Of a stretch of DNA of 64,000 nt, positions 1-64,000 are shown piece after piece. Made by a program: the position numbers and the translations under genes. This DNA comes from Paenirhodobacter populi (GTDB taxonomy: Bacteria; Pseudomonadota; Alphaproteobacteria; Rhodobacterales; Rhodobacteraceae). Under the pieces are notes generated by a model. It did not search any database. It was not told where the DNA came from and was given only the letters and a program-made list of their open reading frames with translations. How positions within the stretch are numbered: the stretch's first letter is position 1; each line of letters starts with the position of its first letter. The stretch lies in contig NZ_SAUZ01000020.1 in NCBI RefSeq assembly GCF_004022215.1, positions 1 through 64,000 on the forward strand, written 5' to 3'.

Positions 1-53
1 CCCTCTTGGCCTGCGGCCAATTAACCCCCGGGATATTTATGGAAACACGAAAG
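1..53 (+). repeat. Intergenic two-hairpin repeat, copy 1 (cut by window edge)
   Basis: This is the right part of the dispersed repeat described in the findings. It has the second hairpin TTGGCC-TGC-GGCCAA (6-20), then the core ACCCCCGGGATATTTATGG and the tail GGAAACACGAAAG. The first, G-rich hairpin lies mostly outside the window. The copy ends 22 bases from the stop of the minus-strand flavoprotein gene. Confidence 0.85.
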
Positions 54-75
54 GGAGGGGCGCGCGATGGCTTCG

Positions 76-1239
76 TCAGGTCAGTAGCGACGCCGCGGCG
101 CGGCCGGCGTGGCGGCCGGTGGCGAGGCAGCCGGTGAGCAGGTAGCCGCCCGTGGGTGCTTCCCAGTCCAGCATTTCGCCCGCGGCGAAGATGCCGGGCA
201 GGGCGCGCAGTTCCAGATCGGCGGTCACCGCCTCGCGCCGGATGCCGCCGGCGGAGGAGATCGCCTCGGCCAGCGGGCGCGGCCCGCGATGCGGCACCAT
301 GAGCCCCTTGATCCGCCGCGCCAGTGCTGTCGGGTCCGAGGGCAGCGGCCGGCCCCATTCGTTCAGGAGCGCCAGTTTCACCGGGTCGAGCCCGAGCCCC
401 TTGCGCAGCCGGTTCGCGGTGCTTTCCTTCGCCGGGATACGGGCGAGGCGCCGCGCGATCACGGCCTCCGTCGCGTCGGGCATCAGGTCGAGCGTCAGGG
501 GGGCGCCGTCGCGCACTTCGGCCGAAAGGGCATAGACGCCGCCGCCCTCGATCCCCCGTGCGGACAGGACGAACTCGCCGCGCGACAGATGCCCCGGCGT
601 GCGCAGCGCCACGCCTTTCACCGGCTGGCCCAGATGCGGGGTCATGTGTTCCGACCAAGGGATGACGAAGCCCATGTTGGCGGGGCGGAAGGGCGCGATC
701 GCGATGCCGCGATCCGCGAGCCACGGCACCCATGCGGCGTCCGATCCGAGCCTTGGCCAGCTTGCGCCGCCAAGCGCCAGCACCGTCACTGCCGCCTGTT
801 CCAAGACCGGGCCGCCCGGCGTGTCGAAGGTCAGCCTGTCGCCCTGAAACCCGGTCCAGCGCCAGCGGGTACGGATCTCGACCCCGAGGCCGGTCAGACG
901 CAGGATCCATGCGCGCAGCATCGGCGAGGCCTTCATGCCCGTCGGGAAGACCCGGCCGGTGGAGCCGGTGAACAGCTCGATCCCCAGCCCGCGGGCGAAA
1001 TCCATCGCCTCGGCCGGGCCGAAACCGGCGAGGATGTCGCCGAAATCGCCGCGATAGGCGGCATGGAAGGTGTCGGGGGCTTGGTCGCGCGTGAGGTTCA
1101 GCCCGGATTTCCCCGCCATCAGGAATTTGCGCGCGAGCGTCGGTTTTGCCTCGACCAGCACGGTGCGATGTCTGGCGCGGGCCAGTTCCTCGGCCGCCAT
1201 CAGGCCCGCCGGACCGCCGCCGATCACCAAGGCCGTCAT
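76..1239 (-). CDS. BaiN/HI0933-like NAD(P)/FAD-dependent flavoprotein (TIGR03862-type)
   Basis: The 387-residue product is a predicted soluble flavoprotein oxidoreductase of the HI0933/BaiN family. The N-terminus carries the dinucleotide-binding motif VIGGGPAGLMAAEELA followed by an acidic residue ending strand 2 (VLVEAK). The family hallmark AGKSGLNLT comes next, and the C-terminus has the second FAD-contact motif GIFAAGEMLDWEAPTGGY. The ATG at 1239 overlaps the holA stop as ATGA, which fixes the start; the open frame upstream of it is holA read out of frame. It is the last gene of the leuS-lptE-holA transcription unit. The physiological substrate is unknown; family members reduce diverse substrates, so a specific reaction should not be assigned. 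Confidence 0.85.
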   Translation of the reverse strand: MTALVIGGGPAGLMAAEELARARHRTVLVEAKPTLARKFLMAGKSGLNLTRDQAPDTFHAAYRGDFGDILAGFGPAEAMDFARGLGIELFTGSTGRVFPTGMKASPMLRAWILRLTGLGVEIRTRWRWTGFQGDRLTFDTPGGPVLEQAAVTVLALGGASWPRLGSDAAWVPWLADRGIAIAPFRPANMGFVIPWSEHMTPHLGQPVKGVALRTPGHLSRGEFVLSARGIEGGGVYALSAEVRDGAPLTLDLMPDATEAVIARRLARIPAKESTANRLRKGLGLDPVKLALLNEWGRPLPSDPTALARRIKGLMVPHRGPRPLAEAISSAGGIRREAVTADLELRALPGIFAAGEMLDWEAPTGGYLLTGCLATGRHAGRAAASLLT

Positions 1240-2261
1240 CGCCGCGCCCCCAGCATCGCCAGCCGCATCAGCGCCCGTTCCAAGAGCGCCATCTGCGGCG
1301 CCTTGGAGGCTGAGCGCAGCGTCAGGTCGGCCTCGACCAGCACTTTCAGCGCCTCTTCCAGCCGGAACATGCCCCAGCGTTGCGCCTGCGACAGAAGCTT
1401 GTCGCGGCGCGGGCCGAAGGCGGGTGGGCGCAGCCGGCCGATCCCCGCGCCCGGCCCGCCGGGGTCCGAGGCGACGATATGCAGCGACCGGAAATGCCGC
1501 AGCGCCTGAATCGCCAGCGCGACGGGCTGGATGCCCTGTCCCTCGATCCGGCGCATCATCGGGCCCAGTTCGCCGGGGCGCCCCTCTGCGACGATATCCA
1601 GCACGTCGTCCACATCCGCCTCGATCGTGGCGGGGGCGCAGGCGGCGACTTCGGATGACGCCAGCGGCGCCGGGTCGTTCCATTTGTACAGCGCGATCTT
1701 TTCCACCGTCTGACGGAAATCGCCGGGGTCGAGCATCCGTGCCAGCGCCAGCAGGTCGGTCATCGCGGCGGGGTCGATATGGCGCAGCCCGGCGCGGTGG
1801 AGGATGTCCTCGATCTCTTCGCGGCTTGGCGGATCGTCGTAGATACCGATCGCATAGGCGTTCGGATGCGCCTCGAAGATCTTGCGCAGGCCGGATTTCG
1901 CCGTCAGCGATCCGGCGGCGACGATGATCTGCGCATCGCCCTTCTGCCAGTCCTTCAGCGCGGCGGTGACGGCGGGGGTGGCGGTTTCGCTGGCGTCCTC
2001 GACAAACACCACGCGGGGGCCGGGGAAGAAGCCCACGGCCTTCACCGCATCGTTCAGCGCGGCGGGGTTCTTGCGCAATTCGCCGGCGGGCAGGCGGGTC
2101 AGGCGCATCTCGGCCTCGCCCTCCGGGCCGATCAGGGCGGCGATGACCTCCTGCCGGCGCAGGGCCACGCGCATCGCATCGGCGCCGAAGATCAGCAGGC
2201 CGGTGCGGTCCGCCTCCGGCCGTGCAAAGTAGCGCGCCGCTGCGACCCCGGTGAGCTTCAT
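1236..2261 (-). CDS. holA: DNA polymerase III subunit delta
   Basis: The 341-residue protein matches HolA, the delta subunit of the clamp loader that opens the beta sliding clamp and loads it on primed DNA. The family length is about 340 residues. Recognisable features are the N-terminal MKLTGVAAARYF start with a GADAMRVALRR segment, the FVEDASE element in the AAA-like domain, and a C-terminal helical collar domain. Delta normally lacks a working Walker A motif, and none is seen here. The gene lies 7 bases after lptE and overlaps the next gene by four bases, so translation is probably coupled. The LptE-HolA pairing is common in proteobacteria and supports both calls. Confidence 0.92.
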   Translation of the reverse strand: MKLTGVAAARYFARPEADRTGLLIFGADAMRVALRRQEVIAALIGPEGEAEMRLTRLPAGELRKNPAALNDAVKAVGFFPGPRVVFVEDASETATPAVTAALKDWQKGDAQIIVAAGSLTAKSGLRKIFEAHPNAYAIGIYDDPPSREEIEDILHRAGLRHIDPAAMTDLLALARMLDPGDFRQTVEKIALYKWNDPAPLASSEVAACAPATIEADVDDVLDIVAEGRPGELGPMMRRIEGQGIQPVALAIQALRHFRSLHIVASDPGGPGAGIGRLRPPAFGPRRDKLLSQAQRWGMFRLEEALKVLVEADLTLRSASKAPQMALLERALMRLAMLGARR

Positions 2262-2268
2262 CGCGCCA

Positions 2269-2775
2269 TCACTGCGGCAAAGAGCCCGCCTGAGCGAGCA
2301 GCCTTGTCACGATCTGATCGGCGAGGATCACCATCAGCCGCCGCCGCGCATCCTCGGAGGCGGTCTGCGTCGCCACCGCGGAACCCGAGGCCGACCACGA
2401 GGTGAAGGACGCCGCACGCCCGGTCAGCAGCACCGCATTCGTGCCGATGTCGCGCAGGGTGTAATCGACATTGCCCGACAGCGAATAGCGCGTCGTGGCG
2501 TTGTCGGGGGTGATAGCCTGACCCAGCACCTCGGTCCGGATGCCGTATTCCAGCCGGTAGCGCGGGTTGTCGGGCGGGCCGAGCCGTTCGGCAAGCTGTT
2601 CCGTCAGCGCGAATTCATCGCGCGTGCGCGGATCGGTGAAATCGACCTGCGACAGCAGCTTGCCGGCCCCGCCCGAAGGGCCATAGGCCGGGGTGAAGCC
2701 GCAGGCGGCAAGCCCCGCCCCGCCAAGCGCGACCGCGGCGAGGCGCAGGAAGGTTCTCCTGTCAGATGACGACAT
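2269..2775 (-). CDS. lptE: LPS-assembly lipoprotein LptE
   Basis: The 168-residue product is a predicted outer-membrane lipoprotein that plugs and matures the LptD barrel for lipopolysaccharide insertion. The start at 2775 gives [18 protein letters not shown], a Tat-like twin-arginine lead followed by the lipobox GLAACG, so Cys about 26 would be lipidated. The rest has the LptE-type beta/alpha pattern ([21 protein letters not shown]) and a C-terminal helix. The first 14 bases overlap the end of leuS. Longer in-frame starts would add leuS antisense-frame residues with no signal-peptide sense, so they were rejected. LptE is poorly conserved; the call rests on fold pattern plus the leuS-lptE-holA order. 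Confidence 0.85.
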
Positions 2776-5323
2776 TGACGATCCGCCCCGGCACGACGAT
2801 GAGCTTTCTGGGCTGGCCGCCGGCCAGCGCCTTGATGACAGCTTCGTCCGCCAGAACGATCTTTTCAACCTCGGATGCGGGCATGGTCTTGGGAACCGTC
2901 ACCTCGCCCCGTTTCTTGCCGTTGATCTGGATCGGCAGGGTGACGTCATCCTCGACCAGCAGGGCGGGATCGGCCTTGGGCCAGCCCGCCTGCACGACGA
3001 AACCTTCGCCGCCAAGCGCGGCCCAGATGTCCTCGGCCAGATGCGGCACCATCGGCGCCATCAGCTGCGCCATGATCTGCATCGCCTCGCGCCGGGCCGG
3101 GTTCGCGGCCTGCGTCCGGGCCATCGCATTGGCCAGCCCGTAGATCGCCGCGACCGCCTTGTTGAAGGCGAATCCCTCGATCGAGCGGGTCACCTCGTCG
3201 ATGGCGCGATGCGCGGCCTTGAGCAGGGCCAGATCCTCGGCCCCGCCCGGGCCGTCAGCCCCTTCGGCGATTTCCGAGGCGATGCGCCACACCCGGGCCA
3301 GGAATTTCGACGTGGCCTCGGCCCCCGCCGCCGTCCATTCGACGTCACGTTCGGGCGGGCTGTCGGACATGACGAAGAACCGCGCCGTATCCGCCCCGAA
3401 AGAGGCGATGATGTTCATCGGATCGACGACGTTCTTTTTCGACTTCGACATCTTGGCCGAGGGGATGATCTCGACCTTTTCGCCCGTCTCCTTCACCACG
3501 CCGGCTTCGCGGTCGATGTCCTCGGGCAGGTGATAGACCGGGCGGCCGTTGGTGTCGGTGGTCTTGTAGATCTCGTGCGTGACCATGCCCTGGGTGAAGA
3601 GCGCGTTGAACGGCTCGATCGCCTTGGCGGGCAGGTGGCCGGTCTTGTGCATCGCCCGGGCGAAGAAACGGGAATACAGGAGATGCAGGATCGCATGTTC
3701 GATGCCGCCGATATACTGGTCGACGTTCATCCAGTATTCGGTTTCCTCGGGGTCCGTCGGCGTCGTCGCATGGGGCGCGGTGAAGCGCGCGTAATACCAG
3801 GACGAATCGACGAACGTGTCCATCGTGTCCGTCTCGCGCCGCGCCGGGGCGCCGCAGTTCGGGCAGGTGGTGTCGCGCCAGGTCGGATGACGGTCGAGCG
3901 GATTGCCCGGCTTGTCGAAGGTCACGTCGTCGGGCAGGCGGACGGGCAGGTTTTCCTTCTTCTCCGGCACCACGCCGCAATTCGGGCAGTGGACGACCGG
4001 GATCGGACAGCCCCAGTAGCGCTGGCGCGACAGGCCCCAGTCGCGCAGGCGGTAGTTGGTGACGCCGCGGCCGATGCCGTTCGCCTCGCAGAAGGCGATG
4101 GCGGCGGCGATGGCATCCTCGCCGGTCTGCAGCTCGTCCCCGGCATAGCCGCGGATGTAGCGCACCTTTTCGGTCTTCGGCGGCACGTATTCGGCCTCGG
4201 GCGCGCCCTGCGGCGCGTCGGCGCCCGGCGCGATGAAGACCGGATTGATCGGCAGGCCGTATTTCGTGGCGAATTCAAAGTCGCGCGCGTCATGCGCCGG
4301 GCAGCCGAAGATCGCGCCGGTGCCGTAATCCATCAGGATGAAGTTGGCGATGTAGACCGGCAGCTCCCACGCCTCGTCCAGCGGATGGCGCACGCGGATG
4401 CCGGTATCGCGGCCGAGCTTCTCGCCCGTCTCGATGGCTTCCTCGGTGGTGCCGCCCTTGCGGCATTCGGCGATGAAGGCCGCCATGTCCGGGTCGGTCT
4501 TTTCCAGCGCCCGGGCGATCGGATGATCGGGGGAGATGCCCACGAAGCTCGCCCCCATCAGCGTGTCGGGGCGGGTGGTGTAGCATTCGATCCGGTCGAA
4601 GCCCTTGGGCGCGTTCACCGTGCCGAAGGCGAATTGCAACCCGCGCGACTGGCCGATCCAGTTCGCCTGCATCAGCCGCACCTTTTCCGGCCAGTCCTTG
4701 AGCCCGTCCAGCGCCTCCAGCAACTCGCCCGCGTAATCCGAGATGCGGAAGAACCACTGGGTCAGTTCCCTGCGCTCGACCAGCGCGCCGGAACGCCAGC
4801 CGCGCCCGTCGATCACCTGTTCATTCGCCAGAACGGTCATGTCGACCGGGTCCCAGTTCACCACCGCGTTCTTGCGGTAGACCAGCCCCGCATCCAGCAT
4901 GTCGAGGAACATCGCCTGCTGCTGGCCGTAGTATTCCGGGTCGCAGGTGGCGAATTCGCGCGACCAGTCGATCGACAGGCCAAGCGGTTTCATCTGCCCG
5001 CGCATGTCGGCGATATTGCCGTAGGTCCATTCCTTCGGATGGCCGCCGCGTTCCATCGCCGCATTCTCGGCGGGCATCCCGAAGGCGTCCCAGCCCATTG
5101 GATGCAGCACGGAGAAACCGCAGCTCATCTTGTAGCGGGCCACCACGTCGCCCATCGTGTAGTTGCGCACATGGCCCATGTGGATGCGCCCCGAAGGATA
5201 GGGGAACATCTCCAGCACGTAGTATTTCGGCCTGAGGGGGTCGTGCCTGGCGGTAAAGACGCCCGCCGCGTTCCATGCGGCTTGCCACTTCTTTTCGGAT
5301 TGCGCGGGTGCGTATGGCGTCAT
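2762..5323 (-). CDS. leuS: Leucyl-tRNA synthetase
   Basis: The 853-residue enzyme charges tRNA-Leu with leucine in the cytoplasm. The class I signature HMGH (residues 48-51, within [11 protein letters not shown]) and KMSKS (624-628, within [10 protein letters not shown]) are both intact. Between them lies the CP1 editing domain with the threonine-rich TTRPDT motif and [16 protein letters not shown] zinc-ribbon-like pair (CPNCG...CPNCG) is present near residues 440-495. Length is normal for bacterial LeuRS. It sits between a DUF3576 lipoprotein gene and lptE on the same strand. The start is the ATG followed by [20 protein letters not shown], matching the usual N-terminus of the family. Confidence 0.98.
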
Positions 5324-5442
5324 CTCGGCCTCTCGTTCTCGGTCCGCTGGCGGAATTCTGCGATGCGCTTGCTACACCGCAAGCGGGGCCGAGGTCCAGA
5401 GAGCCGGGCGTTCCCGCCCCGTTTTTCGGGGCCGGCGGCGGG

Positions 5443-5892
5443 TCAAAGCCTCGAATCGGCGATGCGCAGCTGCCGGGCGCGGGTCAGGATCGCATCCTCG
5501 ACCGCGCGGACGGTGTCGGGCGAAACCGTGCCGCCGCGGCTTTCGAGCGATACCTTCAGGCTGCGCGCATCGAGCGCCGGATCCGTGATGTGGATCGTCG
5601 CGCGATAGGCGCGCCCGCCGCCCGGCGGCGTGCCGTAGCCCGTCACGATCAGCCCCGAGAACGGATCGACCGACTGGATCGGCAGGAAGTTCAGTACATC
5701 GAGCGAGGCGTTCCACAGATATTTGTTCACCGAGATCTGCACGTTCGGATCGGCATGATCGGTGAACAGGTCCCAGATCTTGCCCTCGCTCTGGTCGTTC
5801 GCGCCGGAACCGGACTGCGATCCCCCGCAGGCCACGAGCGAAAGCGTTCCACAGACAAGGATGCCCATGCGCAGGATATGTCGGATCATCAT
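5443..5892 (-). CDS. DUF3576 family lipoprotein
   Basis: This 149-residue protein starts MMIRHILRMGILVCGTLSLVACGGS, a lipoprotein signal peptide with lipobox LVAC, so it should be anchored through Cys about 21. The mature part (KIWDLFTDHADPNVQISVNKYLWNASLDVLNFLP) is typical of the DUF3576 family found in alphaproteobacteria. Function is not established. Two adjacent ATG codons at 5892 and 5889 could each serve as start; the longer open frame has no signal-peptide logic. The gene is the first of the minus-strand leuS unit, 119 bases before leuS, and divergent from the porin gene. Confidence 0.82.
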   Translation of the reverse strand: MMIRHILRMGILVCGTLSLVACGGSQSGSGANDQSEGKIWDLFTDHADPNVQISVNKYLWNASLDVLNFLPIQSVDPFSGLIVTGYGTPPGGGRAYRATIHITDPALDARSLKVSLESRGGTVSPDTVRAVEDAILTRARQLRIADSRL

Positions 5893-6161
5893 CGGTGGCT
5901 GTCCCCGGAACGTGTCTTCAGGCCTGTCTGTCTCTAGCCGAAGGGCCGGGGGGCGACAAGGATTTTCCCGTGCGCGCATAAGGCGAAGGCCGCAAGCCGC
6001 CGGTCGGGCCTACTGTGGCAAGACTGCACCATGACGGGGGGCATTCGGCGGGGACCGGACTGATTCCATTGCAATGCCGGGCGGCAGGCATGAAATTGCC
6101 GACATGCTCAGCACGGATCTCACCGGGCTGGGACTTACCTTAGATACAATGAGGGAAAACG
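5893..6161. promoter_or_regulatory. Divergent promoter region, DUF3576 lipoprotein / porin
   Basis: This 269-base gap must hold promoters for both divergent genes. The 3' end near the porin is lower in GC (TTACCTTAGATACAATGAGGG), which could include a -10-like TAGATA/TACAAT, but I cannot define a convincing -35 at proper spacing. No copy of the dispersed repeat and no small gene is visible. Confidence 0.4.
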
Positions 6162-7151
6162 ATGAAAAAGGTTCTCTTCGCGACGACCGCGCTGGTCTTC
6201 TCGGCGGGTTTCGCGGCCGCTGAGGTCTCGATCTCGGGCTACGGCCGGTTCGGTGCTTCGTACGATTCGAGCGCTGATGACAACGACTCGCAAAAGTCGA
6301 CCTCCTGGATCGAACAGCGCCTGCGTCTGAACATCGACGCTCTGACCACCACCGATGGTGGCGTCGAGTTCGGTGGTCGCATCCGTCTGCAGTTCGACGA
6401 CGGCAACGACTCCACTGGCACTGCCCCGGCGCTGCTCTATGTCAGCTATGGCGGTCTGCGCGTCGAAGTCGGCAACGCCAACACCGCGTTCGACTCAGAT
6501 CCGCTGGCCCAGAATTCGGAAATCGGCCTGACCGAACGTTCGTTCGGTGACCCGCGCAGCGCGTTCCTGTCTTATAACACCTATGCCTATGATACCGACA
6601 ATCGTACGGGCATCTATGCGCAGTACAGCATTGCCGGTTTCACCGCGCGTGGTTCGTATGTCGACCCGGATCAGAAGTCGGATGATCAGCCGCTTAACGA
6701 GGATGGCATCGGTCTGGTAAGCGAAAAGTCGGTGTCGTTCAGCTACGAAACCGGCCCGCTGACCATCTCCGCTGCGGGCAACTGGGACAGCGCCGGCATC
6801 AAGAAGAACAATGTTTGGTTCATCGGCGGTCTTTATCAGTTCACCGATCAGTTCTCGGCTGGTCTGAACTACATCGATGAAGGCTACGAAGGCTGGAACA
6901 AGGAAGGCGATCTTGGCAAGACCGTCGTGGTCTACGGCACCTACGCCATCGACGCGGTCGCCCTGCACGCCTACATCGCCAACAACGATGCCGACGACAA
7001 CAAGAGCGACACCACCTACGGTCTGGGCGCCGACTACGATCTGGGCGGCGGCACCAAGCTGCTCGGCTCGATCGAGCGCGGCTACGGCTCCAAGTCGAGC
7101 GACAAGGACGAAGAAACGATCGCCCAGTTCGGCGTGAAGTTCAACTTCTGA
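6162..7151 (+). CDS. Outer-membrane porin (Rhodobacter type)
   Basis: The 329-residue precursor begins MKKVLFATTALVFSAGFAAA, a classic Sec signal peptide cut before EVSISGYGRFG. The mature protein has alternating amphipathic strands, many acidic residues and a C-terminal phenylalanine (GVKFNF), the sorting signal read by the BAM complex. These match the Porin_4 general diffusion porins of Rhodobacteraceae, which form 16-stranded trimers. The RBS GAGGG lies 7 bases upstream of ATG. Codon usage is strongly biased, with GGT, GTC and AAC frequent, as expected for an abundant protein. A strong terminator follows at 7171. It is monocistronic and divergent from the DUF3576 gene across a 269-base promoter region. 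Confidence 0.95.
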   Translation: MKKVLFATTALVFSAGFAAAEVSISGYGRFGASYDSSADDNDSQKSTSWIEQRLRLNIDALTTTDGGVEFGGRIRLQFDDGNDSTGTAPALLYVSYGGLRVEVGNANTAFDSDPLAQNSEIGLTERSFGDPRSAFLSYNTYAYDTDNRTGIYAQYSIAGFTARGSYVDPDQKSDDQPLNEDGIGLVSEKSVSFSYETGPLTISAAGNWDSAGIKKNNVWFIGGLYQFTDQFSAGLNYIDEGYEGWNKEGDLGKTVVVYGTYAIDAVALHAYIANNDADDNKSDTTYGLGADYDLGGGTKLLGSIERGYGSKSSDKDEETIAQFGVKFNF

Positions 7152-7170
7152 TCCTTCGGGACCGGAACGG

Positions 7171-7203
7171 AAAGAGCGGGCCTTGGCCCGCTCTTTTCTT
7201 TTT
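7171..7203 (+). terminator. Rho-independent terminator after porin
   Basis: A 10-bp stem AAAGAGCGGG / CCCGCTCTTT with loop CCTTGG is followed by a T-rich run (TTTTCTTTTT). It lies 20 bases after the porin stop. Confidence 0.9.
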
Positions 7204-7250
7204 GGCCGGGGTGTGGCTGACTCCGGCGCGCTATCGAAACGGAGTTTGCC

Positions 7251-7910
7251 ATGGGATTGTCCGAAATCACCCGCCGTGTGGCCGAGGCCGAGGCAAGGGC
7301 CGGTCGTCCCGCCGGGGATGTCGCGCTGATCGCGGTGTCCAAGGTGCAGCCGGCCGAGCGGGTCGAGGCGGTCCTGCGTACCGGCCACCGCCTGTTCGGC
7401 GAGAATTACGTGCAGGAGGCCGAGGCCAAATGGCCCGCCTGGCGCGCGGAATATCCGGGCATCGCGGTGCATATGATCGGGCCATTGCAGACCAACAAGG
7501 CAAAGCTGGCGGTCGAGCTGTTCGAGGCGATCCATACGCTGGACCGGCCGTCGCTGGCGCAAAAGCTCGCGCGGCTCGCGCAGGCGCGGGGGCGGAGCCC
7601 CGATCTTTTCATTCAGGTGAACACCGGCGCCGAGCCGCAGAAGGCCGGCGTCCTGCCCGCCGATCTGGACGCTTTCGTCGCCGAGGCGCGGGGGATGGAC
7701 CTGCCCGTCATTGGGCTGATGTGCATCCCGCCCGAAGGTATCGACCCCGCCCCCCATTTCACCATGCTGGCCGAAATGGCCGCGCGGAACGGCCTGACCG
7801 GCCTGTCGATGGGGATGAGCGCGGATTTCGAGATCGCCATCGCCCATGGGGCGACCCATGTGCGGGTGGGATCGGCGATCTTTGGCGCGCGCGATTACGC
7901 GCATCGCTGA
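7251..7910 (+). CDS. YggS family pyridoxal phosphate homeostasis protein
   Basis: The 219-residue protein belongs to the YggS/PROSC family of single-domain PLP-binding TIM barrels that buffer free pyridoxal phosphate and influence amino acid pools. The PLP lysine is Lys31 in LIAVSK. The signatures FGENYVQEAEAKW, HMIGPLQTNKAK, FIQVNTGAEPQKAG, GLMCIPP and LSMGMSADFEIAIAHGATHVRVGSAIFG follow in order. Length is normal. The ATG at 7251 has an ACGGAG site. It lies alone between the porin terminator and a repeat copy, convergent with the L,D-transpeptidase gene. Confidence 0.93.
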   Translation: MGLSEITRRVAEAEARAGRPAGDVALIAVSKVQPAERVEAVLRTGHRLFGENYVQEAEAKWPAWRAEYPGIAVHMIGPLQTNKAKLAVELFEAIHTLDRPSLAQKLARLAQARGRSPDLFIQVNTGAEPQKAGVLPADLDAFVAEARGMDLPVIGLMCIPPEGIDPAPHFTMLAEMAARNGLTGLSMGMSADFEIAIAHGATHVRVGSAIFGARDYAHR

Positions 7911-7920
7911 ACCGGGCCGG

Positions 7921-7988
7921 CGCAGGGGGCCAGCCCCCTCTTGGCCTTCGGCCAATTCACCCCCGGGATATTTATGGAAACACGAAAG
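7921..7988 (+). repeat. Intergenic two-hairpin repeat, copy 2 (complete)
   Basis: This is the best full copy. Hairpin 1 is GGGGGC-CA-GCCCCC, hairpin 2 is TTGGCC-TTC-GGCCAA, and the core is CACCCCCGGGATATTTATGG with tail AAACACGAAAG. It fills the gap between the convergent stops of yggS (7910) and the L,D-transpeptidase (8001). Confidence 0.92.
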
Positions 7989-8000
7989 AGAGACGGCGCT

Positions 8001-8522
8001 TCAACGCCGGGGGCCGCGGAAGCTGGCGAGGAGCGGGATCAGCACCTCGGTCCCGGGGCGGATCTGGCGCGCGAGGTCGATCAGGTCGCGGCGGCGGAAG
8101 GCGATGCAGCCCGCCGTCGGATGGCCCAGCCTCCGGCGCTGATGCAGGAAGATGGCGGAGCCCCGGCCCGGAACGGCCTTCGGGAAATTCCAGTCGGTGA
8201 TCAGCACGATGTCATATTGCGGATCGCTGCGGCGCAGCCTTTCATGGCTGGCGCCGAAGGGGGCGCGGACGGGGTGGTTGTAGGCCGGATGGTCCGGCGC
8301 GTCGCACCACAGATCGCCCGGGCCGATCGGCCGGGCCCAGTCCGAGGGCCGGGGTAGCCGGTCAGCGCGATAGAGCATTCCGACGATCCGCAACCGTCCG
8401 ACGGGCGTCGCGCCATCGCCTTCGTGTTTGTCCTGCGCAAGCCCGCCGCGGCCGATCTGCACCGGATAGCGCCGCCCCCGGAACAGCACGCCCGAGGGCG
8501 TCAGCCGCAGGCGCTCCCTCAC
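8001..8522 (-). CDS. YkuD-type L,D-transpeptidase family protein
   Basis: The 173-residue protein has the YkuD catalytic signature: His127 in FLHQ and HPTAGCIAF with nucleophile Cys139. L,D-transpeptidases form 3-3 crosslinks or attach proteins to peptidoglycan in the periplasm. No signal peptide or membrane segment is visible at the N-terminus ([16 protein letters not shown]), which is odd for a periplasmic enzyme, although short YkuD proteins without an obvious leader are common in alphaproteobacteria. The start is GTG at 8522 and overlaps the ribA stop as GTGA, so it is translationally coupled to ribA. Confidence 0.85.
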
Positions 8523-9598
8523 AGCAGATGCCCCGACTTGGCGGCCTTGGTCGCCAGATAGCCGGCGTTGAAATGGTTCAGCCCGACCTTCAGGGGCACG
8601 CGCTCCACCACCTCGATCCCGTGCGATTCCAGCATCCTGACCTTGGCCGGGTTGTTGGTCAGCAGCCGCACCCTGTCGAAGCCCAGCCGGCGCAGCAGCG
8701 CCGCCCCGATGCGGAAGTCGCGCTCGTCATCCTCGAAGCCCAGCCGGTGGTTTGCCTCGACCGTGTCGAAGCCCTGATCCTGCAGTGAATAGGCACGCAT
8801 CTTGTTGGCCAGCCCGATGCCGCGCCCCTCCTGATTGAGGTAGAGCAGAACCCCCGCGCCGTCGCGCCCCATGTGATCCAGCGCCGCATGCAGCTGCGGC
8901 CCGCAATCGCATTTGAGCGAGCCGAGGACGTCGCCCGTGAAACAGGCCGAATGCAGCCGCGCCAGCACCGGCTGCGCCCGGTCGGGGGCACCTATCTCGA
9001 CCGCGTAATGTTCCTCGCCGCCGTCATCGGGGCGAAAGATGTGGAGCCGCCCCTTTTCCGCCGCCCGCATCGGCACCCGCGCGGCGGAGACCGGCGCCAG
9101 AACGGTTTCCGCCGAAAGCTCGCGCAGCGCCTCATCGGCATCGAGGCAGGTCAGCCCCTCGGGCACCGGGCCGTCGAGCGGCACCAGAAGTGCGGCGGGC
9201 AGCAGATGCGCCGTCTTCGCCAGCGCGATCGCCGCGCGCGCCACCGTCGCATCGCCGCCGCGTTCCGAGGCAAGCGGCCCCTTCATCGGCACGCGCAGGT
9301 CATCCGCCGGATCGGCCAGCGCCTGAAGCCAGGCCAGATCCGCATCCTCCGGCACCCGGATGCGCGCCAGATCGTTGTCGTAGACCCGCGCCTTCAGCGT
9401 TTCCGCCCGCCACGAGGTCAGCACCAGCGTCAGCGGCCCAAGCCCGCGCAGCGCCGCCAGCCGGTCCGCGCCAAGCGTTTCCACCGCCACCGCCAGCGTC
9501 CGGCGCGACAGCACGACGGGCAGGCCGATCCGCAGATCGGCACGGGCGCGGTTCAGGCGCTCGATCGGGGTGGGGCCAAGGGGCGACAGCATATCCAT
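8519..9598 (-). CDS. ribA: GTP cyclohydrolase II with N-terminal extension
   Basis: The C-terminal half of this 359-residue protein is GTP cyclohydrolase II, the first step of riboflavin synthesis. The zinc ligands Cys219, Cys230 and Cys232 lie in [15 protein letters not shown]. They are followed by [19 protein letters not shown] and the GTP-contact segment [19 protein letters not shown]. The enzyme proper is about 195 residues in E. coli, so residues 1-170 form an extra domain. That domain is not a recognisable active DHBP synthase and may be the family seen at the N-terminus of some GTP cyclohydrolases. Start ATG 9598; a second ATG two codons later is possible. No FMN riboswitch is apparent upstream. 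Confidence 0.9.
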
Positions 9599-9750
9599 GC
9601 GACACAGATAGCGAGGCCTGAAACAAATTGAAACACACAGCCGCTGTGCGACACGTCCGCGTGAGAAAGATTTCAGCCCCCTTGCCGCGGGCGTGATCCG
9701 GCCTCAGCTTTCACGCGAGACAGAGGACCACAAGAAACGGAGGCCCCGAG

Positions 9751-10437
9751 ATGGCTGGACTGAAGAAGATCCTTCTGGTGGACGACGAGGAAGACCTGCG
9801 CGAGGCGCTGGCCGAGCAGCTGACCGCCACCGACGAATTCGAGGTGTTCGAGGCGGGTTCGGGCGCCGAGGCGGTGGAAAAGGCCAAGTCGGGGCTTTAC
9901 GATATCGTCGTGCTGGATGTCGGCTTGCCCGACACCGACGGGCGCGAGCTGTGCAAGAAGCTGCGCAAGCTCGGGGTGAAATGCCCGGTGGTCATGCTGA
10001 CCGGCCACGATACCGATGCGGATACGATTCTTGGCCTCGATTCGGGGGCGAACGACTACATCACCAAGCCGTTCAAGTTCCCGGTGCTGCTGGCGCGGCT
10101 GCGCGCGCAACTGCGCACCCATGAACAATCCGAAGACGCGGTATTCCAGCTTGGGCCGTATACGTTCAAGCCGGCGATGAAGATGCTGATCGACGCCAAG
10201 GATCACAAGATCCGCCTGACCGAGAAGGAAACCAATATCCTGAAATTCCTGTATCGGGCGACGGATGGCGTGGTGGCGCGCGACGTACTGCTGCACGAGG
10301 TCTGGGGCTACAACGCGGGCGTGACGACGCATACGCTTGAAACCCATATCTACCGGCTGCGGCAGAAGATCGAACCAGATCCCGCCAATGCGCGGCTTCT
10401 GGTCACGGAATCGGGCGGCTACCGGCTGGTCGCCTGA
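9751..10437 (+). CDS. OmpR-family response regulator, CenR-like
   Basis: The 228-residue protein has an intact receiver domain: acidic pocket Asp11/Asp12, phosphoacceptor Asp56 in VVLDVGLPD, switch Thr in VMLTG and conserved Lys in ITKPF. A winged-helix output domain follows with LTEKETNILKFLYRA and the recognition helix TTHTLETHIYRLRQKIE. The sequence strongly resembles the alphaproteobacterial CenR regulator, an essential envelope-homeostasis regulator in Caulobacter and Rhodobacter; this assignment is from memory of the family, not a search. No histidine kinase is adjacent. RBS GGAGG lies 8 bases before ATG, and a terminator follows at 10469. It is divergent from ribA. Confidence 0.9.
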   Translation: MAGLKKILLVDDEEDLREALAEQLTATDEFEVFEAGSGAEAVEKAKSGLYDIVVLDVGLPDTDGRELCKKLRKLGVKCPVVMLTGHDTDADTILGLDSGANDYITKPFKFPVLLARLRAQLRTHEQSEDAVFQLGPYTFKPAMKMLIDAKDHKIRLTEKETNILKFLYRATDGVVARDVLLHEVWGYNAGVTTHTLETHIYRLRQKIEPDPANARLLVTESGGYRLVA

Positions 10438-10468
10438 CGCATTCCGCACTCACGGAAGAAGGCGAAGG

Positions 10469-10491
10469 GGCGGGGGAAACCCCGCCTTTTT
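10469..10491 (+). terminator. Rho-independent terminator after response regulator
   Basis: The stem GGCGGGG / CCCCGCC with a GAAA tetraloop is followed by TTTTT. It lies 32 bases after the stop and just before the convergent DUF3775 stop. Confidence 0.85.
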
Positions 10492-10496
10492 GCTGT

Positions 10497-10844
10497 TCAC
10501 ACGGAGCGGTCGAAATCTTCCTGAGCCTCGTCGAGCGTGATGCCCAGGGCGTTCAGTCCGTCTTCCAGATAATCGGCGAGCATCGGGATCCCCATCAGGT
10601 AATCCTCGGTCGGGGCCGAGGCCTCGGCCTTCGCGGTCTCGATCGCCTCGTCGATCTCCTCGGGCTCATAGGTCTCGCGACCGATCCACATCACGGCGGT
10701 CAGCGCGGCCTGTTCATCCTCGTTCAGCCCGGCGATGAAGGCGCGCAATTCGCGCCCCTGACCGGATCCGGGCACGTCCGCATCGAACTTGCGGGCGCGG
10801 ATGATGACATGGGCGATTTTCTCCGGGCTGATCGGCAGCGACAT
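10497..10844 (-). CDS. DUF3775 family protein
   Basis: The 115-residue acidic soluble protein has no signal peptide or membrane segment. It fits the DUF3775 family: MSLPISPEKIAHVIIRARKFDADV, then GREL-AFIAGLNEDEQAALTAVMWIGR, and a C-terminal YLMGIPMLADYLEDGLNALG. The function is unknown; homologues are widespread in Rhodobacteraceae. The ATG at 10844 is preceded by a near-perfect GAGGAGG site, which decides the start against longer frames. Convergent with the response regulator; a repeat copy lies upstream. Confidence 0.85.
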   Translation of the reverse strand: MSLPISPEKIAHVIIRARKFDADVPGSGQGRELRAFIAGLNEDEQAALTAVMWIGRETYEPEEIDEAIETAKAEASAPTEDYLMGIPMLADYLEDGLNALGITLDEAQEDFDRSV

Positions 10845-10937
10845 GGAAACCTCCTCTGGATAAGCAATGTTGCGCGGCCCGGGCGATTTGCGCAAGCGGC
10901 AATAACGAGGTTCCAAACTCCCCCGACGGCCCCTTCC

Positions 10938-11001
10938 CTTCATTCTTCCCAAAATATCCCGGGGGTGAATTGGCCAAAGGCCAAGAGGGGGCTGGCCCCC
11001 T
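10938..11001 (-). repeat. Intergenic two-hairpin repeat, copy 3 (complete, inverted)
   Basis: Reads on the minus strand as GGGGGCCAGCCCCC, TTGGCC-TTT-GGCCAA, then the CCCCCGGGATATTTTGGG core (note TTTTGGG rather than TTTATGG). It starts 18 bases downstream of the rmuC stop. Confidence 0.9.
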
Positions 11002-11019
11002 ACTTCCTCTCCGCCTGGC

Positions 11020-12156
11020 TCAGGGTTTCACCTGCATCAGCTTCGGCGGCGTTTCCGGGGCCAGTTCCTCGAAATCGAAATTGTCGAGCCGGTGGGCGCG
11101 CTTGCCCGCCTTTTCGGCCGAGATCTTGATTTCCTCGATGTCCTTCGCCGCCTGACCGAAATGCCGGTCCAGATTCGCCACTCGCGCGCCGAGCCGGTCG
11201 ACATCCTGATAGAGCGCCGCCAGTTCCTTGCGGATCGCACCCGCCTGTTCGCGCATCCTTGCATCCTTCAGCACCGCGCGCATCGTGTTCAGCACCGCCA
11301 TGCAGGTGGTGGGGGAGACGATCCAGACCTTGGCGGCAAAGCCCTCACGCACCAGTTCGGGGAAATTGGCGTGAAGCTCGGCATAGACCGCCTCGGAGGG
11401 CAGGAACATCAGCGCGCCATCGGCGGTCTCGCCCTCGATCAGGTAGCGGTCCGAAATGGCGCGGATATGGCTGCGCACGGCGATGCGCATCATCCGCTGC
11501 GCCTCGATCACCTGCGACTGGTTTTCGGCGCGGCGCAGGGCCTCGTAGGCCTCAAGCGGGAATTTGCTGTCGATGACGATGGGGCCGGGCGGGTTCGGCA
11601 GATGCACGAGGCAATCGGCGCGCCGCCCGTTCGACAGCGTCGCCTGCATCGTGTAGCTGTCGGCGGGCAGCGCCTTGAGCACGATGTCATGGAGCTGGAT
11701 TTCCCCGAACGCGCCGCGGGTCTGCTTGTTCGACAGGATGTCCTGCAGGCCCAGCACATTGCCCGACAGCTTCTCGATATTCGCCTGCGCCTTGTCGATG
11801 GCCTCCAGCCGCTGTTGCAGATCGCCCAGAGACCGCGCCGTGCGGGTGGCCGAGCCGTGCAGGCTTTCGACCATCTGCCGGTTCACCTGTCCGAGCCGTT
11901 GTTCCATCAGCGACAGCATCTTGGCCTGACTGGTCGCCTGCGCCTCGGACACGTGATGCAGGCCGCCCGCCATCTGCTGTTGCCCGTCGGACAGCGACTG
12001 CACCCTTTGGCCAAGCGCCACCAGCTGCGAGGTCAGCGGCACCACCGCCTGCGCCGAGCGCGCGGCCGACCGCAGCACGAGGATCAGCAGCACCACGATC
12101 AGCGCCACCACCGCAAGGCCGCCCAGAATCAGCGGATTGTTCAGATCAAGCTCCAT
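11020..12156 (-). CDS. rmuC: DNA recombination protein RmuC
   Basis: The 378-residue protein has one N-terminal membrane anchor (LILGGLAVVALIVVLLILVL, about residues 8-28). A long helical/coiled-coil stretch (about 40-150) follows, then the RmuC nuclease-like domain with LQDILSNKQTRGAFGEIQL, VIDSKFPLEAYEAL and GALMFLPSEAVYAELHANF. RmuC limits inversions at short inverted repeats in E. coli; its biochemistry is not settled. The ATG at 12156 overlaps the mutL stop as ATGA, so rmuC follows mutL in one unit. That pairing links two genome-stability functions. Longer in-frame starts would lie inside mutL. Confidence 0.93.
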   Translation of the reverse strand: MELDLNNPLILGGLAVVALIVVLLILVLRSAARSAQAVVPLTSQLVALGQRVQSLSDGQQQMAGGLHHVSEAQATSQAKMLSLMEQRLGQVNRQMVESLHGSATRTARSLGDLQQRLEAIDKAQANIEKLSGNVLGLQDILSNKQTRGAFGEIQLHDIVLKALPADSYTMQATLSNGRRADCLVHLPNPPGPIVIDSKFPLEAYEALRRAENQSQVIEAQRMMRIAVRSHIRAISDRYLIEGETADGALMFLPSEAVYAELHANFPELVREGFAAKVWIVSPTTCMAVLNTMRAVLKDARMREQAGAIRKELAALYQDVDRLGARVANLDRHFGQAAKDIEEIKISAEKAGKRAHRLDNFDFEELAPETPPKLMQVKP

Positions 12157-14033
12157 CACGTCCGCCCGAACAGCCGCTCGATATCGGCGAGCTTGAGTTC
12201 CACATAGGTCGGGCGGCCGTGGTTGCACTGGCCGGAATGGGGCGTCGCCTCCATCTCGCGCAACAATGCGTTCATTTCGTCGACCTGCATCCGCCGCCCC
12301 GACCGGACCGAGCCGTGGCAGGCCATGCGCGACAGAACCGCGTCGATCCGCGCCAGCACCAGCTGGCTGTCGCCAAGGTCGGCCAGTTCGTCCAGCACGT
12401 CGCGCAGCAGCGCGGCGGCGTTGATCTGTCCAAGGATCGCCGGGGTTTCGCGCACGGCGATGGCGGTGCCGCCGAAGGGCTCGATCGTCAGGCCAAGACG
12501 CGACAGCGCGTCGGCATGTTCCAGCAGCAGCGCGGCATCGCCCGCCGACAGATCGACGATTTCGGGGATCAGCAGCGCCTGCGCCGCGATGCCCCTGTCC
12601 GCCATCTGCCGTTTCAGCCGTTCATAGACCAGCCGCTCATGCGCGGCATGCTGATCGACGATGACCATCCCGGTTTCGGTCTGGGCGATGATGTAGTTTT
12701 CATGCACCTGCGCGCGGGCGGCGCCAAGCGGGGTGTGCTGTAGCTGCCGGTCCTCGGGGGGCGGGGCCTCGGCCCGGGCGCTTGGCGCCTGCCAGACGGG
12801 GGCGGCTTCGTCAAAGGCCGGGGCCTGCGCGGCGTAACTCGTGCGGATCGCGCCAAGGGACGGGCGGTCCATCTGATACACCCGCGGCGGCATGTCGAGT
12901 CGCGCCTGCGCGGGTTCCGGCTCCGGCCGGAAGGCGCCAAGCGTCGCCGTCGCCACGGTGGAAGAGGCCCGGTGCCCCGCCTGCGCCAGCGCATGGCGGA
13001 TCGCGGTGACGATCAGGCCGCGCGGGATGCCCGATTCGCGGAAACGGACCTCGGCCTTGGCGGGGTGGACGTTCACGTCCACGCGCTCGGTGTCGCAAGT
13101 CAGGAACAGCGCCGCCGCCGGATGCCGGTCGCGGCTGAGGAAATCCATATAGGCGGCCCGCAGCGCGCCGATCAGCATCTTGTCCCGCACCGGGCGGCCG
13201 TTGACGAACAGGAACTGCTCCACCGCCGCGCCGCGCGAATAGGTGGGCAGGGCCGCATAGCCGGTCAGGCGGATGCCCTCGCGGTCGGCGTCGATGGCCA
13301 CGGCATTGTCGGTGAAGTCACGCCCGAGGATGCGCGCCAGACGCCCCGCCAGCGCGCCGAACAATTCGCCCTGTTCGGCATCGGCGCGGAAAACCTCCCG
13401 TCCGTCACCACCGCCCGAAACGTCGCGCAGGGTGAAGCTGACATAGGGTTCCGCCATCGCCAGCCGCTTCACCACATCGGCGATGGCCTGCGCCTCGGCC
13501 CGGTCGGTGCGCATGAATTTCAGCCGCGCGGGGGTGGCAAAGAACAGGTCGCGCAGCTCGACCAGCGTGCCGCGGTTCAGCGCGGCGGGCTTCACCGGGC
13601 CGATGGCGCCCCCGGAAACCGAGATCTGCGCCGCCTCGAACCCCTCGGCGCGCGAGGTGATGACCAGCCGCCCCACCGCGCCAAGCGAGGGCAGCGCCTC
13701 GCCGCGAAAGCCGAAGGTATGGATGTTCAGCAGGTCCGATCCGTCGATCTTGGACGTGGCATGGCGCGACAGCGCCAGCGGCAGATCGGCATCCGTCATG
13801 CCGCAGCCGTCGTCGCGGATGCGGATCAGCGTCTTGCCGCCGTCGGCATAGGCGATTTCCACCCGCGTCGCGCCGGCATCGAGCGCGTTTTCCACCAGTT
13901 CCTTCACCGCCGAGGCGGGGCGTTCCACGACCTCGCCCGCCGCGATCCGGTTCGCCGCCGATTCGTCAAGCTGGCGGATGACCGGGCGGGACTGGGGCCG
14001 GGACTGGCCGATATTGGGGGGCTGTGCGTTCAT
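12156..14033 (-). CDS. mutL: DNA mismatch repair protein MutL
   Basis: The 625-residue protein has the GHKL ATPase domain: motif [12 protein letters not shown] (44-54), motif II DDGCGM and motif III GFRGEAL. The transducer domain follows with [11 protein letters not shown] and [14 protein letters not shown]. The C-terminus carries the endonuclease motif [12 protein letters not shown] and the metal-site segment [11 protein letters not shown], so this MutL probably nicks DNA itself, as expected outside the MutH-containing enterobacteria. The linker (about 320-430) is Ala/Pro rich. The ATG at 14033 ([13 protein letters not shown]) fits the family; the frame upstream lies within the M16 gene. Followed by rmuC with a four-base overlap. 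Confidence 0.95.
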
Positions 14034-14095
14034 GCTACCAGAGTTAGCACAGCCCCGCCGAAAGCCCAACAGATTCCGGGCGCTTTGTTCGTGGT

Positions 14096-15421
14096 TTATT
14101 CCAGGCCGACGGGCGTGCCCACGACGACGAAATGCAGCCCCGCCGGGTCCATCAGCCTTTTGGCGACGCGGGCCACGTCTTCCTTCGTCACCGCCTCCAC
14201 CTTGTCGTTGCGGGTGTCGATATAGTCGATGGGCATGCCGTTCAGCTGCATCCCGGCAAGGATGTCGGCGATGTTCGCATTGCCGTCGAAGCGCAGCGGA
14301 TAGGCGCCGGTCAGGTAGGTCTTGGCGTCGTCCAGTTCCTGATCCGTCACTTCGCCTGTCGCGGCCCTGGCCCATTCCTCCTGCGTGATCTTCACCGCCT
14401 CGGCGACCTTTTCATTGGCCGAGGCGAAGCTGCCCTGCCAAGTGTCCGACAGGTCGCGGCTGACGAGGTAGGTGTAGATCCCGTAGGTCAGGCCGCGCTT
14501 TTCCCGCACCTCGTCCATCAGGCGCGAGGAAAACCCGCCCGCGCCAAGGATCTGGTTCAGCACATAGGCCGGGAAGAAGTCTGGATCGTCCAGCGCGATG
14601 CCCTTCTGCCCGAAGATCACCACCGATTGCGGGCTGTCGAAGGGGACGACGGTGACCCCGCCGCCGAGCGTGGGCGCGACCGGTTCGGGCAGGGGGGCGC
14701 CGGTGTCGGGCAGATCGCCCAGCAGGCGGTCGAGCATCTCGCCCAACTGCTCGGGCGTGATGTCGCCCACGGCGGAAACCACCATCCGGTCCTTGGCCAT
14801 GACGCGGGCCTTGGCGTCGAACATGTCCTCGCGCGTCAGGGCCTTCACGCTGTCCGACGTGCCGTTCAGCGAGGAACCGTAGGGATGGTCGCCATAGGCG
14901 ATCTTGCGGAAGGTCTGCGTGGCCAGCGCGCCCGGATCCTTGGCGTCCGAGGCGATGATCGACAGCACCTGCCCGCGCACCCGGTCGACCGAGGCCTGAT
15001 CGAAATGCGGATCGGTCAGCGCGCCGCGCAGCAGATCCACCGCCTTGTCGCGGTTCTCGGTCAGCATCCGGGCGGACACGCTGAGCGTATCGTCATCGAC
15101 GTCAAAGCCGAACCGCGCCGCCAGCATTTCCTGCGCGGCGGCGAAGCCCTGACTGTCGTGATTGCCGGAGCCTTCCTCCAGCGTGGCGGTCATCAGGTTG
15201 ATCTCGCCGCGCTTGCCCGGCGCGTCGAGCGACGCCCCGCCGCGGAAGCGGATTTCCAGCGCGGTGAAGGGGATGTCATGCGCCTCGACCAGCCAGGCCC
15301 TGATCCCGCCGGGGGATGTGACCTCGCGGATGTCCAGCGCATGGGCGGGTATCGCCGCCATCAGCGCGACAAGCGCCATCGCAGCCAATCGGAGCGGGGT
15401 GCGGAGGACGGAACGGGTCAT
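14096..15421 (-). CDS. M16 family peptidase-like protein, non-catalytic partner
   Basis: The 441-residue precursor has a signal peptide ([28 protein letters not shown]) and the M16 fold. The inverted zinc motif HXXEH expected near residue 80 is absent: the segment reads [18 protein letters not shown]. Downstream M16 features are kept, such as [24 protein letters not shown]. This is the usual partner arrangement in which one subunit holds the zinc site and the other shapes the chamber. It overlaps the catalytic gene by four bases (ATGA at 15418-15421). Predicted to act in the periplasm with the product of the next gene upstream. Confidence 0.9.
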
Positions 15422-16803
15422 TGCACCACCTCCTGTCCGGCGGAGGCCGGAACCGCGGAGGCCGGAGCGGCCGGGTCCGATCTGTCCGGTTTCGTGATAT
15501 AACCGGTGACCGAAGCCGCCGGATTGAGAAGGCTTTTCGCCGCCGCCATCACGTCATCCTCCGTCACCGACATCAGGATATCGGGCCAGTCCTGCACATC
15601 CTCGATGCTGAAGCCCGAGGCCAGCGCCTCGCCGTAGCGGCGGGCAAGGCCCTGCGTGTTGTCCTGCTGGTAGATCTGGCCGGCGCGGACCTGCGCGCGG
15701 ATCCGCTCGAACTGGGCGGTGTCGATGCCTTCCTTGAGGAATTCGGCCAGCGCCGCGTCCAGCGCCTTTTCCGCATCCGGCAGCGACACATCCGGCGCCG
15801 GCATCAGCGAGATGGCGAAGGTCGTCTTGTCGATCGACATGCCGTCATAGGAGGTCGAGACATAGATCGCATCGCCCCGGTCGAACACCAGCTTGCGCGA
15901 CAGGACCGAGGTCTGCGCATTGCCGCCGAGGATCGCCGACAGCACCGTCAGCGCGGCCGCCTGTTTCTGGTCGCCGGGATTGCGCTCGGGTGCCAGATAG
16001 GTGCGGCTCAGATAGGGCTGCGCCACCCGATCGTCACGGAAGTCGAGCCGCCGGGCCGCAAGCTGCGGCGGTTCCTGCGGGCGCAGGCGCGGCGGAATGT
16101 CGGAGGAGGGTTCGAGCGGGCCATAATATTTCTCGGCCAGCGCCTTCACCTCATCCGGGGTGACGTCGCCCGCCACCACCAGAACCGCGTTGTTCGGTGC
16201 GTAAAAGCGGTTGTACCAGGCCAGCGCGTCGTCACGGGTCAGGCCCTCCATCTCCTGCCGCCAGCCGATGACCGGCGTGCCGTAGGGGCTGTTGAGGTAT
16301 TGTGCCGCGCGCGCCTGTTCGCCGTAAAGCGCGCCGGGATCGCTGTCGGTGCGTTGCGAGCGTTCTTCAAGGATCACCTCGCGTTCCGTCTTCCAGTCGT
16401 CGGGCGAGATCTGCAGATTCCGCATCCGGTCGGCTTCCATCTTCATCACCAGCTCCAGCCGGTCGGCGGCGATGCGCTGGAAATAGGCGGTGTAGTCGTA
16501 GGAGGTGAAGGCATTGTCCGACCCGCCATTGGCGGAGACGGTCTTGGACAGCTCGCCCGCCGCCATCGTGTCGGTGCCCTTGAACATCAGGTGTTCGAGG
16601 AAATGGGCGATGCCGGATTTGCCACGCTGTTCGTCCGCCGATCCGGTCTTGTACCAGACCATCTGGACGACGACGGGGGCGCGGTGATCCTCGATCACCA
16701 CGGTTTCAAGGCCGTTGGGGAGGGTGAAGTGGCTTACGGGATCGGCATGGGCCGAGCCGATGGCGAAGACCGCGAAAACGGCGGCAAGGGATGCGCGCAA
16801 CAT
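15418..16803 (-). CDS. M16 family zinc metallopeptidase, catalytic subunit
   Basis: The 461-residue precursor has a signal peptide (MLRASLAAVFAVFAIGSAHA) and an intact HXXEH motif, His67-Phe-Leu-Glu70-His71 in GIAHFLEHLMFKGT. The downstream glutamate of the zinc site lies in VILEERSQR. The C-terminal half repeats the M16 fold (LTVLSAILGG, ARRYGEALASGF). It is expected to form a heterodimer with the non-catalytic gene that follows it by a four-base overlap and to degrade peptides in the periplasm. Substrate unknown. RBS GAGGAAC precedes ATG 16803. The C-terminus is Ala/Pro rich. Confidence 0.92.
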   Translation of the reverse strand: MLRASLAAVFAVFAIGSAHADPVSHFTLPNGLETVVIEDHRAPVVVQMVWYKTGSADEQRGKSGIAHFLEHLMFKGTDTMAAGELSKTVSANGGSDNAFTSYDYTAYFQRIAADRLELVMKMEADRMRNLQISPDDWKTEREVILEERSQRTDSDPGALYGEQARAAQYLNSPYGTPVIGWRQEMEGLTRDDALAWYNRFYAPNNAVLVVAGDVTPDEVKALAEKYYGPLEPSSDIPPRLRPQEPPQLAARRLDFRDDRVAQPYLSRTYLAPERNPGDQKQAAALTVLSAILGGNAQTSVLSRKLVFDRGDAIYVSTSYDGMSIDKTTFAISLMPAPDVSLPDAEKALDAALAEFLKEGIDTAQFERIRAQVRAGQIYQQDNTQGLARRYGEALASGFSIEDVQDWPDILMSVTEDDVMAAAKSLLNPAASVTGYITKPDRSDPAAPASAVPASAGQEVVQ

Positions 16804-17016
16804 GGGTTCCTCGTTGGTTCGGCGGGACTTTGCCGGTGCGCGCGGAAATGCGCAACCTTCCGCATTGCGGGTGACGGGGAGTTGATGGGGGCGGAGCGCA
16901 TTTCGCGCCCCGGACCGGGATTGGTCCGACGGGAAAGGAAGAGGGCGGCTGACGCCGTTTTTGCCGTGTTTGCATGTCCGCAGGGGCGCCGGAAACCGGA
17001 ATCGCGAACGGATGGG

Positions 17017-17082
17017 GCGCAGGGGGCCAGCCCCCTCGGGCCTGCGGCCCTCACCCCCGGGATATTTATGGAAAAACGAAGG
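17017..17082 (+). repeat. Intergenic two-hairpin repeat, copy 4 (complete)
   Basis: Hairpin 1 is GGGGGC-CA-GCCCCC. Hairpin 2 is GGGCC-TGC-GGCCC, and the core CACCCCCGGGATATTTATGG follows. It lies 18 bases from the stop of the DUF3035 lipoprotein gene. About 50 bases upstream (from 16969) also resemble the region upstream of copy 6. Confidence 0.9.
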
Positions 17083-17100
17083 CAGCCAAGCGTTCCGCGG

Positions 17101-17631
17101 CTATTTCATGTCGTCCGGAGGCGGCGCGCCCGGCGTCTTGGCCCCGGCGGCGCGCCAGCGTTCCAGTTCCGCGGCCTGACCCAGAGCCATCGGCTGATAG
17201 GCGTCGAAATAGCTGTTGATCGAGAACATCCGTTCCAGCAGCCGCGGCTTGTGCCGGCGCCGGTATTCCAGATCCTCGGCCGCAAGCTGCGTGCGGATCG
17301 AGGCATCCGTGCCATGCCGCGAGGCTTGCGCGATCAGCGCGCCATCCGCCGCGGGTATCGCGCCCGTCGTGCCGGCGGGCCGCCCGCCAAGTGCCACGGT
17401 GGCATCGGCCACGGGCGTCGGGTCGGTCAGATTGGCGCCGCCCGGCGTGGGTGTCGGCAGTTCGGACAGATTCGTCGGCATCTGCAGGGGCTTGGTCGGC
17501 AGGATGCCGAATTCGTCCGGCCCGCCGGTCGAGCGCAGATGCATCAGCCTGGGCTCTCCGCCCCCGCCACAGGCCGCGACCAGCGCCGCAATCGCCACTG
17601 CGATCCCGAGCTTTCCGATTGTCGCGCGCAT
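17101..17631 (-). CDS. DUF3035 family lipoprotein (BamF-like candidate)
   Basis: The 176-residue product starts MRATIGKLGIAVAIAALVAACGGGG, a lipoprotein leader with lipobox VAAC. The mature protein contains the DUF3035 pattern PDEFGILPTKPLQMPTNLSELPTPTPGG and a C-terminal RLLERMFSINSYFDAYQPM segment. DUF3035 proteins have been linked by some annotation to a BAM-complex accessory lipoprotein (BamF) in alphaproteobacteria; I cannot confirm that here. The ATG at 17631 has a GGAG site 6 bases upstream, favouring it over the ATG at 17643. It lies downstream of lspA, which matures lipoproteins. Confidence 0.82.
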   Translation of the reverse strand: MRATIGKLGIAVAIAALVAACGGGGEPRLMHLRSTGGPDEFGILPTKPLQMPTNLSELPTPTPGGANLTDPTPVADATVALGGRPAGTTGAIPAADGALIAQASRHGTDASIRTQLAAEDLEYRRRHKPRLLERMFSINSYFDAYQPMALGQAAELERWRAAGAKTPGAPPPDDMK

Positions 17632-17699
17632 GGGCCACTCCATCACCGTTTCGCCCCCTCTTAGCCTATCGGCACGGCGGCGTCACGCCCCTTGGCGCA

Positions 17700-18212
17700 T
17701 CAGCGGCGGGCTTTCGCGTCCGATTTCGGGCGGGGCTTTTTCGCCGCGCCGTCGCCCTTGCCGGAAAACAGCACAAGCCCCACCGCCCCGGCAAAGATCG
17801 CGATATCGGCGACGTTGAACGACCACGGGTTGCGCCAGAACGGCAAGGACATGTTCAGGAAATCCGCCACCGCGCCATAGACCAGCCGGTCGATGACATT
17901 GCCGAGCGCGCCGCCGATCAGCAGCCCCGCCGACACCAGCATCAGCCGCGAATGCCGTTCGCGCCGCACCCAGATCCAGACCCAGCCGGTAATGACCAGC
18001 GACAGCGCGATCAGCACCCAGCGGGTCAGGTCGCCCTCGCCGGCCATCAGGCCGAAGTTCACCCCCTGATTCCACGCCATGTGGAAATTCAGCCAGGGCG
18101 GCAGCACCTCGATCACCAGCAGGCGGTCGAGGTTCATCAGATGGACAACGATGTATTTGGAAATCTGGTCGAGCAGGAAGACCCCCGCCGCGACCCATGC
18201 CGTCAGACGCAT
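17700..18212 (-). CDS. lspA: Lipoprotein signal peptidase (signal peptidase II)
   Basis: The 170-residue inner-membrane aspartic protease removes signal peptides from diacylglyceryl-prolipoproteins. Four membrane segments are visible. The conserved motifs are DQISKYIV (first segment), AWNQGVNFG, GGALGNVIDRLVYGAVADFL with one catalytic Asp, and FNVADIAIF with the second. The C-terminus is a short basic tail (KKPRPKSDAKARR). Length is normal. It follows purH by about 50 bases on the same strand and precedes the DUF3035 lipoprotein. Confidence 0.97.
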   Translation of the reverse strand: MRLTAWVAAGVFLLDQISKYIVVHLMNLDRLLVIEVLPPWLNFHMAWNQGVNFGLMAGEGDLTRWVLIALSLVITGWVWIWVRRERHSRLMLVSAGLLIGGALGNVIDRLVYGAVADFLNMSLPFWRNPWSFNVADIAIFAGAVGLVLFSGKGDGAAKKPRPKSDAKARR

Positions 18213-18234
18213 GGTGTCACCCTGTGCTGAGGAA

Positions 18235-18256
18235 CCCCGCGCCCGCAGGCGCGGGG
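18235..18256. other. GC hairpin between purH and lspA
   Basis: A perfect 9-bp stem CCCCGCGCC / GGCGCGGGG with loop CGCA sits between the purH stop and the lspA start. On the transcribed (minus) strand it is not followed by a T run, so it is not a standard intrinsic terminator. It could be a weak terminator, a pause site or an RNA-stability element. Confidence 0.5.
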
Positions 18257-18263
18257 GGATGGC

Positions 18264-19850
18264 TCAGTGGCGGAAGTGCCGCATGCCGGTGAAGACCATG
18301 GCGAGCCCGCGTTCGTTCGCCGCGTCGATCACCTCTTGATCGCGCAGCGAGCCGCCCGGCTGGATCACCGCCGTGGCGCCCGCCTCGGCCGCGGTGATCA
18401 GCCCGTCGGCGAAGGGGAAGAAGGCGTCCGAGGCAACGACCGATCCCTTGGTCAGCGGCTCGCTCAGGCCCATCGCCTCGGCCATGTCCTGCGATTTCCG
18501 CGCGGCGATGCGGGTCGAATCGACGCGGCTCATCTGCCCCGCGCCGACGCCCACGGTGGCGCCGTCCTTGACGTAGATGATCGCGTTCGACTTGACGTGC
18601 TTGGCGACCGTCCAGGCAAAGAGCAGGTCCTTCAGTTCCTGTTCCGTGGGCACGCGCTTCGTCACCACCTGCAGGTCGTCCGGGGTGATCGTGCCGTTGT
18701 CCTTGTCCTGCACGAGGAAGCCGCCCGCCACCTGCCGGAAGGTGGTGATCGGCGCCTTCACATCGGGCAGCGCGCCGGTGGTCAGCAGGCGCAGGTTCTT
18801 TTTCACCGCGAAGACGGCCTTGGCCTCGTCGGTCGCGTCGGGGGCGATGACGACCTCGGTGAAGATCGCGGCGATCTCTTTCGCGGTGGCCTCGTCCAGC
18901 GTCTGGTTCAGCGCGATGATGCCGCCGAAGGCCGAGGTGCGGTCGCAGTCGAAGGCGCGGGAATAGGCCTCGGCCAGCGTCGCGCCGGTCGCCACGCCGC
19001 AGGGGTTGGCGTGCTTGATGATCGCGACGGCGGGCTGGTTCACCGGGAATTCGGCGACCAGTTCAAAGGCCGCGTCGGTGTCGTTGATGTTGTTGTAGGA
19101 CAGTTCCTTGCCCTGCCATTGCTTCGCCGTGGCGACGCCCGGACGGTTCGAGCCGTCAAGGTAGAAGGCCGCCTTCTGGTGCGGGTTCTCGCCATAGCGC
19201 AGCGTCTGGGCGAGCTTGCCGGCAAAGGCGCGGCGGCGCGGCGTTTCCTCGTTGATCGCCTTGGCCATCCAGGTCGAAACGGCGGCGTCATAGGCGGCGG
19301 TGCGGGCATAGGCGATCTGCGCCTGCCGCTGGCGGAATTCATAGCTGGTCGCGCCGTCGTTGGCATCGAGTTCGGCCAGCAGCGCGGGGTAATCCTCGAC
19401 ATCGACGATGGTGGCGACGAAGGCGTGGTTCTTCGACGCCGCGCGGATCATCGCCGGACCGCCGATGTCGATGTTCTCGATGCAGTCGTCATAGGCGGCG
19501 CCCTTGGCGACGGTTTCCTCGAACGGATAGAGGTTCACCACCAAGAGGTCGATCGGCTGGATGTTGTGGGCCTCCATCGCGGCCAGATGTTCCTCGTTGT
19601 CGCGCAGCGCCAGAAGGCCGCCGTGGATGACCGGATGCAGCGTCTTGACCCGGCCGTCCATCATTTCCGGGAAACCCGTGACCTCGGCCACGTCGACGAC
19701 CGACAGCCCGGCCTCGCGCAGCGCCTTGGCGGTGCCGCCGGTGGACAGGATCTCCACCCCGCGGGTGGCAAGCTCCTGCGCGAAGTCGATGAGCCCGGTC
19801 TTGTCGGAAACGGAAATGAGGGCGCGGGTGAGGGGGACGGGTCTGGTCAT
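18264..19850 (-). CDS. purH: Bifunctional AICAR transformylase / IMP cyclohydrolase
   Basis: The 528-residue enzyme makes the last two steps of IMP synthesis. The N-terminal methylglyoxal-synthase-like IMP cyclohydrolase domain shows [22 protein letters not shown] and [14 protein letters not shown]. The C-terminal transformylase domain has the Lys-His pair in [12 protein letters not shown], then [10 protein letters not shown] and AFFPFADGL. Length is the family norm. ATG 19850 is followed by [12 protein letters not shown]. It is upstream of lspA, and downstream of rsmB across a 143-base gap; the gap shows no gene. Confidence 0.98.
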
Positions 19851-19993
19851 GGCTGGCAGTCCTTATGCTCAGATGTCTGGTCGCGGCGCGCGGGCGCCGC
19901 TGTCGCGGATGGTCGGGGGCCTAGCGCGAGCCTGCCCCAAGGTCCAGAGAATTTGGTGTTTGCGCCATCACGACGGGACGATCTGCCGCGTTT

Positions 19994-21265
19994 TCAGCGC
20001 GTGAAGGTCAGCGAGGCGATGAAGAAACCGTCCATGCCGCCCAGATCGGGCCAGTAGTCCGGCCGCAGCCGCAGCCCACCCGTCGGCGTGATCCAGCCGG
20101 GCTCGATCCCGGGCAGGTCGATCGTGGTGCAGCGCAGGCTGGGGTGACGGGCCAGCGCGGCCTCGATCTGCCGCTCGCCCTCCTCCGGCAGCAGCGAACA
20201 GGTGACGAAGACCAGCCTGCCGCCCGGGGCGAGCCATGTCAGCGCCCGGTCGAGCAACGCCGCCTGCAGGGCGACCAGCACCTTGATCCCGGCGGCATCC
20301 TTGACATAGGGCAGGTCGGGATGGCGCCGGATCGTGCCCGTAGCCGAACAGGGCGCGTCCAGCAGGATCGCATCGTATCGCTGTTCGGGTTGCCAGTCCA
20401 GCGCATCTGCCGCAACGGTCTGCACCTGCAACCCGCAACGCTCCAGATTCTCGCGCAGTCGCGCCAGCCGCGGCGCGGAAATGTCGAGCGCGGTGACCTC
20501 CGCCCCCGCCGCCGCAAGCTGCAACGTCTTGCCCCCCGGCGCGGCGCAAAGGTCCAGCACCTTTTCGCCCGCCCGCGGGGCTAGCGCGCGCGCCGCCATC
20601 GCCGCCGCCGCATCCTGCACCCACCAGTCGCCCTCGGCATAGCCGGGCAGGTCGGTCACATGCGCCCCGGGGGCGAGCCGCACAGATCCCGTCGGCAGCA
20701 GCAATCCCCCGAGCCGCGCGGCCAGCGCCGCCGGATCGCCCTTCGCCGTCAGGTCGGTGGGCGCGCCTGTCAGATGCGCGGCCTCCATCCGCTGCACGGC
20801 GACCTTGCCGTAAGCCGACATCAGCCGCCCGCGCAGCCAGCCGGGCAGGGCGGGCGGCGGCAGGGTATCCCATGCCGGGCGCGCCTCGGCCACCTTGCGC
20901 AGCACCGCGTTGACGAGGCCGGTGAACCCCTCCGTCCGCTGCCCGCCCGCGCGGGCAAGGCTGACGGCGGCATTGACCACGCCATGCGGCGCGGCATCCT
21001 CGGCGCAAAGCTCGGTCACCGCCAGCCGCAGCAGCGCGCGCAGATCGGGCGGCGGGGATTTGCGCAGATGCGGCTTCAGCATCGCGTCGGCGCGCGGCAG
21101 ATTGCGCAGGGTGGTCTGCGCCAGCCGCTGCGCCCGGGCGCGTTCGGGCGGCGACAGCCCATCCAGCGCCCCGGCGCCGATCTGCTCGGACAGCGTCCGG
21201 TGTTCCTCGGTCACCCCGGTCAAAAGCGCGCAGGCGGCGCGGCGTGCAAGGTCGATCCCGCCCAT
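19994..21265 (-). CDS. rsmB: 16S rRNA (cytosine-C5)-methyltransferase, RsmB/Sun family
   Basis: The 423-residue protein has an N-terminal NusB-like helical domain (about 1-140) and a C-terminal class I methyltransferase of the NOL1/NOP2/Sun family. The SAM-binding segment is VLDLCAAPGGKTLQLAAAG. The two family cysteines lie in LLDAPCSATGTIRRHPD and VFVTCSLLPEEGE. RsmB methylates C967 of 16S rRNA in E. coli; the same site is inferred here. The start ATG 21265 gives MGGIDLARRAACALL, the usual beginning of the NusB-like domain. Divergent from the SdhAF4-like gene; this adjacency looks conserved in the family group. Confidence 0.93.
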   Translation of the reverse strand: MGGIDLARRAACALLTGVTEEHRTLSEQIGAGALDGLSPPERARAQRLAQTTLRNLPRADAMLKPHLRKSPPPDLRALLRLAVTELCAEDAAPHGVVNAAVSLARAGGQRTEGFTGLVNAVLRKVAEARPAWDTLPPPALPGWLRGRLMSAYGKVAVQRMEAAHLTGAPTDLTAKGDPAALAARLGGLLLPTGSVRLAPGAHVTDLPGYAEGDWWVQDAAAAMAARALAPRAGEKVLDLCAAPGGKTLQLAAAGAEVTALDISAPRLARLRENLERCGLQVQTVAADALDWQPEQRYDAILLDAPCSATGTIRRHPDLPYVKDAAGIKVLVALQAALLDRALTWLAPGGRLVFVTCSLLPEEGERQIEAALARHPSLRCTTIDLPGIEPGWITPTGGLRLRPDYWPDLGGMDGFFIASLTFTR

Positions 21266-21340
21266 CGGCGCTGTCCTCCGGCTTGTTGCAAGGTCCCGTG
21301 CGGCCTATAACAGGTGCATCCCGGAAACAAGGAGGCCGCC

Positions 21341-21517
21341 ATGACAGAGACTCCGAAGGACCTGCCCCCCGCTGCACAACGCGCCCTGGCCGAGGCAGAG
21401 GAACGCCGCCGCAAGGCAAAGCCGCTGGGCCTGCCCGCCGAACTCGGCGGCCGCGACGGCCCGGAACCCGTGCGCTACGGCGATTGGGAAAAGAAGGGCA
21501 TCGCGATCGATTTCTGA
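21341..21517 (+). CDS. DUF1674 small protein (succinate dehydrogenase assembly factor 4 homologue)
   Basis: The 58-residue protein ends with the family signature RYGDWEKKGIAIDF, diagnostic of DUF1674/SdhAF4. In mitochondria SdhAF4 binds the flavinylated SdhA subunit and promotes assembly of complex II; a similar role in bacteria is inferred. The N-terminal part is rich in Ala, Glu and Lys. The ATG at 21341 has a strong AAGGAGG site, so the upstream ATG is not needed. Divergent from rsmB and followed by two repeat copies. Confidence 0.88.
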   Translation: MTETPKDLPPAAQRALAEAEERRRKAKPLGLPAELGGRDGPEPVRYGDWEKKGIAIDF

Positions 21518-21589
21518 CCCCGCGCTTCCCGCCCCGCACGACCGCGCGCGAAGAAATCGTCAAAGACCAACGCCCCGGTTCTTATGCAT

Positions 21590-21652
21590 TTCATCTTTCC
21601 TTAAATATCCCGGGGGTGAATTTGCCGCAGGCAAAGAGGGGGCTGGCCCCCC
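21590..21652 (-). repeat. Intergenic two-hairpin repeat, copy 5 (complete, inverted)
   Basis: On the minus strand: GGGGGGCCAGCCCCC, then the stem TTTGCC-TGC-GGCAAA, then CACCCCCGGGATATTTAAGG and a GAAAGATGA tail. The stem differs from that of copy 6 only 65 bases away, yet both pair perfectly. Confidence 0.9.
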
Positions 21653-21717
21653 TTCTTCCGTTCCGTTTGCACATCCGTGGGAGTTTTCGCCGGGAACGGG
21701 AATCCCCGTCGGATGGG

Positions 21718-21783
21718 GCGCAGGGGGCCAGCCCCCTCGGGCCTTCGGCCCTCACCCCCGGGATATTTATGGAAACACGAAAG
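21718..21783 (+). repeat. Intergenic two-hairpin repeat, copy 6 (complete)
   Basis: Hairpin 1 is GGGGGC-CA-GCCCCC, hairpin 2 is GGGCC-TTC-GGCCC, and the core is CACCCCCGGGATATTTATGG with AAACACGAAAG tail. The core end lies 36 bases from the dapB stop. The 50 bases upstream resemble those upstream of copy 4. Confidence 0.92.
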
Positions 21784-21819
21784 TCATAAGAGTCCGGTGT
21801 GCCCGGGGGTGAACGAAGG

Positions 21820-22629
21820 TCACAGACCCAGCACGTCGATCATGTCGTAGCGCCCGGGCTTGCGGTCGAGGCCCCAGAGCGCCGCCTTCAGCGCGCCGCG
21901 GGCAAAGATGCCGCGGTCCGTCGCCATGTGGCGAAGCACTATGCGTTCGCCCGCCGTGGCGAAAAGCACGTCATGTTCACCCACGATATCGCCGCCGCGA
22001 ATCGAGGAAAACCCGATCGCGCCCCGTTTGCGCGGCCCGGTGATGCCGTCGCGCCCGGCCTCGGTATTGCCTTCGAGGGAAATCCCCCGGCCCTCGGCGG
22101 CGGCCTCGCCCAGCATCAGCGCCGTGCCGGAAGGGGCGTCGACCTTGCGGTTGTGATGCGCCTCGACGATCTCGATGTCCCAGTCGGCATCCAGAGCCGC
22201 CGCCACCTTGCGGGTCAGCACCGTCAGCAAGTTGACGCCAAGGCTCATGTTGCCCGCCTGAATGATCACCGCGTGCCGCGCGCAGGGTTCCAGCGCGATG
22301 AGCTGTTCCTTCTCGAAGCCGGTGGTGCCGATGACATGGACGACGCGCGCCTGCGCGGCGAGCCGGGCGAATTCCAGCGTCGTGCGCGGGGTGGTGAAGT
22401 CGATCACCGCCCGGGCGCCGGCAAAGGCCTCCAGCGGGTCATCGGTCACGATCACGCCGTTCGGCGCGCCGCCCATGACCGTGCCCAGATCCTTGCCGAC
22501 CCATTCGTGTCCGGGGCGCACCACCGCCCCCGAAAGCCGCGCCTTGTCCGAGTCCAGAACCGTCCGGACCAGCATCCGTCCCATCCGGCCGGAGGCCCCG
22601 GCGATCACGATTCCCGGCAGATCATCCAT
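21820..22629 (-). CDS. dapB: 4-hydroxy-tetrahydrodipicolinate reductase
   Basis: The 269-residue enzyme reduces hydroxy-tetrahydrodipicolinate with NAD(P)H in the lysine and meso-diaminopimelate pathway. The nucleotide-binding motif is [12 protein letters not shown] at the N-terminus. [21 protein letters not shown] and the catalytic/substrate motif [20 protein letters not shown] follow, with the C-terminal [11 protein letters not shown]. The ATG at 22629 lies after an AGGAGAGA sequence; longer frames run into the divergent rbfA promoter region. A dapC-like gene lies further on at 42580. Confidence 0.97.
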
Positions 22630-22724
22630 CTCTCTCTCCTTCTTTGCAGGTTTTCTTAGCCCCTGCGGCGTCGCGGGCAAAGGCCCGAGTTGCGGTGCGC
22701 CGCACAAGGCACTATGTGCGGGAT

Positions 22725-23153
22725 ATGGCAAAGAACCGTTTTTCATCGGGCGATGGCCCTTCGCAACGTCAGCTTCGGGTGGGGGAACTCATCCGGCGCA
22801 CGCTTTCGGATGTGCTGCTTCGCGGCGAGGTCCATGATCCGGACCTGAACCGGATCTCGATCACCGTGGGGGAGGTGCGCACCTCTCCGGATCTGAAGGT
22901 GGCGACGGTCTATGTCGCCCCTCTCGGCGGCACGCTTGGCGGTGAGGGGGCGGAGGCGATGCTCGCCGCCCTGCGCCGTCACACGGGCGAGCTGCGCCAT
23001 CATGTGGCGAAGGCGATGACGATCAAATACGCGCCCGATCTGCGCTTCCGCATCGATGAGACCTTCGACAGGCTGGACGAGACGCGCCGGATGTTCTCGG
23101 ACGAGACGGTGCAGCGCGACATCGCCCGGCGCGACGATGAAGATCTGGGCTAG
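22725..23153 (+). CDS. rbfA: 30S ribosome-binding factor A
   Basis: The 142-residue protein binds the 30S subunit and helps mature the 16S rRNA 5' end, notably in the cold. The KH-like core is visible: [47 protein letters not shown] and the C-terminal [23 protein letters not shown]. The ATG at 22725 ([19 protein letters not shown]) fits the family start. It begins the rbfA-truB-rpsO-pnp neighbourhood and overlaps the next gene by 17 bases. Confidence 0.95.
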
Positions 23154-23871
23154 CCTGTTCGCCGCGCTCGCGCTGGTGGTGCCGCGTGTCGCTCTGGCGG
23201 AGGATCCCTGCCGCACGGTCACCTTCGAGGGCGTGCCCTTCACCGTCTGCGCGGCCACCGCCGCGGATGACGTGCGGGTCTGGCTGAGGGATGACAACGG
23301 GCGGCTGATCGGCACGCCGGGGCGGTTGCAGGCGCTGATGGCACCGGGAGAACGGCTGGTTTTCGCGATGAACGGCGGCATGTATGCGCCGGACCGCAGC
23401 CCCGTCGGGCTTTATGTCGAGAAGGGGCGCGAGGATCACCCGATCGTCACCGGCGCGGGCGAAGGCAATTTCGGCATGCTGCCGAACGGCGTCTTTTGCG
23501 TGGGCGACAGGCTGCGGGTGATCGAAAGCCGCCGCTTTGCCGCCGAACGCCCCGCCTGCCGCTATGCCACCCAATCCGGGCCGATGCTGGTGATCGACGG
23601 GGCGCTGCACCCGCGTTTCATCCCCGACAGCGACAGCACCTATATCCGCAACGGCGTCGGCGTTTCGCCCGATGGCGAAACCGCCTGGTTCGTGATCTCC
23701 GACCGGCCGGTGAACTTCCATCGCCTCGCCCGGTTCTTCCGCGACGAACTCGGCGCGCGCGATGCGCTGTATCTCGACGGCTCGATCTCGCGGCTGATGG
23801 TTCCGGCGCAGGGGCGTTCCGATTTCGGCTGGCCGATGGGGCCGATCGTCGGCATGGTCGCGCGGGACTGA
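23137..23871 (+). CDS. Phosphodiester glycosidase (NAGPA-like) family protein, secreted
   Basis: The 244-residue precursor has a signal peptide ([21 protein letters not shown]) and a phosphodiester glycosidase domain related to the enzyme that uncovers mannose-6-phosphate in animals. Family features are FAMNGGMYAPDRSPVGLYVEKGRE, GNFGMLPNGVF, ATQSGPMLVIDG, RNGVGVSPDGETAWFVIS and ALYLDGSISRLM. It probably cleaves a sugar-phosphodiester in the periplasm or outside, but the bacterial substrate is unknown. It begins inside rbfA, with a 17-base overlap, and is followed by repeat copy 7 and truB. Confidence 0.88.
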   Translation: MKIWASLFAALALVVPRVALAEDPCRTVTFEGVPFTVCAATAADDVRVWLRDDNGRLIGTPGRLQALMAPGERLVFAMNGGMYAPDRSPVGLYVEKGREDHPIVTGAGEGNFGMLPNGVFCVGDRLRVIESRRFAAERPACRYATQSGPMLVIDGALHPRFIPDSDSTYIRNGVGVSPDGETAWFVISDRPVNFHRLARFFRDELGARDALYLDGSISRLMVPAQGRSDFGWPMGPIVGMVARD

Positions 23872-23880
23872 CCCTTTTCC

Positions 23881-23931
23881 CTTCATTCTTCCATAAATAT
23901 CCTCGGGGGTGCGGGGGCAGACAGCCCCCGC
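23881..23931 (-). repeat. Intergenic hairpin repeat, copy 7 (degenerate)
   Basis: This copy keeps the AT-rich end (CTTCATTCTTCCATAAATAT) but has CCTCGGGGGTG instead of CCCGGGGGTG. It has a single G-rich hairpin GCGGGGGC-AGACA-GCCCCCGC (23911-23931); the variable second hairpin is missing. It starts 9 bases after the phosphodiester glycosidase stop. Confidence 0.72.
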
Positions 23932-24011
23932 CGCGACGGTCCCACCCCCGCCGCGATTGACCATCGCGCCCGATCGGGGTAGCAGGCGGGCCTTCTGATA
24001 GGGAGAACGGC

Positions 24012-24923
24012 ATGGGCCGCAAGAAGGGCCGCGACATTTCGGGCTGGATCATCGTCGACAAGCCGGCGGGGGTGACCTCGACCTCGGTCGTGGGCAAGGT
24101 GCGCTGGGCGCTGGACGCGAAGAAGGCGGGCCATGCCGGCACGCTCGACCCGGCGGCGACCGGGGTTCTGGCCGTCGCGTTGGGCGAGGCGACGAAGACC
24201 GTGCCCTACATCACCGACGCGCTGAAATGCTACCGCTTCCAGATCACGCTTGGCGCCGCGACCAATACCGACGATGCCGAGGGCGAGGTGATCGAGACCT
24301 CGGCCCTGCGCCCGACGGATGACCAGATCGCCGCCGCGCTGGCGGATTTCCGGGGGGACATCATGCAGGTGCCGCCGCAGTTCTCCGCCGTGAAGGTGGA
24401 TGGCGAGCGCGCCTATGACCTTGCCCGCGAGGGCGAGGCGATGGATCTCGCGGCGCGGCCCCTGTTCGTCGAAAGCCTGATCATGCTGGCGCGGCCCGAT
24501 GCGGATACGGTCGAACTGGAAATGGTCTGCGGCAAGGGCGGTTACGTGCGCTCCATCGCCCGGGATCTCGGGCGTAAACTCGGCTGCCTCGGCCATGTGA
24601 AATGGCTGCGGCGCGACTGGTCCGGCCCGTTCGAGGCGGACAAGGGGCTGAGCCTTGAGGATATCGAGCGCATGGCGCGGACGCCGGAACTGGATGCGCA
24701 TCTGCTGCCGCTGGAACTGGGGCTTGAGGATCTGCCCGAGGTGAAGGCGACGGCCGAGGGCGCGGTGCGGCTGCGCCACGGCAATCCGGGCATGGTCATC
24801 GCGCCGCGCGACGTGGAATATGGCGAAGAGGTCTGGGCGAGCTTCGACGGCCGCGCCGTCGCCGTCGGCCGTTACATGGGCGGCGAGCTGCATCCGGCGC
24901 GGGTCTTCGTCACCCCGGAATGA
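24012..24923 (+). CDS. truB: tRNA pseudouridine-55 synthase
   Basis: The 303-residue enzyme makes the universal pseudouridine in the T-loop of tRNAs. The catalytic aspartate lies in [30 protein letters not shown] opens the domain, and the [12 protein letters not shown] segment closes the catalytic core. A C-terminal PUA-like part follows (about 220-303). ATG 24012 is preceded by GGGAGAACGGC. In most proteobacteria truB directly precedes rpsO; here two unrelated genes lie between them. Confidence 0.97.
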
Positions 24924-24966
24924 CCCCGGACCGGGCACAAGGCCATCGCACAGGTAAGAGGCACGA

Positions 24967-25509
24967 ATGATTATCAGGGAGCATGTGAAGGGCGACGCCC
25001 CGTCAATCGCGGTCTATTCGGATTGCGAGAGGTATCGTTACCTGCTCACCCGGGTCTGGGACGTGTCGGGGCCGCGGGCGCTGTTCGTGATGCTCAATCC
25101 TTCGACCGCGACGGAGGTGCAGAACGACCCGACCGTGGAGCGGTGCGAGCGCCGCGCCCGGACGCTGGGATTCGGCAGCTTCCGCGTCACCAATATCTTT
25201 GCCTGGCGCGCGACGGACCCCAAGGAGATGCGCGCCCAACCCGATCCGGTCGGGCCGGAAAACGACCGCGCCATTCTGGACAGCGTGGCCTGGGCCGAGG
25301 GGCCGGGGGCGCGGATCGTCTGCGCCTGGGGGGCGCACGGCGCGCATCTGGGCCGGGGTGCGGCGGTCGAGCGGCTGTTGCGCGGCACGGGGCGCGAGCT
25401 GTTCCACCTTGGCCTGACGCGGGCGGGCGCGCCGAAGCATCCGCTGTATATCGGCTACGACCGCCAGCCGGAGCCGTGGGTCTTCGCGGACGAGCTTAAC
25501 CATAGGTAA
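24967..25509 (+). CDS. DUF1643 family protein
   Basis: The 180-residue protein belongs to DUF1643. The hallmark FVMLNPSTATEVQNDPTVERCERRARTLGFG is followed by FRVTNIFAWRATDPKEM and a C-terminal HPLYIGYD element. No signal peptide or membrane segment is visible. The function is unknown; the family also turns up beside toxin-antitoxin and phage genes in other bacteria, but nothing of that sort is adjacent here. It follows truB by 43 bases on the same strand. Confidence 0.88.
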   Translation: MIIREHVKGDAPSIAVYSDCERYRYLLTRVWDVSGPRALFVMLNPSTATEVQNDPTVERCERRARTLGFGSFRVTNIFAWRATDPKEMRAQPDPVGPENDRAILDSVAWAEGPGARIVCAWGAHGAHLGRGAAVERLLRGTGRELFHLGLTRAGAPKHPLYIGYDRQPEPWVFADELNHR

Positions 25510-25593
25510 ATTTCGCCGCGTCTTTACCATGCCATCGCTTTGGCGGGCATGGATTTCATGCGACACAGGCCCCGTAGTGTAAGGGGTGCGGGC

Positions 25594-26646
25594 ATGTTCA
25601 TGATGACGGGACTGTTGGGCCTGCTGATGGCAGGCGCGACGATCGCGCTGGTCCCTTCCGTCGACGGCAAGACCGGCGAGGATGAGACCGACGGGATCGC
25701 GGAAACCGGGCTGCGGCCCGATTCCCCCGCGGAAATGGACCTGCCCGGTTTCGGTGATCCGTCCCTGCCCGAAACCGGGGCGGGGACGGTCGCGCCGACC
25801 GGCGGCTGGCCGGAGCCCGGTCGCCCGGTCTCGCCCGCCGCGACGGAGGGGAACGACACGCTCTGGGGTGATCTCGGGGATGACGAGATCTCGGGCGGCG
25901 GCGGTATCAACCAGATCAACGGCTATGAGGGCGACGATACGCTGTCGGGCGGCGAAGGGCGGGATTTCATCTTCGGCGGCGCGGGAAACGACAGCATCAC
26001 GGGCGGCGCGGGGGACGACAGTCTGGACGGCGGCACCGGCGACGACCGCCTGTCGGGCGGTGAGGGGAACGATTACCTTGCGGGCGGCATGGGCGACGAC
26101 ACGCTTGCCGGGGGTGACGGTGACGACACGGTGCTGGGCGGCGCGGGCGACGATCTGCTGTGGGGCGGCGCGGGAAATGACGCGCTGATGGGCAATGACG
26201 GCGACGATACGCTGATCGGCGGTCTGGGCAACGACACGCTGATGGGCGGGGCGGGGGACGATCTGCTGGACGGCAGGGCGCTGGTCGACGGCAAGGACAT
26301 CGACGGGCGCGACTATCTGAACGGCGGGCTGGGCGACGACCGGCTGATCGCCGGGTCGGACGACCGGGCCAGCGGCAACGAGGGCGCGGACGACTTTGCC
26401 ATCGGCGACTGGATCGACCCGGCGCATCCCGCGACCATCGCCGATTTCACCAAGGGAGAGGATCGTCTGGTCGTGCTCTGGGACGGGGAGGAGCCGCCCG
26501 AACTCGGCATCGAGGCGGGCGCGGGCGATGCGCGCTGGATCACCGTCAACGGCGACCGTCTGGCCGAGGTGCTGCATGGCGCGGACCTGACCCCGGGCGA
26601 TCTGCTGCTGATGCGGCCCGCGGAATTCGCCGCCATCGCCGGCTGA
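25594..26646 (+). CDS. RTX-type calcium-binding repeat protein
   Basis: The 350-residue protein has one N-terminal hydrophobic segment ([21 protein letters not shown]) that could be a membrane anchor or leader. A Pro-rich acidic linker (about 25-85) comes next. It is followed by about 14 tandem nonapeptides of the GGxGxDxLx type ([17 protein letters not shown] and so on), which bind calcium as a parallel beta-roll, and a C-terminal domain without the usual type I secretion tail. No hlyBD exporter is nearby. The ATG at 25594 has an AAGGGG site; ATG codons at 25540 and 25558 are alternatives without a good site. The gene is inserted between DUF1643 and rpsO. Confidence 0.85.
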
Positions 26647-26779
26647 AGCCTGCGAATCGGGCTTCCCATCCGGGCGGTTTTCCCTTATGGGCAGCCATCT
26701 GCCGGAGACGGCGGACTCAACGGGCCTTGCTGGACGACATCCCGGCTTGCGCCATCCACCCCTGAAAAAGGAGATCCCG

Positions 26780-27049
26780 ATGTCGATCACCGTCGAAGAC
26801 AAGAACCGCATTCTGAAAGAATATGCCACCAAGGAAGGTGACACCGGTTCGCCGGAAGTCCAGGTCGCGCTGCTGTCGACCCGTATTGCCAACCTGACCG
26901 AGCATTTCAAGATCCACAAGAAGGACAACCACTCCCGCCGTGGCCTTCTGATGCTGGTTGCGCAACGGCGCAAGCTGCTCGACTACCTGAAGAAGAACGA
27001 CGTGGCGCGTTACCAGTCGCTGATCGAGCGTCTCGGCCTGCGTCGCTGA
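26780..27049 (+). CDS. rpsO: 30S ribosomal protein S15
   Basis: The 89-residue protein binds the central domain of 16S rRNA and nucleates 30S assembly. It has the full family sequence pattern: [62 protein letters not shown] and a basic end GLRR. RBS AAAAAGGAG lies 7 bases before ATG. A good intrinsic terminator follows at 27074, so rpsO and pnp are probably separate transcripts here, unlike the joint operon in many bacteria. Confidence 0.98.
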
Positions 27050-27073
27050 ACTGCGGACCTTCCGAAGACCGGG

Positions 27074-27107
27074 CGCCCGCGTCGCAAGACGCGGGCGTTC
27101 TGCTTTT
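27074..27107 (+). terminator. Terminator after rpsO
   Basis: A 10-bp stem CGCCCGCGTC / GACGCGGGCG with GCAA loop is followed by TTCTGCTTTT. It ends 5 bases before the stop of the convergent propeller gene. Confidence 0.85.
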
Positions 27108-27112
27108 GTGGG

Positions 27113-28519
27113 TCAGCGACGGGCGCGACGCCGCAGCAGCGCCCCGGCCGCCAGCGCCGACAGCAGCATGCCGCCGGTCGCCGGCAGCGGCACGGCTGGC
27201 AGCGAAACCTCGGTGATGCGGTAGATCGTGCCGAACCGTTCCGAGATGGCTCCGACCGATCCGTCGGCGAAGGTGAAGAAGCGCAGGTCCGGCCTGCGAT
27301 TCCCCAGATACTCATACATCGAGACGAGCGCGCCCGTCGGGCTCTGCACCCAGACCTTGTAAACATCATTCAGCACACTTTCGCTGGCATCGGCGAGGGT
27401 GGCGAAAAGGTTGCCGGTGCCCAGATCCGCAAAGAGAAAGCCGATGCTGCTGAAGGAGATATCCGAGGCGATGGGGCCGGAGCTGGCGAAATAGCTGTCG
27501 AAGGTGCCGCCCTCGCGGGTGAACTGCGCATAGGGCTGAAGAAAGCCTTCCTCCCCCAGCGGCGCTTCGCCCAGAATTGCGGCGTTCTGTTCCTTGGTGC
27601 CGGTGCCGTCATAACCTACGTAGAAGGTGCCCTCGCGGGCCAGCCCGTCGCTGGCGATGCCCCAGCCGAAATTCTCGACGGTCGTGGTGTCGGTCAGGGT
27701 CGCGGTGTCGATGACGTTGATTTCCTCGGCCGCGCGCCAGCCGATATCGGCAAAGGCGATCGTGGTCCGGCTGTTGTCGGCGTAGATCAGCTGCTGGACA
27801 TTGCGCACGCCCGTCGCGGCCACGGTGACCTCGCCCGAGGTGCCGTCCACGATGAGCAGCTTGGCCACCGTGTTGTCCGGCGCCTGCGCCCCGGTTCCGC
27901 CGTAATCGTTGCCGCCAAGATTGTCTCCGCGCGCGATGAGCAGATTGCCGTCGGGCAGCACCAGCATGCCGCCGCCGAAATGGCCACCGGAGACGGTTGA
28001 GGTTTCGAAGGCGGCAAGCGGCTGCGGATCGGTCAGTGATCCGTCCGCCTGCTGGGTGTAGGAATAGACGAGCTGATAGGTCGAGACGGTCCCGTATTTC
28101 GGATCTTCCGGCAAGGCTTCGACATTCGCGAACCCTGTTGGCAGTATGGAGGAGGTATAGGCGACGTAGATGCGTCCGTCCGCCCCGGCGATGTTGACAA
28201 GCGCGTTCGCTCCGGTCGGCGAGACGCCTTCGGGGATGCCGCCGGAAGGGGAGATCACGCTCGTCATCGTGCCGTCGCCGGTGTGGATCGAGAGCGTGCC
28301 GCCGCGCTGGTTGACGATATAGAGATGGTCTCCAATGGTGACGGGGGAGGCGTAGTTGTTGGTTCCCGCCGGTGCGGCGAATGTTCCGACCTGGGTGACG
28401 CTGACAGTCAGGCCGATGTCGAGCACGGCGGCTGGCCCGAGGGTGGCGGAATGGGCGGGCAGGACGGGGGAAAACAGGCACAGAGCAGCGAGCGATACTG
28501 CGTGAAATCGAATGGTCAT
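27113..28519 (-). CDS. Secreted beta-propeller-like protein with VPLPA-CTERM sorting signal
   Basis: The 468-residue precursor has a signal peptide (MTIRFHAVSLAALCLFSPVLPAHS). Repeated strands follow that resemble SMP-30/PQQ-type beta-propellers (NQRGGTLSIHTGDG, MLVLPDGNLLIARGDN, RFGTIYRITEV). The C-terminus is VPLPATGGMLLSALAAGALLRRRARR: a VPLPA motif, a hydrophobic helix and an arginine cluster, the signature of exosortase-processed proteins. No exosortase gene is in the window. An enzymatic role is not supported by visible catalytic residues. Base composition is slightly less GC-biased than in neighbours. The gene sits antisense between rpsO and pnp. Confidence 0.85.
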   Translation of the reverse strand: MTIRFHAVSLAALCLFSPVLPAHSATLGPAAVLDIGLTVSVTQVGTFAAPAGTNNYASPVTIGDHLYIVNQRGGTLSIHTGDGTMTSVISPSGGIPEGVSPTGANALVNIAGADGRIYVAYTSSILPTGFANVEALPEDPKYGTVSTYQLVYSYTQQADGSLTDPQPLAAFETSTVSGGHFGGGMLVLPDGNLLIARGDNLGGNDYGGTGAQAPDNTVAKLLIVDGTSGEVTVAATGVRNVQQLIYADNSRTTIAFADIGWRAAEEINVIDTATLTDTTTVENFGWGIASDGLAREGTFYVGYDGTGTKEQNAAILGEAPLGEEGFLQPYAQFTREGGTFDSYFASSGPIASDISFSSIGFLFADLGTGNLFATLADASESVLNDVYKVWVQSPTGALVSMYEYLGNRRPDLRFFTFADGSVGAISERFGTIYRITEVSLPAVPLPATGGMLLSALAAGALLRRRARR

Positions 28520-28801
28520 GATGGATTCCGTAAAAAGGATGGGCTCAGAATTCAGGGGTGCGATACCGTCTGTCAATCGTCCCTCGCGCTCATCCGGGCG
28601 AAATGCCGCGTGTATGGCCGCGGCGGCCCAATCTCCGTGCTTTCCAAAGGCCGTATTTTCGTGTATGGGCCATCGCCATCTGCGATGTGACGCCCTCGGC
28701 CCCCGGGCGCATGCAAAGGATGGGGGCGGCGGCAATGGGGCCGCCATATGACCGGGGGACACGGGATGGGCCCGTGGGTGCCTCCAGATAGGATACGCTG
28801 A
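28520..28801. promoter_or_regulatory. Divergent promoter region, propeller gene / pnp
   Basis: This 282-base gap separates two divergent starts and must contain both promoters. No repeat copy, stable hairpin pair or small gene is visible. The pnp RBS is AGGA at 28790-28793. I cannot place -35/-10 elements with confidence. Confidence 0.35.
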
Positions 28802-30955
28802 ATGTTCAACGTTACGAAAAAATCGATCCAGTGGGGCGGTGAAACGCTGACGCTGGAAACGGGCAAGGTCGCCCGTCAGGCCGACGGCTCGGTCATCGCC
28901 ACGCTCGGCGAAACCTCCGTCATGGCCAACGTGACCTTTGCCAAGACGGCGAAGGAAGGCCAGGACTTCTTCCCGCTGACCGTGCATTACCAGGAAAAAT
29001 ACTACGCCGCCGGCAAGATCCCCGGTGGCTTCTTCAAACGTGAAGCCCGCCCCTCCGAACGCGAAACGCTGGTCTCGCGCCTGATCGACCGTCCCTGCCG
29101 CCCGCTGTTCGTCGACGGCTTCAAGAACGAAGTTCTGGTCATGGCGACGGTCCTGTCGTGCGACCTTGAAAACGACCCGGACATCCTTGCGATGATCGCG
29201 GCCTCGGCGGCGCTGACCATTTCGGGCGTGCCGTTCATGGGCCCGATCGCGGCGGCCCGCGTCGGCTTCAAGAACGGCGCCTATGTCCTGAATCCGAAGA
29301 TGGACGAGATGGTCAACCTCCGGAACAACCCGGAGCAGCGGCTCGATCTGGTCATCGCGGGCACCAAGGACGCGGTGATGATGGTCGAATCCGAAGCCTA
29401 TGAGCTGTCGGAAGACGAGATGCTGGGCGCGGTCAAGTTCGGCCACGAACAGATGCAGCCGGTGATCGACCTGATCGTTTCGCTGGCCGAGGATGCGGCG
29501 AAGGAACCCTTCGACTTCACCCCGCCGGATTATTCCGACCTCTACGCCAAGGTGAAGGCCGCGGGCGAGGAAGACATGCGCGCCGCTTTCGCGATCCGCG
29601 ACAAGCTGGCCCGTCAGGATGCGATCGCCGCGACCATCGAGAAGGTCAAGACTTCGCTGTCGGAAGACGATCTGGCGGACAAGAACCTCGGTTCGGCGAT
29701 CAAGAAGCTGGAAAGCGCGATCCTGCGCGGCGACATCATCAACGGTGGCGCGCGCATCGACGGCCGCGACAACAAGACGGTGCGCCCGATCACCTCGGAA
29801 ACCACGGTCCTGCCGCGCACCCACGGCTCGGCGCTGTTCACCCGCGGTGAAACGCAGGCGCTGGTGGTGACCACGCTCGGCACCGGCGACGACGAACAGA
29901 TCATCGACGCGCTGAACGGCAATTTCCGTTCGAACTTCCTGCTGCACTACAACTTCCCGCCCTATTCGGTCGGCGAGGTTGGCCGCGTGGGTTCGCCCGG
30001 CCGGCGTGAGATCGGCCACGGCAAGCTCGCATGGCGCGCGCTGCAGGCGGTGCTTCCGGCGCCGACCGACTTCCCCTACACGATCCGCGTCGTGTCGGAG
30101 ATCACCGAATCGAACGGTTCGTCCTCGATGGCGACGGTCTGCGGGTCTTCGCTGTCGATGATGGATGCGGGCGTGCCGCTGAAGGCGCCGGTCGCCGGTG
30201 TGGCGATGGGCCTGATCCTTGAAGACGACGGCCGTTGGGCGGTTCTGACCGACATCCTCGGCGACGAGGATCACCTCGGCGACATGGACTTCAAGGTCGC
30301 GGGCACGTCGAACGGCATCACCTCGCTGCAGATGGACATCAAGGTCGCGGGCATCACCCCGGCGATCATGGAGCAGGCGCTTGCGCAGGCGAAGGATGGC
30401 CGGATGCATATCCTTGGCGAGATGTCGAAGGCCATTTCCGCGCCGCAGGGCTTCAGCGAATATGCGCCGAAGATCGAGACGATGCAGATCCCGACCGACA
30501 AGATCCGCGAAGTGATCGGCTCGGGCGGCAAGGTGATCCGCGAGATCGTGGAAACCTCGGGCGCCAAGGTCGACATCAACGACGACGGCATGATCAAGAT
30601 CGCGTCCTCGGATGCGGCGGCGATCAAGAAGGCCTACGACCTGATCTGGTCGATCGTGGCGGAACCGGAAGAAGGCAAGATCTACACCGGCAAGGTGGTG
30701 AAGCTGGTCGACTTCGGCGCCTTCGTGAACTTCTTCGGCAAGCGCGACGGTCTGGTCCACGTGTCCCAGATCGCCAACAAGCGCCTGAACCACCCGAACG
30801 AAGTGCTGAAGGAAGGTCAGGAAGTGAAGGTCAAGCTTCTGGGCTTCGACGATCGCGGCAAGGTCCGGCTCGGCATGAAGATGGTCGATCAGGACACCGG
30901 CGCGGAAATCGCCCCGGAAAAGAAGGAAGAGAAGAGCGAAGGCGCTGAAGCCTGA
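28802..30955 (+). CDS. pnp: Polynucleotide phosphorylase
   Basis: The 717-residue 3'-5' exoribonuclease degrades RNA phosphorolytically and is part of the RNA degradosome. Two RNase PH domains are present ([21 protein letters not shown]; then [20 protein letters not shown] and [16 protein letters not shown] with the active-site acidic residues). A KH domain ([20 protein letters not shown]) and an S1 domain ([19 protein letters not shown]) follow. The C-terminal tail is charged ([11 protein letters not shown]). Length is normal. Codon use is strongly biased towards frequent codons. Followed by a strong terminator. Confidence 0.98.
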
Positions 30956-30977
30956 GCAATTCTGCGCTTGTCGGAAA

Positions 30978-31006
30978 CGGCCCCGGAACATCCGGGGTCG
31001 TTTTTT
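30978..31006 (+). terminator. Rho-independent terminator after pnp
   Basis: A 10-bp stem CGGCCCCGGA / TCCGGGGTCG (one G-T pair) with an ACA loop is followed by TTTTTT. It lies 22 bases after the stop. Confidence 0.9.
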
Positions 31007-31083
31007 GTTGTGATAGCGGGGAATGATATGATGCGAACCCAGTCACGCCATCCGCAGGTTCGCAGCCGCAGGGGGAGACAGCC

Positions 31084-32151
31084 ATGAACGCGATCTATCT
31101 TGTGACGGATGACCGGCTTGCCGATGTTGCAAGTGCTCAGGCGCTCCATCTTCATCGAATGTGGGGCGTGGACGTCCATTTATTCATTGAGCGGAAAGAT
31201 CCCTCGATTGATATCACGGAAGTTTTGTCGCCCGGGGTATTCTATCACTATGATCGATTGTCCCCTCTTCTTCCGGCAGGACTCCCCGGCGACAAGAAAT
31301 GGCCCAATATTGTCTATCTGCGCCTTTTCGTACCGAGCTTCCTGAAGCAGTATGATCGCCTGATCTACGTGGATGTCGATATACTCTCGATGAGGGCGGA
31401 TCATCGGATCTGGTCCGTGCCGTTGCCGTCAGGTCTGGGAATGGTTGCTGATATCGCAACACTGGACAAGGTTCCGCATGTATTCAAGGGTATGACGCGC
31501 GGAGAATGGTTCGATACTATTGGCGTAAAATCGGGTCGGTATGCAAATTCTGGAGTTCTTCTAATAGATCCAAAGAAATTTTCCGAATATGACTTTGGGA
31601 GGCTTTTGCTGGAATATTTTCGCAAGCATCCGACGGCCAAGACGTTCGATCAGGATTTTCTGAATTGGCTGTTTGATGGACAATGGACCGAGATCAGTCC
31701 GCGCTTTAATTTTCAGGCGCATGTGTTGGAACTTGGTCTGACTCGCTCCATTCAACCGATTTTCGTGCATCTTTGCCGTTCGCAGAAGCCTTGGTGGGGC
31801 ATTCAGGAGGAGTATGCGTCGCCGACGGATCCATACTATCTTCGAGCCTTCGCAAAGAACTTGAAAGATGCAGGTTTCAACCCGGATAAGTATTGCAGGA
31901 AAGTTCCTGTGAAAAGTGTCCGCAAGATGAAATTCCACATTTATAGATGGCTGTCATCTATCGGTGTTCCGTCCCGTCGCGAGCGTCAGGAGCTTCGTAA
32001 ATGGCGGGAACTTTCAGATCGGTTCAGGGACAGATTCAATGAACGAGCAAGCACGGGATGCTATGCAGATGACCTGTCTGGGATACGGGCGCAACGTTCT
32101 GGTGAGCCAGAGTTCAACGGACGTTATGTCAAAGTAGCATCCGACTATTGA
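31084..32151 (+). CDS. Glycosyltransferase family 8 protein, probably acquired
   Basis: The 355-residue protein looks like a retaining GT8 galactosyl/glucosyltransferase of the LPS type. The metal-binding DXD is Asp97-Val-Asp99 in RLIYVDVDIL. Downstream are YANSGVLLID, FDQDFLNWLF and the C-terminal histidine in FVHLCRSQKPWW. The C-terminal 70 residues are very basic and could be a membrane-interacting tail. Its base composition is visibly richer in A and T than its neighbours (for example CTAATAGATCCAAAGAAA), with codons such as ATA and AGA, a sign of transfer. It is the first of three glycosyltransferase genes. Confidence 0.88.
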   Translation: MNAIYLVTDDRLADVASAQALHLHRMWGVDVHLFIERKDPSIDITEVLSPGVFYHYDRLSPLLPAGLPGDKKWPNIVYLRLFVPSFLKQYDRLIYVDVDILSMRADHRIWSVPLPSGLGMVADIATLDKVPHVFKGMTRGEWFDTIGVKSGRYANSGVLLIDPKKFSEYDFGRLLLEYFRKHPTAKTFDQDFLNWLFDGQWTEISPRFNFQAHVLELGLTRSIQPIFVHLCRSQKPWWGIQEEYASPTDPYYLRAFAKNLKDAGFNPDKYCRKVPVKSVRKMKFHIYRWLSSIGVPSRRERQELRKWRELSDRFRDRFNERASTGCYADDLSGIRAQRSGEPEFNGRYVKVASDY

Positions 32152-32182
32152 ATAGGTTGGATAATCTCTGGAAGTCGATTCT

Positions 32183-32968
32183 ATGCATGCAGAACCCGTC
32201 CTGATCCTGACGATGAAATGGGGCACGCTCTATGGCCCCGACTATGTGAACAATCTGGCGCGCGGGGTGCGGGAGAATCTGGCCCGTCCGCATCGCTTCA
32301 TCTGCTTCACCGACGATGCGGCGGGGCTGGATGAGGGCGTGGAGGCGCTGCCTCTGCCCGATCTTGGCCTGCCGCCGGGGCACAAGGACTCGCGCTGGCG
32401 CAAGCTGGCGCTGTTCCGCCGCGATCTGGGGCTTGAGGGGACGGCGCTGTTCCTCGATCTCGATCAGGTGATCGTCGACAGCCTTGATCCGTTCTTCGAC
32501 CTGCCGGGCGATTTCTACATCATCCGCGACGACGATCTGTTCCGGGCAAAGCCCTTGCGCCGGGTGAATCCGGAACGCGATGCCTTTCTGCATTCGGTGG
32601 GCAATTCCTCGGTGTTCCGCTACCGGGTGGGGGAGCATGCCTATATCCTCGACGCCTTTCTGGCCGATCCGGCGGCGGCAACGGCGAAATATGAAATCAG
32701 CCAGCAGTTCCAGTCGGCGCAGCTGGCCGCGCACGGGCATCTGAACTACTGGCCCAGGGGCTGGTGTGTCAGCTTCAAGAACGATTGCGTGCCGCGCGGG
32801 TTCTCCAGCTATTTCCGCGATCCCACGCTGCCGCCGGGGGCGAAGATCGTGGTCTTTGCCGGCAATCCGAAAATGGACGTGGCTCTGCGCGGCGGCGGGC
32901 AGAAATGGTATCGCCGCATCGGCGACGTAAGCTGGCTGCGCAAGCTGTGGGAGCAGGGCCGTGGCTGA
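32183..32968 (+). CDS. Glycosyltransferase-like protein (DXD type)
   Basis: The 261-residue soluble protein has a nucleotide-sugar-type N-terminus (PVLILTMKWGTLYGPDYVNNLARGVR) and a DLD metal motif (Asp92-Asp94) in ALFLDLDQVIV, followed by NSSVFRYR and QFQSAQLAAHGHLNYWPRGW. It resembles bacterial glycosyltransferases of unassigned specificity found in Rhodobacteraceae. Composition is GC-rich like the chromosome, unlike the gene before it. The stop overlaps the next start by 8 bases. The start ATG at 32183 is 32 bases after the GT8 gene, and no strong RBS is seen. Confidence 0.8.
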   Translation: MHAEPVLILTMKWGTLYGPDYVNNLARGVRENLARPHRFICFTDDAAGLDEGVEALPLPDLGLPPGHKDSRWRKLALFRRDLGLEGTALFLDLDQVIVDSLDPFFDLPGDFYIIRDDDLFRAKPLRRVNPERDAFLHSVGNSSVFRYRVGEHAYILDAFLADPAAATAKYEISQQFQSAQLAAHGHLNYWPRGWCVSFKNDCVPRGFSSYFRDPTLPPGAKIVVFAGNPKMDVALRGGGQKWYRRIGDVSWLRKLWEQGRG

Positions 32969-33791
32969 CTGGTTCCGCGCGCTGAAGCGGCGCTGGCGGG
33001 TGTCGCGTGCTTTGCGGGAGATCGCCGCGCGGCAGGTGGTGTCGCGCCCGCATGGGCTGGCGGTGCCGCTGATCGTTTCGCTGACATCCTACCCGCCGCG
33101 CTATCCCGTGCTGGCGATCACGCTCAGGGCGCTGTTGCGGCAAAGCGTGCAGCCGGACCGGGTGATCCTGTGGATCGCGGAGCCGGATCTGGAAGCGCTG
33201 CCCGCCGATGTGCTGGCGCTGAAATCCGAGGGGCTGGAGATCCGCTCTTGCGAGAATCTGCGCTCCTACACGAAATTCGCGCCCGCGCTGGCGGAGTTCC
33301 CCGGGGCGGCGATCGTCACGGCGGATGATGACATGTATTACGGGCCGGACTGGCTCGCCGGGCTGGCCGATGTGGCACGGGCGCATCCGGGGCGGATCGT
33401 CTCGCATCGCGCACATCGGGTGAAATGGCTGCCCGAAGGCGGGCTCGCCCCCTATGAAAGCTGGGACAAGAACATCGCCGGCGCGGTCGAGGGGCCGGAG
33501 ATTTTCGGCACCGGCGTCGGCGGCGTGCTCTATCCGCCCGGCAGCCTCGCGCCCGAGGCGGGGCGGGCCGATCTGTTCATGGAACTTGCGCCAAGCGCCG
33601 ATGATGTCTGGCTCTACTGGATGGCGCGGCGCGCGGGCAGCATCGTGCGCCATGTCGGCGCGCCGATGCGGATCATCGAATGGCCGGGATCGCAGGAACA
33701 GAGCCTCCGGGCCGGAAATCTGGGCGTGGGGGCGGGAAACGACCGGGCCATCGCGGCGCTGACGGCGCATTTCGGCCCACCGCCGCGCTGA
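32961..33791 (+). CDS. Glycosyltransferase family 2-like protein
   Basis: The 276-residue protein has a GT-A-like core: PLIVSLTSYPPRYPVLAITLRALLRQSVQPDRVILW and the acidic motif DDD (122-124) in AAIVTADDDMYYGPDWL. A later DDVWLYWMA segment matches the ED-containing acceptor region of such enzymes. The N-terminal 30 residues are basic. The start is GTG at 32961, inside the end of the previous gene, so the two are translated together. Acceptor and donor sugars cannot be read from sequence. A repeat copy begins 9 bases after the stop. Confidence 0.8.
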   Translation: MADWFRALKRRWRVSRALREIAARQVVSRPHGLAVPLIVSLTSYPPRYPVLAITLRALLRQSVQPDRVILWIAEPDLEALPADVLALKSEGLEIRSCENLRSYTKFAPALAEFPGAAIVTADDDMYYGPDWLAGLADVARAHPGRIVSHRAHRVKWLPEGGLAPYESWDKNIAGAVEGPEIFGTGVGGVLYPPGSLAPEAGRADLFMELAPSADDVWLYWMARRAGSIVRHVGAPMRIIEWPGSQEQSLRAGNLGVGAGNDRAIAALTAHFGPPPR

Positions 33792-33799
33792 CGGAGAGG

Positions 33800-33869
33800 G
33801 CGCAGGGGCGCTGCCCCTCTTTTGCCTGCCGGCAAAATTCACCCCGGGATATTTAAGGAAAGATGATGG
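33800..33869 (+). repeat. Intergenic two-hairpin repeat, copy 8
   Basis: Hairpin 1 is GGGGC-GCT-GCCCC, hairpin 2 is TTTTGCC-TGCC-GGCAAAA, and the core is CACCCCGGGATATTTAAGG (one C fewer) with GAAAGATGATGG tail. It begins 9 bases after the glycosyltransferase stop. Confidence 0.88.
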
Positions 33870-33888
33870 GAGAAATCGCTCTGCCGTC

Positions 33889-33950
33889 GTTTTTCCATAA
33901 ATATCCCGGGGGTGAGCCCGGAACGGGCGAGGGGGCGGCGCCCCCTCGGC
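33889..33950 (-). repeat. Intergenic two-hairpin repeat, copy 9 (inverted)
   Basis: On the minus strand: GGGGGC-GCC-GCCCCC, stem GCCCG-TTC-CGGGC, then CACCCCCGGGATATTTATGG and AAAAACGA. It ends 10 bases from the peroxiredoxin stop. With copy 8 it forms a pair whose cores face each other across 19 bases. Confidence 0.9.
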
Positions 33951-33960
33951 AACAGTCGGT

Positions 33961-34617
33961 TCAGGCGGGCAGCTTGACGAAACGCAGATAGGGCAGTTTC
34001 GTCTCGACATGGCCATACTTCTTCTCGCCATCCTCGGTCGAGACCGAGAGCGCGAGGATCACGTCCTGCCCGGGCACCCAGTTCGCGGGCGCGGCGAAGG
34101 GCTTGCCGTCCGTCGCCTGCACGGCATCGAGCGCGCGCAGGATTTCCGCGAAGTTGCGCCCGACCGACATCGGGTAGGAAATCGTCAGGCGGATCTTCTT
34201 GTCCGGGCCGATGATGTAGACGGTGCGCACGGTGGCCGAATGGGCCGGGGTGCGGCCCTCGGTCGGCAGATAGTAGTCCGCGGGCAGCATGTCATAGGCC
34301 TTCGACACGGTCAGCGAGGTGTCGTCGATGATCGGGAAGTCGGCCGGGTTGCCGGCGAGCGACTCGATGTCGTGCTTCCATTTCTCATGTTCCGCGACGG
34401 TATCGACCGAGACGCCGATCACCTTGGTGTTCCGCTTCGCCCATTCCGGGGCGAGCTGCGCGACGGCGCTGAATTCCGTGGTGCAGACCGGGGTGAAATC
34501 GCGCGGATGCGAAAACAGGATGGCGTAATGGCCATCGAGCCAGTCGTGGAACCTGATCTCGCCGGCCGTCGAATTCGCGGTGAAATCGGGGGCGGTGTCG
34601 TTGATGCGCAGACCCAT
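33961..34617 (-). CDS. 1-Cys peroxiredoxin (Prx6 family)
   Basis: The 218-residue thiol peroxidase reduces H2O2 and organic hydroperoxides. The peroxidatic Cys45 lies in SHPRDFTPVCTTEF, with the conserved Thr and Pro before it. The Prx6-type C-terminal region is present (YIIGPDKKIRLTISYP and GRNFAEILRALDAVQ), and a normal resolving cysteine is not evident. RBS AAGGAG lies 8 bases before ATG. It is divergent from the aldehyde dehydrogenase gene; the 260-base gap (34618-34877) includes a T-rich patch near 34740-34760 but no definite promoter. Confidence 0.94.
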   Translation of the reverse strand: MGLRINDTAPDFTANSTAGEIRFHDWLDGHYAILFSHPRDFTPVCTTEFSAVAQLAPEWAKRNTKVIGVSVDTVAEHEKWKHDIESLAGNPADFPIIDDTSLTVSKAYDMLPADYYLPTEGRTPAHSATVRTVYIIGPDKKIRLTISYPMSVGRNFAEILRALDAVQATDGKPFAAPANWVPGQDVILALSVSTEDGEKKYGHVETKLPYLRFVKLPA

Positions 34618-34877
34618 CGGAGATCTCCTTGTCCGTTCTGTTCGCGGGGAATCTACGGGATGCGGAACGGAATTTCAGCCCCCCGCGGTTGCCGCATGGA
34701 AAATCGGGATAAACATGTGCCGCTGTCTTCGCGCGTAGGATATTCTTCTCTTTTTCGGTTCTGGCGGAAAATCGCGTCGTTGCGGAAGGGGGCGGTGACG
34801 GCTCTGGCGGGGCGGGTTTTCCATGATAGAGTCCGCGCCGATGGCCGAACGGGCCGAAGAACAGGAAGGGTCGCAGC

Positions 34878-36314
34878 ATGATCGAAAAACGCGAATTCTA
34901 CATCAACGGTGAATGGGTCGCGCCGCAGGCCGGACGGGACTACGCGGTGATCGACCCCTCGACCGAGGAACCCTGCGCGGTGATCTCGCTTGGCGGAACG
35001 GCGGATGCCGAGGCGGGGATCGCCGCCGCGAAGGCCGCGCTGCCCGCATGGCGCGCGACGCCGCCCGGGGAACGCATCGCCCATGTCGAAAAGATCCTGT
35101 CGATCTATCAAGCCCGCGTGCATGAGATGGCCGAGGCGATCAGCCTTGAAATGGGCGCGCCGATCGACTTCGCGCTGGCCGAGCAGGCCGGTGCGGGCAG
35201 CTGGCACATCCAGAACTTCATCGAGGCGGCGCGGGAATTCCAGTGGGTGCATCCTCTGGGCGACGGCACGCCGGGGGCGATGATCTCCTACGAGCCGGTG
35301 GGCGTCGTCGGGCTGATCACGCCGTGGAACTGGCCGATGAACCAGGTCACGCTGAAGGTCATCCCGGCGCTGATCGCGGGCTGCACGATGGTGCTGAAGC
35401 CTTCGGAGGAGGCGCCGCTGTCGTCGCTGCTCTTCGCCGAATTCGTGGCGCAGGCCGGGGTGCCGGCCGGGGTGTTCAACCTCGTGAACGGCGACGGGGC
35501 CGGGGTCGGCACGGTGCTGTCGGGTCATCCGGATGTCGAGATGATCTCCTTCACCGGCTCGACCCGCGCCGGGCGGGCGATTTCCAAAAATGCGGCCGAG
35601 ACGCTGAAGCGCGTCTGCCTCGAGCTTGGGGGCAAGGGCGCGAATGTCATCTTTGCCGATGCCGACGAGGATGCGGTGCGCCGCGGTGTCGTCCACATGT
35701 TCGAGAACGCCGGGCAGTCGTGCAACGCGCCCAGCCGGATGCTGGTCCAGCGCCCGGTCTACGATCAGGCGCTGAGCATCGCCAAGGCGACGGCCGAGGC
35801 GACGAAGGTCGGCTCTCCGCGCGAAAGCGGCGATCACATCGGCCCGGTCATCAATCAGGCGCAGTTCGAGAAGATCCAGGGCCTGATCGAAACCGGCATC
35901 AAGGAGGGGGCGACGCTTCTGGCGGGCGGTCTTGGCCGGCCCGAGGGGCTGAACAAGGGCTATTACGTGCGCCCGACGATCTTTGCCGACTGCACCCCCG
36001 ACATGACGATCATGCGCGAGGAGATCTTTGGCCCGGTGCTGTCGATCATGCCCTTCGACACCGAGGAAGAGGCGCTGACCGTCGCCAACGACACGCCCTA
36101 TGGCCTGACGAACTACGTGCAGGGGCAGAATGGCGAACAGGTGAACCGGGTGCTGCGTGCCTTCCATTCCGGCATGGCGGTGGCGAACGGTAAGAGCCGC
36201 GGCGCCGGCGCGCCCTTCGGCGGGGTCTCGGCCTCGGGCCGGGCGCGCGAGGGCGGCCGCTGGGGAATCGAGGAATTCTGCGATTCGAAATCGATCGGCG
36301 GCTGGTTCGAGTAA
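34878..36314 (+). CDS. Aldehyde dehydrogenase family protein
   Basis: The 478-residue enzyme oxidises an aldehyde to the acid with NAD(P)+. The catalytic nucleophile is Cys282 in ENAGQSCNAPSR and the general base is Glu249 in CLELGGKG. The cofactor-binding TPWNWPMNQV and SFTGSTRAG motifs are present, as is EEIFGPVLSIMPF. Length is typical for class 3/betaine-type ALDH. Substrate cannot be assigned. The ATG at 34878 follows CAGGAAGGG. A bidirectional terminator follows, and the next gene is convergent. Confidence 0.94.
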   Translation: MIEKREFYINGEWVAPQAGRDYAVIDPSTEEPCAVISLGGTADAEAGIAAAKAALPAWRATPPGERIAHVEKILSIYQARVHEMAEAISLEMGAPIDFALAEQAGAGSWHIQNFIEAAREFQWVHPLGDGTPGAMISYEPVGVVGLITPWNWPMNQVTLKVIPALIAGCTMVLKPSEEAPLSSLLFAEFVAQAGVPAGVFNLVNGDGAGVGTVLSGHPDVEMISFTGSTRAGRAISKNAAETLKRVCLELGGKGANVIFADADEDAVRRGVVHMFENAGQSCNAPSRMLVQRPVYDQALSIAKATAEATKVGSPRESGDHIGPVINQAQFEKIQGLIETGIKEGATLLAGGLGRPEGLNKGYYVRPTIFADCTPDMTIMREEIFGPVLSIMPFDTEEEALTVANDTPYGLTNYVQGQNGEQVNRVLRAFHSGMAVANGKSRGAGAPFGGVSASGRAREGGRWGIEEFCDSKSIGGWFE

Positions 36315-36357
36315 CCGGACCGGGGGAGGTTCCCTCTTCGCGGATCACGCCTGAACG

Positions 36358-36383
36358 GAAAGCCGCCCCAAAGGGCGGCTTTC
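36358..36383. terminator. Bidirectional terminator, ALDH / glycine-zipper gene
   Basis: An 11-bp stem GAAAGCCGCCC / GGGCGGCTTTC with a CAAA loop has T-rich arms on both strands. It lies between convergent stops (36314 and 36396), so it can end both transcripts. Confidence 0.82.
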
Positions 36384-36395
36384 GCGTTTCGGGGG

Positions 36396-36797
36396 TTACC
36401 AGCGCCCGCGCGGGCCACCGGGGCCGCCCGGGCCATGCGGGCCGCCATGGGGCGGGCCGTATCCGCCGCCGCCCGACTGGACGACGACCTGCGTCGACCC
36501 GCCGTAGCCATAGCCGCCGCCGCAGCTTGCGCCGTCGACGGTGCTGCCAAGGACCGCGCCCGATGTGCCGCCGATCAGCGCGCCGGTAGCCGAGTCGATC
36601 GCGCCGCCGCGCCGGCGCGAGGTATCGCCGATCGCCGCGCCCGCGACGGTGCCGAGCAAGGCGCCCTCGACCGTCGATTGCCCGCAGCCCGCGTTCGGCG
36701 GCGGCATGCAGCCCGCCAGCGCCGATACCAGCGCGCCCGCCGTCAGCAGGCAGGAGGTCTTGCCGATGCGGCGCGGATTGAACTTGAAAGTGGCCAT
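36396..36797 (-). CDS. Glycine-zipper lipoprotein
   Basis: The 133-residue precursor starts MATFKFNPRRIGKTSCLLTAGALVSALAGCM, a lipoprotein leader with lipobox LAGC. The mature part has a glycine-zipper region (GALLGTVAGAAIGDTSRRRGGAIDSATGALIGGTSGAVLG) of the Rick_17kDa/OmpA-like type that packs membrane helices. The C-terminus is a low-complexity Gly/Pro/His tail ending in RGRW. Such proteins are outer-membrane lipoproteins of unclear role. RBS AGGGG lies 7 bases before ATG 36797. Confidence 0.8.
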   Translation of the reverse strand: MATFKFNPRRIGKTSCLLTAGALVSALAGCMPPPNAGCGQSTVEGALLGTVAGAAIGDTSRRRGGAIDSATGALIGGTSGAVLGSTVDGASCGGGYGYGGSTQVVVQSGGGGYGPPHGGPHGPGGPGGPRGRW

Positions 36798-36951
36798 TTG
36801 CCCACCCCTTGAGAACGAAGATTCCTTCAACGCCGGATATGCGGCTTTCCTGCGGCGCCGGCGATGACAAATCGGTGATCGGCGCATCACCCCCGCCTTG
36901 CCCTTCGCGGCGGACCGGGCCAGTATCGCGCCGCCCTTCAAGGAGAATCCC

Positions 36952-37740
36952 ATGGCCTTCACCCTCGCCACATGGAACATCAACTCGGTCCGGCTGCGCG
37001 AGGGCCTCGTGCAGCGCCTGATGCGCGAGGAAATGCCCGATATCCTGTGCCTGCAGGAATGCAAGAGCCCGGTCGAGAAGATCCCGGTCGAGGGCTTCCG
37101 CGCGCTTGGCTACAACTGGATGGTGGCGCGCGGGCAGAAGGGCTACAATGGCGTCGCGATCCTGTCGAAGCTGCCGATCAGTGAGGCGGGGGCGGGCGAT
37201 TACGCGGCCCTCGGCCATGCGCGGCATGTGGCGGCGCGGCTGGAAAACGGCGTCACGATCCACAACTTCTACGTTCCGGCGGGCGGCGACATTCCGGACC
37301 GCGAGGTGAATGTGAAATTCGGGCAGAAGCTCGATTTCCTCACCCATATGCGCGACGAATTCCACGAAAGCCGGCCGGAGAAGGCGATCCTCGTGGGCGA
37401 TCTGAACATCGCCCCGCGCGAGGATGACGTGTGGAACCACAAGGCGCTGCTGAAGATCGTCTCGCATACGCCGGTCGAGGTCGCGCAACTGGGCGAAACG
37501 CAGGAGGCCGGGCAATGGGTCGATGTCACCCGGCAGGACGTGCCGGAGGGGCGGCTTTATTCGTGGTGGTCCTATCGCTCGCCCGACTGGGATGCGGCGG
37601 ACAAGGGGCGCCGGCTCGATCACGTCTGGGCGACGCCCGATATCTCCAACGCCGCGCATGGATCGCGCGTGCTGCGCGCGGCCCGGGGATGGGAACAGCC
37701 GTCGGACCACGCGCCGGTCTTTGCGACTTTCGATCTGTAG
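36952..37740 (+). CDS. xthA: Exodeoxyribonuclease III / AP endonuclease
   Basis: The 262-residue enzyme repairs abasic sites and trims 3' ends. The ATWNINSVRLR opening, LCLQECK with the catalytic Glu, GYNGVAILSK, GDLNIAPREDDVWN with the Asp/Asn pair and SDHAPVFATF with the final catalytic His are all intact. RBS AAGGAGAATCCC precedes the ATG at 36952. It lies 60 bases before the thioredoxin gene on the same strand. Confidence 0.96.
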   Translation: MAFTLATWNINSVRLREGLVQRLMREEMPDILCLQECKSPVEKIPVEGFRALGYNWMVARGQKGYNGVAILSKLPISEAGAGDYAALGHARHVAARLENGVTIHNFYVPAGGDIPDREVNVKFGQKLDFLTHMRDEFHESRPEKAILVGDLNIAPREDDVWNHKALLKIVSHTPVEVAQLGETQEAGQWVDVTRQDVPEGRLYSWWSYRSPDWDAADKGRRLDHVWATPDISNAAHGSRVLRAARGWEQPSDHAPVFATFDL

Positions 37741-37800
37741 CCCTTGGCGAAGCGCCCCTGCCGTCGCATATAGGGGGCAAAGGAATTCCGGGAGATACCG

Positions 37801-38706
37801 ATGATGTTCGGCACCGATACCCAGGCCGCCCCCGCGGCGGACCTGATCAAGGATGTGAACGAAGCGAATTTCATGGCCGAGGTCGTGGACAAATCCATGA
37901 CCGTGCCGGTGATCGTCGATTTCTGGGCGCCATGGTGCGGGCCGTGCAAGACGCTCGGGCCGCAGCTCGAGGCCGAGGTCAAGGCCGCCAAGGGCAAGGT
38001 CGTCATGGCCAAGGTCAATGTCGACGAAAACCAGATGATCGCGGGGCAGTTGCGGATCCAGTCGATCCCCACCGTCTATGCCTTCTGGCAGGGCCAGCCG
38101 GTCGATGCCTTTCAGGGCGCGCTGCCGGGGTCCGAGATCAAGGCCTTCGTCGACAAGCTTGCGGCGCTGGCAGGTGACGGCGGCCTTGCGGATGCGATCA
38201 CCGCGGCCGAGGAAATGCTGACCGAGGGCGCCGCGGCCGATGCCGCCGAAACCTTCGCCGCGATCCTTGGCGAGGAACCCGAGAATGCCGAGGCCTATGG
38301 CGGCCTGATCCGCGCCCATATCGCGGCGGACAATCTGGAACAGGCGGAAAAGATCCTGACCGCCGCCCCGGCGAAGATCGCCACTTCGGCCCCGGTCGAG
38401 GCCGCGCGCGCCCAGCTCCAGCTTGCGAAGCAGGCGGCGAAAGCCGGGCCTCTGGACCAGCTCCGCGCGAAGGTCGAGGCCGATCCGGACGATCATCAGG
38501 CCCGCTTCGACTATGCCACCGCGCTCCACGCCGCCGGGAATGTCGAGGAGGCGGTGAACCAGCTTCTCGAGCTGTTCCGTCGGGACCGCGAATGGAACGA
38601 CGGCGCGGCGAAGGCGCAGCTCTTCACCATTTTCGACGCGCTGAAGCCGAATGATCCGATCGTGGCCAAGGGGCGGCGTCGGCTGGCCTCGATGATCCTC
38701 GTCTGA
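37801..38706 (+). CDS. Thioredoxin-TPR fusion protein (CnoX/YbbN-like)
   Basis: The 301-residue protein joins an N-terminal thioredoxin fold with active site WCGPC (Cys46, Cys49) to a C-terminal set of TPR-like helices (about 125-301). This is the architecture of CnoX (YbbN), a redox chaperone that protects proteins from oxidation and hands them to GroEL and DnaK. E. coli CnoX has SXXC, whereas this one keeps CXXC, as in many alphaproteobacteria, so it may also reduce disulfides. RBS GGGAG lies before ATG 37801. It is followed by the Lon-N and Trm112 genes. Confidence 0.92.
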   Translation: MMFGTDTQAAPAADLIKDVNEANFMAEVVDKSMTVPVIVDFWAPWCGPCKTLGPQLEAEVKAAKGKVVMAKVNVDENQMIAGQLRIQSIPTVYAFWQGQPVDAFQGALPGSEIKAFVDKLAALAGDGGLADAITAAEEMLTEGAAADAAETFAAILGEEPENAEAYGGLIRAHIAADNLEQAEKILTAAPAKIATSAPVEAARAQLQLAKQAAKAGPLDQLRAKVEADPDDHQARFDYATALHAAGNVEEAVNQLLELFRRDREWNDGAAKAQLFTIFDALKPNDPIVAKGRRRLASMILV

Positions 38707-38726
38707 ACGCGGGAGCGGGCTAGATC

Positions 38727-39371
38727 ATGCGTATGATGAAGCCCATGGACCTGCCCGACCAGATCCCGCTGTTTCCGCTGCCGGGGGCGCTCCTGCTGCC
38801 CCGGGGGCGGCTGCCGCTGCATATCTTTGAGCCGCGCTACCTGCAGATGATCGAGGATTGCCTGAAGACCGAACGGCGGCTGATCGGCATGATCCAGCCG
38901 TGCAAGGCACGCGACGGCAGCGACGGGCTCAGCAGGATCGGCTGTGCCGGGCGGCTGACCGGCTTTTCGGAAACCGAGGACGGCCGCTACATGATCACCC
39001 TGTCGGGCGTGTCGCGGTTTCGCCTGCTGGGCGAGGTGGACGGCTTTTGCCCCTACCGGCGCGGGCGCGTCCGCTGGGACGATTTCGCCCGCGACCTGAG
39101 CCGCGCCGAAGAGGATCCGGGCTTTGACCGCGACGCCTTTCTGGGGCTGCTGGCGCGGTTCTTCCATTCGCAGGGGCTGGATACGGACTGGGCCTCGCTC
39201 AAGGATGCCGAGGATGAACTGCTGATCAACTCGCTGTCGATGCTGCTGCCGCTCGACCCCGAGGACAAGCAGGCATTGCTTGAGGCACCGGATCTGGTGA
39301 CGCGGCGCGAAACGCTGGTGACATTGCTGGAATTCCGCCTGCGCGGCGGGCCGGGGGACATCCGGCAATGA
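38727..39371 (+). CDS. Lon N-terminal-domain (LON substrate-binding) protein
   Basis: The 214-residue protein contains only the N-terminal substrate-recognition domain of Lon protease: [38 protein letters not shown] and [11 protein letters not shown], followed by helices ending [12 protein letters not shown]-like. It has no ATPase or protease part. Such proteins (PF02190 alone) may bind unfolded proteins; a role is not proven. It lies between a thioredoxin-chaperone gene and a Trm112 gene, with a four-base overlap into the latter. Several Met codons near the start (38727, 38733, 38745) are possible. Confidence 0.9.
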
Positions 39372-39565
39372 CCGAACCGCGCGAGGCGAGCCGCCCCCCC
39401 TTCGATCCGCGCATGCTTGAGGCGCTCGTCTGCCCGCTGACGCAGGGGCCTTTGCATTACGACGCCGCGGCGCAGGAGCTGATCTCGAAATCCGCGCATC
39501 TCGCCTATCCGATCCGCGGCGGCATCCCGATCATGATCGCCGACGAGGCCCGCAGGATCGACTAG
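39368..39565 (+). CDS. Trm112 family protein
   Basis: The 65-residue protein matches the Trm112/UPF0434 family: [25 protein letters not shown] and [16 protein letters not shown]. Eukaryotic Trm112 is a zinc-binding activator of methyltransferases. Here only one cysteine (VCPLT) remains of the usual four zinc ligands, as in many bacterial members. The ATG overlaps the stop of the Lon-N gene (ATGA), so the two are coupled. Function in bacteria is not settled. Confidence 0.9.
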
Positions 39566-39597
39566 CCCCGGTCACGAAACTGCGCGGGTTTCTGCCC

Positions 39598-39662
39598 ATC
39601 ATTCTTCCCTAAATATCCCGGGGGTGAATTTGCGCGTTAGCGCAAAGAGGGGGCTGGCCCCC
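39598..39662 (-). repeat. Intergenic two-hairpin repeat, copy 10 (inverted)
   Basis: On the minus strand: GGGGGC-CA-GCCCCC, stem TTTGCGC-TAAC-GCGCAAA, then CACCCCCGGGATATTTAGGG and AAGAATGAT. The core lies about 33 bases from the Trm112 stop. Confidence 0.9.
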
Positions 39663-39723
39663 ATTATCGCTCTCGATTGGCGCGGCGGTTGTGTTCTGTA
39701 ACCCGACCTCCGGGCGGAGCCGT

Positions 39724-39787
39724 CGCAGGGGGCCAGCCCCCTCGGCGCAAGCGCCTCACCCCCGGGATATTTAGGGAAGAATGAAGG
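39724..39787 (+). repeat. Intergenic two-hairpin repeat, copy 11
   Basis: Hairpin 1 is GGGGGC-CA-GCCCCC, stem 2 is GGCGC-AA-GCGCC, and the core is CACCCCCGGGATATTTAGGG with AAGAATGAAGG tail. It ends 24 bases before the UbiH-type stop. It and copy 10 have hairpins facing inwards. Confidence 0.9.
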
Positions 39788-39810
39788 GCAAAGCGAAGGT
39801 GAGGCCTGCG

Positions 39811-41037
39811 CTAGGGGCGGCGGCCTTGCAGCAGGCGCGGCAGCGGGCCGGACAGTCCCGCCGCCTGCCGCATGAAGCCGCGCCGCAGCGGGCCGATGGC
39901 CTGCACGATCCCCATGCCCAGATCCCGGACCGGCCTCAGGACCGGGTTGTCGTTCGAGAACAGCCGGTTGACCGTATCCATGCCAAGCGCGAGCGTGGTG
40001 CCGTTGAACCGCCGCCAGCTCTGGTAGCGTTCCAGCACGTCGATGGCGCCGATGTCTTCGCCGCGTCGCCGGGCCTCGACCAGCACTTCGGCCAGCGCCG
40101 CCACGTCGCGCAGGCCGAGGTTCAGCCCCTGTCCCGCGATCGGATGCACCCCATGCGCCGCATCGCCGATCAGCGCGACACGCGGCGCGACGTAGGATTT
40201 CGCCAGCGTCAGATCCAGCGGATAGCTGAAGCGCGGCCCGGCAAGGCTGATCCGGCCGAGGAAATCGCCGAAGCGCGGCCGCAGCACGGCGAGGAAATCC
40301 TCGTCCGACAGGGCGGCGGCGATGCGGGCGTTCTCCGCTGTCTCGCTCCAGACGATCGAGGAGCGGTTCCCCGGCAGCGGCAGGATCGCCAGCGGGCCGG
40401 TGGGCATGAAGAACTGATGGGCGATGCCCTCATGCGGCAATTCATGCGCGATGGCGGCGACAAGGGCGGTCTGGCCGTAGCCCCAGCCCTCGCGCGCGAT
40501 GCCGGCCCGTTCGGCGGTGGCCGAGCGGCGTCCGTCCGCGCCGACGAGCAGCGCGCCCGACAGGGTGCGCCCGTCGGACAGGGTGACGGTGACGCCGCCC
40601 GGCGCGACCTGTTGCGCGGTGACGGCGGTGCCGCGGATCAGCGTCAGGTTCGGTTCGGCCTCCATCGCGTCGAGGAAGGCGGCATAAAGGAAGCGGTCCT
40701 CGATCATGTAGCCGACGGGGGACTGGTCCAACTCGCGGCTGTCGAAATGCAGGAACAGCGGCGCGGCGCCTTCGCCCGGGCGCCCGTCCGAGGCCTTCAC
40801 CTCCATCATTGGCTGGGTCCGGTCGGCGATGGCGGGCCAGACGCCCGTCGCCGCCAGCAGCTTTTGCGAGGCGAGCGCCAGCGCATAGGCCCGTCCGTCG
40901 AAGGCGGGTTCGGCCCGTGCGCGCGGCGGGGCCGCGTCGATCACGGTGACCGTCAGCCCCGCCTGCGCCAGCGCAAGCGCAAGCGCCGGGCCATTCAGCC
41001 CGCCACCGGCGATGAGAACGTCTGAATCGTGTTTCAT
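39811..41037 (-). CDS. UbiH/UbiF/COQ6-type FAD-dependent hydroxylase
   Basis: The 408-residue flavoprotein monooxygenase is of the ubiquinone-ring hydroxylase family. The N-terminal FAD motif is VLIAGGGLNGPALALALA, the middle motif is GALLVGADGRRS, and the second FAD-contact motif is ALIGDAAHGVHPIAGQGLNLGLRD. It probably adds a hydroxyl to an aromatic ubiquinone precursor; which carbon is not determinable, since alphaproteobacteria use UbiL/UbiM/UbiH variants. The start at 41037 (MKHDSDVLIAGGG) is preferred to the ATG at 41073, which would add 12 unrelated residues. Divergent from the amidase gene. Confidence 0.92.
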   Translation of the reverse strand: MKHDSDVLIAGGGLNGPALALALAQAGLTVTVIDAAPPRARAEPAFDGRAYALALASQKLLAATGVWPAIADRTQPMMEVKASDGRPGEGAAPLFLHFDSRELDQSPVGYMIEDRFLYAAFLDAMEAEPNLTLIRGTAVTAQQVAPGGVTVTLSDGRTLSGALLVGADGRRSATAERAGIAREGWGYGQTALVAAIAHELPHEGIAHQFFMPTGPLAILPLPGNRSSIVWSETAENARIAAALSDEDFLAVLRPRFGDFLGRISLAGPRFSYPLDLTLAKSYVAPRVALIGDAAHGVHPIAGQGLNLGLRDVAALAEVLVEARRRGEDIGAIDVLERYQSWRRFNGTTLALGMDTVNRLFSNDNPVLRPVRDLGMGIVQAIGPLRRGFMRQAAGLSGPLPRLLQGRRP

Positions 41038-41133
41038 GGCGCTGAATATGGCGCGTCGGGCGGGATTGTCCATGCGCGGGATTGTCCGCTGTGCATGGCG
41101 GCGCTAGCTTCGGGAAAACGACAGGAGGGGCGG

Positions 41134-42450
41134 ATGCTCGAACGGTTCTGGACGGCGGCGCAGCAGGGGAGGGCGATCGCGGCGGGTGACCTCGATCCCG
41201 TCGACATCACCGAGGCCTATCTGGAAGCCGCATCGCAGGAACCCGAGATCTATGCCCGGCTGACGCCCGTGCGGGCGCGGGGCGAGGCGATGGCCGCGCG
41301 GGGCCGGGCGCGGGCCGGGTTGCTGCGAGGGCCGCTCGACGGTGTGCCGATCAGCTGGAAGGATCTGTTCGACACGGCGGGCGTGGCGACCGAGGCCGGA
41401 TCGCGCCTGTTGCAGGGCCGGGTGCCCGAGCGCGACGCCGAGGTTCTGGCGCAGGCGACGCTGAACGGCACGGTCTGTCTGGGCAAGACGCATATGACGG
41501 AGCTGGCGTTTTCCGGCCTCGGGCTGAACCCGATGACCGCGACGCCGCGCAATGCGGTGACCGGGGGGCTGGCCCCGGGCGGGTCGAGTTCCGGCGCGGC
41601 GGTATCGGTCAAACTTGGCCTCGCGGCGGCGGCGGTGGGGTCGGATACCGGCGGGTCGGTGCGGCTGCCGGCGGCGTGGAGCGATCTGGTCGGGCTGAAG
41701 ACCACGCATGGGCGGGTGTCGACCAAGGGGGTGGTGCCGCTCTGCACCCGCTTCGACACGGTTGGTCCGCTGGCCCGCACGGTCGAGGATTGCGCCCTGC
41801 TGCTGGCGGCGATCGAGGGCGGCAAGGCCCCCGATCTGCGCGACGCGACGCTGGCGGGAACGCGGCTTCTGGTGCTGGAGGGCGTGCCCTTCGGCGATGC
41901 GCGCGAGGCGCCGGTGACGGCCTTCGAGGCGGCGGTGGAGCGGCTGGCGCAGGCCGGCGCGAAGATCGAGCGCAAGGCCCTGCCGATGGTGGCGCCGGCG
42001 ATGTCTCTGGCCGGGCTGCTGTATGCGCCCGAGGCCTATGGGCTGTGGAAAGCGGTGATCGAGGCGCATCCCGAGCGGATGTGGAAGCCGATCCTTGATC
42101 GATTCCGGGGCGGGCGGACGGTACTGGCGGCGGATTACGTCGCGGGCTGGGCAAAGCTCGACGCGCTCCGCGCCGAATGGGCGGTGGCGGTGGCGGGCTA
42201 TGATGCGGTGCTGGTGCCGACGGCGCCGATCCTGCCGCCCGATGCGCGCCGGCTGTTGGTCGATCCCGATTACTTCTCGGCCGAGAACCTGCTGGCGCTG
42301 CGCAACACCCGGATCGGCAACCTGTTCGGCCTGTGCGTGCTGACCCTGCCGACGGGCGAGCCGATGTGCGGCATTTCCCTGATGGCCGCGCCTTTCACCG
42401 AGGAACGGCTCTTGCGCCTTGGGCAGGCGGCCGAGGCGGCGCTTGCCTGA
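41134..42450 (+). CDS. Amidase signature family hydrolase
   Basis: The 438-residue enzyme carries the complete Ser-cisSer-Lys triad of amidase-signature hydrolases: Lys76 in PISWKDLFD, cis-Ser151 in APGGSSSGAA and nucleophile Ser175 in GSDTGGSVRLPAA. It hydrolyses an amide, possibly a biogenic or xenobiotic one; it lacks the companion genes that would make it GatA. RBS AGGAGGGG lies right before ATG 41134, which excludes longer frames. It lies on the same strand as dapC, ahead of it by 129 bases. A link to the heterocycle operon is not shown. Confidence 0.93.
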   Translation: MLERFWTAAQQGRAIAAGDLDPVDITEAYLEAASQEPEIYARLTPVRARGEAMAARGRARAGLLRGPLDGVPISWKDLFDTAGVATEAGSRLLQGRVPERDAEVLAQATLNGTVCLGKTHMTELAFSGLGLNPMTATPRNAVTGGLAPGGSSSGAAVSVKLGLAAAAVGSDTGGSVRLPAAWSDLVGLKTTHGRVSTKGVVPLCTRFDTVGPLARTVEDCALLLAAIEGGKAPDLRDATLAGTRLLVLEGVPFGDAREAPVTAFEAAVERLAQAGAKIERKALPMVAPAMSLAGLLYAPEAYGLWKAVIEAHPERMWKPILDRFRGGRTVLAADYVAGWAKLDALRAEWAVAVAGYDAVLVPTAPILPPDARRLLVDPDYFSAENLLALRNTRIGNLFGLCVLTLPTGEPMCGISLMAAPFTEERLLRLGQAAEAALA

Positions 42451-42579
42451 TTCTCCGGCGCAAATGTCACAACTGCGGCCGTCAACCCTTGGCGGCCGCT
42501 TCCTTTTTCTGGACGCGGGCGCGCGGCTTGGGTAACTTCGGGCCAAACGGGGCGCGACGACTCCGACCATGAGGCACAG

Positions 42580-43758
42580 ATGAATACTCCCGAGCGGTTC
42601 TCGAACCTGCCCGAATATGCGTTTCCGCGCCTGCGGAGGCTGCTTGATTCGACGCCCCCGGGCGGCGAGGTGGTGCAGTTCACCCTTGGCGAACCGCGTC
42701 ATCCGATGCCGGATTTCGTGGCCGGGGTGCTGGCGGAAAACATCGCGGGATTCGGGAAATATCCGCCCGCGAATGGCACGCCGGAATTGCTGGACGCGAT
42801 TTCGGGCTGGATCGGGCGGCGTTATGGCGTCGATGTCGGGCCGGATCGGCTGATGGTGCTGAACGGCACGAAGGAGGGGTTGTTCAACGCCGCCGTCGCG
42901 CTGGCGCCGGAAACCAAGAACGGCAAGAAGCCCGTCGTTCTGGTGCCCAATCCGTTCTTCCCGGTCTATGCGGTCGCCGCGCGCGAGGTGCGGGCCGAGA
43001 CGGTCTATGTTCCCGCGACCGGCGAAACAGGGTTCCTGCCCGATTACGCCGCCCTGCCGCCCGAGATTTTGGAACGCACGGTCATCGCCTATATCTGTTC
43101 GCCCGCCAATCCGCAGGGGTCCGTCGCCTCGCGCGACTATCTGGCGCGGCTGCTGCATCTGGCCGAGAAATACGATTTCCGCGTCTTTGCCGATGAATGC
43201 TACTGCGAGCTGTATCTTGGCGATCCGCCGCCCGGCGCGCTCGAGGTCGCGGCGGCCGAGGGGATTGATCCCGAACGGGTCGTGGCATTCCATTCCCTGT
43301 CCAAGCGTTCCAACCTGCCGGGGCTGCGGTCGGGGTTCGTGGCCTCGGGGACGGATGCCATCGCCCGCATCCGGCAGCTGCGCGCCTATGCGGGCGCGGC
43401 GGTGCCGCTGCCGTTGCAACGGGTGTCGGAACGGGTCTGGGCGGATGAGAGCCATGTGGTTGCCAACCGCGCGCTCTATGCGGAAAAATACGCCGACGCC
43501 GCGCGGATCTTCGCGGGCGTCAACAGCTTCAAGCTGCCCGATGGCGGCTTCTTCCTGTGGCTGCCGGTCGAGGACGGCGAACAGGCGGCGCTGAAGCTGT
43601 GGCGCGAGACGGGTGTGCGGGTCCTGCCCGGCGCCTATCTGGCGCAGGAGGTGAACGGGCAAAACCCCGGGAAAGGCTATATCCGGGTGGCTCTCGTCGC
43701 CCCAAGAGAAGAAACGCAGCGCGGGCTGATCCGGCTCCGCGACTGCCTGTATACGTAA
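42580..43758 (+). CDS. dapC: Class I aminotransferase, N-succinyldiaminopimelate aminotransferase type
   Basis: The 392-residue PLP enzyme has the class I/II fold: FTLGEPRHPMPDFV, GKYPPANGTPELLDAI, the PLP contacts SPANPQGSVAS and DECYCELYLG, the PLP lysine in FHSLSKRSNLPGLRSGFV, and a C-terminal RVALVAPREET with the carboxylate-binding Arg. This sequence type matches DapC, which transaminates N-succinyl-2-amino-6-oxopimelate in the diaminopimelate pathway. An ACOAT/ArgD-type alternative is less likely. ATG 42580 has a GAGGCAC site. ftsK follows after 12 bases. Confidence 0.85.
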   Translation: MNTPERFSNLPEYAFPRLRRLLDSTPPGGEVVQFTLGEPRHPMPDFVAGVLAENIAGFGKYPPANGTPELLDAISGWIGRRYGVDVGPDRLMVLNGTKEGLFNAAVALAPETKNGKKPVVLVPNPFFPVYAVAAREVRAETVYVPATGETGFLPDYAALPPEILERTVIAYICSPANPQGSVASRDYLARLLHLAEKYDFRVFADECYCELYLGDPPPGALEVAAAEGIDPERVVAFHSLSKRSNLPGLRSGFVASGTDAIARIRQLRAYAGAAVPLPLQRVSERVWADESHVVANRALYAEKYADAARIFAGVNSFKLPDGGFFLWLPVEDGEQAALKLWRETGVRVLPGAYLAQEVNGQNPGKGYIRVALVAPREETQRGLIRLRDCLYT

Positions 43759-43770
43759 GGACGGTTGGGC

Positions 43771-46700
43771 ATGGCTTCTTATCAGGCACGGCAACGCGAT
43801 CCGCTTCTGGACCAGAACACGCAAGCGGCGCTGGAACGGCGGTTCAAGGAATTGCTCGGGGCGGCGCTGGTCGTCATCGGGGTTCTGGCGCTGATGCTGC
43901 TGGGAAGCTATTCGCCCGAGGATCCGAGCTGGATGGCCGTTTCCGACCAGCCGGTGCACAACTGGCTGGGCCGGATCGGGGCGGGCATCGCCTCGCCGCT
44001 GTTCGTCATCATCGGGCGGGGCGCGTGGCTCTTGCCGGTGGGGCTGATCGTCTGGGGCGTGCGGCTGATCCTGCACCGGGGGGAGGAACGGCTGTCCTCG
44101 CGCGTCATCTTTTTCCCGATCGGGATCGCGCTGGCCTCGGTCTATGCCGCGCTGCTGGTGCCGAATGACGACTGGGGGCAGGCCTTCGGCCTTGGCGGGC
44201 ATTTCGGCGACATGGTGGCCGGGTCGCTTTTGGGCATGTCGCCGGTGTCAGGCTCGATCGGGCTGAAGCTGATGTCGGTGATTCTGGCGGTGGCGACGGT
44301 GGCCATGGGCCTGTTCGTGCTGGGCTTCGAGCGGGCCGAACTGCGCGCCATCGCCCGGTTCCTGATGCTGGGCACGGCGGCGGCCTATGCCGGGGTGATG
44401 ATGATGCTGGGACGCGGGGCGCAGGCCTCGGTCGTGGCGGCGCAGGCGGCGGCGGAACGGATCCGCCAGCGGCGCGAAGAGGCCGCGCAGCGCGCCCGCG
44501 AACTGGCGGAATGGGAGGCGAACCAGACCGCGCAGGCGAACTGGGCCGATTCCTATGACCAGGGAAACGATCCGCAATATCAATATGATGACTATGCGCC
44601 CGCGCCGGCGAAGGGCTCGCTCATGTCGCGCATCCGCCGCGCGGTGGATCCGATGGACCCGCCCGCGGAAACGGCGCAACTGATCGACACCGATGACCGC
44701 TGGCATCAGCCGGTGGTCGAGGAAACGGTGCCCGAAGACCGTATCCGCGCCCGCATCGCCCGCGCCGTGCAGACCCGCGCCGAGGCGCCGATGATCCATG
44801 CCGAACCGGAGCCCGCGCCTTTGGCCGCGCCGCGCCGCGCCGAGATGCCGGTGGCCGAGCCTGCGCCCGTGGTCAGCACGCCGGCCTCGGTCCTTGCCGC
44901 GGTGGCGAAACGGCTGGCGGGTGGGGCGCGCAAGGTGGCGCAACCCGCCCCGCCGCTGCGCCGGGCCGAGCCGCCTTTGCAGGCGCGCCCGCGCTACATG
45001 CCCGGCATGGCCCCTGTGGTCGAGGCCACGCCGGAATGGCATGAACCGGAAGAACCCGTCGATGCGGTCGAGGCGTGGGAAGGGGAGCCGGAGATTCCGC
45101 CCGTCCCCGCCCGCCGCGCCGCGCCCGAATGGGTCGAGGAAGACGATTTCGACCGCAACGCCTTTGCCGCGCTGGACGAGGATGACGACGGCGACGAGAT
45201 CCCGCCGCTGCCCTCGGCGCTTGCGGGCACGGGCGGCCGCGCGCCGGGGATCCAGCTTGACCGTCGGGTGATCCCGCCCGCGCCGGAACGCCGCGTCGTC
45301 GCGCCGCCGAAAAAGGCGCCGGCGCCCTCGAAACAGGCGGTGGCCGAGGCGCAGCCGAAGCTCGCCTTCGAGGCGCCGAAACATCCGGACTACGAAACCC
45401 CGCCGCTGAGCCTGCTGACCAATCCGGCGACGATCCAGCGCCATCAGCTTTCGGACGAAGCGTTGGAGGAGAACGCCCGGATGCTGGAATCGGTGCTCGA
45501 CGATTACGGCGTGAAGGGGGAAATCGTCTCGGTCCGGCCCGGGCCGGTGGTGACGATGTACGAACTCGAACCCGCGCCGGGGCTGAAGGCCAGCCGGGTG
45601 ATCGGTCTGGCGGACGATATCGCGCGGTCGATGTCGGCGCTGTCGGCGCGTGTGTCCACGGTGCCGGGCCGCTCGGTGATCGGGATCGAACTGCCGAACG
45701 CGCATCGGGAAAAGGTCGTGCTGCGGGAAATCCTGTCCGCGCGCGATTTCGGCGACAGCAACATGCGGCTGCCGCTTGCGCTCGGCAAGGATATCGGCGG
45801 CGAGCCGGTGATCGCCAACCTCGCCAAGATGCCCCACCTGCTGATCGCCGGGACGACGGGCTCGGGCAAGTCGGTGGCGATCAACACGATGATCCTGTCG
45901 CTGCTGTACAAGCTGTCGCCCGAGGAATGCCGGCTGATCATGATCGACCCAAAGATGCTGGAACTGTCGGTCTATGACGGCATCCCGCATCTGCTGTCGC
46001 CCGTCGTCACCGATCCGAAAAAGGCGGTCGTCGCGCTGAAATGGGTCGTCGGCGAGATGGAGGAACGCTACCGCCGCATGTCCAAGATGGGCGTGCGCAA
46101 CATCGAGGGCTACAACGGCCGCGTCCGCGAGGCGATGGCCAAGAACGAGATGTTCAAGCGCACCGTCCAGACCGGCTTCGACGAGGAAACCGGCGAGCCG
46201 GTGTTCGAGACCGAGGAATTCCAGCCGCAGCCCTTCCCCTATATCGTCGTCATCGTCGACGAGATGGCCGACCTGATGATGGTCGCGGGGAAAGAGATCG
46301 AGGCCTGCATCCAGCGTCTGGCACAGATGGCGCGGGCGAGCGGAATCCACCTGATCATGGCGACGCAGCGGCCCTCGGTCGATGTCATCACCGGCACGAT
46401 CAAGGCGAACTTCCCCACCCGGATCTCCTTCCAGGTGACATCCAAGATCGACAGCCGCACCATTCTGGGCGAGCAGGGGGCCGAGCAGCTTCTGGGCATG
46501 GGCGACATGCTCTACATGGGCACCGGCTCGCGCATCACCCGTATCCACGGCCCCTTCGTCAGCGACGAGGAGGTCGAGGAAATCGTCAACCATCTGAAGA
46601 GCTTCGGCCCGCCGGAATACATGTCGGGCGTGGTCGAGGGGCCGGACGAGGAAGCCGCAAGCGACATCGACGCGGTGCTGGGCCTTGGCGGCAACACGGA

Positions 46701-46896
46701 TGGCGAGGACGCGCTTTACGATCAGGCGGTGGCGATCGTCATCAAGGATCGCAAATGCTCCACCTCCTACATCCAGCGCAAGCTGGGCATCGGCTACAAC
46801 AAGGCCGCCCGCCTGGTCGAGCAGATGGAGGACGAAGGCGTCGTCAGTGCCGCCAACCATGTCGGCAAACGCGAGATCCTCGTGCCCGAACAGTAA
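43771..46896 (+). CDS. ftsK: DNA translocase FtsK
   Basis: The 1041-residue protein couples division to chromosome segregation. The N-terminus has four membrane segments (about 28-50, 70-95, 110-125, 165-195). A long Pro/Ala/Glu-rich linker spans about 240-540. The motor domain has Walker A GTTGSGKS (694-701), Walker B VDEMAD (about 829-834) and arginine-rich [16 protein letters not shown]. The C-terminal gamma winged helix, which reads KOPS sites and activates XerCD, is intact ([25 protein letters not shown]). ATG 43771 has an AAGGACGG site. A terminator follows at 46915. Confidence 0.97.
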
Positions 46897-46914
46897 GGCC
46901 GCGCGAAAGTGATG

Positions 46915-46948
46915 AAAGCCCCGCCCGAGTTGAACCGGCGGGGCTTTT
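46915..46948 (+). terminator. Rho-independent terminator after ftsK
   Basis: An 11-bp stem AAAGCCCCGCC / GGCGGGGCTTT with an 11-base loop is followed by TTTTGC. It lies between ftsK and lolA, so lolA probably has its own promoter or depends on read-through. Confidence 0.82.
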
Positions 46949-46978
46949 GCTTTCCGGCACTTGCGCTATCTTTGCGCC

Positions 46979-47575
46979 ATGAGAATGCTTCGCTTCGCCC
47001 TTGCGCCCGTCTTCGCCCTTTGTCTCGCGGTGCCCGCCTTCGCGCAGGCCATACCGCTGAACGAGCTTTCGCGCTATCTGAACAGCATCGACAGCGCGAA
47101 GTCGGGCTTCACCCAGGTGAATGCGGATGGCACGACCGCGACCGGCACGGTCTATATCAAGCGGCCGGGGCGGGTGCGGTTCGAATACGACAAGGACAAG
47201 ACGCTGGTGATGGCCTCGGCCGGACAGGTGGCGGTTTTCGATCCGAAGTCGAACCAGCCGGCCACGCAATATCCGCTGTCGCGCACGCCGCTGAGCGTGA
47301 TCCTTGCGCCCACGGTCAACCTGTCGCAGGCAAGGATGGTGGTGGGTCACACCACCGACGGCAAGACCACCACGGTCGTCGCGCAGGACCCCCAGCACCC
47401 GGAATACGGCACGATCAGCCTTGTCTTCGCGGCCAATCCGACGCGGCTGGAACGCTGGATCATCAGCGACGATTCCGGCGCCAAGACGGTGGTGATGCTG
47501 AACGGGCTGCAGAATGGCGTGACGCTTGGCCCGCGGCTGTTCAGCATCGAATCCGAGATCACCGCGCGGAAGTGA
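46979..47575 (+). CDS. lolA: Outer-membrane lipoprotein carrier protein LolA
   Basis: The 198-residue precursor has a signal peptide (MRMLRFALAPVFALCLAVPAFA). The mature periplasmic chaperone accepts lipoproteins from LolCDE and takes them to the outer membrane. The LolA-type beta-barrel pattern is seen in YLNSIDSAKSGFTQVNADG, GTVYIKRPGRVRFEYDKDKTLVMASAGQV and the C-terminal NGVTLGPRLFSIES. LolB is commonly absent in alphaproteobacteria. The ftsK-lolA adjacency is common in the group. It is convergent with the SLT lipoprotein gene, whose stop is only one base away. Confidence 0.94.
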   Translation: MRMLRFALAPVFALCLAVPAFAQAIPLNELSRYLNSIDSAKSGFTQVNADGTTATGTVYIKRPGRVRFEYDKDKTLVMASAGQVAVFDPKSNQPATQYPLSRTPLSVILAPTVNLSQARMVVGHTTDGKTTTVVAQDPQHPEYGTISLVFAANPTRLERWIISDDSGAKTVVMLNGLQNGVTLGPRLFSIESEITARK

Positions 47576-47576
47576 C

Positions 47577-48155
47577 TTAGCGGCGGCAGCCCGCCAGCTG
47601 CGTCTGATACATGTTGGCGCGCTGCTGCACCCGGGTCGCGGTGGACAGAAGCCAGCCCTTGGAATTGTGCGAGCCGTTGGCAAAGCCGGAGCGGCCCTCG
47701 TGATAGGCCAGATACTGGTTGCGCGCGTCCTGCTTGGAAATGCCAAGCGACCGGGTCGTGCCGTCCATGTACCAGCCCATGAAATCGGCCGCGTCCTGAA
47801 ATTTGGTCCGCCGCGCGCTGCGCTTGCCGGTCGCCTGCTGGTAATCCTTCCAGGTTGAATCGATCGCCTGACTGTAGCCAAGCGCGGAACTCTGCCGGCC
47901 AAGCGGAATGATGCCGAGCGCGTAGCGGTGCGGCGTCTTGGCATTGCCGATGAACTTCGATTCCTGATGGAAGGTCGCCATCTGCACATGGACGGGCACG
48001 CCCCAACGCGCCTCCGTCCGCTTCATCGCGGCGAAATATTGAGGCTTTTCACGGGCTAGAAGGCAGGCGTTGTCCAGATTCCGGGGCGCCTGCGATCCTC
48101 CTCCCCCGCAGGAGGCGACCATCAGCAAGATGGCCAGTTTCAGGAATTTGTTCAT
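47577..48155 (-). CDS. Transglycosylase SLT-domain lipoprotein
   Basis: The 192-residue precursor has a lipoprotein leader with lipobox VASC (Cys16). The mature part is a lysozyme-like domain with a candidate catalytic Glu65 in MATFHQESKFIG, then ALGYSQAIDSTWKDYQ and FMGWYMDGTTRSLG. This resembles the lytic transglycosylases that cleave peptidoglycan glycan chains, and it would act anchored to a membrane. A T-rich, low-GC stretch upstream (48170-48195; TATAAC on the minus strand) is a plausible -10 element. Confidence 0.85.
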   Translation of the reverse strand: MNKFLKLAILLMVASCGGGGSQAPRNLDNACLLAREKPQYFAAMKRTEARWGVPVHVQMATFHQESKFIGNAKTPHRYALGIIPLGRQSSALGYSQAIDSTWKDYQQATGKRSARRTKFQDAADFMGWYMDGTTRSLGISKQDARNQYLAYHEGRSGFANGSHNSKGWLLSTATRVQQRANMYQTQLAGCRR

Positions 48156-48341
48156 TGCTGCTCTGCCTGCATGGCTTTGTTTTGTTATATTTTACGTGAA
48201 TTCGGCAGGGGGGGAAATGACAAAGACATGATTTGACTGCGCGGCGGAACGGACACATATGCGCGATTTCCGCGCTCTTCCATTCGGGAAAAGCTGGACG
48301 GACGGGATCGCAGGCGCTAGGGACCGGCGCGGAGGCCAAAC

Positions 48342-48668
48342 ATGCTGACCACGAGCGCCAAATACCATCTGGGGCAGATTGTCCGGCACCGGAAGCATCC
48401 CTTCCGGGGGGTGGTTTTCGACGTCGATCCGAGCTTCGCCAATACCGAGGAATGGTATGAGGCGATCCCCGAGGAAAGCCGTCCCGCCCGGAACCAGCCC
48501 TTTTACCACCTGCTGGCCGAGAATGACGACAATTTCTACGTCGCCTATGTGTCCGAGCAGAATCTGGAGGCCGACGATTCCGGCGAGCCGGTCGAGCATC
48601 CCGACCTGATCGAGCTGTTCGGCGATTTCTCGGACGGACGCTATCCGTTGCAGTTCCAGTTGAACTGA
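48342..48668 (+). CDS. hspQ: Heat shock protein HspQ
   Basis: The 108-residue protein matches the HspQ/YccV family: KYHLGQIVRHRKHPFRGVVFDVDPSF, FYHLLAENDDNFYVAYVSEQNL and a C-terminal FSDGRYPLQ. In E. coli it acts with Lon, binding hemimethylated DNA and enhancing degradation of specific substrates. RBS GGAGG lies 9 bases before ATG 48342. The 186-base upstream gap (48156-48341), shared with the SLT lipoprotein gene, shows no clear RpoH box that I can call. The stop lies 6 bases from that of the convergent anti-sigma gene. Confidence 0.95.
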   Translation: MLTTSAKYHLGQIVRHRKHPFRGVVFDVDPSFANTEEWYEAIPEESRPARNQPFYHLLAENDDNFYVAYVSEQNLEADDSGEPVEHPDLIELFGDFSDGRYPLQFQLN

Positions 48669-48674
48669 CGGGCG

Positions 48675-49238
48675 TCAGGCGGGATTCGCCAGCGGAAAGC
48701 GCAGGGTGAGTCGGTTGCGGCCCTCTTCCCGGTCGTAATGCAGGTCCTGCGCCAGATCCCGGATCAGAAACCAGCCGAAGCCGCCATCCGGCAGATCGCC
48801 CGGATCGGGCGGCGGCCGTTCGCCGTTCAGGCAGGCGGTCGGCAGCTCTGGCCCGAAATCGCCGACGGTGCAGACGAGGTCGTTGCCCTGCAATGTCAGG
48901 GTAAGGAAGATCGTGCCCTCATCCCCCTCGCCATAGCCGTGTTCGACGATGTTGTTCATGATCTCGGCCAGGACCAGTTCCAGTGCCCATGCGTCGTCAA
49001 TGAGCAGGAGCCGTTCGGTCGTGGCCCGGGCCGCGTATAGCGCGTCGCGCACGGCAAAGGGATTGGCGCGGAAGCTGTGCAGGTGGATATGCCGGGCGGG
49101 TTCCGGCGGGGCGACGTCTTCGGGAGGGCCTTGCGCTGCGCCGTCCCGGGCCGGGGTCAGGCCGCCGGGACCTGTCTGGCCTTCGCCGTGGCGGCGATCG
49201 TCGAAGCTGCGGGAGGAGGAGTGCTGTTCAACCCACAT
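48675..49238 (-). CDS. Anti-sigma regulatory factor (RsbW-like HATPase)
   Basis: The 187-residue protein has a C-terminal GHKL ATPase domain of the anti-sigma/serine-kinase type. The N box is in LELVLAEIMNNIVEHGYGE and the G1 box is VGDFGPELP. The first 55 residues are a low-complexity, polar extension (HSSSRSFDDRRHGEGQ). Such kinases phosphorylate a STAS-domain partner and thereby free or sequester a sigma factor or other target. The partner gene precedes it and overlaps by 11 bases. ATG 49238 has a GGAGG site; the ATG at 49268 lacks one. No sigma factor or phosphatase is adjacent. Confidence 0.87.
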   Translation of the reverse strand: MWVEQHSSSRSFDDRRHGEGQTGPGGLTPARDGAAQGPPEDVAPPEPARHIHLHSFRANPFAVRDALYAARATTERLLLIDDAWALELVLAEIMNNIVEHGYGEGDEGTIFLTLTLQGNDLVCTVGDFGPELPTACLNGERPPPDPGDLPDGGFGWFLIRDLAQDLHYDREEGRNRLTLRFPLANPA

Positions 49239-49572
49239 CCCGCAACCTCCCCACCGCATGATCGACATCGGGGTGGATCCTGATGACGGTATTCATCCGG
49301 GTCAGGTGCAGGACCTTTTCCACATGCGGGCGCAGCCCGGCCAGTTCCAGCCTGCGGCGGGGCCCCAGCTCCTTCATCACCGACACCAGCGCGCCAAGGC
49401 CGGAGCTGTCCAGAAAGGTCACCTGCGACAGGTCCAGCACCACATGCGGCGCGGGTTGTTCGGTCAGTTCGCGCATCCGGTCCTTGAAGCGGATGGCGCC
49501 GGCGGCATCCAGCCGGTCTTCCGCCAGATGAATGACGAGGGCGTCGTTGATGATCTCGGCGTAAAGATTCAT
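49228..49572 (-). CDS. STAS-domain anti-anti-sigma factor
   Basis: The 114-residue protein is a single STAS domain of the SpoIIAA/RsbV type. The phosphorylated serine is expected at Ser56 or Ser57 in TFLDSSGLGALVSVM. LVIHLAEDRLDAAGAIRFKDRM and LELAGLRPHVEKVLHLTRM complete the fold. It would be phosphorylated by the RsbW-like kinase that follows it with an 11-base overlap. It starts 42 bases after the creatininase-family gene on the same strand, so read-through from the catabolic operon is possible. Confidence 0.92.
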   Translation of the reverse strand: MNLYAEIINDALVIHLAEDRLDAAGAIRFKDRMRELTEQPAPHVVLDLSQVTFLDSSGLGALVSVMKELGPRRRLELAGLRPHVEKVLHLTRMNTVIRIHPDVDHAVGRLRDVG

Positions 49573-49614
49573 GGGCCCTCCGCGCGGCTGCCCCCGAAGC
49601 CTATCGGCAGAATC

Positions 49615-50424
49615 TTACCAATCCGTATCCGGCGCCCCGGCGGGGGCGAAACCGTCCAGCGGCTGCGCCGCCACCTGCCGCAGCAGGGCGATGAACCCCG
49701 CCACCTGATGGGCGCAGGTGGCGCGGCCCTTCTCCGCGCTGGCGGCGGCGGCATTGCCGACCGGCCCCGCCGGGTTCAGGTCGGAGGCGATCCAGCCGTA
49801 GGACACCGGCCCGATCGGGGGAATGCCGCCCCGTTCGGCGCTGGAACCGAAATCCCGCGCCTGCGCCATATCCACCGTTTCCGGCGCGAAATGCAGCATC
49901 AGCGAGGTCTCCATGTCACCGCCGTGGATGCCGAAGGCCTGCTCGCGCGCGGGATACATCCCCTCGGGCGTGCCGAAGCCGGTCCACTGGCACTTCACCG
50001 CGAACATCCCCGCGCGCACCCGCAATTCCCGCGACAGGATCGAGATCAGGTCCAGATTGCCGCCGTGGCTGTTGACCAGAACGATCTTGCGCAGCCCGGC
50101 GCGGGCGACCGACAGGCCGATCTCCGTCCAGACCCGCAGCGCGTTTTCCGCCGACAGCGTCAGCGTGCCCTGTGCCCAGAGATGCTCGTTCGACTTGCCC
50201 ACCGCCTGCACCGGCAGGATGCGCACCTCGGGCGCGTCGGGCAGGGCCGCTAGCTGGCGGCGCAGTTCGGCCAGCATGCCTTCCATGATCGTCGTGTCGG
50301 TGCCGACGGGCAGGTGGGGCCCGTGCTGTTCCACCGCCGCCGTGGGCAGGATGGCGATCACCCGTTCCGGGTCGAGCCCGCGAAACTCCGGCGCGCGATA
50401 CTGCGTCCAGTCGAAACGGGTCAT
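49615..50424 (-). CDS. Creatininase family hydrolase
   Basis: The 269-residue protein is of the creatininase/ArfB/MftE superfamily of metal-dependent hydrolases. The first metal site is Glu32, His34, His37 and Asp43 in AAVEQHGPHLPVGTD. VNSHGGN and the GIHGGDMETSLML segment complete it. Members open cyclic amides (creatinine) or hydrolyse formamides. It is the last gene of the eight-gene run starting with the binding protein, and its start overlaps the previous stop as ATGA, so it belongs to that operon. The substrate here is unknown. Confidence 0.9.
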   Translation of the reverse strand: MTRFDWTQYRAPEFRGLDPERVIAILPTAAVEQHGPHLPVGTDTTIMEGMLAELRRQLAALPDAPEVRILPVQAVGKSNEHLWAQGTLTLSAENALRVWTEIGLSVARAGLRKIVLVNSHGGNLDLISILSRELRVRAGMFAVKCQWTGFGTPEGMYPAREQAFGIHGGDMETSLMLHFAPETVDMAQARDFGSSAERGGIPPIGPVSYGWIASDLNPAGPVGNAAAASAEKGRATCAHQVAGFIALLRQVAAQPLDGFAPAGAPDTDW

Positions 50425-51047
50425 ATCCGGATCTCCTTAGCATGGGGCAAGGGGCCGATCAGCCGGTCCATCCGCTGCGCGACGCGGCGCAGGTGGCGGG
50501 CGCGGCTTGCGGCGGTGGAGCTGTCCATCAGGTAGTGCATGGCGAAGGCCGTGCGCCGCCCCGGCGCGCACAGCGCCCCCACACCGCGCAGCAGCGTGCG
50601 CTTGCCCGGCGCGCCGACGAACAGCGTCAGCCACCGCGAGGCCCCGCCCGTGGTGAAGACGCCAAGCCGCGTGACATGGTGCAGCCCCGGCCGGATCGTG
50701 GCATTCCCGGCATCCGGCATCAGAAAGGCCACGTCGGGCAAAAGCACCCGGTCGAGCCAGCCCTTGAGCATCGCGGGCAGGCCATACCACCATGTCGGAT
50801 AGACGAAGATCAGCGTGTCGCACCAACGCAGCGCCGCCACGTCATCGGCCACCGGGCCGGCATTGCCCGGACAGTCCAGATAGCCCTGCCATTCGTCCCG
50901 GCTCAGCACCGGGCGGAAATCGCGGGCGTAAAGGTCAAGGAGCTGCACCTCCGCCCCGGCGGCACGCAGCCTGTCCCGCACGACATCGCGCACCGCGGCG
51001 GTGAAGCTGCCGGGATCGGGGTGGCAATAGACGATCAGGGCGCGCAT
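50421..51047 (-). CDS. Flavodoxin-fold NAD(P)H quinone reductase-like protein A
   Basis: The 208-residue protein is a flavodoxin_2-family (NQO1/MdaB-like) FMN or FAD reductase. The phosphate-binding start ALIVYCHPDPGSF and the flavin-contact FVYPTWWYGLPAMLKGWLDRV are clear. It is a paralogue of the gene just upstream, with which it overlaps by one base (TGATG). Its substrate may be a quinone, or it may supply reduced flavin to the neighbouring oxidoreductases. Tandem copies of this family inside one operon are unusual. Confidence 0.9.
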   Translation of the reverse strand: MRALIVYCHPDPGSFTAAVRDVVRDRLRAAGAEVQLLDLYARDFRPVLSRDEWQGYLDCPGNAGPVADDVAALRWCDTLIFVYPTWWYGLPAMLKGWLDRVLLPDVAFLMPDAGNATIRPGLHHVTRLGVFTTGGASRWLTLFVGAPGKRTLLRGVGALCAPGRRTAFAMHYLMDSSTAASRARHLRRVAQRMDRLIGPLPHAKEIRI

Positions 51048-51628
51048 CAGATCATCTCCATTTCCTTGCGGACCTTGTCGAGAAAGGCCTCCCGCCGCGC
51101 GGGGCTGGCGCGGTTCATGTCATAGAGCGCCAGATAGCGCATCCGCGCCGGAGAGGTCGTGCGGCGCAGCACCCGGGTGACGAGCTTGCGTGGCGGATCG
51201 CCCGCCCAGACCGCCCGCAGCCGCGAGCCGCCATAGGTGGTGACCGCGCACAGGCGCGAGATATGCGTCAGCGCCGGCCATGTCTGGCCGCCCATCATGC
51301 GAAACGACACGCCGGGCAGGAACACCCGGTCGAAGAACCCCTTGAGGATCGCCGGAAACCCGTAGTTCCACACCGGCGCGATGATGATCAGCGCGTCGGC
51401 ATTGCGCAGCCGTTGCACGTAATCCGCCACGGGGCGCAGATTGGCGCCGATGTCGTGATAGGCGCGCCGCTCGGTGGCCGTCATCACCGGGTCGAACCTT
51501 TCGGCGTAAAGGTCGCAGTCGTCCACCTGCCAGCCCCGCGCGGCCAGCGTGGCGCACACCAGCCCATGCAGCGCGGCGGCAAAGCTGTCGTCGCAGGGAT
51601 GGGCATAGAGGATCAACACGCGGGTCAT
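51047..51628 (-). CDS. Flavodoxin-fold NAD(P)H quinone reductase-like protein B
   Basis: The 193-residue paralogue of the previous protein has VLILYAHPCDDSF and IIIAPVWNYGFPAILKGFFDRVFLP, the flavin-binding motifs of the flavodoxin_2 family. The sequence is clearly diverged from its neighbour, so it is an old duplication or the two were recruited separately. It begins 10 bases after the FAD oxidoreductase stop. The pair could form a heterodimer, since the family works as dimers; that is only an inference. Confidence 0.9.
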   Translation of the reverse strand: MTRVLILYAHPCDDSFAAALHGLVCATLAARGWQVDDCDLYAERFDPVMTATERRAYHDIGANLRPVADYVQRLRNADALIIIAPVWNYGFPAILKGFFDRVFLPGVSFRMMGGQTWPALTHISRLCAVTTYGGSRLRAVWAGDPPRKLVTRVLRRTTSPARMRYLALYDMNRASPARREAFLDKVRKEMEMI

Positions 51629-51638
51629 GGTGTGGGCC

Positions 51639-53033
51639 TCATGGCGCGGGCCTCAGCCCGGCATAGCTGTAGATCGTGCGGTAATCCCAGTCGGGCGTAT
51701 CCCAGGCGATCATCTTGCCGGGGTTCAGCAGCCCCTTGGGGTCGGCCTCGCGCTTGAAGGCCAGTTGCCGCGCATCGGTGGACTGCCGCCCGCCTTCCTC
51801 CAGCGTGTAGCGGTGGGGGTTGAAGATCATCGCGCCGAGGTCCTCGTGGATGCGGATGATCTCGTCCAGCCGTTCCTCGGTGGTGAAGCGCACGAGGGTC
51901 AGCCCGGCATAGATCGTGCGGCCGTTTTCGCGCATCGCCTCCAGATGCTGGATCAGCTCGGGGCCGAAGCGCGCGCGGATACGTTCGATCGTGCTGAGGA
52001 AATCCGGCCCGTGGTAGCGCACCTGCAGATAGGTGATCGCGGGATCGACCTTGATCGCGCGCAGGGTGGTGTGGTTCCAGCCGTATTCATAGGCGACGCC
52101 GGGGTCGCGCGGCCAGTCGGGCGCGTCCGAGCGGTAGATCATCCGCCCCGTGGGCCAGCGGGTCAGGAACGTGCCGAAGGCCGGCATGGCATGCGGCGCG
52201 ACCATCACCAGCACCACATGGTCGCCTTCGCCGACATGGCCGCGAAAGCGCTGGAAATAGCGGCTGGCGGTCGGCGCCTCGCATATGGTGATGAGCTTGA
52301 CGAGGATGCCGTCCTCATCGGCGAGCCGCGCGCCGAACTCCGCCGCCGTGGGGAAATCCGGAAAGGCGACGAAGGTGCTGATCCAGTCGTAGGCGGGGGC
52401 GAGGGGCAGCTCGATCTCCGTGATGACGCCGTTGGTGCCATAGGCGTGGGAAACGCGGTGCAGCTCCTCCCCGGTGAAGTCGTGGATCCGGGGGTCCGCC
52501 TCCATCGACACGACGCGCAGCCGGATCAGGTTGCCGAGGTCGCGCAACGCCCCCCAGCGGACCGAGCCGACGCCCCCCGAGCCGCCCGCGACGAACCCGC
52601 CGATCGAGGCGGTGGCCGCCGTCGAAGGGGTCATGCGCAGCTCCTGCCCCGATTGCGCGCGGGTGATCGCGTCAAGGTCGCGGATCACGATGCCGGGTTC
52701 GCAGATCACCCGGCCCGGATGGATTTCCTTCACCCCGGCCATGTTCTTCATGTGCATCACGCAGCCGCCCGCCAGCGGCATCGCCTGCCCGTAATTGCCG
52801 GTGCCCGCGCCGCGCAGGGTGACGGGCACGTCATGGGCATGGCAGATGCGCAGGACCTCGATCACCTCGGCCTCGTTTCGGGGCGAGACGACGAAATCCG
52901 CCACGACATGATCCAGCCGGGCCTTGAGCACCGGCGAATACCAGAAGAAATCGCGGCTTTTCGCGCGGACCGAGGCGGGGTTGTCGTCAAGCTCCAGATG
53001 CGCGAGGGCGGCCTTTGCCGCGTCGAGGTTCAT
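51639..53033 (-). CDS. FAD-binding oxidoreductase (GlcD/VAO type)
   Basis: The 464-residue protein is a VAO/PCMH-fold flavoprotein like glycolate oxidase subunit GlcD. The FAD-binding PP-loop is VTLRGAGTGNYGQAMPLAGG, with PSTAATASIGGFVAGGSGGVGS and YGTNGVITEIELP after it. The C-terminal cap has LGAMIFNPHRYTLEEGG and GLLNPGKMIAW, and no cysteine for a covalent flavin link is obvious. The substrate is probably a 2-hydroxy acid or an amide-type intermediate made by the amidohydrolase. Its start overlaps the amidohydrolase stop as ATGA. Confidence 0.9.
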   Translation of the reverse strand: MNLDAAKAALAHLELDDNPASVRAKSRDFFWYSPVLKARLDHVVADFVVSPRNEAEVIEVLRICHAHDVPVTLRGAGTGNYGQAMPLAGGCVMHMKNMAGVKEIHPGRVICEPGIVIRDLDAITRAQSGQELRMTPSTAATASIGGFVAGGSGGVGSVRWGALRDLGNLIRLRVVSMEADPRIHDFTGEELHRVSHAYGTNGVITEIELPLAPAYDWISTFVAFPDFPTAAEFGARLADEDGILVKLITICEAPTASRYFQRFRGHVGEGDHVVLVMVAPHAMPAFGTFLTRWPTGRMIYRSDAPDWPRDPGVAYEYGWNHTTLRAIKVDPAITYLQVRYHGPDFLSTIERIRARFGPELIQHLEAMRENGRTIYAGLTLVRFTTEERLDEIIRIHEDLGAMIFNPHRYTLEEGGRQSTDARQLAFKREADPKGLLNPGKMIAWDTPDWDYRTIYSYAGLRPAP

Positions 53034-54295
53034 GGGATCAATCCGTCGAGTTCGGCATAGTCGGGCAGGCTGCGGTCGATCTGCGCACCCTTGCGGATCA
53101 CGATCCGGTCGGATTGCGGGCGGGCGAAAAGCTCGCTCCAGCTTCGGGCGCGGGTGATGACCAGATCGGCGGGCGCGCCGGGGGCAAGGCCGGGCGCGGC
53201 AAAGCCGCAGGCGCGGGCGGGGTTCAGGGTGAAGGCGGCGGGCCAGTCCGTGCCCGCGTGGTCCAGATGGGCGATCCGGGTCGCCTCGCGCATTACCTCG
53301 ATCATGTCGAGGTCGCCATAGGCGTAGAACGGATCGCGGGTGTTGTCCGAGGCGAAAGAGACGTTGATCCCCCGCGCCGCCATTTCATGCACCAGCGTCA
53401 CGCCCCGCCAGCGCGGGGTGCGATGCGCGGTCCGGTCTTGCAGATACATGTTGCACATCGGCAGCGACACGACGTTCAGCCGCGCCCGCGCCACGAGGTC
53501 GAGCGTGCGCAGCGCCTCGGCCTCCGGCTGGGTGGCGAGGGAACAGCAATGCCCCACCGTCACCGGCGCGTCGAAGCCGGTTTCCAGCACGGTTTCCGCG
53601 ATCACCCGCAGCGTCGCGACCGAAGGATCGCCCGTTTCATCGACATGCAGGTCCACCGGCAGCCCGCGCCGCCGCGCATGGTCGAGGAACACCCGCAGCC
53701 GCCGGCGCAGATCCGGGATGGGGAAGGTGACGCAGCCCAGCACGCCGCCCGCCCGTGCGGTGATGGTGGCGGTGCGGGCAAAGGGGCCGCCTTCCTCGAT
53801 GATGTCGACGGGGACGAGGCAGACGGCCTGCATCTCGATCCGCCCGGCCCATTCGGCGCGCATCTCGGTGAAGACGGGGAAGGAGATGTCGTCCTGCGGT
53901 GCCAGCGCATCCAGATGCGTGCGGATCGCCCGCGTGCCATGCGCCCATGCGCAGCGCAGGGCGAAATCCATCCGGGCACGGACGTCTTCGGCGGTCCAGT
54001 GCCTGCGGCGGTCGGCCTCCACCGTGGCCAGCGCCGCGTCGAAGGTGCCGTCCGGGTTGGGCGCGCGGGGCCAGATATGGCCCTTGTCCAGATGGGTGTG
54101 CATGTCGATGAAGGCCGGAAAGACCATCGCGCCCTTCATGTCGATCGGCGGGCTGGCGACATCGGGGACGATGCGGCCGTTCTCGATGCAGATCCTGACG
54201 GGCATCAGATCGCCCGGCCGCCCGATCAGGCAGGCGGGCGTTTGCAGGTTCACCAGCCGCAGCGGACCGGGGGGCAGGGTCAGGAAATCGCTCAT
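53030..54295 (-). CDS. Cytosine-deaminase-like amidohydrolase
   Basis: The 421-residue protein is in the CodA branch of the amidohydrolase superfamily. The metal site is His66-Thr-His68 in IDMHTHLDKG. The next ligands lie in LPVDLHVDETGD and TVGHCCSLA, and the aspartate in SFASDNTRDPFYAYG. CodA converts cytosine to uracil; close relatives act on isocytosine, creatinine or N-isopropylammelide, so the substrate is open. The ATG at 54295 overlaps the permease stop as ATGA. The frame continues open upstream in the permease region, but that part is not the protein. Confidence 0.9.
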   Translation of the reverse strand: MSDFLTLPPGPLRLVNLQTPACLIGRPGDLMPVRICIENGRIVPDVASPPIDMKGAMVFPAFIDMHTHLDKGHIWPRAPNPDGTFDAALATVEADRRRHWTAEDVRARMDFALRCAWAHGTRAIRTHLDALAPQDDISFPVFTEMRAEWAGRIEMQAVCLVPVDIIEEGGPFARTATITARAGGVLGCVTFPIPDLRRRLRVFLDHARRRGLPVDLHVDETGDPSVATLRVIAETVLETGFDAPVTVGHCCSLATQPEAEALRTLDLVARARLNVVSLPMCNMYLQDRTAHRTPRWRGVTLVHEMAARGINVSFASDNTRDPFYAYGDLDMIEVMREATRIAHLDHAGTDWPAAFTLNPARACGFAAPGLAPGAPADLVITRARSWSELFARPQSDRIVIRKGAQIDRSLPDYAELDGLIP

Positions 54296-55143
54296 TCCGT
54301 CCTCCTGACGGCGCTTTCGTGCCATTTGCGCAGGGCCAGATGGCTGATCAGGCTGAGCGCGGCGAAGATGACGATCCCGGTCAGCGCGATCAGCGCGAGC
54401 GCCGCGAACATCCGGGGAATGTTGAGCCGGTAGCCCGCCTCGAGGATGCGGAAGGCGAGGCCGGATCCGATCCCGCCGGTGCCCGCCACATATTCCGCGA
54501 CGACCGCGCCGATCAGGCTCAGCCCGCCCGCGATGCGCAGCCCGCCAAGGAAATAGGGCAGCGCGGTGGGCAGTTGCAGGTAGCGCAGCCTTTGCCAGCG
54601 GCTGGCGCCGTAGATCGTGTAAAGGTCGCGCAGGTTCGGATCGGTCGAGCGCAGGCCAAGCGAGGTGTTCGACAGGATCGGGAAGAAGGCGACGATCCAT
54701 GCGCAGAGCAGCAGCCCCACCAGCCGGTTTTCCACATAGATGAAGATCAGCGGCGCGATGGCGACGACGGGCGTGACCTGCAGGATCACCGCGAAGGGGT
54801 AGAAGCACATCTCGGTCCAGCGGCTGAGGCTGAAGAGCACGGCGAGCCCGACCCCGCCGATCACCGCGACGGCAAGCGCCATCAGCGTGATCTGCAACGT
54901 AACCAGAAGCGCCGGGAACAGGATCGGCGCATCCTGCACCAGCGTCCGCGCCACCAGCCCCGGCCCGGGCAGGATGTAATGTGGAATGGCGTTCCACACC
55001 ACGATCCGGTCCCACAGCACCAGCGCTGCGATCACCGTCAGCATGGGCAGGAGCCAGCGCAGCACCCGCTCGCGCCGCCGGGCGGTGAGGCGCGCCTGTT
55101 CGCCCGCGTCGATCAGCGGCTCGGTGGTATCGGTCACGGTCAT
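54292..55143 (-). CDS. ABC transporter permease, nitrate/taurine/HMP type
   Basis: The 283-residue inner-membrane protein has six membrane segments and the cytoplasmic EAA-like loop with AEYVAGTGGIGSGLAF. The N-terminal 35 residues are polar. It belongs to the BPD_transp_1 SsuC/TauC/ThiX branch and would form a homodimer pore for the ATPase that precedes it. Its start overlaps the ATPase stop (ATGA at 55140-55143), so expression is coupled. Longer in-frame starts lie in the ATPase and were rejected. Confidence 0.92.
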   Translation of the reverse strand: MTVTDTTEPLIDAGEQARLTARRRERVLRWLLPMLTVIAALVLWDRIVVWNAIPHYILPGPGLVARTLVQDAPILFPALLVTLQITLMALAVAVIGGVGLAVLFSLSRWTEMCFYPFAVILQVTPVVAIAPLIFIYVENRLVGLLLCAWIVAFFPILSNTSLGLRSTDPNLRDLYTIYGASRWQRLRYLQLPTALPYFLGGLRIAGGLSLIGAVVAEYVAGTGGIGSGLAFRILEAGYRLNIPRMFAALALIALTGIVIFAALSLISHLALRKWHESAVRRTE

Positions 55144-55925
55144 GCGGACTCTCCCATCGCGTGATGCAATGTATCCGATGCGGTGCGGCACAGCGCGGCA
55201 TAATCGGCGGAGGTGCGGAATTCCTCGCCGCGCGGATAGGGGGCGGGGACGGCCAGTTCCCGAAACACCCGGCCCGGACGCGCGGCCATCACCACGATCC
55301 GGTCCGACAGGAAGACCGATTCGAACACCGAATGGGTGACGAAGATCACCGTCGAGGAAATCTTCTCCTTCAACTCCAGCAGGTCCTTGTTCAGCTTGTG
55401 GCGGGTGATTTCATCGAGCGCGGCGAAGGGTTCGTCCATCAGGATCAGTTTCGGCCGCGTCACCATCGCCCGCGCGATCGACACCCGCATCTTCATCCCG
55501 CCCGAGAGTTCGCGCGGATAGGCGCGGGCGAACCCTTCGAGCCCGACGAGCCGCAGGGCCAGCCGGATGTCCTCGGCCACCTGCACGAAGCGGCGGTGCT
55601 TCAGGCGGAAGGGCAGGTAGACGTTCTCCTCGACCGTGGCCCAGGGCATCAGGGTGGGTTCCTGAAACACCACGCCGATCTCGGCCGTGCCTTCCCAGCG
55701 GATTTCCCCCCGCGTCGGCTGCATCAGCCCCGCGATCAGCCGCAGCGCCGTGGACTTGCCGCAGCCCGACGGCCCGAGGAGGGAGACGAAATCCCCCTCG
55801 TTCACCTGCAGGGTCATGTCGTGCAGCGCGCGGATGCCGCCGGGAAAGACCTTGTCCACGCCGTCCATCCGCATCAGGGGCGGGCGCTGTCCCACGGGTT
55901 TCGGTTTGCGCCAGGTCACCACCAT
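55140..55925 (-). CDS. ABC transporter ATP-binding protein, nitrate/taurine/HMP type
   Basis: The 261-residue ATPase has Walker A GPSGCGKST (51-59), a Q-loop in VVFQEPTLMPW, the signature LSGGMKMR, Walker B LILMDEPFAALD and the switch histidine in VIFVTHSV. Sequence type matches SsuB/TauB/ThiZ importers. It energises uptake with the permease and the binding protein around it, 7 bases after the latter. The C-terminus is Ala-rich. Confidence 0.95.
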   Translation of the reverse strand: MVVTWRKPKPVGQRPPLMRMDGVDKVFPGGIRALHDMTLQVNEGDFVSLLGPSGCGKSTALRLIAGLMQPTRGEIRWEGTAEIGVVFQEPTLMPWATVEENVYLPFRLKHRRFVQVAEDIRLALRLVGLEGFARAYPRELSGGMKMRVSIARAMVTRPKLILMDEPFAALDEITRHKLNKDLLELKEKISSTVIFVTHSVFESVFLSDRIVVMAARPGRVFRELAVPAPYPRGEEFRTSADYAALCRTASDTLHHAMGESA

Positions 55926-55932
55926 GACGGAC

Positions 55933-56916
55933 CTATTTCTTCAGATCCATCCCCACGCCCTGCCCGATGAAGTCGAGCGTATAGGCCTTGCCATAGTCCA
56001 GATCGGCGGGGACGACGCCGGCCTCGACCATCTTGTCGAAGAAATCCTTCACATGGGCGTCGTTCATCACGCCGATGCCCTTTTCCAGCGCCTCGCCGGA
56101 ATCGACGATGCCCTTGTCCTTCATCTCGGCGATGCCGAAGGCGATCTGTTCGTCGGTCATGTCGGGATTGTCGGTCTTGATCATCGCCGTCGCGGCGGTG
56201 TTGTCGCCGTAAAGGAAATTATACCAGCCGATGATCGAGCCATCGACAAAGCATTTCACCACCTCGGGCTTCGTCGCGATCGTGTCGGCCATCGTCTCGA
56301 CCAGCGTGGAATAGGTCGAATAGCCCGCATCGGCCAGCAGCCAGACATCGGGTTTGAAGCCGCCCTCCTTTTCCACCATCAGCGGTTCCGAGGACAGGTA
56401 GCCCTGCATCCCCGAGTCCGGATCGGCGATGAAGGGTGCGGGGTTGAAGGTGTAGACGGCGCGCTGCGCCTCGGTGAAGCCATAGGCCTTCATCATCCAC
56501 TGGTAGAAGCTCGCATAGCCCGCGTCGCCGATGAACAGCTTGAGCTTCTTCAGATCCTCGAAGCTTTGCGCCTTGCCCGGATGGGACAGGATCACCTGCG
56601 GCTCTTTCTGGAAGGTGGCCATGACGGCGACGACCGGGATGCCTTCCTGCACCGCCGAGAATTCCTCGAGCAGGTTGCCGCCCATGTTGAAGTCGATCCG
56701 CCCCGCCAGCATCAGCGCACGGTTGTTCACCTGCGGCCCGCCCGGCTGGATCGTCACGTCGAGCCCGCAGGCCGCATAGGTGCCGTCGGCGACCGCCTGA
56801 TAGAAGCCGCCGTGTTCCGCCTGCGCCAGCCAGTTGGTCCCGAAGGTCACCGCCGTATTGGCGGAGGCGGCGCCTGCCGAGGCGATCAGGACGAGGGAAA
56901 GGGCGGTTCTGCGCAT
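55933..56916 (-). CDS. ABC transporter substrate-binding protein, NMT1/THI5 type
   Basis: The 327-residue precursor has a signal peptide (MRRTALSLVLIASAGAASA) and a periplasmic binding fold of the NMT1/THI5-like group: FGTNWLAQAEHGGFYQAVADGTY, PQVNNRALMLAGRIDFNMGGN and VQEGIPVVAVMATFQKEPQ. This group binds thiamine precursors (hydroxymethylpyrimidine), sulfonates, nitrate and other small ligands. It is the first gene of the operon and has an RBS GGAG 6 bases before ATG. Its ligand is the key unknown for the locus. Confidence 0.93.
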   Translation of the reverse strand: MRRTALSLVLIASAGAASANTAVTFGTNWLAQAEHGGFYQAVADGTYAACGLDVTIQPGGPQVNNRALMLAGRIDFNMGGNLLEEFSAVQEGIPVVAVMATFQKEPQVILSHPGKAQSFEDLKKLKLFIGDAGYASFYQWMMKAYGFTEAQRAVYTFNPAPFIADPDSGMQGYLSSEPLMVEKEGGFKPDVWLLADAGYSTYSTLVETMADTIATKPEVVKCFVDGSIIGWYNFLYGDNTAATAMIKTDNPDMTDEQIAFGIAEMKDKGIVDSGEALEKGIGVMNDAHVKDFFDKMVEAGVVPADLDYGKAYTLDFIGQGVGMDLKK

Positions 56917-57304
56917 CGGGATCTCCGGGATGATTCTGTGACAAGCCTAAGACCAGCCGCGCGGCGCGGATCGGGGCGCGGAGGCGGCGTCCCCCGCAAA
57001 GCATGGAAGGCCGATCGAACGGGCAGATTTCCGCGGGATTTGCCTGAAGGTTGGGCATATGGTGAGAAAACCACCCGTCGCCGCGGGTTTGCGGGCAAGG
57101 CATTGGGCAAATCCCGGTGCGGGCGGCACCGTGCGGACGAGCAATCGGGAGCGCGGCGCGTGCGGAGAGGGAGGCAGGGGGCCAGCCCCCTCGCGCGTGC
57201 CGCGCTCACCCCCGGGATATTTGTGGAAGAATGAAGGCAGGAGGGAGCTTCGGGTGGTTTTGAAATGCTTTTGACGGCCGGGCGGGCGAATGGACAGGAG
57301 GATC
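56917..57304. promoter_or_regulatory. Divergent control region of the catabolic locus
   Basis: This 388-base gap lies between the divergent binding-protein gene and RidA-like gene. It contains repeat copy 12 (57173-57238) and a 10-bp inverted repeat, GGGATTTGCC at 57035-57044 and GGCAAATCCC at 57106-57115, separated by 61 bases. The inverted repeat could be a regulator site, but no regulator gene is adjacent. No small gene is visible. Confidence 0.5.
57173..57238 (+). repeat. Intergenic two-hairpin repeat, copy 12
   Basis: Hairpin 1 is GGGGGC-CA-GCCCCC, stem 2 is GCGCG-TGC-CGCGC, and the core is CACCCCCGGGATATTTGTGG with AAGAATGAAGG tail. This copy alone lies in a divergent gap, upstream of the RidA-like gene, with no adjacent stop codon. 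Confidence 0.9.
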
Positions 57305-57697
57305 ATGATGCGCATGCTTGAGCCAGCGGCGATCCGGCCGCCCTTCGGACGCTATGCGCATGGGGTCGAGGTGCCGGCGGGCTGGCGGATGGTGATGACC
57401 TCGGGGCAGCTCGGGCTGGGGGTGGATGACGTGGCGCCGATTTCGGTCCGGGGGCAGGCGCGGCTGTGCTTTGCCAATTGCGCGGCGATTCTGGCCGAGG
57501 CCGGGATGGGACCCCGGGATGTGATCCGGATCAACGCCTTCGTCACCGACCGCAGCCATTTCGCCGGCTACATGGCGGCGCGGGATGAATGGCTGGCGGG
57601 GGTGGAGAGGCTGCCGGCCTCGACCCTCGTGATCGTGTCGGGCTTCACCCGGCCGGAGTTTCTGGTCGAAGTCGAGGTGACGGCGGCCGCGCCCTAG
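57305..57697 (+). CDS. RidA-family protein lacking the usual arginine
   Basis: The 130-residue protein is of the YjgF/RidA family, small trimeric proteins that hydrolyse reactive enamines and imines from PLP enzymes. The fold features VMTSGQLGLGVDD and GPRDVIRINAFVTDRSHFAGY are kept. However, where archetypal RidA has the catalytic arginine (PARST-type motif), this one reads PASTLV, so it may not have the standard deaminase activity. ATG 57305 has an AGGAGG site. It is divergent from the ABC importer operon and followed by a LysE exporter gene. Confidence 0.88.
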   Translation: MMRMLEPAAIRPPFGRYAHGVEVPAGWRMVMTSGQLGLGVDDVAPISVRGQARLCFANCAAILAEAGMGPRDVIRINAFVTDRSHFAGYMAARDEWLAGVERLPASTLVIVSGFTRPEFLVEVEVTAAAP

Positions 57698-57728
57698 GCT
57701 AGAGCTGGCGCCGACTCAGGAGGCAAGA

Positions 57729-58355
57729 ATGCTCGATACCCTCATGGCCTTTCCGCCGGCGACGCTGGTGGCGTTTCTGCTGGGCGCCTTGGTGCTGAAC
57801 TTCACGCCGGGGGCGGATGTGCTGTTCGCCACAGCCTCGGGCATTCAGGGCGGACCGAAGGCCGGTGCCGCGGCGGGGCTGGGTGTCGGCATCGGCGGGA
57901 TCTTTCACACCTGCGCGACGGCCTTTGGGCTGGGGGCGCTGGTGGCGGCGCATCCCGGCGCGCTGGATGTGGTGCGCTGGTTCGGCGCGGCCTATCTGCT
58001 GTATATCGCCTGGCGCAGCTGGCAGGCGGGACGGCCCGATACCGCGGCGGCGGGCGCGGCGCTGACCCCGCGCGAGGCGTTCCGGCGCGGCACGCTGACC
58101 AACCTGCTGAATCCCAAGGTGATGCTGTTCATGCTGGCCTATCTGCCGCAGTTCACCGATCCGGCGATCGGCCCGATCTGGCAGCAGATGCTGATTCTGG
58201 GCGGGATCGTCTTTTGCACCGGGACGCTGGTGACGATGGGTTACGGCGTGACGGCGGGCTGGCTGGGCGCGCGGCTGGCGGGGCGGATGGGCGTTCTCAA
58301 CCGTGTCGCGGCGGTGATGTTCGGCGGGCTGGCGGCGAAGCTGGTGCTTGACTAG
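57729..58355 (+). CDS. LysE/RhtB family amino-acid exporter
   Basis: The 208-residue inner-membrane protein has six membrane segments and the LysE-type start LVAFLLGALVLNFTPGADVLFATASG, plus GTLTNLLNPKVMLFMLAYLPQF. It would export an amino acid or a small amine-containing compound. It lies 31 bases after the RidA-like gene on the same strand, with CAGGAGG before ATG 57729. Whether it serves the heterocycle locus is not known. Confidence 0.93.
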   Translation: MLDTLMAFPPATLVAFLLGALVLNFTPGADVLFATASGIQGGPKAGAAAGLGVGIGGIFHTCATAFGLGALVAAHPGALDVVRWFGAAYLLYIAWRSWQAGRPDTAAAGAALTPREAFRRGTLTNLLNPKVMLFMLAYLPQFTDPAIGPIWQQMLILGGIVFCTGTLVTMGYGVTAGWLGARLAGRMGVLNRVAAVMFGGLAAKLVLD

Positions 58356-58382
58356 CCCGCCGATCACCCCCATCCCGGCGGC

Positions 58383-59033
58383 ATGAGCGATTTCGTCTAT
58401 ACCCCCACCAGCGAACAGCCCCGGATCCTGCATGAGGATCACGAGATCCTTGTGGTCGACAAGCCCGCGGGGCTGTTGTCCGTGCCGGGCAAGGGCGAGG
58501 ATCGCGCCGATTGCCTGATCGCGCGGCTGCGCGGGCCCTGGCCCACGGTGCTGCTGGTGCATCGGCTGGATCTGGATACCTCGGGCGTGATGGTCTTTGC
58601 GCTGACGCCCCATGCGCAGCGCCATCTGGGCCTGCAGTTCGAGCACCGGCAGACGAAGAAGCAATATGTCGCGCGGCTCTGGGGCCGGCTGGAGCCGAAG
58701 GAGGGGCGGGTGGACCTGCCGCTTTGCGTCGACTGGCCGAACCGTCCGCGCCAGCATGTGGATTTCGAGAATGGCCGCGCGGCGCAGACCGACTGGCGGG
58801 TGATGCGGTATGAGGGCGACACGACGCGGGTGCGGCTGACGCCGCTGACCGGGCGCAGCCATCAGTTGCGGGTGCATATGTGCGAACTCGGCCATCCGAT
58901 CCTTGGCGATCCGCTGTATGCCGAAGGCCCGGCGGGCGATTTCCCGCGCCTGATGCTGCATGCCGAGAGCCTGCGCCTGCGCCATCCGGACGGCGGGAAG
59001 CACATGACCTTCAGCGCGCCCTGCCCGTTCTAG
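58383..59033 (+). CDS. RluA-family pseudouridine synthase
   Basis: The 216-residue single-domain enzyme has the catalytic aspartate in VHRLDLDTSGVMVFAL and the RluA-specific TGRSHQLRVHMCELGHPILGDPLYA. RluA modifies U746 of 23S rRNA and U32 of tRNAs in E. coli. The absence of an S4 domain and the short length fit RluA rather than RluC or RluD. It follows LysE by 27 bases. Repeat copy 13 starts 44 bases after the stop. Confidence 0.9.
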   Translation: MSDFVYTPTSEQPRILHEDHEILVVDKPAGLLSVPGKGEDRADCLIARLRGPWPTVLLVHRLDLDTSGVMVFALTPHAQRHLGLQFEHRQTKKQYVARLWGRLEPKEGRVDLPLCVDWPNRPRQHVDFENGRAAQTDWRVMRYEGDTTRVRLTPLTGRSHQLRVHMCELGHPILGDPLYAEGPAGDFPRLMLHAESLRLRHPDGGKHMTFSAPCPF

Positions 59034-59076
59034 GGGGTGGTTTCCGGGCGCGGTTGGTGCTGGCGGATGGGTGGGA

Positions 59077-59139
59077 AAGGGGGCGCCGCCCCCTCGGCCT
59101 TCGGCCTCACCCCCGGGATATTTTCGGAAAGATGAATGG
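59077..59139 (+). repeat. Intergenic two-hairpin repeat, copy 13
   Basis: Hairpin 1 is GGGGGC-GCC-GCCCCC, stem 2 is GGCC-TTC-GGCC, and the core is CACCCCCGGGATATTTTCGG with AAAGATGAATGG tail. It lies between the convergent RluA stop (59033) and WGR stop (59161). Confidence 0.9.
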
Positions 59140-59160
59140 GAGACTGCCCCGAGGGCGGTT

Positions 59161-59409
59161 TCAGCTTGGCCGGGGACCGGCAACGTATTCCTCGGTCAGG
59201 GAATAGCCGCGGCGTTGGGCCCCCCTGCGCCAGTGGTCGGCGGCCTGTGCCGCCTCGCGCAGGTTGCCGTAAAGGCGGATGCGCAGGCCGAGGCTGCGCC
59301 CCTGCCGCCCCCATTCGCGCGCGACGCTGTATTCGCCGAACAGGTTGTTGGTCAGATCGACGCGGTAGAAGCCCTGCGTGGGCGCGCGGTGCAGGATCAG
59401 GGACAGCAT
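59161..59409 (-). CDS. Single-domain WGR protein
   Basis: The 82-residue protein is essentially one WGR domain: RVDLTNNLFGEYSVAREWGRQGR and LYGNLREAAQAADHW. WGR domains are best known from PARP family proteins, where they bind DNA ends. Free-standing bacterial versions are common but their role is unproven. No PARP or polymerase partner is near. ATG 59409 has no good RBS, yet the length matches the family. The 170 bases before rpmJ's terminator hold nothing else recognisable. Confidence 0.82.
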   Translation of the reverse strand: MLSLILHRAPTQGFYRVDLTNNLFGEYSVAREWGRQGRSLGLRIRLYGNLREAAQAADHWRRGAQRRGYSLTEEYVAGPRPS

Positions 59410-59576
59410 GGCAGGGCTCCGAGGGACTGCCCTATCGAATCACACACGGGGCATCGGCGCAAGCCTGCGGTGAGGCGGAATGTGGCGGAGGCACATTTCG
59501 CGTGAGGTCGCTTTGCCGTCTTGGCATCAGCCGGGGAGGGCCGCGATGTTTCGGAAAGCTCCGGGTGTCCATGACG

Positions 59577-59604
59577 AAAAGGCCGCATGGTTTCCCATGC
59601 GGCC
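59577..59604 (-). terminator. Rho-independent terminator after rpmJ
   Basis: On the minus strand the 10-bp stem GGCCGCATGG / CCATGCGGCC with a GAAA loop is followed by TTTTC. It lies 25 bases after the rpmJ stop. Confidence 0.88.
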
Positions 59605-59628
59605 CGGAATTCGTCGCTGCAAGCGATA

Positions 59629-59754
59629 TCAGCCCTGACGGGCCTTGAACCGCTTTTGCGTCTTGTTGATCACGTAGACGCGGCCTTTGCGGCGCACGAT
59701 CTGGCAATCGCGATGACGCTGCTTGAGCGAGCGGAGCGAGTTGCGGACCTTCAT
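59629..59754 (-). CDS. rpmJ: 50S ribosomal protein L36, zinc-free type
   Basis: The 41-residue protein is bL36: [20 protein letters not shown] then [21 protein letters not shown]. Only one cysteine remains (RDCQ), so this is the zinc-independent (C-minus) paralogue. RBS AGGAGGA lies 6 bases before ATG 59754. It is monocistronic, with a terminator just downstream. It lies 69 bases downstream of the tRNA-Val gene on the same strand. Confidence 0.96.
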
Positions 59755-59822
59755 CGGTCTTCCTCCTGGTCGCGGCGCGCGTGCGCCTTGAAACAGATGT
59801 GCCCCCCGGAGGGAGCGGTGAA

Positions 59823-59897
59823 TGGTGGGCGGTACTGGGATCGAACCAGTGGCCACTACGATGTCAACGTAGTGCTCTACCGCTGAGCTAACCGCCC
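59823..59897 (-). tRNA. tRNA-Val(GAC)
   Basis: A complete cloverleaf reads on the minus strand: acceptor GGGCGGT/ACCGCCC, D-arm GCTC-AGCGGTA-GAGC, anticodon arm CTACG-TTGACAT-CGTAG with anticodon GAC, and T-arm CTGG-TTCGATC-CCAG. The discriminator A is at 59826 and CCA is encoded (59823-59825). It decodes GUC and GUU. Confidence 0.97.
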
Positions 59898-60031
59898 ACA
59901 ACCTTGGCGATCGGGCGGAGGAACCGCTCAACCTCTTCGGTTTGGGGGTCTATAAAAGGACTCCGGGCGGCTTGCAAGAGGGTATTGGAAGGAAATCAAA
60001 ACGGTGTAGTCTGCCGTTGTAAGGAGTGATC

Positions 60032-60898
60032 ATGGCCCCCGTGCAACACGACAGGCTGCCCTATATCCTGCAGCGACCGGCGCGGGTGACGGCGCCGGTG
60101 ATCTTTTCCTCGCCCCATTCCGGGCGGGACTATCCGGAAGGCATGATCAGCCGTTCCATCCTTGACGAAAGGCGGCTGCGGTCTTCCGAGGATGCCTTTG
60201 TGGACGATCTGCTGGCTTCGGCCCCGGCGCGGGGGGCGGCGCTTCTGGCGGCGCGCTATCCGCGCGCCTATGTCGACCTGAACCGGGCCGAGGATGAACT
60301 CGACCCCGCATTGATCGAGGGGTTGCTGCGGCCGCCGCGCGGGGCGCGGGTGATGGCGGGGCTTGGGGTGATTCCCCGCGTCGTCGCCGGCAACCGCCCG
60401 ATCTATGCCGGCAAGCTGCCCCGCGCCGAGGCCGAGGCCCGCCTTGCCGCCGTCTGGCGCCCCTATCACGCCGTGCTCGCCGCCCTCCTGGGCGAGGTGC
60501 GCCGCCGATTCGGCCGGGTGATCCTGTTCGACATGCATTCGATGCCCTCCGAGGCGGTGGACCAGATGGGCGAGCGCCGCCCGGACATCGTGCTGGGCGA
60601 TCGCTTCGGCGTCGCCGCGCGGTCCGAAACCACCGCGCAGGTGGAGGCGGTGTTCAGTTCGCTCGGCCTGCGGGTGGCGCGCAACGCGCCCTTTGCCGGG
60701 GCCTATATCACTCAACGCTATGGCCGCCCCGCCGAGGGAATCGAGGTCGTGCAGATCGAGATCAACCGCGGCCTCTACATGGACGAGGCGCATGTCATCC
60801 GGTCCGAAAGCTACGACGTCTTCGCCGCGCTGATGGAGGATGCGGTGGCAAGGCTGCTGGACATCTGGCGCGAGCCGGGGCGGATGGCGGCGGAATGA
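60032..60898 (+). CDS. N-formylglutamate amidohydrolase family protein
   Basis: The 288-residue zinc-type hydrolase is of the FGase (PF05013) family: PVIFSSPHSGRDYP with the first histidine, the VDLNRAEDELDP pattern, ILFDMHSMPS and VVQIEINRGLYMDE. HutG-type members cleave N-formylglutamate in histidine degradation. No hut genes are nearby, so the exact substrate is uncertain. RBS AAGGAG lies 5 bases before ATG 60032, while a GTG two codons earlier is less likely. The stop abuts that of dinB. Confidence 0.92.
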   Translation: MAPVQHDRLPYILQRPARVTAPVIFSSPHSGRDYPEGMISRSILDERRLRSSEDAFVDDLLASAPARGAALLAARYPRAYVDLNRAEDELDPALIEGLLRPPRGARVMAGLGVIPRVVAGNRPIYAGKLPRAEAEARLAAVWRPYHAVLAALLGEVRRRFGRVILFDMHSMPSEAVDQMGERRPDIVLGDRFGVAARSETTAQVEAVFSSLGLRVARNAPFAGAYITQRYGRPAEGIEVVQIEINRGLYMDEAHVIRSESYDVFAALMEDAVARLLDIWREPGRMAAE

Positions 60899-62164
60899 TC
60901 AGTCCGGCGGCGTGAAGCCGCGCCCGCGCAGGATCGCATCCTTGCCGAATTTCTCGCGGATCCGATCCATCGCGCGTTCCGCCCCGGCACGGCGCCCGGC
61001 CTGCGGGTCGAGCAGATCGCCCACCGGGTCGCGCCCGTCGGCGGGTGTGAGGTCCGAATAGCCCGCGCCGATCAGCCGGAAAGGCCCCTTCTCCGGCAAT
61101 GCCGACAGCAGCCCCTGCGCGGCGCGGAACAGCGTATCGGCAAGCTGCGCGGGTTCATCCAGCCGCACCTGCCGCGACAGCGCCGAAAAATCCGCCCGAC
61201 GCAGTTTCAGCGTCACGGTGCGGCCCTGAAGCTCCTTCGCCTTCATCCGCGCCGCGGTCTTTTCGCACATCAGCCACAGATGCGTTTCCAGCAGGCCGCG
61301 GTCGGCAATGTCCTCGTCGAAGGTCGTCTCGCTCGACACCGACTTGACCGGCGCATCGGGGGTGACGCGGCGGTGATCCTCGCCCTGCGCCAGCGCGTAA
61401 AGCCGCGCACCCGAGGGGCCGAGCCGCTCGACCAGCCGCCGTTCCCCGGCGCGGCGCAGGTCGGCCAATGTCCGCAGCCCGGCACGCGCCAGCACCGTCC
61501 GCGTCGCCTCGCCCACGCCCCACAGCAGCGACACCGGCTTGTCGCGCAGGAAATCCGCCGTCTCGGCCCGGCCGATCACCGAAAAGCCGCGCGGCTTGTC
61601 GAGATCCGAGGCGATCTTCGCCAGAAACTTGTTGTGCGACAGCCCGATGGAAACGGTGACGCCGATCTCCGCCTCGATCTCGCGGGCGAGGCGGGCCATC
61701 TGCGCGGCGGGCGGCGCGTGATGCAGCCGCTCCGTCCCGCCGAGGTCAAGGAAGGCCTCGTCCAGCGACAGCGGCTCGATCAGCGGGGTCAGCGCCTCCA
61801 TCTTCGCCCGGATCTCGCGCGAGACGGCGGCGTAATGCGCCATGCGCGGCGGCAGGACCACCGCATCGGGGCACAGCTTCAGCGCCTGAAACATCGGCAT
61901 GGCCGAGCGCACGCCGGAAATCCGCGCGATATAGCAGCAGGTCGAGACCACGCCCCGCTTGCCGCCGCCGACGATGAGCGGGCGCGAGGACAGGGCGGGG
62001 TTGTCGCGCTTCTCGACCGAGGCATAGAAACTGTCGCAGTCCAGATGCGCGATCGTCAGCGAGAACAGTTCGGGATGCGACAGCACCCGCGGCCCGCCGC
62101 AGTTCGGGCAGCGGGCCGGCGCGGTATCAAACGGGGTAAGGCAATCGCGGCACAGGCTGGGCAT
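60899..62164 (-). CDS. dinB: DNA polymerase IV with N-terminal zinc-ribbon
   Basis: The 421-residue Y-family polymerase performs translesion synthesis. The catalytic acidic residues are Asp42 and Asp44 in IAHLDCDSFYASVEK and the pair in EPLSLDEAFLDL. IGLSHNKFLAKIASDLDKPRGF marks the palm. A little-finger domain follows. Residues 1-25 carry CRDC and CPNCGG (Cys5, Cys8, Cys19, Cys22), a zinc-ribbon not present in E. coli DinB. The beta-clamp binding motif at the C-terminus is not clear. ATG 62164 keeps this extension in frame; no closer start with a better RBS is seen. Confidence 0.93.
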   Translation of the reverse strand: MPSLCRDCLTPFDTAPARCPNCGGPRVLSHPELFSLTIAHLDCDSFYASVEKRDNPALSSRPLIVGGGKRGVVSTCCYIARISGVRSAMPMFQALKLCPDAVVLPPRMAHYAAVSREIRAKMEALTPLIEPLSLDEAFLDLGGTERLHHAPPAAQMARLAREIEAEIGVTVSIGLSHNKFLAKIASDLDKPRGFSVIGRAETADFLRDKPVSLLWGVGEATRTVLARAGLRTLADLRRAGERRLVERLGPSGARLYALAQGEDHRRVTPDAPVKSVSSETTFDEDIADRGLLETHLWLMCEKTAARMKAKELQGRTVTLKLRRADFSALSRQVRLDEPAQLADTLFRAAQGLLSALPEKGPFRLIGAGYSDLTPADGRDPVGDLLDPQAGRRAGAERAMDRIREKFGKDAILRGRGFTPPD

Positions 62165-62223
62165 GGGGGCAAGGCATCAGGGACATGACCAGTCTAGCGC
62201 CTTGCGCCGCGCTGCGCGAGGGA

Positions 62224-62631
62224 TCACTCCGCCGCGTGGCGCTCGCTGCGGTCGACCGGACGCGGGCGCCCGTCTTCATCGACGGCGACCATGGTGAAGC
62301 GCGCCTCTGTCACCTTTTCGCGCAGCGCGGTGTAGCAGCGCCGCGCCCAGACCTCGATCCGGATGACCATGGAGGTGCGGCCGATCTGATCGACGGCGGT
62401 ATAGACGCACAGCGTGTCGCCGACCTTGACCGGCTTCTTGAAAACGATCTCGTTCGCGGCGATGGTGACGGTGCGGCCGTTGCTGCGTTCATTGGCGCGG
62501 ATCGCCGCGGCCAGATCCATCTGCGACATCACCCAGCCGCCAAAGATATCCCCCGCCGCGTTGGTGTCGGCAGGCATGGCAAGGGTGCGCAGGGTCAGTT
62601 CCATCCCCTCGGGGGCAGTGCTCTCGCTCAT
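62224..62631 (-). CDS. YciA-type acyl-CoA thioesterase
   Basis: The 135-residue hotdog-fold thioesterase hydrolyses acyl-CoAs. The signature PADTNAAGDIFGGWVMSQMD contains the conserved Asn and Asp of the YciA type. RTVTIAANEIVFKKPVKVGD and RCYTALREKVTEA follow. The N-terminus is short. ATG 62631 has an AGGAG site. It precedes clpB in the same direction only after repeat copy 14 and lies divergently upstream of nothing else. Substrate chain length is unknown. Confidence 0.9.
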   Translation of the reverse strand: MSESTAPEGMELTLRTLAMPADTNAAGDIFGGWVMSQMDLAAAIRANERSNGRTVTIAANEIVFKKPVKVGDTLCVYTAVDQIGRTSMVIRIEVWARRCYTALREKVTEARFTMVAVDEDGRPRPVDRSERHAAE

Positions 62632-62771
62632 TTTCAGGCTCCTGTCAGGACCTCCCGTCCCGCCTATGACATGGTGTCGCATCGCGACTCAACCCCCCGC
62701 AAAGGAAATGCTGCATTGCAGAAAGATCAAAAGGGGCGCTCGCGCGCCCCTTCCAGCCGTTCTCCGGCTGT

Positions 62772-62849
62772 CGTTTTTCCATAAATATCCCGGGGGTGAG
62801 CGGCCCCAGCCGAAGGATGGGGCCGCGAGGGGGCAGCGCCCCCTGCGCC
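62772..62849 (-). repeat. Intergenic two-hairpin repeat, copy 14 (inverted, longest stem)
   Basis: On the minus strand: GGGGGC-GCT-GCCCCC, then the extended stem GCGGCCCC-ATCCTTCGGCT-GGGGCCGC, then CACCCCCGGGATATTTATGG and AAAAACGA. It starts 2 bases after the clpB stop. The 8-bp stem and 11-base loop are larger than in other copies. Confidence 0.9.
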
Positions 62850-62851
62850 GG

Positions 62852-64000
62852 TCATTGCAGGGTGGCATCCTCCGGGATCTTGGCGGTGGGGGCAAGCTTG
62901 CCGTCCACCACCAGACCGTCGGCACTCGCCGTGACCCGCACCGTCGATCCGTCGAGCACTTCGCCCGACAGGATCAGCTCGGCCAGCGGGTCCTGCAGAC
63001 TGCGCTGGATCACCCGCTTCAGCGGACGCGCGCCATAGACCGGATCGTAGCCTTCGTCGGCCAGCCATTTCAGCGCCTCGGAGCTGAGGTCGAGCGTGAT
63101 CTTCCGCGCCGCCAGACGTTTCTCAAGCCGACGGAGCTGGATCTTGACGATCCCGTCCATGTTGGCCCGCGTCAGCCGGTCGAAGATCACCATCTCGTCC
63201 AGACGGTTCAGGAATTCCGGGCGGAAATGCGCCCGGACCGCCTGCATCACCTCGGCCTTCGCCTGCGCGCTGTCGGCGCCTTCGGGCAGTTCGCTCAGCG
63301 CCTGCGACCCGAGGTTCGAGGTCAGCACGATCAGCGTCTGCTTGAAGTCCACCGTGCGGCCCTGACCATCGGTCAACTGACCGTCGTCCAGCACCTGCAA
63401 CAGCACGTTGAACACATCCGGGTGGGCCTTTTCGACCTCGTCGAACAGCACGACCTGATAGGGGCGGCGACGGACGGCCTCGGTCAGGACGCCGCCTTCG
63501 TCATAGCCCACATATCCCGGCGGGGCACCGATCAGCCGCGCCACGGAGTGTTTCTCCATGAACTCGGACATGTCGATCCGCACCATCGCCGTGTCGTCGT
63601 CGAACAGATATTCGGCCACGGCCTTGGTCAGCTCGGTCTTGCCCACGCCGGTCGGCCCGAGGAACAGGAACGACCCGAGCGGACGGTTCTCATCGTTCAG
63701 CCCGGCCCGCGCACGCCGCACAGCGTTCGCGACGGCGGTGATCGCCTTGTCCTGACCGATGACGCGCTTGTGCAGTTCCTCCTCCATCTTGAGGAGCTTT
63801 TCACGCTCGCCCTCCAGCATCTTGGTCGTCGGAATGCCGGTCCAGCGTTCCACGACCTCGGCGATCTGTTCGGGGCGCACCGCCTCGGTCACCATCGAGC
63901 CTTCGGATTGGTCCGCTTCGGCGAGCTTCTTCTCCAGATCCGGGATGCGGCCATATTGCAGCTCCCCGGCCTTGGCGAAATTGCCCTCGCGCTTGGCCTG
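62852..64000 (-). CDS. clpB: ATP-dependent disaggregase ClpB (C-terminal part, cut by window edge)
   Basis: The visible 382 codons are the end of the coiled-coil M-domain and the second AAA+ module of ClpB. Walker A is [12 protein letters not shown], pore loop GYVGYDEGG, Walker [14 protein letters not shown], sensor 1 LTSNLGS and arginine finger in [11 protein letters not shown], followed by [19 protein letters not shown]. ClpB works with DnaK to rescue aggregated proteins. The gene runs off the right edge on the minus strand; a GTG at 63895 is internal and not the start. Repeat copy 14 is just downstream. Confidence 0.97.

Follow-up and report, generated by a model that had tools for sequence, protein, structure and literature searches.

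A dispersed hairpin repeat with matched C-run lengths at gene ends of Paenirhodobacter populi and other Rhodobacteraceae

A short sequence recurs fourteen times in the 64,000-nucleotide stretch of Paenirhodobacter populi DNA analysed here (the window), which raises the question of whether these copies form one structured element and, if so, what such an element might do. The core of the repeat, CCCCGGGATATTTA, has 15 matches in the window at up to three mismatches, against 2.78 by chance (sd 1.73, largest 7), and 14 of the 15 are the copies listed below; the remaining one, at 63509 with three mismatches, lies inside a clpB-like gene and was set aside as spurious. Ten of the 14 cores are exact, three carry one mismatch and one carries two. 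The original prediction had proposed collecting the core throughout the genome, and at no more than one mismatch this returned 360 matches in the genome of origin and 0 in the control. The repeat observed in the window is thus confirmed, and its copies are as follows.

1 to 53, forward strand: copy 1, truncated by the window edge, which removes hairpin 1; TTGGCC/GGCCAA forms the second hairpin, and core and tail are present.
7924 to 7988, forward strand: copy 2, 3' of the stop codon of an Ala_racemase_N-domain gene that converges on a YkuD-domain gene.
10937 to 11001, reverse strand: copy 3, 3' of the stop codon of an rmuC-like gene (11020 to 12156).
17021 to 17082, forward strand: copy 4, opposite to both neighbours, tail facing the stop codon of a DUF3035 gene.
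21588 to 21653, reverse strand: copy 5, in a convergent gap, head-to-head with copy 6.
21722 to 21783, forward strand: copy 6, tail facing the dapB stop codon.
23880 to 23932, reverse strand: copy 7, a single hairpin GCGGGGGC/GCCCCCGC with the variant core CCCCCGAGGATATTTA.
33804 to 33869, forward strand: copy 8, hairpin 1 and core both with runs of length 4, paired tail-to-tail with copy 9.
33884 to 33946, reverse strand: copy 9, 3' of an AhpC/TSA-family gene and the tail-to-tail partner of copy 8.
39596 to 39662, reverse strand: copy 10, head-to-head with copy 11.
39727 to 39787, forward strand: copy 11, tail facing the stop codon of a FAD-binding (FAD_binding_3) gene.
57176 to 57237, forward strand: copy 12, in a divergent gap, where few copies occur.
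59078 to 59138, forward strand: copy 13, 3' of a gene with a pseudouridine synthase domain, the second stem being GGCC/GGCC.
62768 to 62844, reverse strand: copy 14, 3' of a clpB-like gene, with an extended second stem.

The second-stem sequences given in the original prediction agree with the window letters. Its claim that all fourteen copies share a two-hairpin plan holds as to their existence and fails for copy 7, which has one hairpin; in copy 1 the plan is only partly visible, the first hairpin lying beyond the window edge. A canonical intrinsic-terminator-like site was also seen downstream of copy 14.

The element is about 65 bp long and reads, in order, as one to three GC-rich hairpins, a C-run, four mostly purine bases, a purine followed by TATTT, and a purine-rich tail whose sequence type is characteristic of each genome; the constant 3' module from C-run to tail occupies about 25–30 nt. 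When the base ahead of TATTT was left free in the search pattern it was a purine in 211 of 211 cases, and with TATTT itself left free, 191 of 205 cases still showed it after the four purines. The C-run ahead of RTATTT equals in length the C-run of hairpin 1, a rule followed by 72 of 76 unique elements beyond the genome of origin (Spearman 0.96) and, within that genome, by a two-by-two table of 8, 1, 0 and 75 (p 2e-10). The equality persists across spacings above 8 nt between the two runs (Spearman 0.75 over 53 strings).

The covariation proposed as a check in the original prediction was looked for in the linkers and in the one-hairpin copies, and in both the paired positions are kept above shuffled sequences. 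Among 14 unique 18-nt second-hairpin linkers, pairs 2 to 5 are kept in 13, 13, 14 and 12 cases (shuffle means 6.7, 7.8, 8.3 and 6.8), and among 26 one-hairpin copies the two outer pairs are kept in 25 and 23, a level reached by none of 2000 shuffles. The fold is clearly kept while its letters change, through compensatory changes. Folding energies of five window strands are no more extreme than those of dinucleotide shuffles (z -0.43 to 1.45), as the sequence is GC-rich throughout, and fold energy was dropped as structural evidence. Among the copies of the genome of origin the head and tail modules show no linkage, nor is tail type associated with junction type (chi-square p 0.16).

The element was found in 143 of 198 Rhodobacteraceae genomes, whereas a class-wide draw of 289 gave only about four credible carriers from other families; it is Rhodobacteraceae-specific, a hallmark of the family. 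All 18 genomes of the genus, that of origin included, carry it, with 19–341 cores each. Some sites are shared: at the positions of copies 2 and 6, three congeners hold a one-hairpin version in identical place and orientation. The lineage of P. populi also has copies at sites where the congeners compared have none; the gap orthologous to that of copy 3 lacks the element in three congeners, and that of copy 10 measures 8–30 bp, again without it, in five. The purS/purQ gap holds an intact element in 13 of the 18 genus genomes, an altered one in 3 and none in 2, and among the species keeping it hairpin, C-run, TATTT and position are all retained although their PurQ proteins differ from that of P. 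populi by 11–22%. The claim that the structure is under selection finds its best support at this orthologous site, where stem letters and hairpin number vary; as read from sequence, its conservation favours selection and speaks against a strong terminator. The MAFFT alignment of this gap misplaced the class A and CCAG-loop rows and was not used for counting pairs.

A 76-base segment of one copy had no phage match, and a phage origin was rejected. The same bases matched 11 plasmid records at one or two places each, all from Rhodobacterales genera (taxonomy checked for four, the others judged by genus name). Contigs C3 and C6 held no copy in the 60 kb examined of each, two copies lying further along C3; neither is callable as a plasmid, because matches to the RepC family PF03428 were confined to contigs C21 and C34.

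With gene calls made within this analysis, none of the 93 placed copies from the genome of origin (95 found) lies within a called gene; copies typically sit right behind stop codons, in either orientation. Their density is 3.33 per kb in convergent, 0.73 in tandem and 0.28 in divergent gaps, and a copy is present in 37 of 84, 35 of 311 and 7 of 101 such gaps, respectively. Convergent gaps of other genera hold 9 of 11, 6 of 9 and 6 of 12 elements. A strand-specific 3' UTR element would be expected to show a strong bias in tandem gaps, and was rejected on the 22 same-strand and 19 opposite copies of the genome of origin; three other genera gave same-to-opposite counts of 0 to 2, 2 to 0 and 1 to 3. 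Named loci gave 9 to 1 for the same strand, with related species at one site counted repeatedly and at least one gene-calling error (L164, whose neighbour is actually convergent), and the same-strand preference that they suggest outside the genome of origin is not relied on. Strand calls on the fragmentary stretches of one congener, G210, looked unreliable and were left out.

Copies also occupy the gaps of purS/purQ, of ruvA/ruvB, of a soxB-like gene and soxD, of an aldehyde dehydrogenase and a GMC oxidoreductase gene and, on two Paracoccus plasmids, of iolC/iolD. The pairs purS-purQ, ruvA-ruvB, soxB-like/soxD and iolC-iolD are normally cotranscribed. Of the earlier proposal of a 3'-end mRNA element, the position behind stop codons stands, and the two orientations and the gaps within apparent cotranscription units speak against it.

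We consider it about an even bet (probability roughly 0.5) that this is a family-specific, RAYT-free REP-like element that serves as an mRNA hairpin and processing module at gene ends. When transcribed, the hairpins would act as a 3'-terminal barrier for the upstream message, with an adjacent AU-rich patch as a candidate cutting place for RNase E; the module would thereby trim and protect 3' ends and may uncouple neighbours within operons, with reversed copies acting as hairpins only. Copies would have spread, exchanging heads and tails, independently of any Y1 transposase in the same genome, and would be homogenised within a lineage. The consensus of RNase E is RN/WUU. As far as the accessible text of PMC6238624 goes, the enzyme prefers AU-rich sites, in R. 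sphaeroides too, and at the sequence level the RTATTT patch is compatible with this preference. The same text places only about 2% of the mapped R. sphaeroides RNase E sites in 3' UTRs, which counts against a processing role, as does the near-neutral orientation in tandem gaps; TATTT is present on one strand only, so a cut site does not explain the reversed copies.

More tentatively, and with some doubt, the copies may represent a family-wide, Y1-independent class of interspersed RNA or single-stranded DNA elements with free exchange of heads and tails among dispersed copies, conversion of already existing sites in place to the lineage type, and co-evolution with a trans-acting partner. If so, the Gn-Cn-Cn rule would point to a switch: either of two C-runs of equal length would be able to pair with the one G-run.

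The convergent bias and the near irrelevance of orientation in the genome of origin are also what one would look for in a bidirectional terminator, strong hairpins halting RNA polymerase from either side between convergent genes, and canonical terminator-like sites are rare at the convergent gene ends of that genome (20 of 134). Such sites are, however, equally common at convergent ends with the element (10 of 73) and without it (10 of 61), so that the element is not visibly replacing terminators. Nor does a U-tract directly follow the hairpins in either direction: in the element sequences the nearest T-run (3–5 T, TATTT and the next T) lies past the C-run and the four purines. With the copies inside apparent cotranscription units, the site counts lower the case for a strong terminator, and we regard this explanation as unlikely.

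Quite unlikely, in our estimate, is a classical REP/REPIN family that once relied on a RAYT (Y1) transposase for its movement and, after loss of the enzyme, survives as decaying remnants. The copies are indeed extragenic, palindromic and present in hundreds, and some occupy sites that are empty in the congeners compared. Close pairs occur as well: the stretches from the genome of origin hold 13 (8 of them tail-to-tail, 5 head-to-head), most copies being single, and in G210, whose stretches were picked for containing pairs, 15 of 15 have the tail-to-tail arrangement, and in most of these core and tail are complementary. Against this, a search for the Y1 transposase family PF01797 at E <= 0.001 found none in the genome of origin or in any of the 18 genus genomes; within the family it turned up in 18 of 198 genomes, and 15 of these have six or fewer element-pattern matches. 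The REP-associated transposase that the original prediction had suggested looking for was thus not found in the genome, the genus and 180 of the 198 family genomes, and its proposal of a mobile REP-type element survives in layout only. REPs are described in the accessible parts of PMC2817692 and PMC6006769 as extragenic palindromes with inverted dimers and a GTAG or GTGG at the hairpin foot. The flanks of 83 copies from the genome of origin contain no GTAG, with A at -1 in 95% and C or A at -2 in 83%. Membership of the RAYT-associated REPs was ruled out on transposase and tag; conservation at orthologous sites is unlike decay, and head and tail are unlinked.

Orientation neutrality, the convergent bias and a sequence-specific core and tail could alternatively mark a candidate site where a nucleoid or topology protein binds duplex DNA (in the manner of gyrase or IHF, as with BIMEs), for which orientation would be irrelevant and convergent ends favoured as places where supercoils collect; we hold this to be improbable, as it leaves the compensatory changes in two hairpins and the run-length rule unexplained. 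Template switching at inverted repeats during replication can perfect imperfect palindromes, and G and C runs slip readily, so that compensation and equal runs might have arisen without selection, an account made very doubtful by the purS/purQ element kept across 11–22% PurQ difference, the retention of the unpaired TATTT and the equality of runs more than 8 nt apart.

Within the scope of our literature and Rfam searches, the element appears undescribed. Only a tRNA reaches the Rfam gathering score in the window, and in eight related loci nothing on the element reaches it, the weak matches over or beside the element at E 0.09–0.42 all falling below. No title or abstract start among the matches listed describes the element, in searches that left subscription journals mostly uncovered, and searches with sequence strings returned matches that looked unrelated. 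Preferring the gene-end mRNA module, we see here one unnamed fold at many gene ends of a large and well-studied family (Rhodobacter, Paracoccus and Roseobacter relatives), and a REP-like family without a known mover. If the element determines where mRNAs end at the 3' side or how stable they are, it would affect both the reading and the engineering of expression in Rhodobacteraceae, and the purS/purQ site offers a conserved, testable copy.

Among known systems, REPs, BIMEs and REPINs share with it short extragenic palindromes numbering tens to hundreds, inverted dimers, pairing-preserving stem changes and genome-specific sequence types (accessible parts of PMC2817692 and PMC6006769); unlike those with a RAYT, it has no Y1 transposase found in the genus and no GTAG/GTGG foot, and it adds a constant 3' module, the run-length rule and one to three hairpins. 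The CGTC REPs, in the accessible text of PMC3733652, are likewise alphaproteobacterial, palindromic, dimer-forming and without a dedicated transposase. That text gives them an unpaired CGTC, TGTC or CCTC foot, an 8–9 bp stem starting from AT and a short CCA-like tail, all absent from our flank profile and element sequences, and calls tail-to-tail dimers, the arrangement in G210, rare. The accessible main text names neither Rhodobacter, Ruegeria, Paracoccus, Roseobacter, alphaproteobacteria or Rhodobacterales nor Dinoroseobacter, Jannaschia, Silicibacter, Hyphomonas or Caulobacter, which is not proof, since it abbreviates genus names and states CGTC families for all alpha-division orders. Intrinsic terminators share the GC-rich hairpin 3' of a stop codon and the convergent bias; the element differs in the absence of an immediate U-tract, in its conserved tail, in occurring in both orientations and in occupying gaps of apparent operons. 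Finally, the intercistronic hairpins of the Rhodobacter puf operon, as named in the accessible text of PMC6238624, also have an AU-rich patch nearby and lie in within-operon gaps; compared with them, the present element is known from its sequence alone and is dispersed in hundreds of similar copies.

A search of the window for the core, allowing up to three mismatches, returned 15 matches against 2.78 expected, namely the 14 copies of the original prediction and one spurious match. The listed second stems were confirmed when the window copies were read out. The plan of two hairpins ascribed to all 14 was too broad, copy 7 having a single hairpin; in copy 1 the window edge cuts off hairpin 1. 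In the whole Paenirhodobacter populi genome (4.78 Mb, 91 contigs), 360 cores were found at no more than one mismatch and none in the reversed control; all such counts depend on the search patterns, so degenerate copies are missed.

The element is widespread in the family. In a set of 198 Rhodobacteraceae genomes, one per genus apart from two of Paenirhodobacter, the core at no more than one mismatch occurs in 129 and a general pattern (G4, loop, C4, 2-30 nt, CCGGNRTATTT) in 143, with a single control match in each of two genomes. All 18 genomes of the genus, P. populi included, are positive, with 19 to 341 cores each. A class-wide draw gave matches in 11 of 289 genomes: P. populi, two other family members and eight genomes outside the family, which have one or two matches each and about four of which resemble the real element. 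Among named genomes, 77 loci around one protein (1.53 Mb) yielded 17 matches of a further pattern and none in the codon-shuffled control; one match, located within a gene call and with AAAA before TATTT, was taken as chance. Named carriers include Thioclava, Rhodobacter capsulatus, Cereibacter, Tateyamaria, Gemmobacter, Thalassovita and Phaeobacter. Using 76 bases of one copy as query, 11 plasmid records were matched, all from Rhodobacterales genera, and no phage record.

Genomic position was analyzed in a sample of about 0.8 Mb (about 18%) of P. populi, with genes called by a home-made periodic Markov model. Counting the window, 93 of 95 cores could be assigned a position between two gene calls; not one of the 93 lay within a gene. 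Convergent gaps held 45, tandem gaps 41 and divergent gaps 7, corresponding to densities of 3.33, 0.73 and 0.28 per kb, and 37 of 84 convergent gaps contained a copy. Convergent gaps also held 9 of 11, 6 of 9 and 6 of 12 of the elements from three other genera. Orientation in the tandem gaps of P. populi is nearly neutral (22 same strand, 19 opposite), with a stop codon near in both orientations: the core starts 39-99 nt past the upstream stop in 13 of 16 same-strand unpaired copies, and its tail side is 16-50 nt from that stop in 10 of 13 reversed ones. There may be a same-strand preference outside P. populi; the same-to-opposite ratios are 0 to 2, 2 to 0 and 1 to 3 in the three other genera and 9 to 1 in the named loci, a set that counts some sites more than once and includes at least one wrong gene call. 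The 60 kb fetched from each of contigs C3 and C6 was free of copies, compared with 10-20 per 100 kb in the other fetched contigs; RepC was looked for on both and not found.

The claim that stems change while pairing is kept held up among paralogues. In 26 unique one-hairpin copies, the first pair outside the G-run is C-G in 19, T-A in 6 and other in 1, and the second is C-G in 16, G-C in 6, T-A in 1 and other in 3; the pairing counts of both positions were reached by 0 of 2000 shuffles, and at the next position outward, which is unpaired, pairing is possible in 1 of 26. For 105 unique second-hairpin linkers, the longest perfect stem averages 5.18, versus 2.65 with shuffled letters, and pairs in fixed register swap from C-G to G-C and from T-A to G-C; a small set of 17-nt linkers gives mixed results (3-4 of 5). 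Since the copies compared are paralogues, orthologous sites are the better evidence of kept structure. Copies 2 and 6, both at convergent junctions, have one-hairpin counterparts in three congeners, identically placed and oriented, with different cores. The gaps orthologous to copies 3, 4, 10 and 11 are element-free in all congeners compared (three, three, five and five), implying gains in the P. populi lineage or losses elsewhere. The purS/purQ gap has an intact element in the same orientation in 13 of the 18 genus genomes (P. populi included), an altered one in three and none in two:

G202: element without the second C-run
G215 and G216: element with TATTT changed
G199 and G205: gap without the element

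Here the head has two hairpins in P. populi and G200 and one in the remaining carriers, so that, judging from this comparison, it probably changed in place. The tail of the P. populi copy matches that genome's type. In most genus genomes (L256-L273) the tail runs directly into CAGGAG, the likely purQ ribosome-binding site, so the element may also affect purQ translation.

A further regularity links the two C-runs: the one directly before the four purines is as long as that of hairpin 1. Equal runs were seen in 77 of 93 strings from the general-pattern search of the family genomes (Spearman 0.81); among the 16 exceptions, the core run equals the G-run in at least five, three of which have one C in common with the second hairpin. 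Outside P. populi the rule holds in 72 of 76 unique elements, where the core run correlates with the hairpin C-run at 0.96 and with the G-run at 0.66 (Spearman). In P. populi the rule is broken in 2 of 83 copies, and a core run of 4 goes with a hairpin run of 4 in 8 of 8 (p 2e-10, although copies are related and such p values are not independent tests). It still holds across linkers longer than 8 nt (53 strings, Spearman 0.75). Either C-run could pair with the one G-run, or slippage could equalise them.

Tails are genome-typical. Four discrete types, GGAAGAATGA, GGAAAGATGA, GGAAACACGA and GGAAAAACGA, account for 80 of 84 P. populi copies, with few intermediates, and another genome has CTC[GA][AG]TGAA in 12 of 12 elements seen. 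Within about 65 bp, heads and tails of P. populi copies are unlinked: the tail is shared in 20% of 141 pairs with identical second hairpins versus 23% of all pairs, its mutual information with the second hairpin and with hairpin 1 was reached by 143 and 130 of 1000 shuffles, and tail types (84 copies) showed no association with head or junction type. Hairpin 1 is linked to hairpin 2 (0 of 1000 shuffles). In eight P. populi copies a third hairpin module, about 42 nt long and with a CTTCCACTGGAAG-like apex, lies between the second hairpin and the core:

Contig C1, 299400-299660 (L023, 19400-19660): example of the third hairpin module
Contig C1, 299501-299543: the module in tandem

In the congener G210, close pairs (L236-L255, stretches picked for holding pairs) are tail-to-tail in 15 of 15, with 12 of 15 at 45-58 bp spacing; most partners have long complementary core-plus-tail arms, and heads often differ between sides.

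The 3' module is constant. When the four bases preceding TATTT may vary, the fourth is a purine in 211 of 211 (a small number of copies, lying in two fetched pieces, are counted twice), and when the five bases past the purines may vary, TATTT recurs in 191 of 205. The pairs purS-purQ, ruvA-ruvB, soxB-like/soxD, aldehyde dehydrogenase/GMC oxidoreductase and iolC-iolD are normally cotranscribed. Copies lie in the short tandem gaps of the first four (named from Pfam domains), on the same strand in purS/purQ and, with hairpin 1 imperfect, in aldehyde dehydrogenase/GMC oxidoreductase, and reversed in ruvA/ruvB and soxB-like/soxD; copies on two Paracoccus plasmids are flanked by genes annotated as iolC and iolD. 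Copies between such apparently cotranscribed genes argue against a strong terminator. We favor instead a role in mRNA processing, in which the hairpins would form a 3'-end barrier and RNase E would cut at the TATTT region, an AU patch adjoining strong hairpins in otherwise GC-rich RNA. According to a published study (PMC6238624), RNase E prefers AU-rich single strands, in R. sphaeroides too, and segmental stability of puf mRNA depends on hairpins and RNase E sites, which together with the AU patch form the basis for this proposal; the same study puts only about 2% of mapped RNase E sites in 3' UTRs, a point against the proposal. The window also contains, at 28802-30955, a gene whose domains are those of PNPase, an exonuclease that 3'-end hairpins would block.

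No Rfam family matched the element at gathering score, and no description of it was found among the literature matches listed. The suggestion of a mobile REP-type element fits in layout. The REP-associated transposase that the original prediction proposed to look for was not found, as none of the 18 genus genomes yielded a Y1 transposase; the GTAG/GTGG foot, the other of the two defining features of RAYT-associated REPs tested, is likewise lacking, as is the foot of the alphaproteobacterial CGTC REPs, and the element is therefore filed under neither class. It nevertheless resembles REP/BIME elements in layout and in its proposed mode of working, and the tail-to-tail dimers of G210 have the layout of REPINs.
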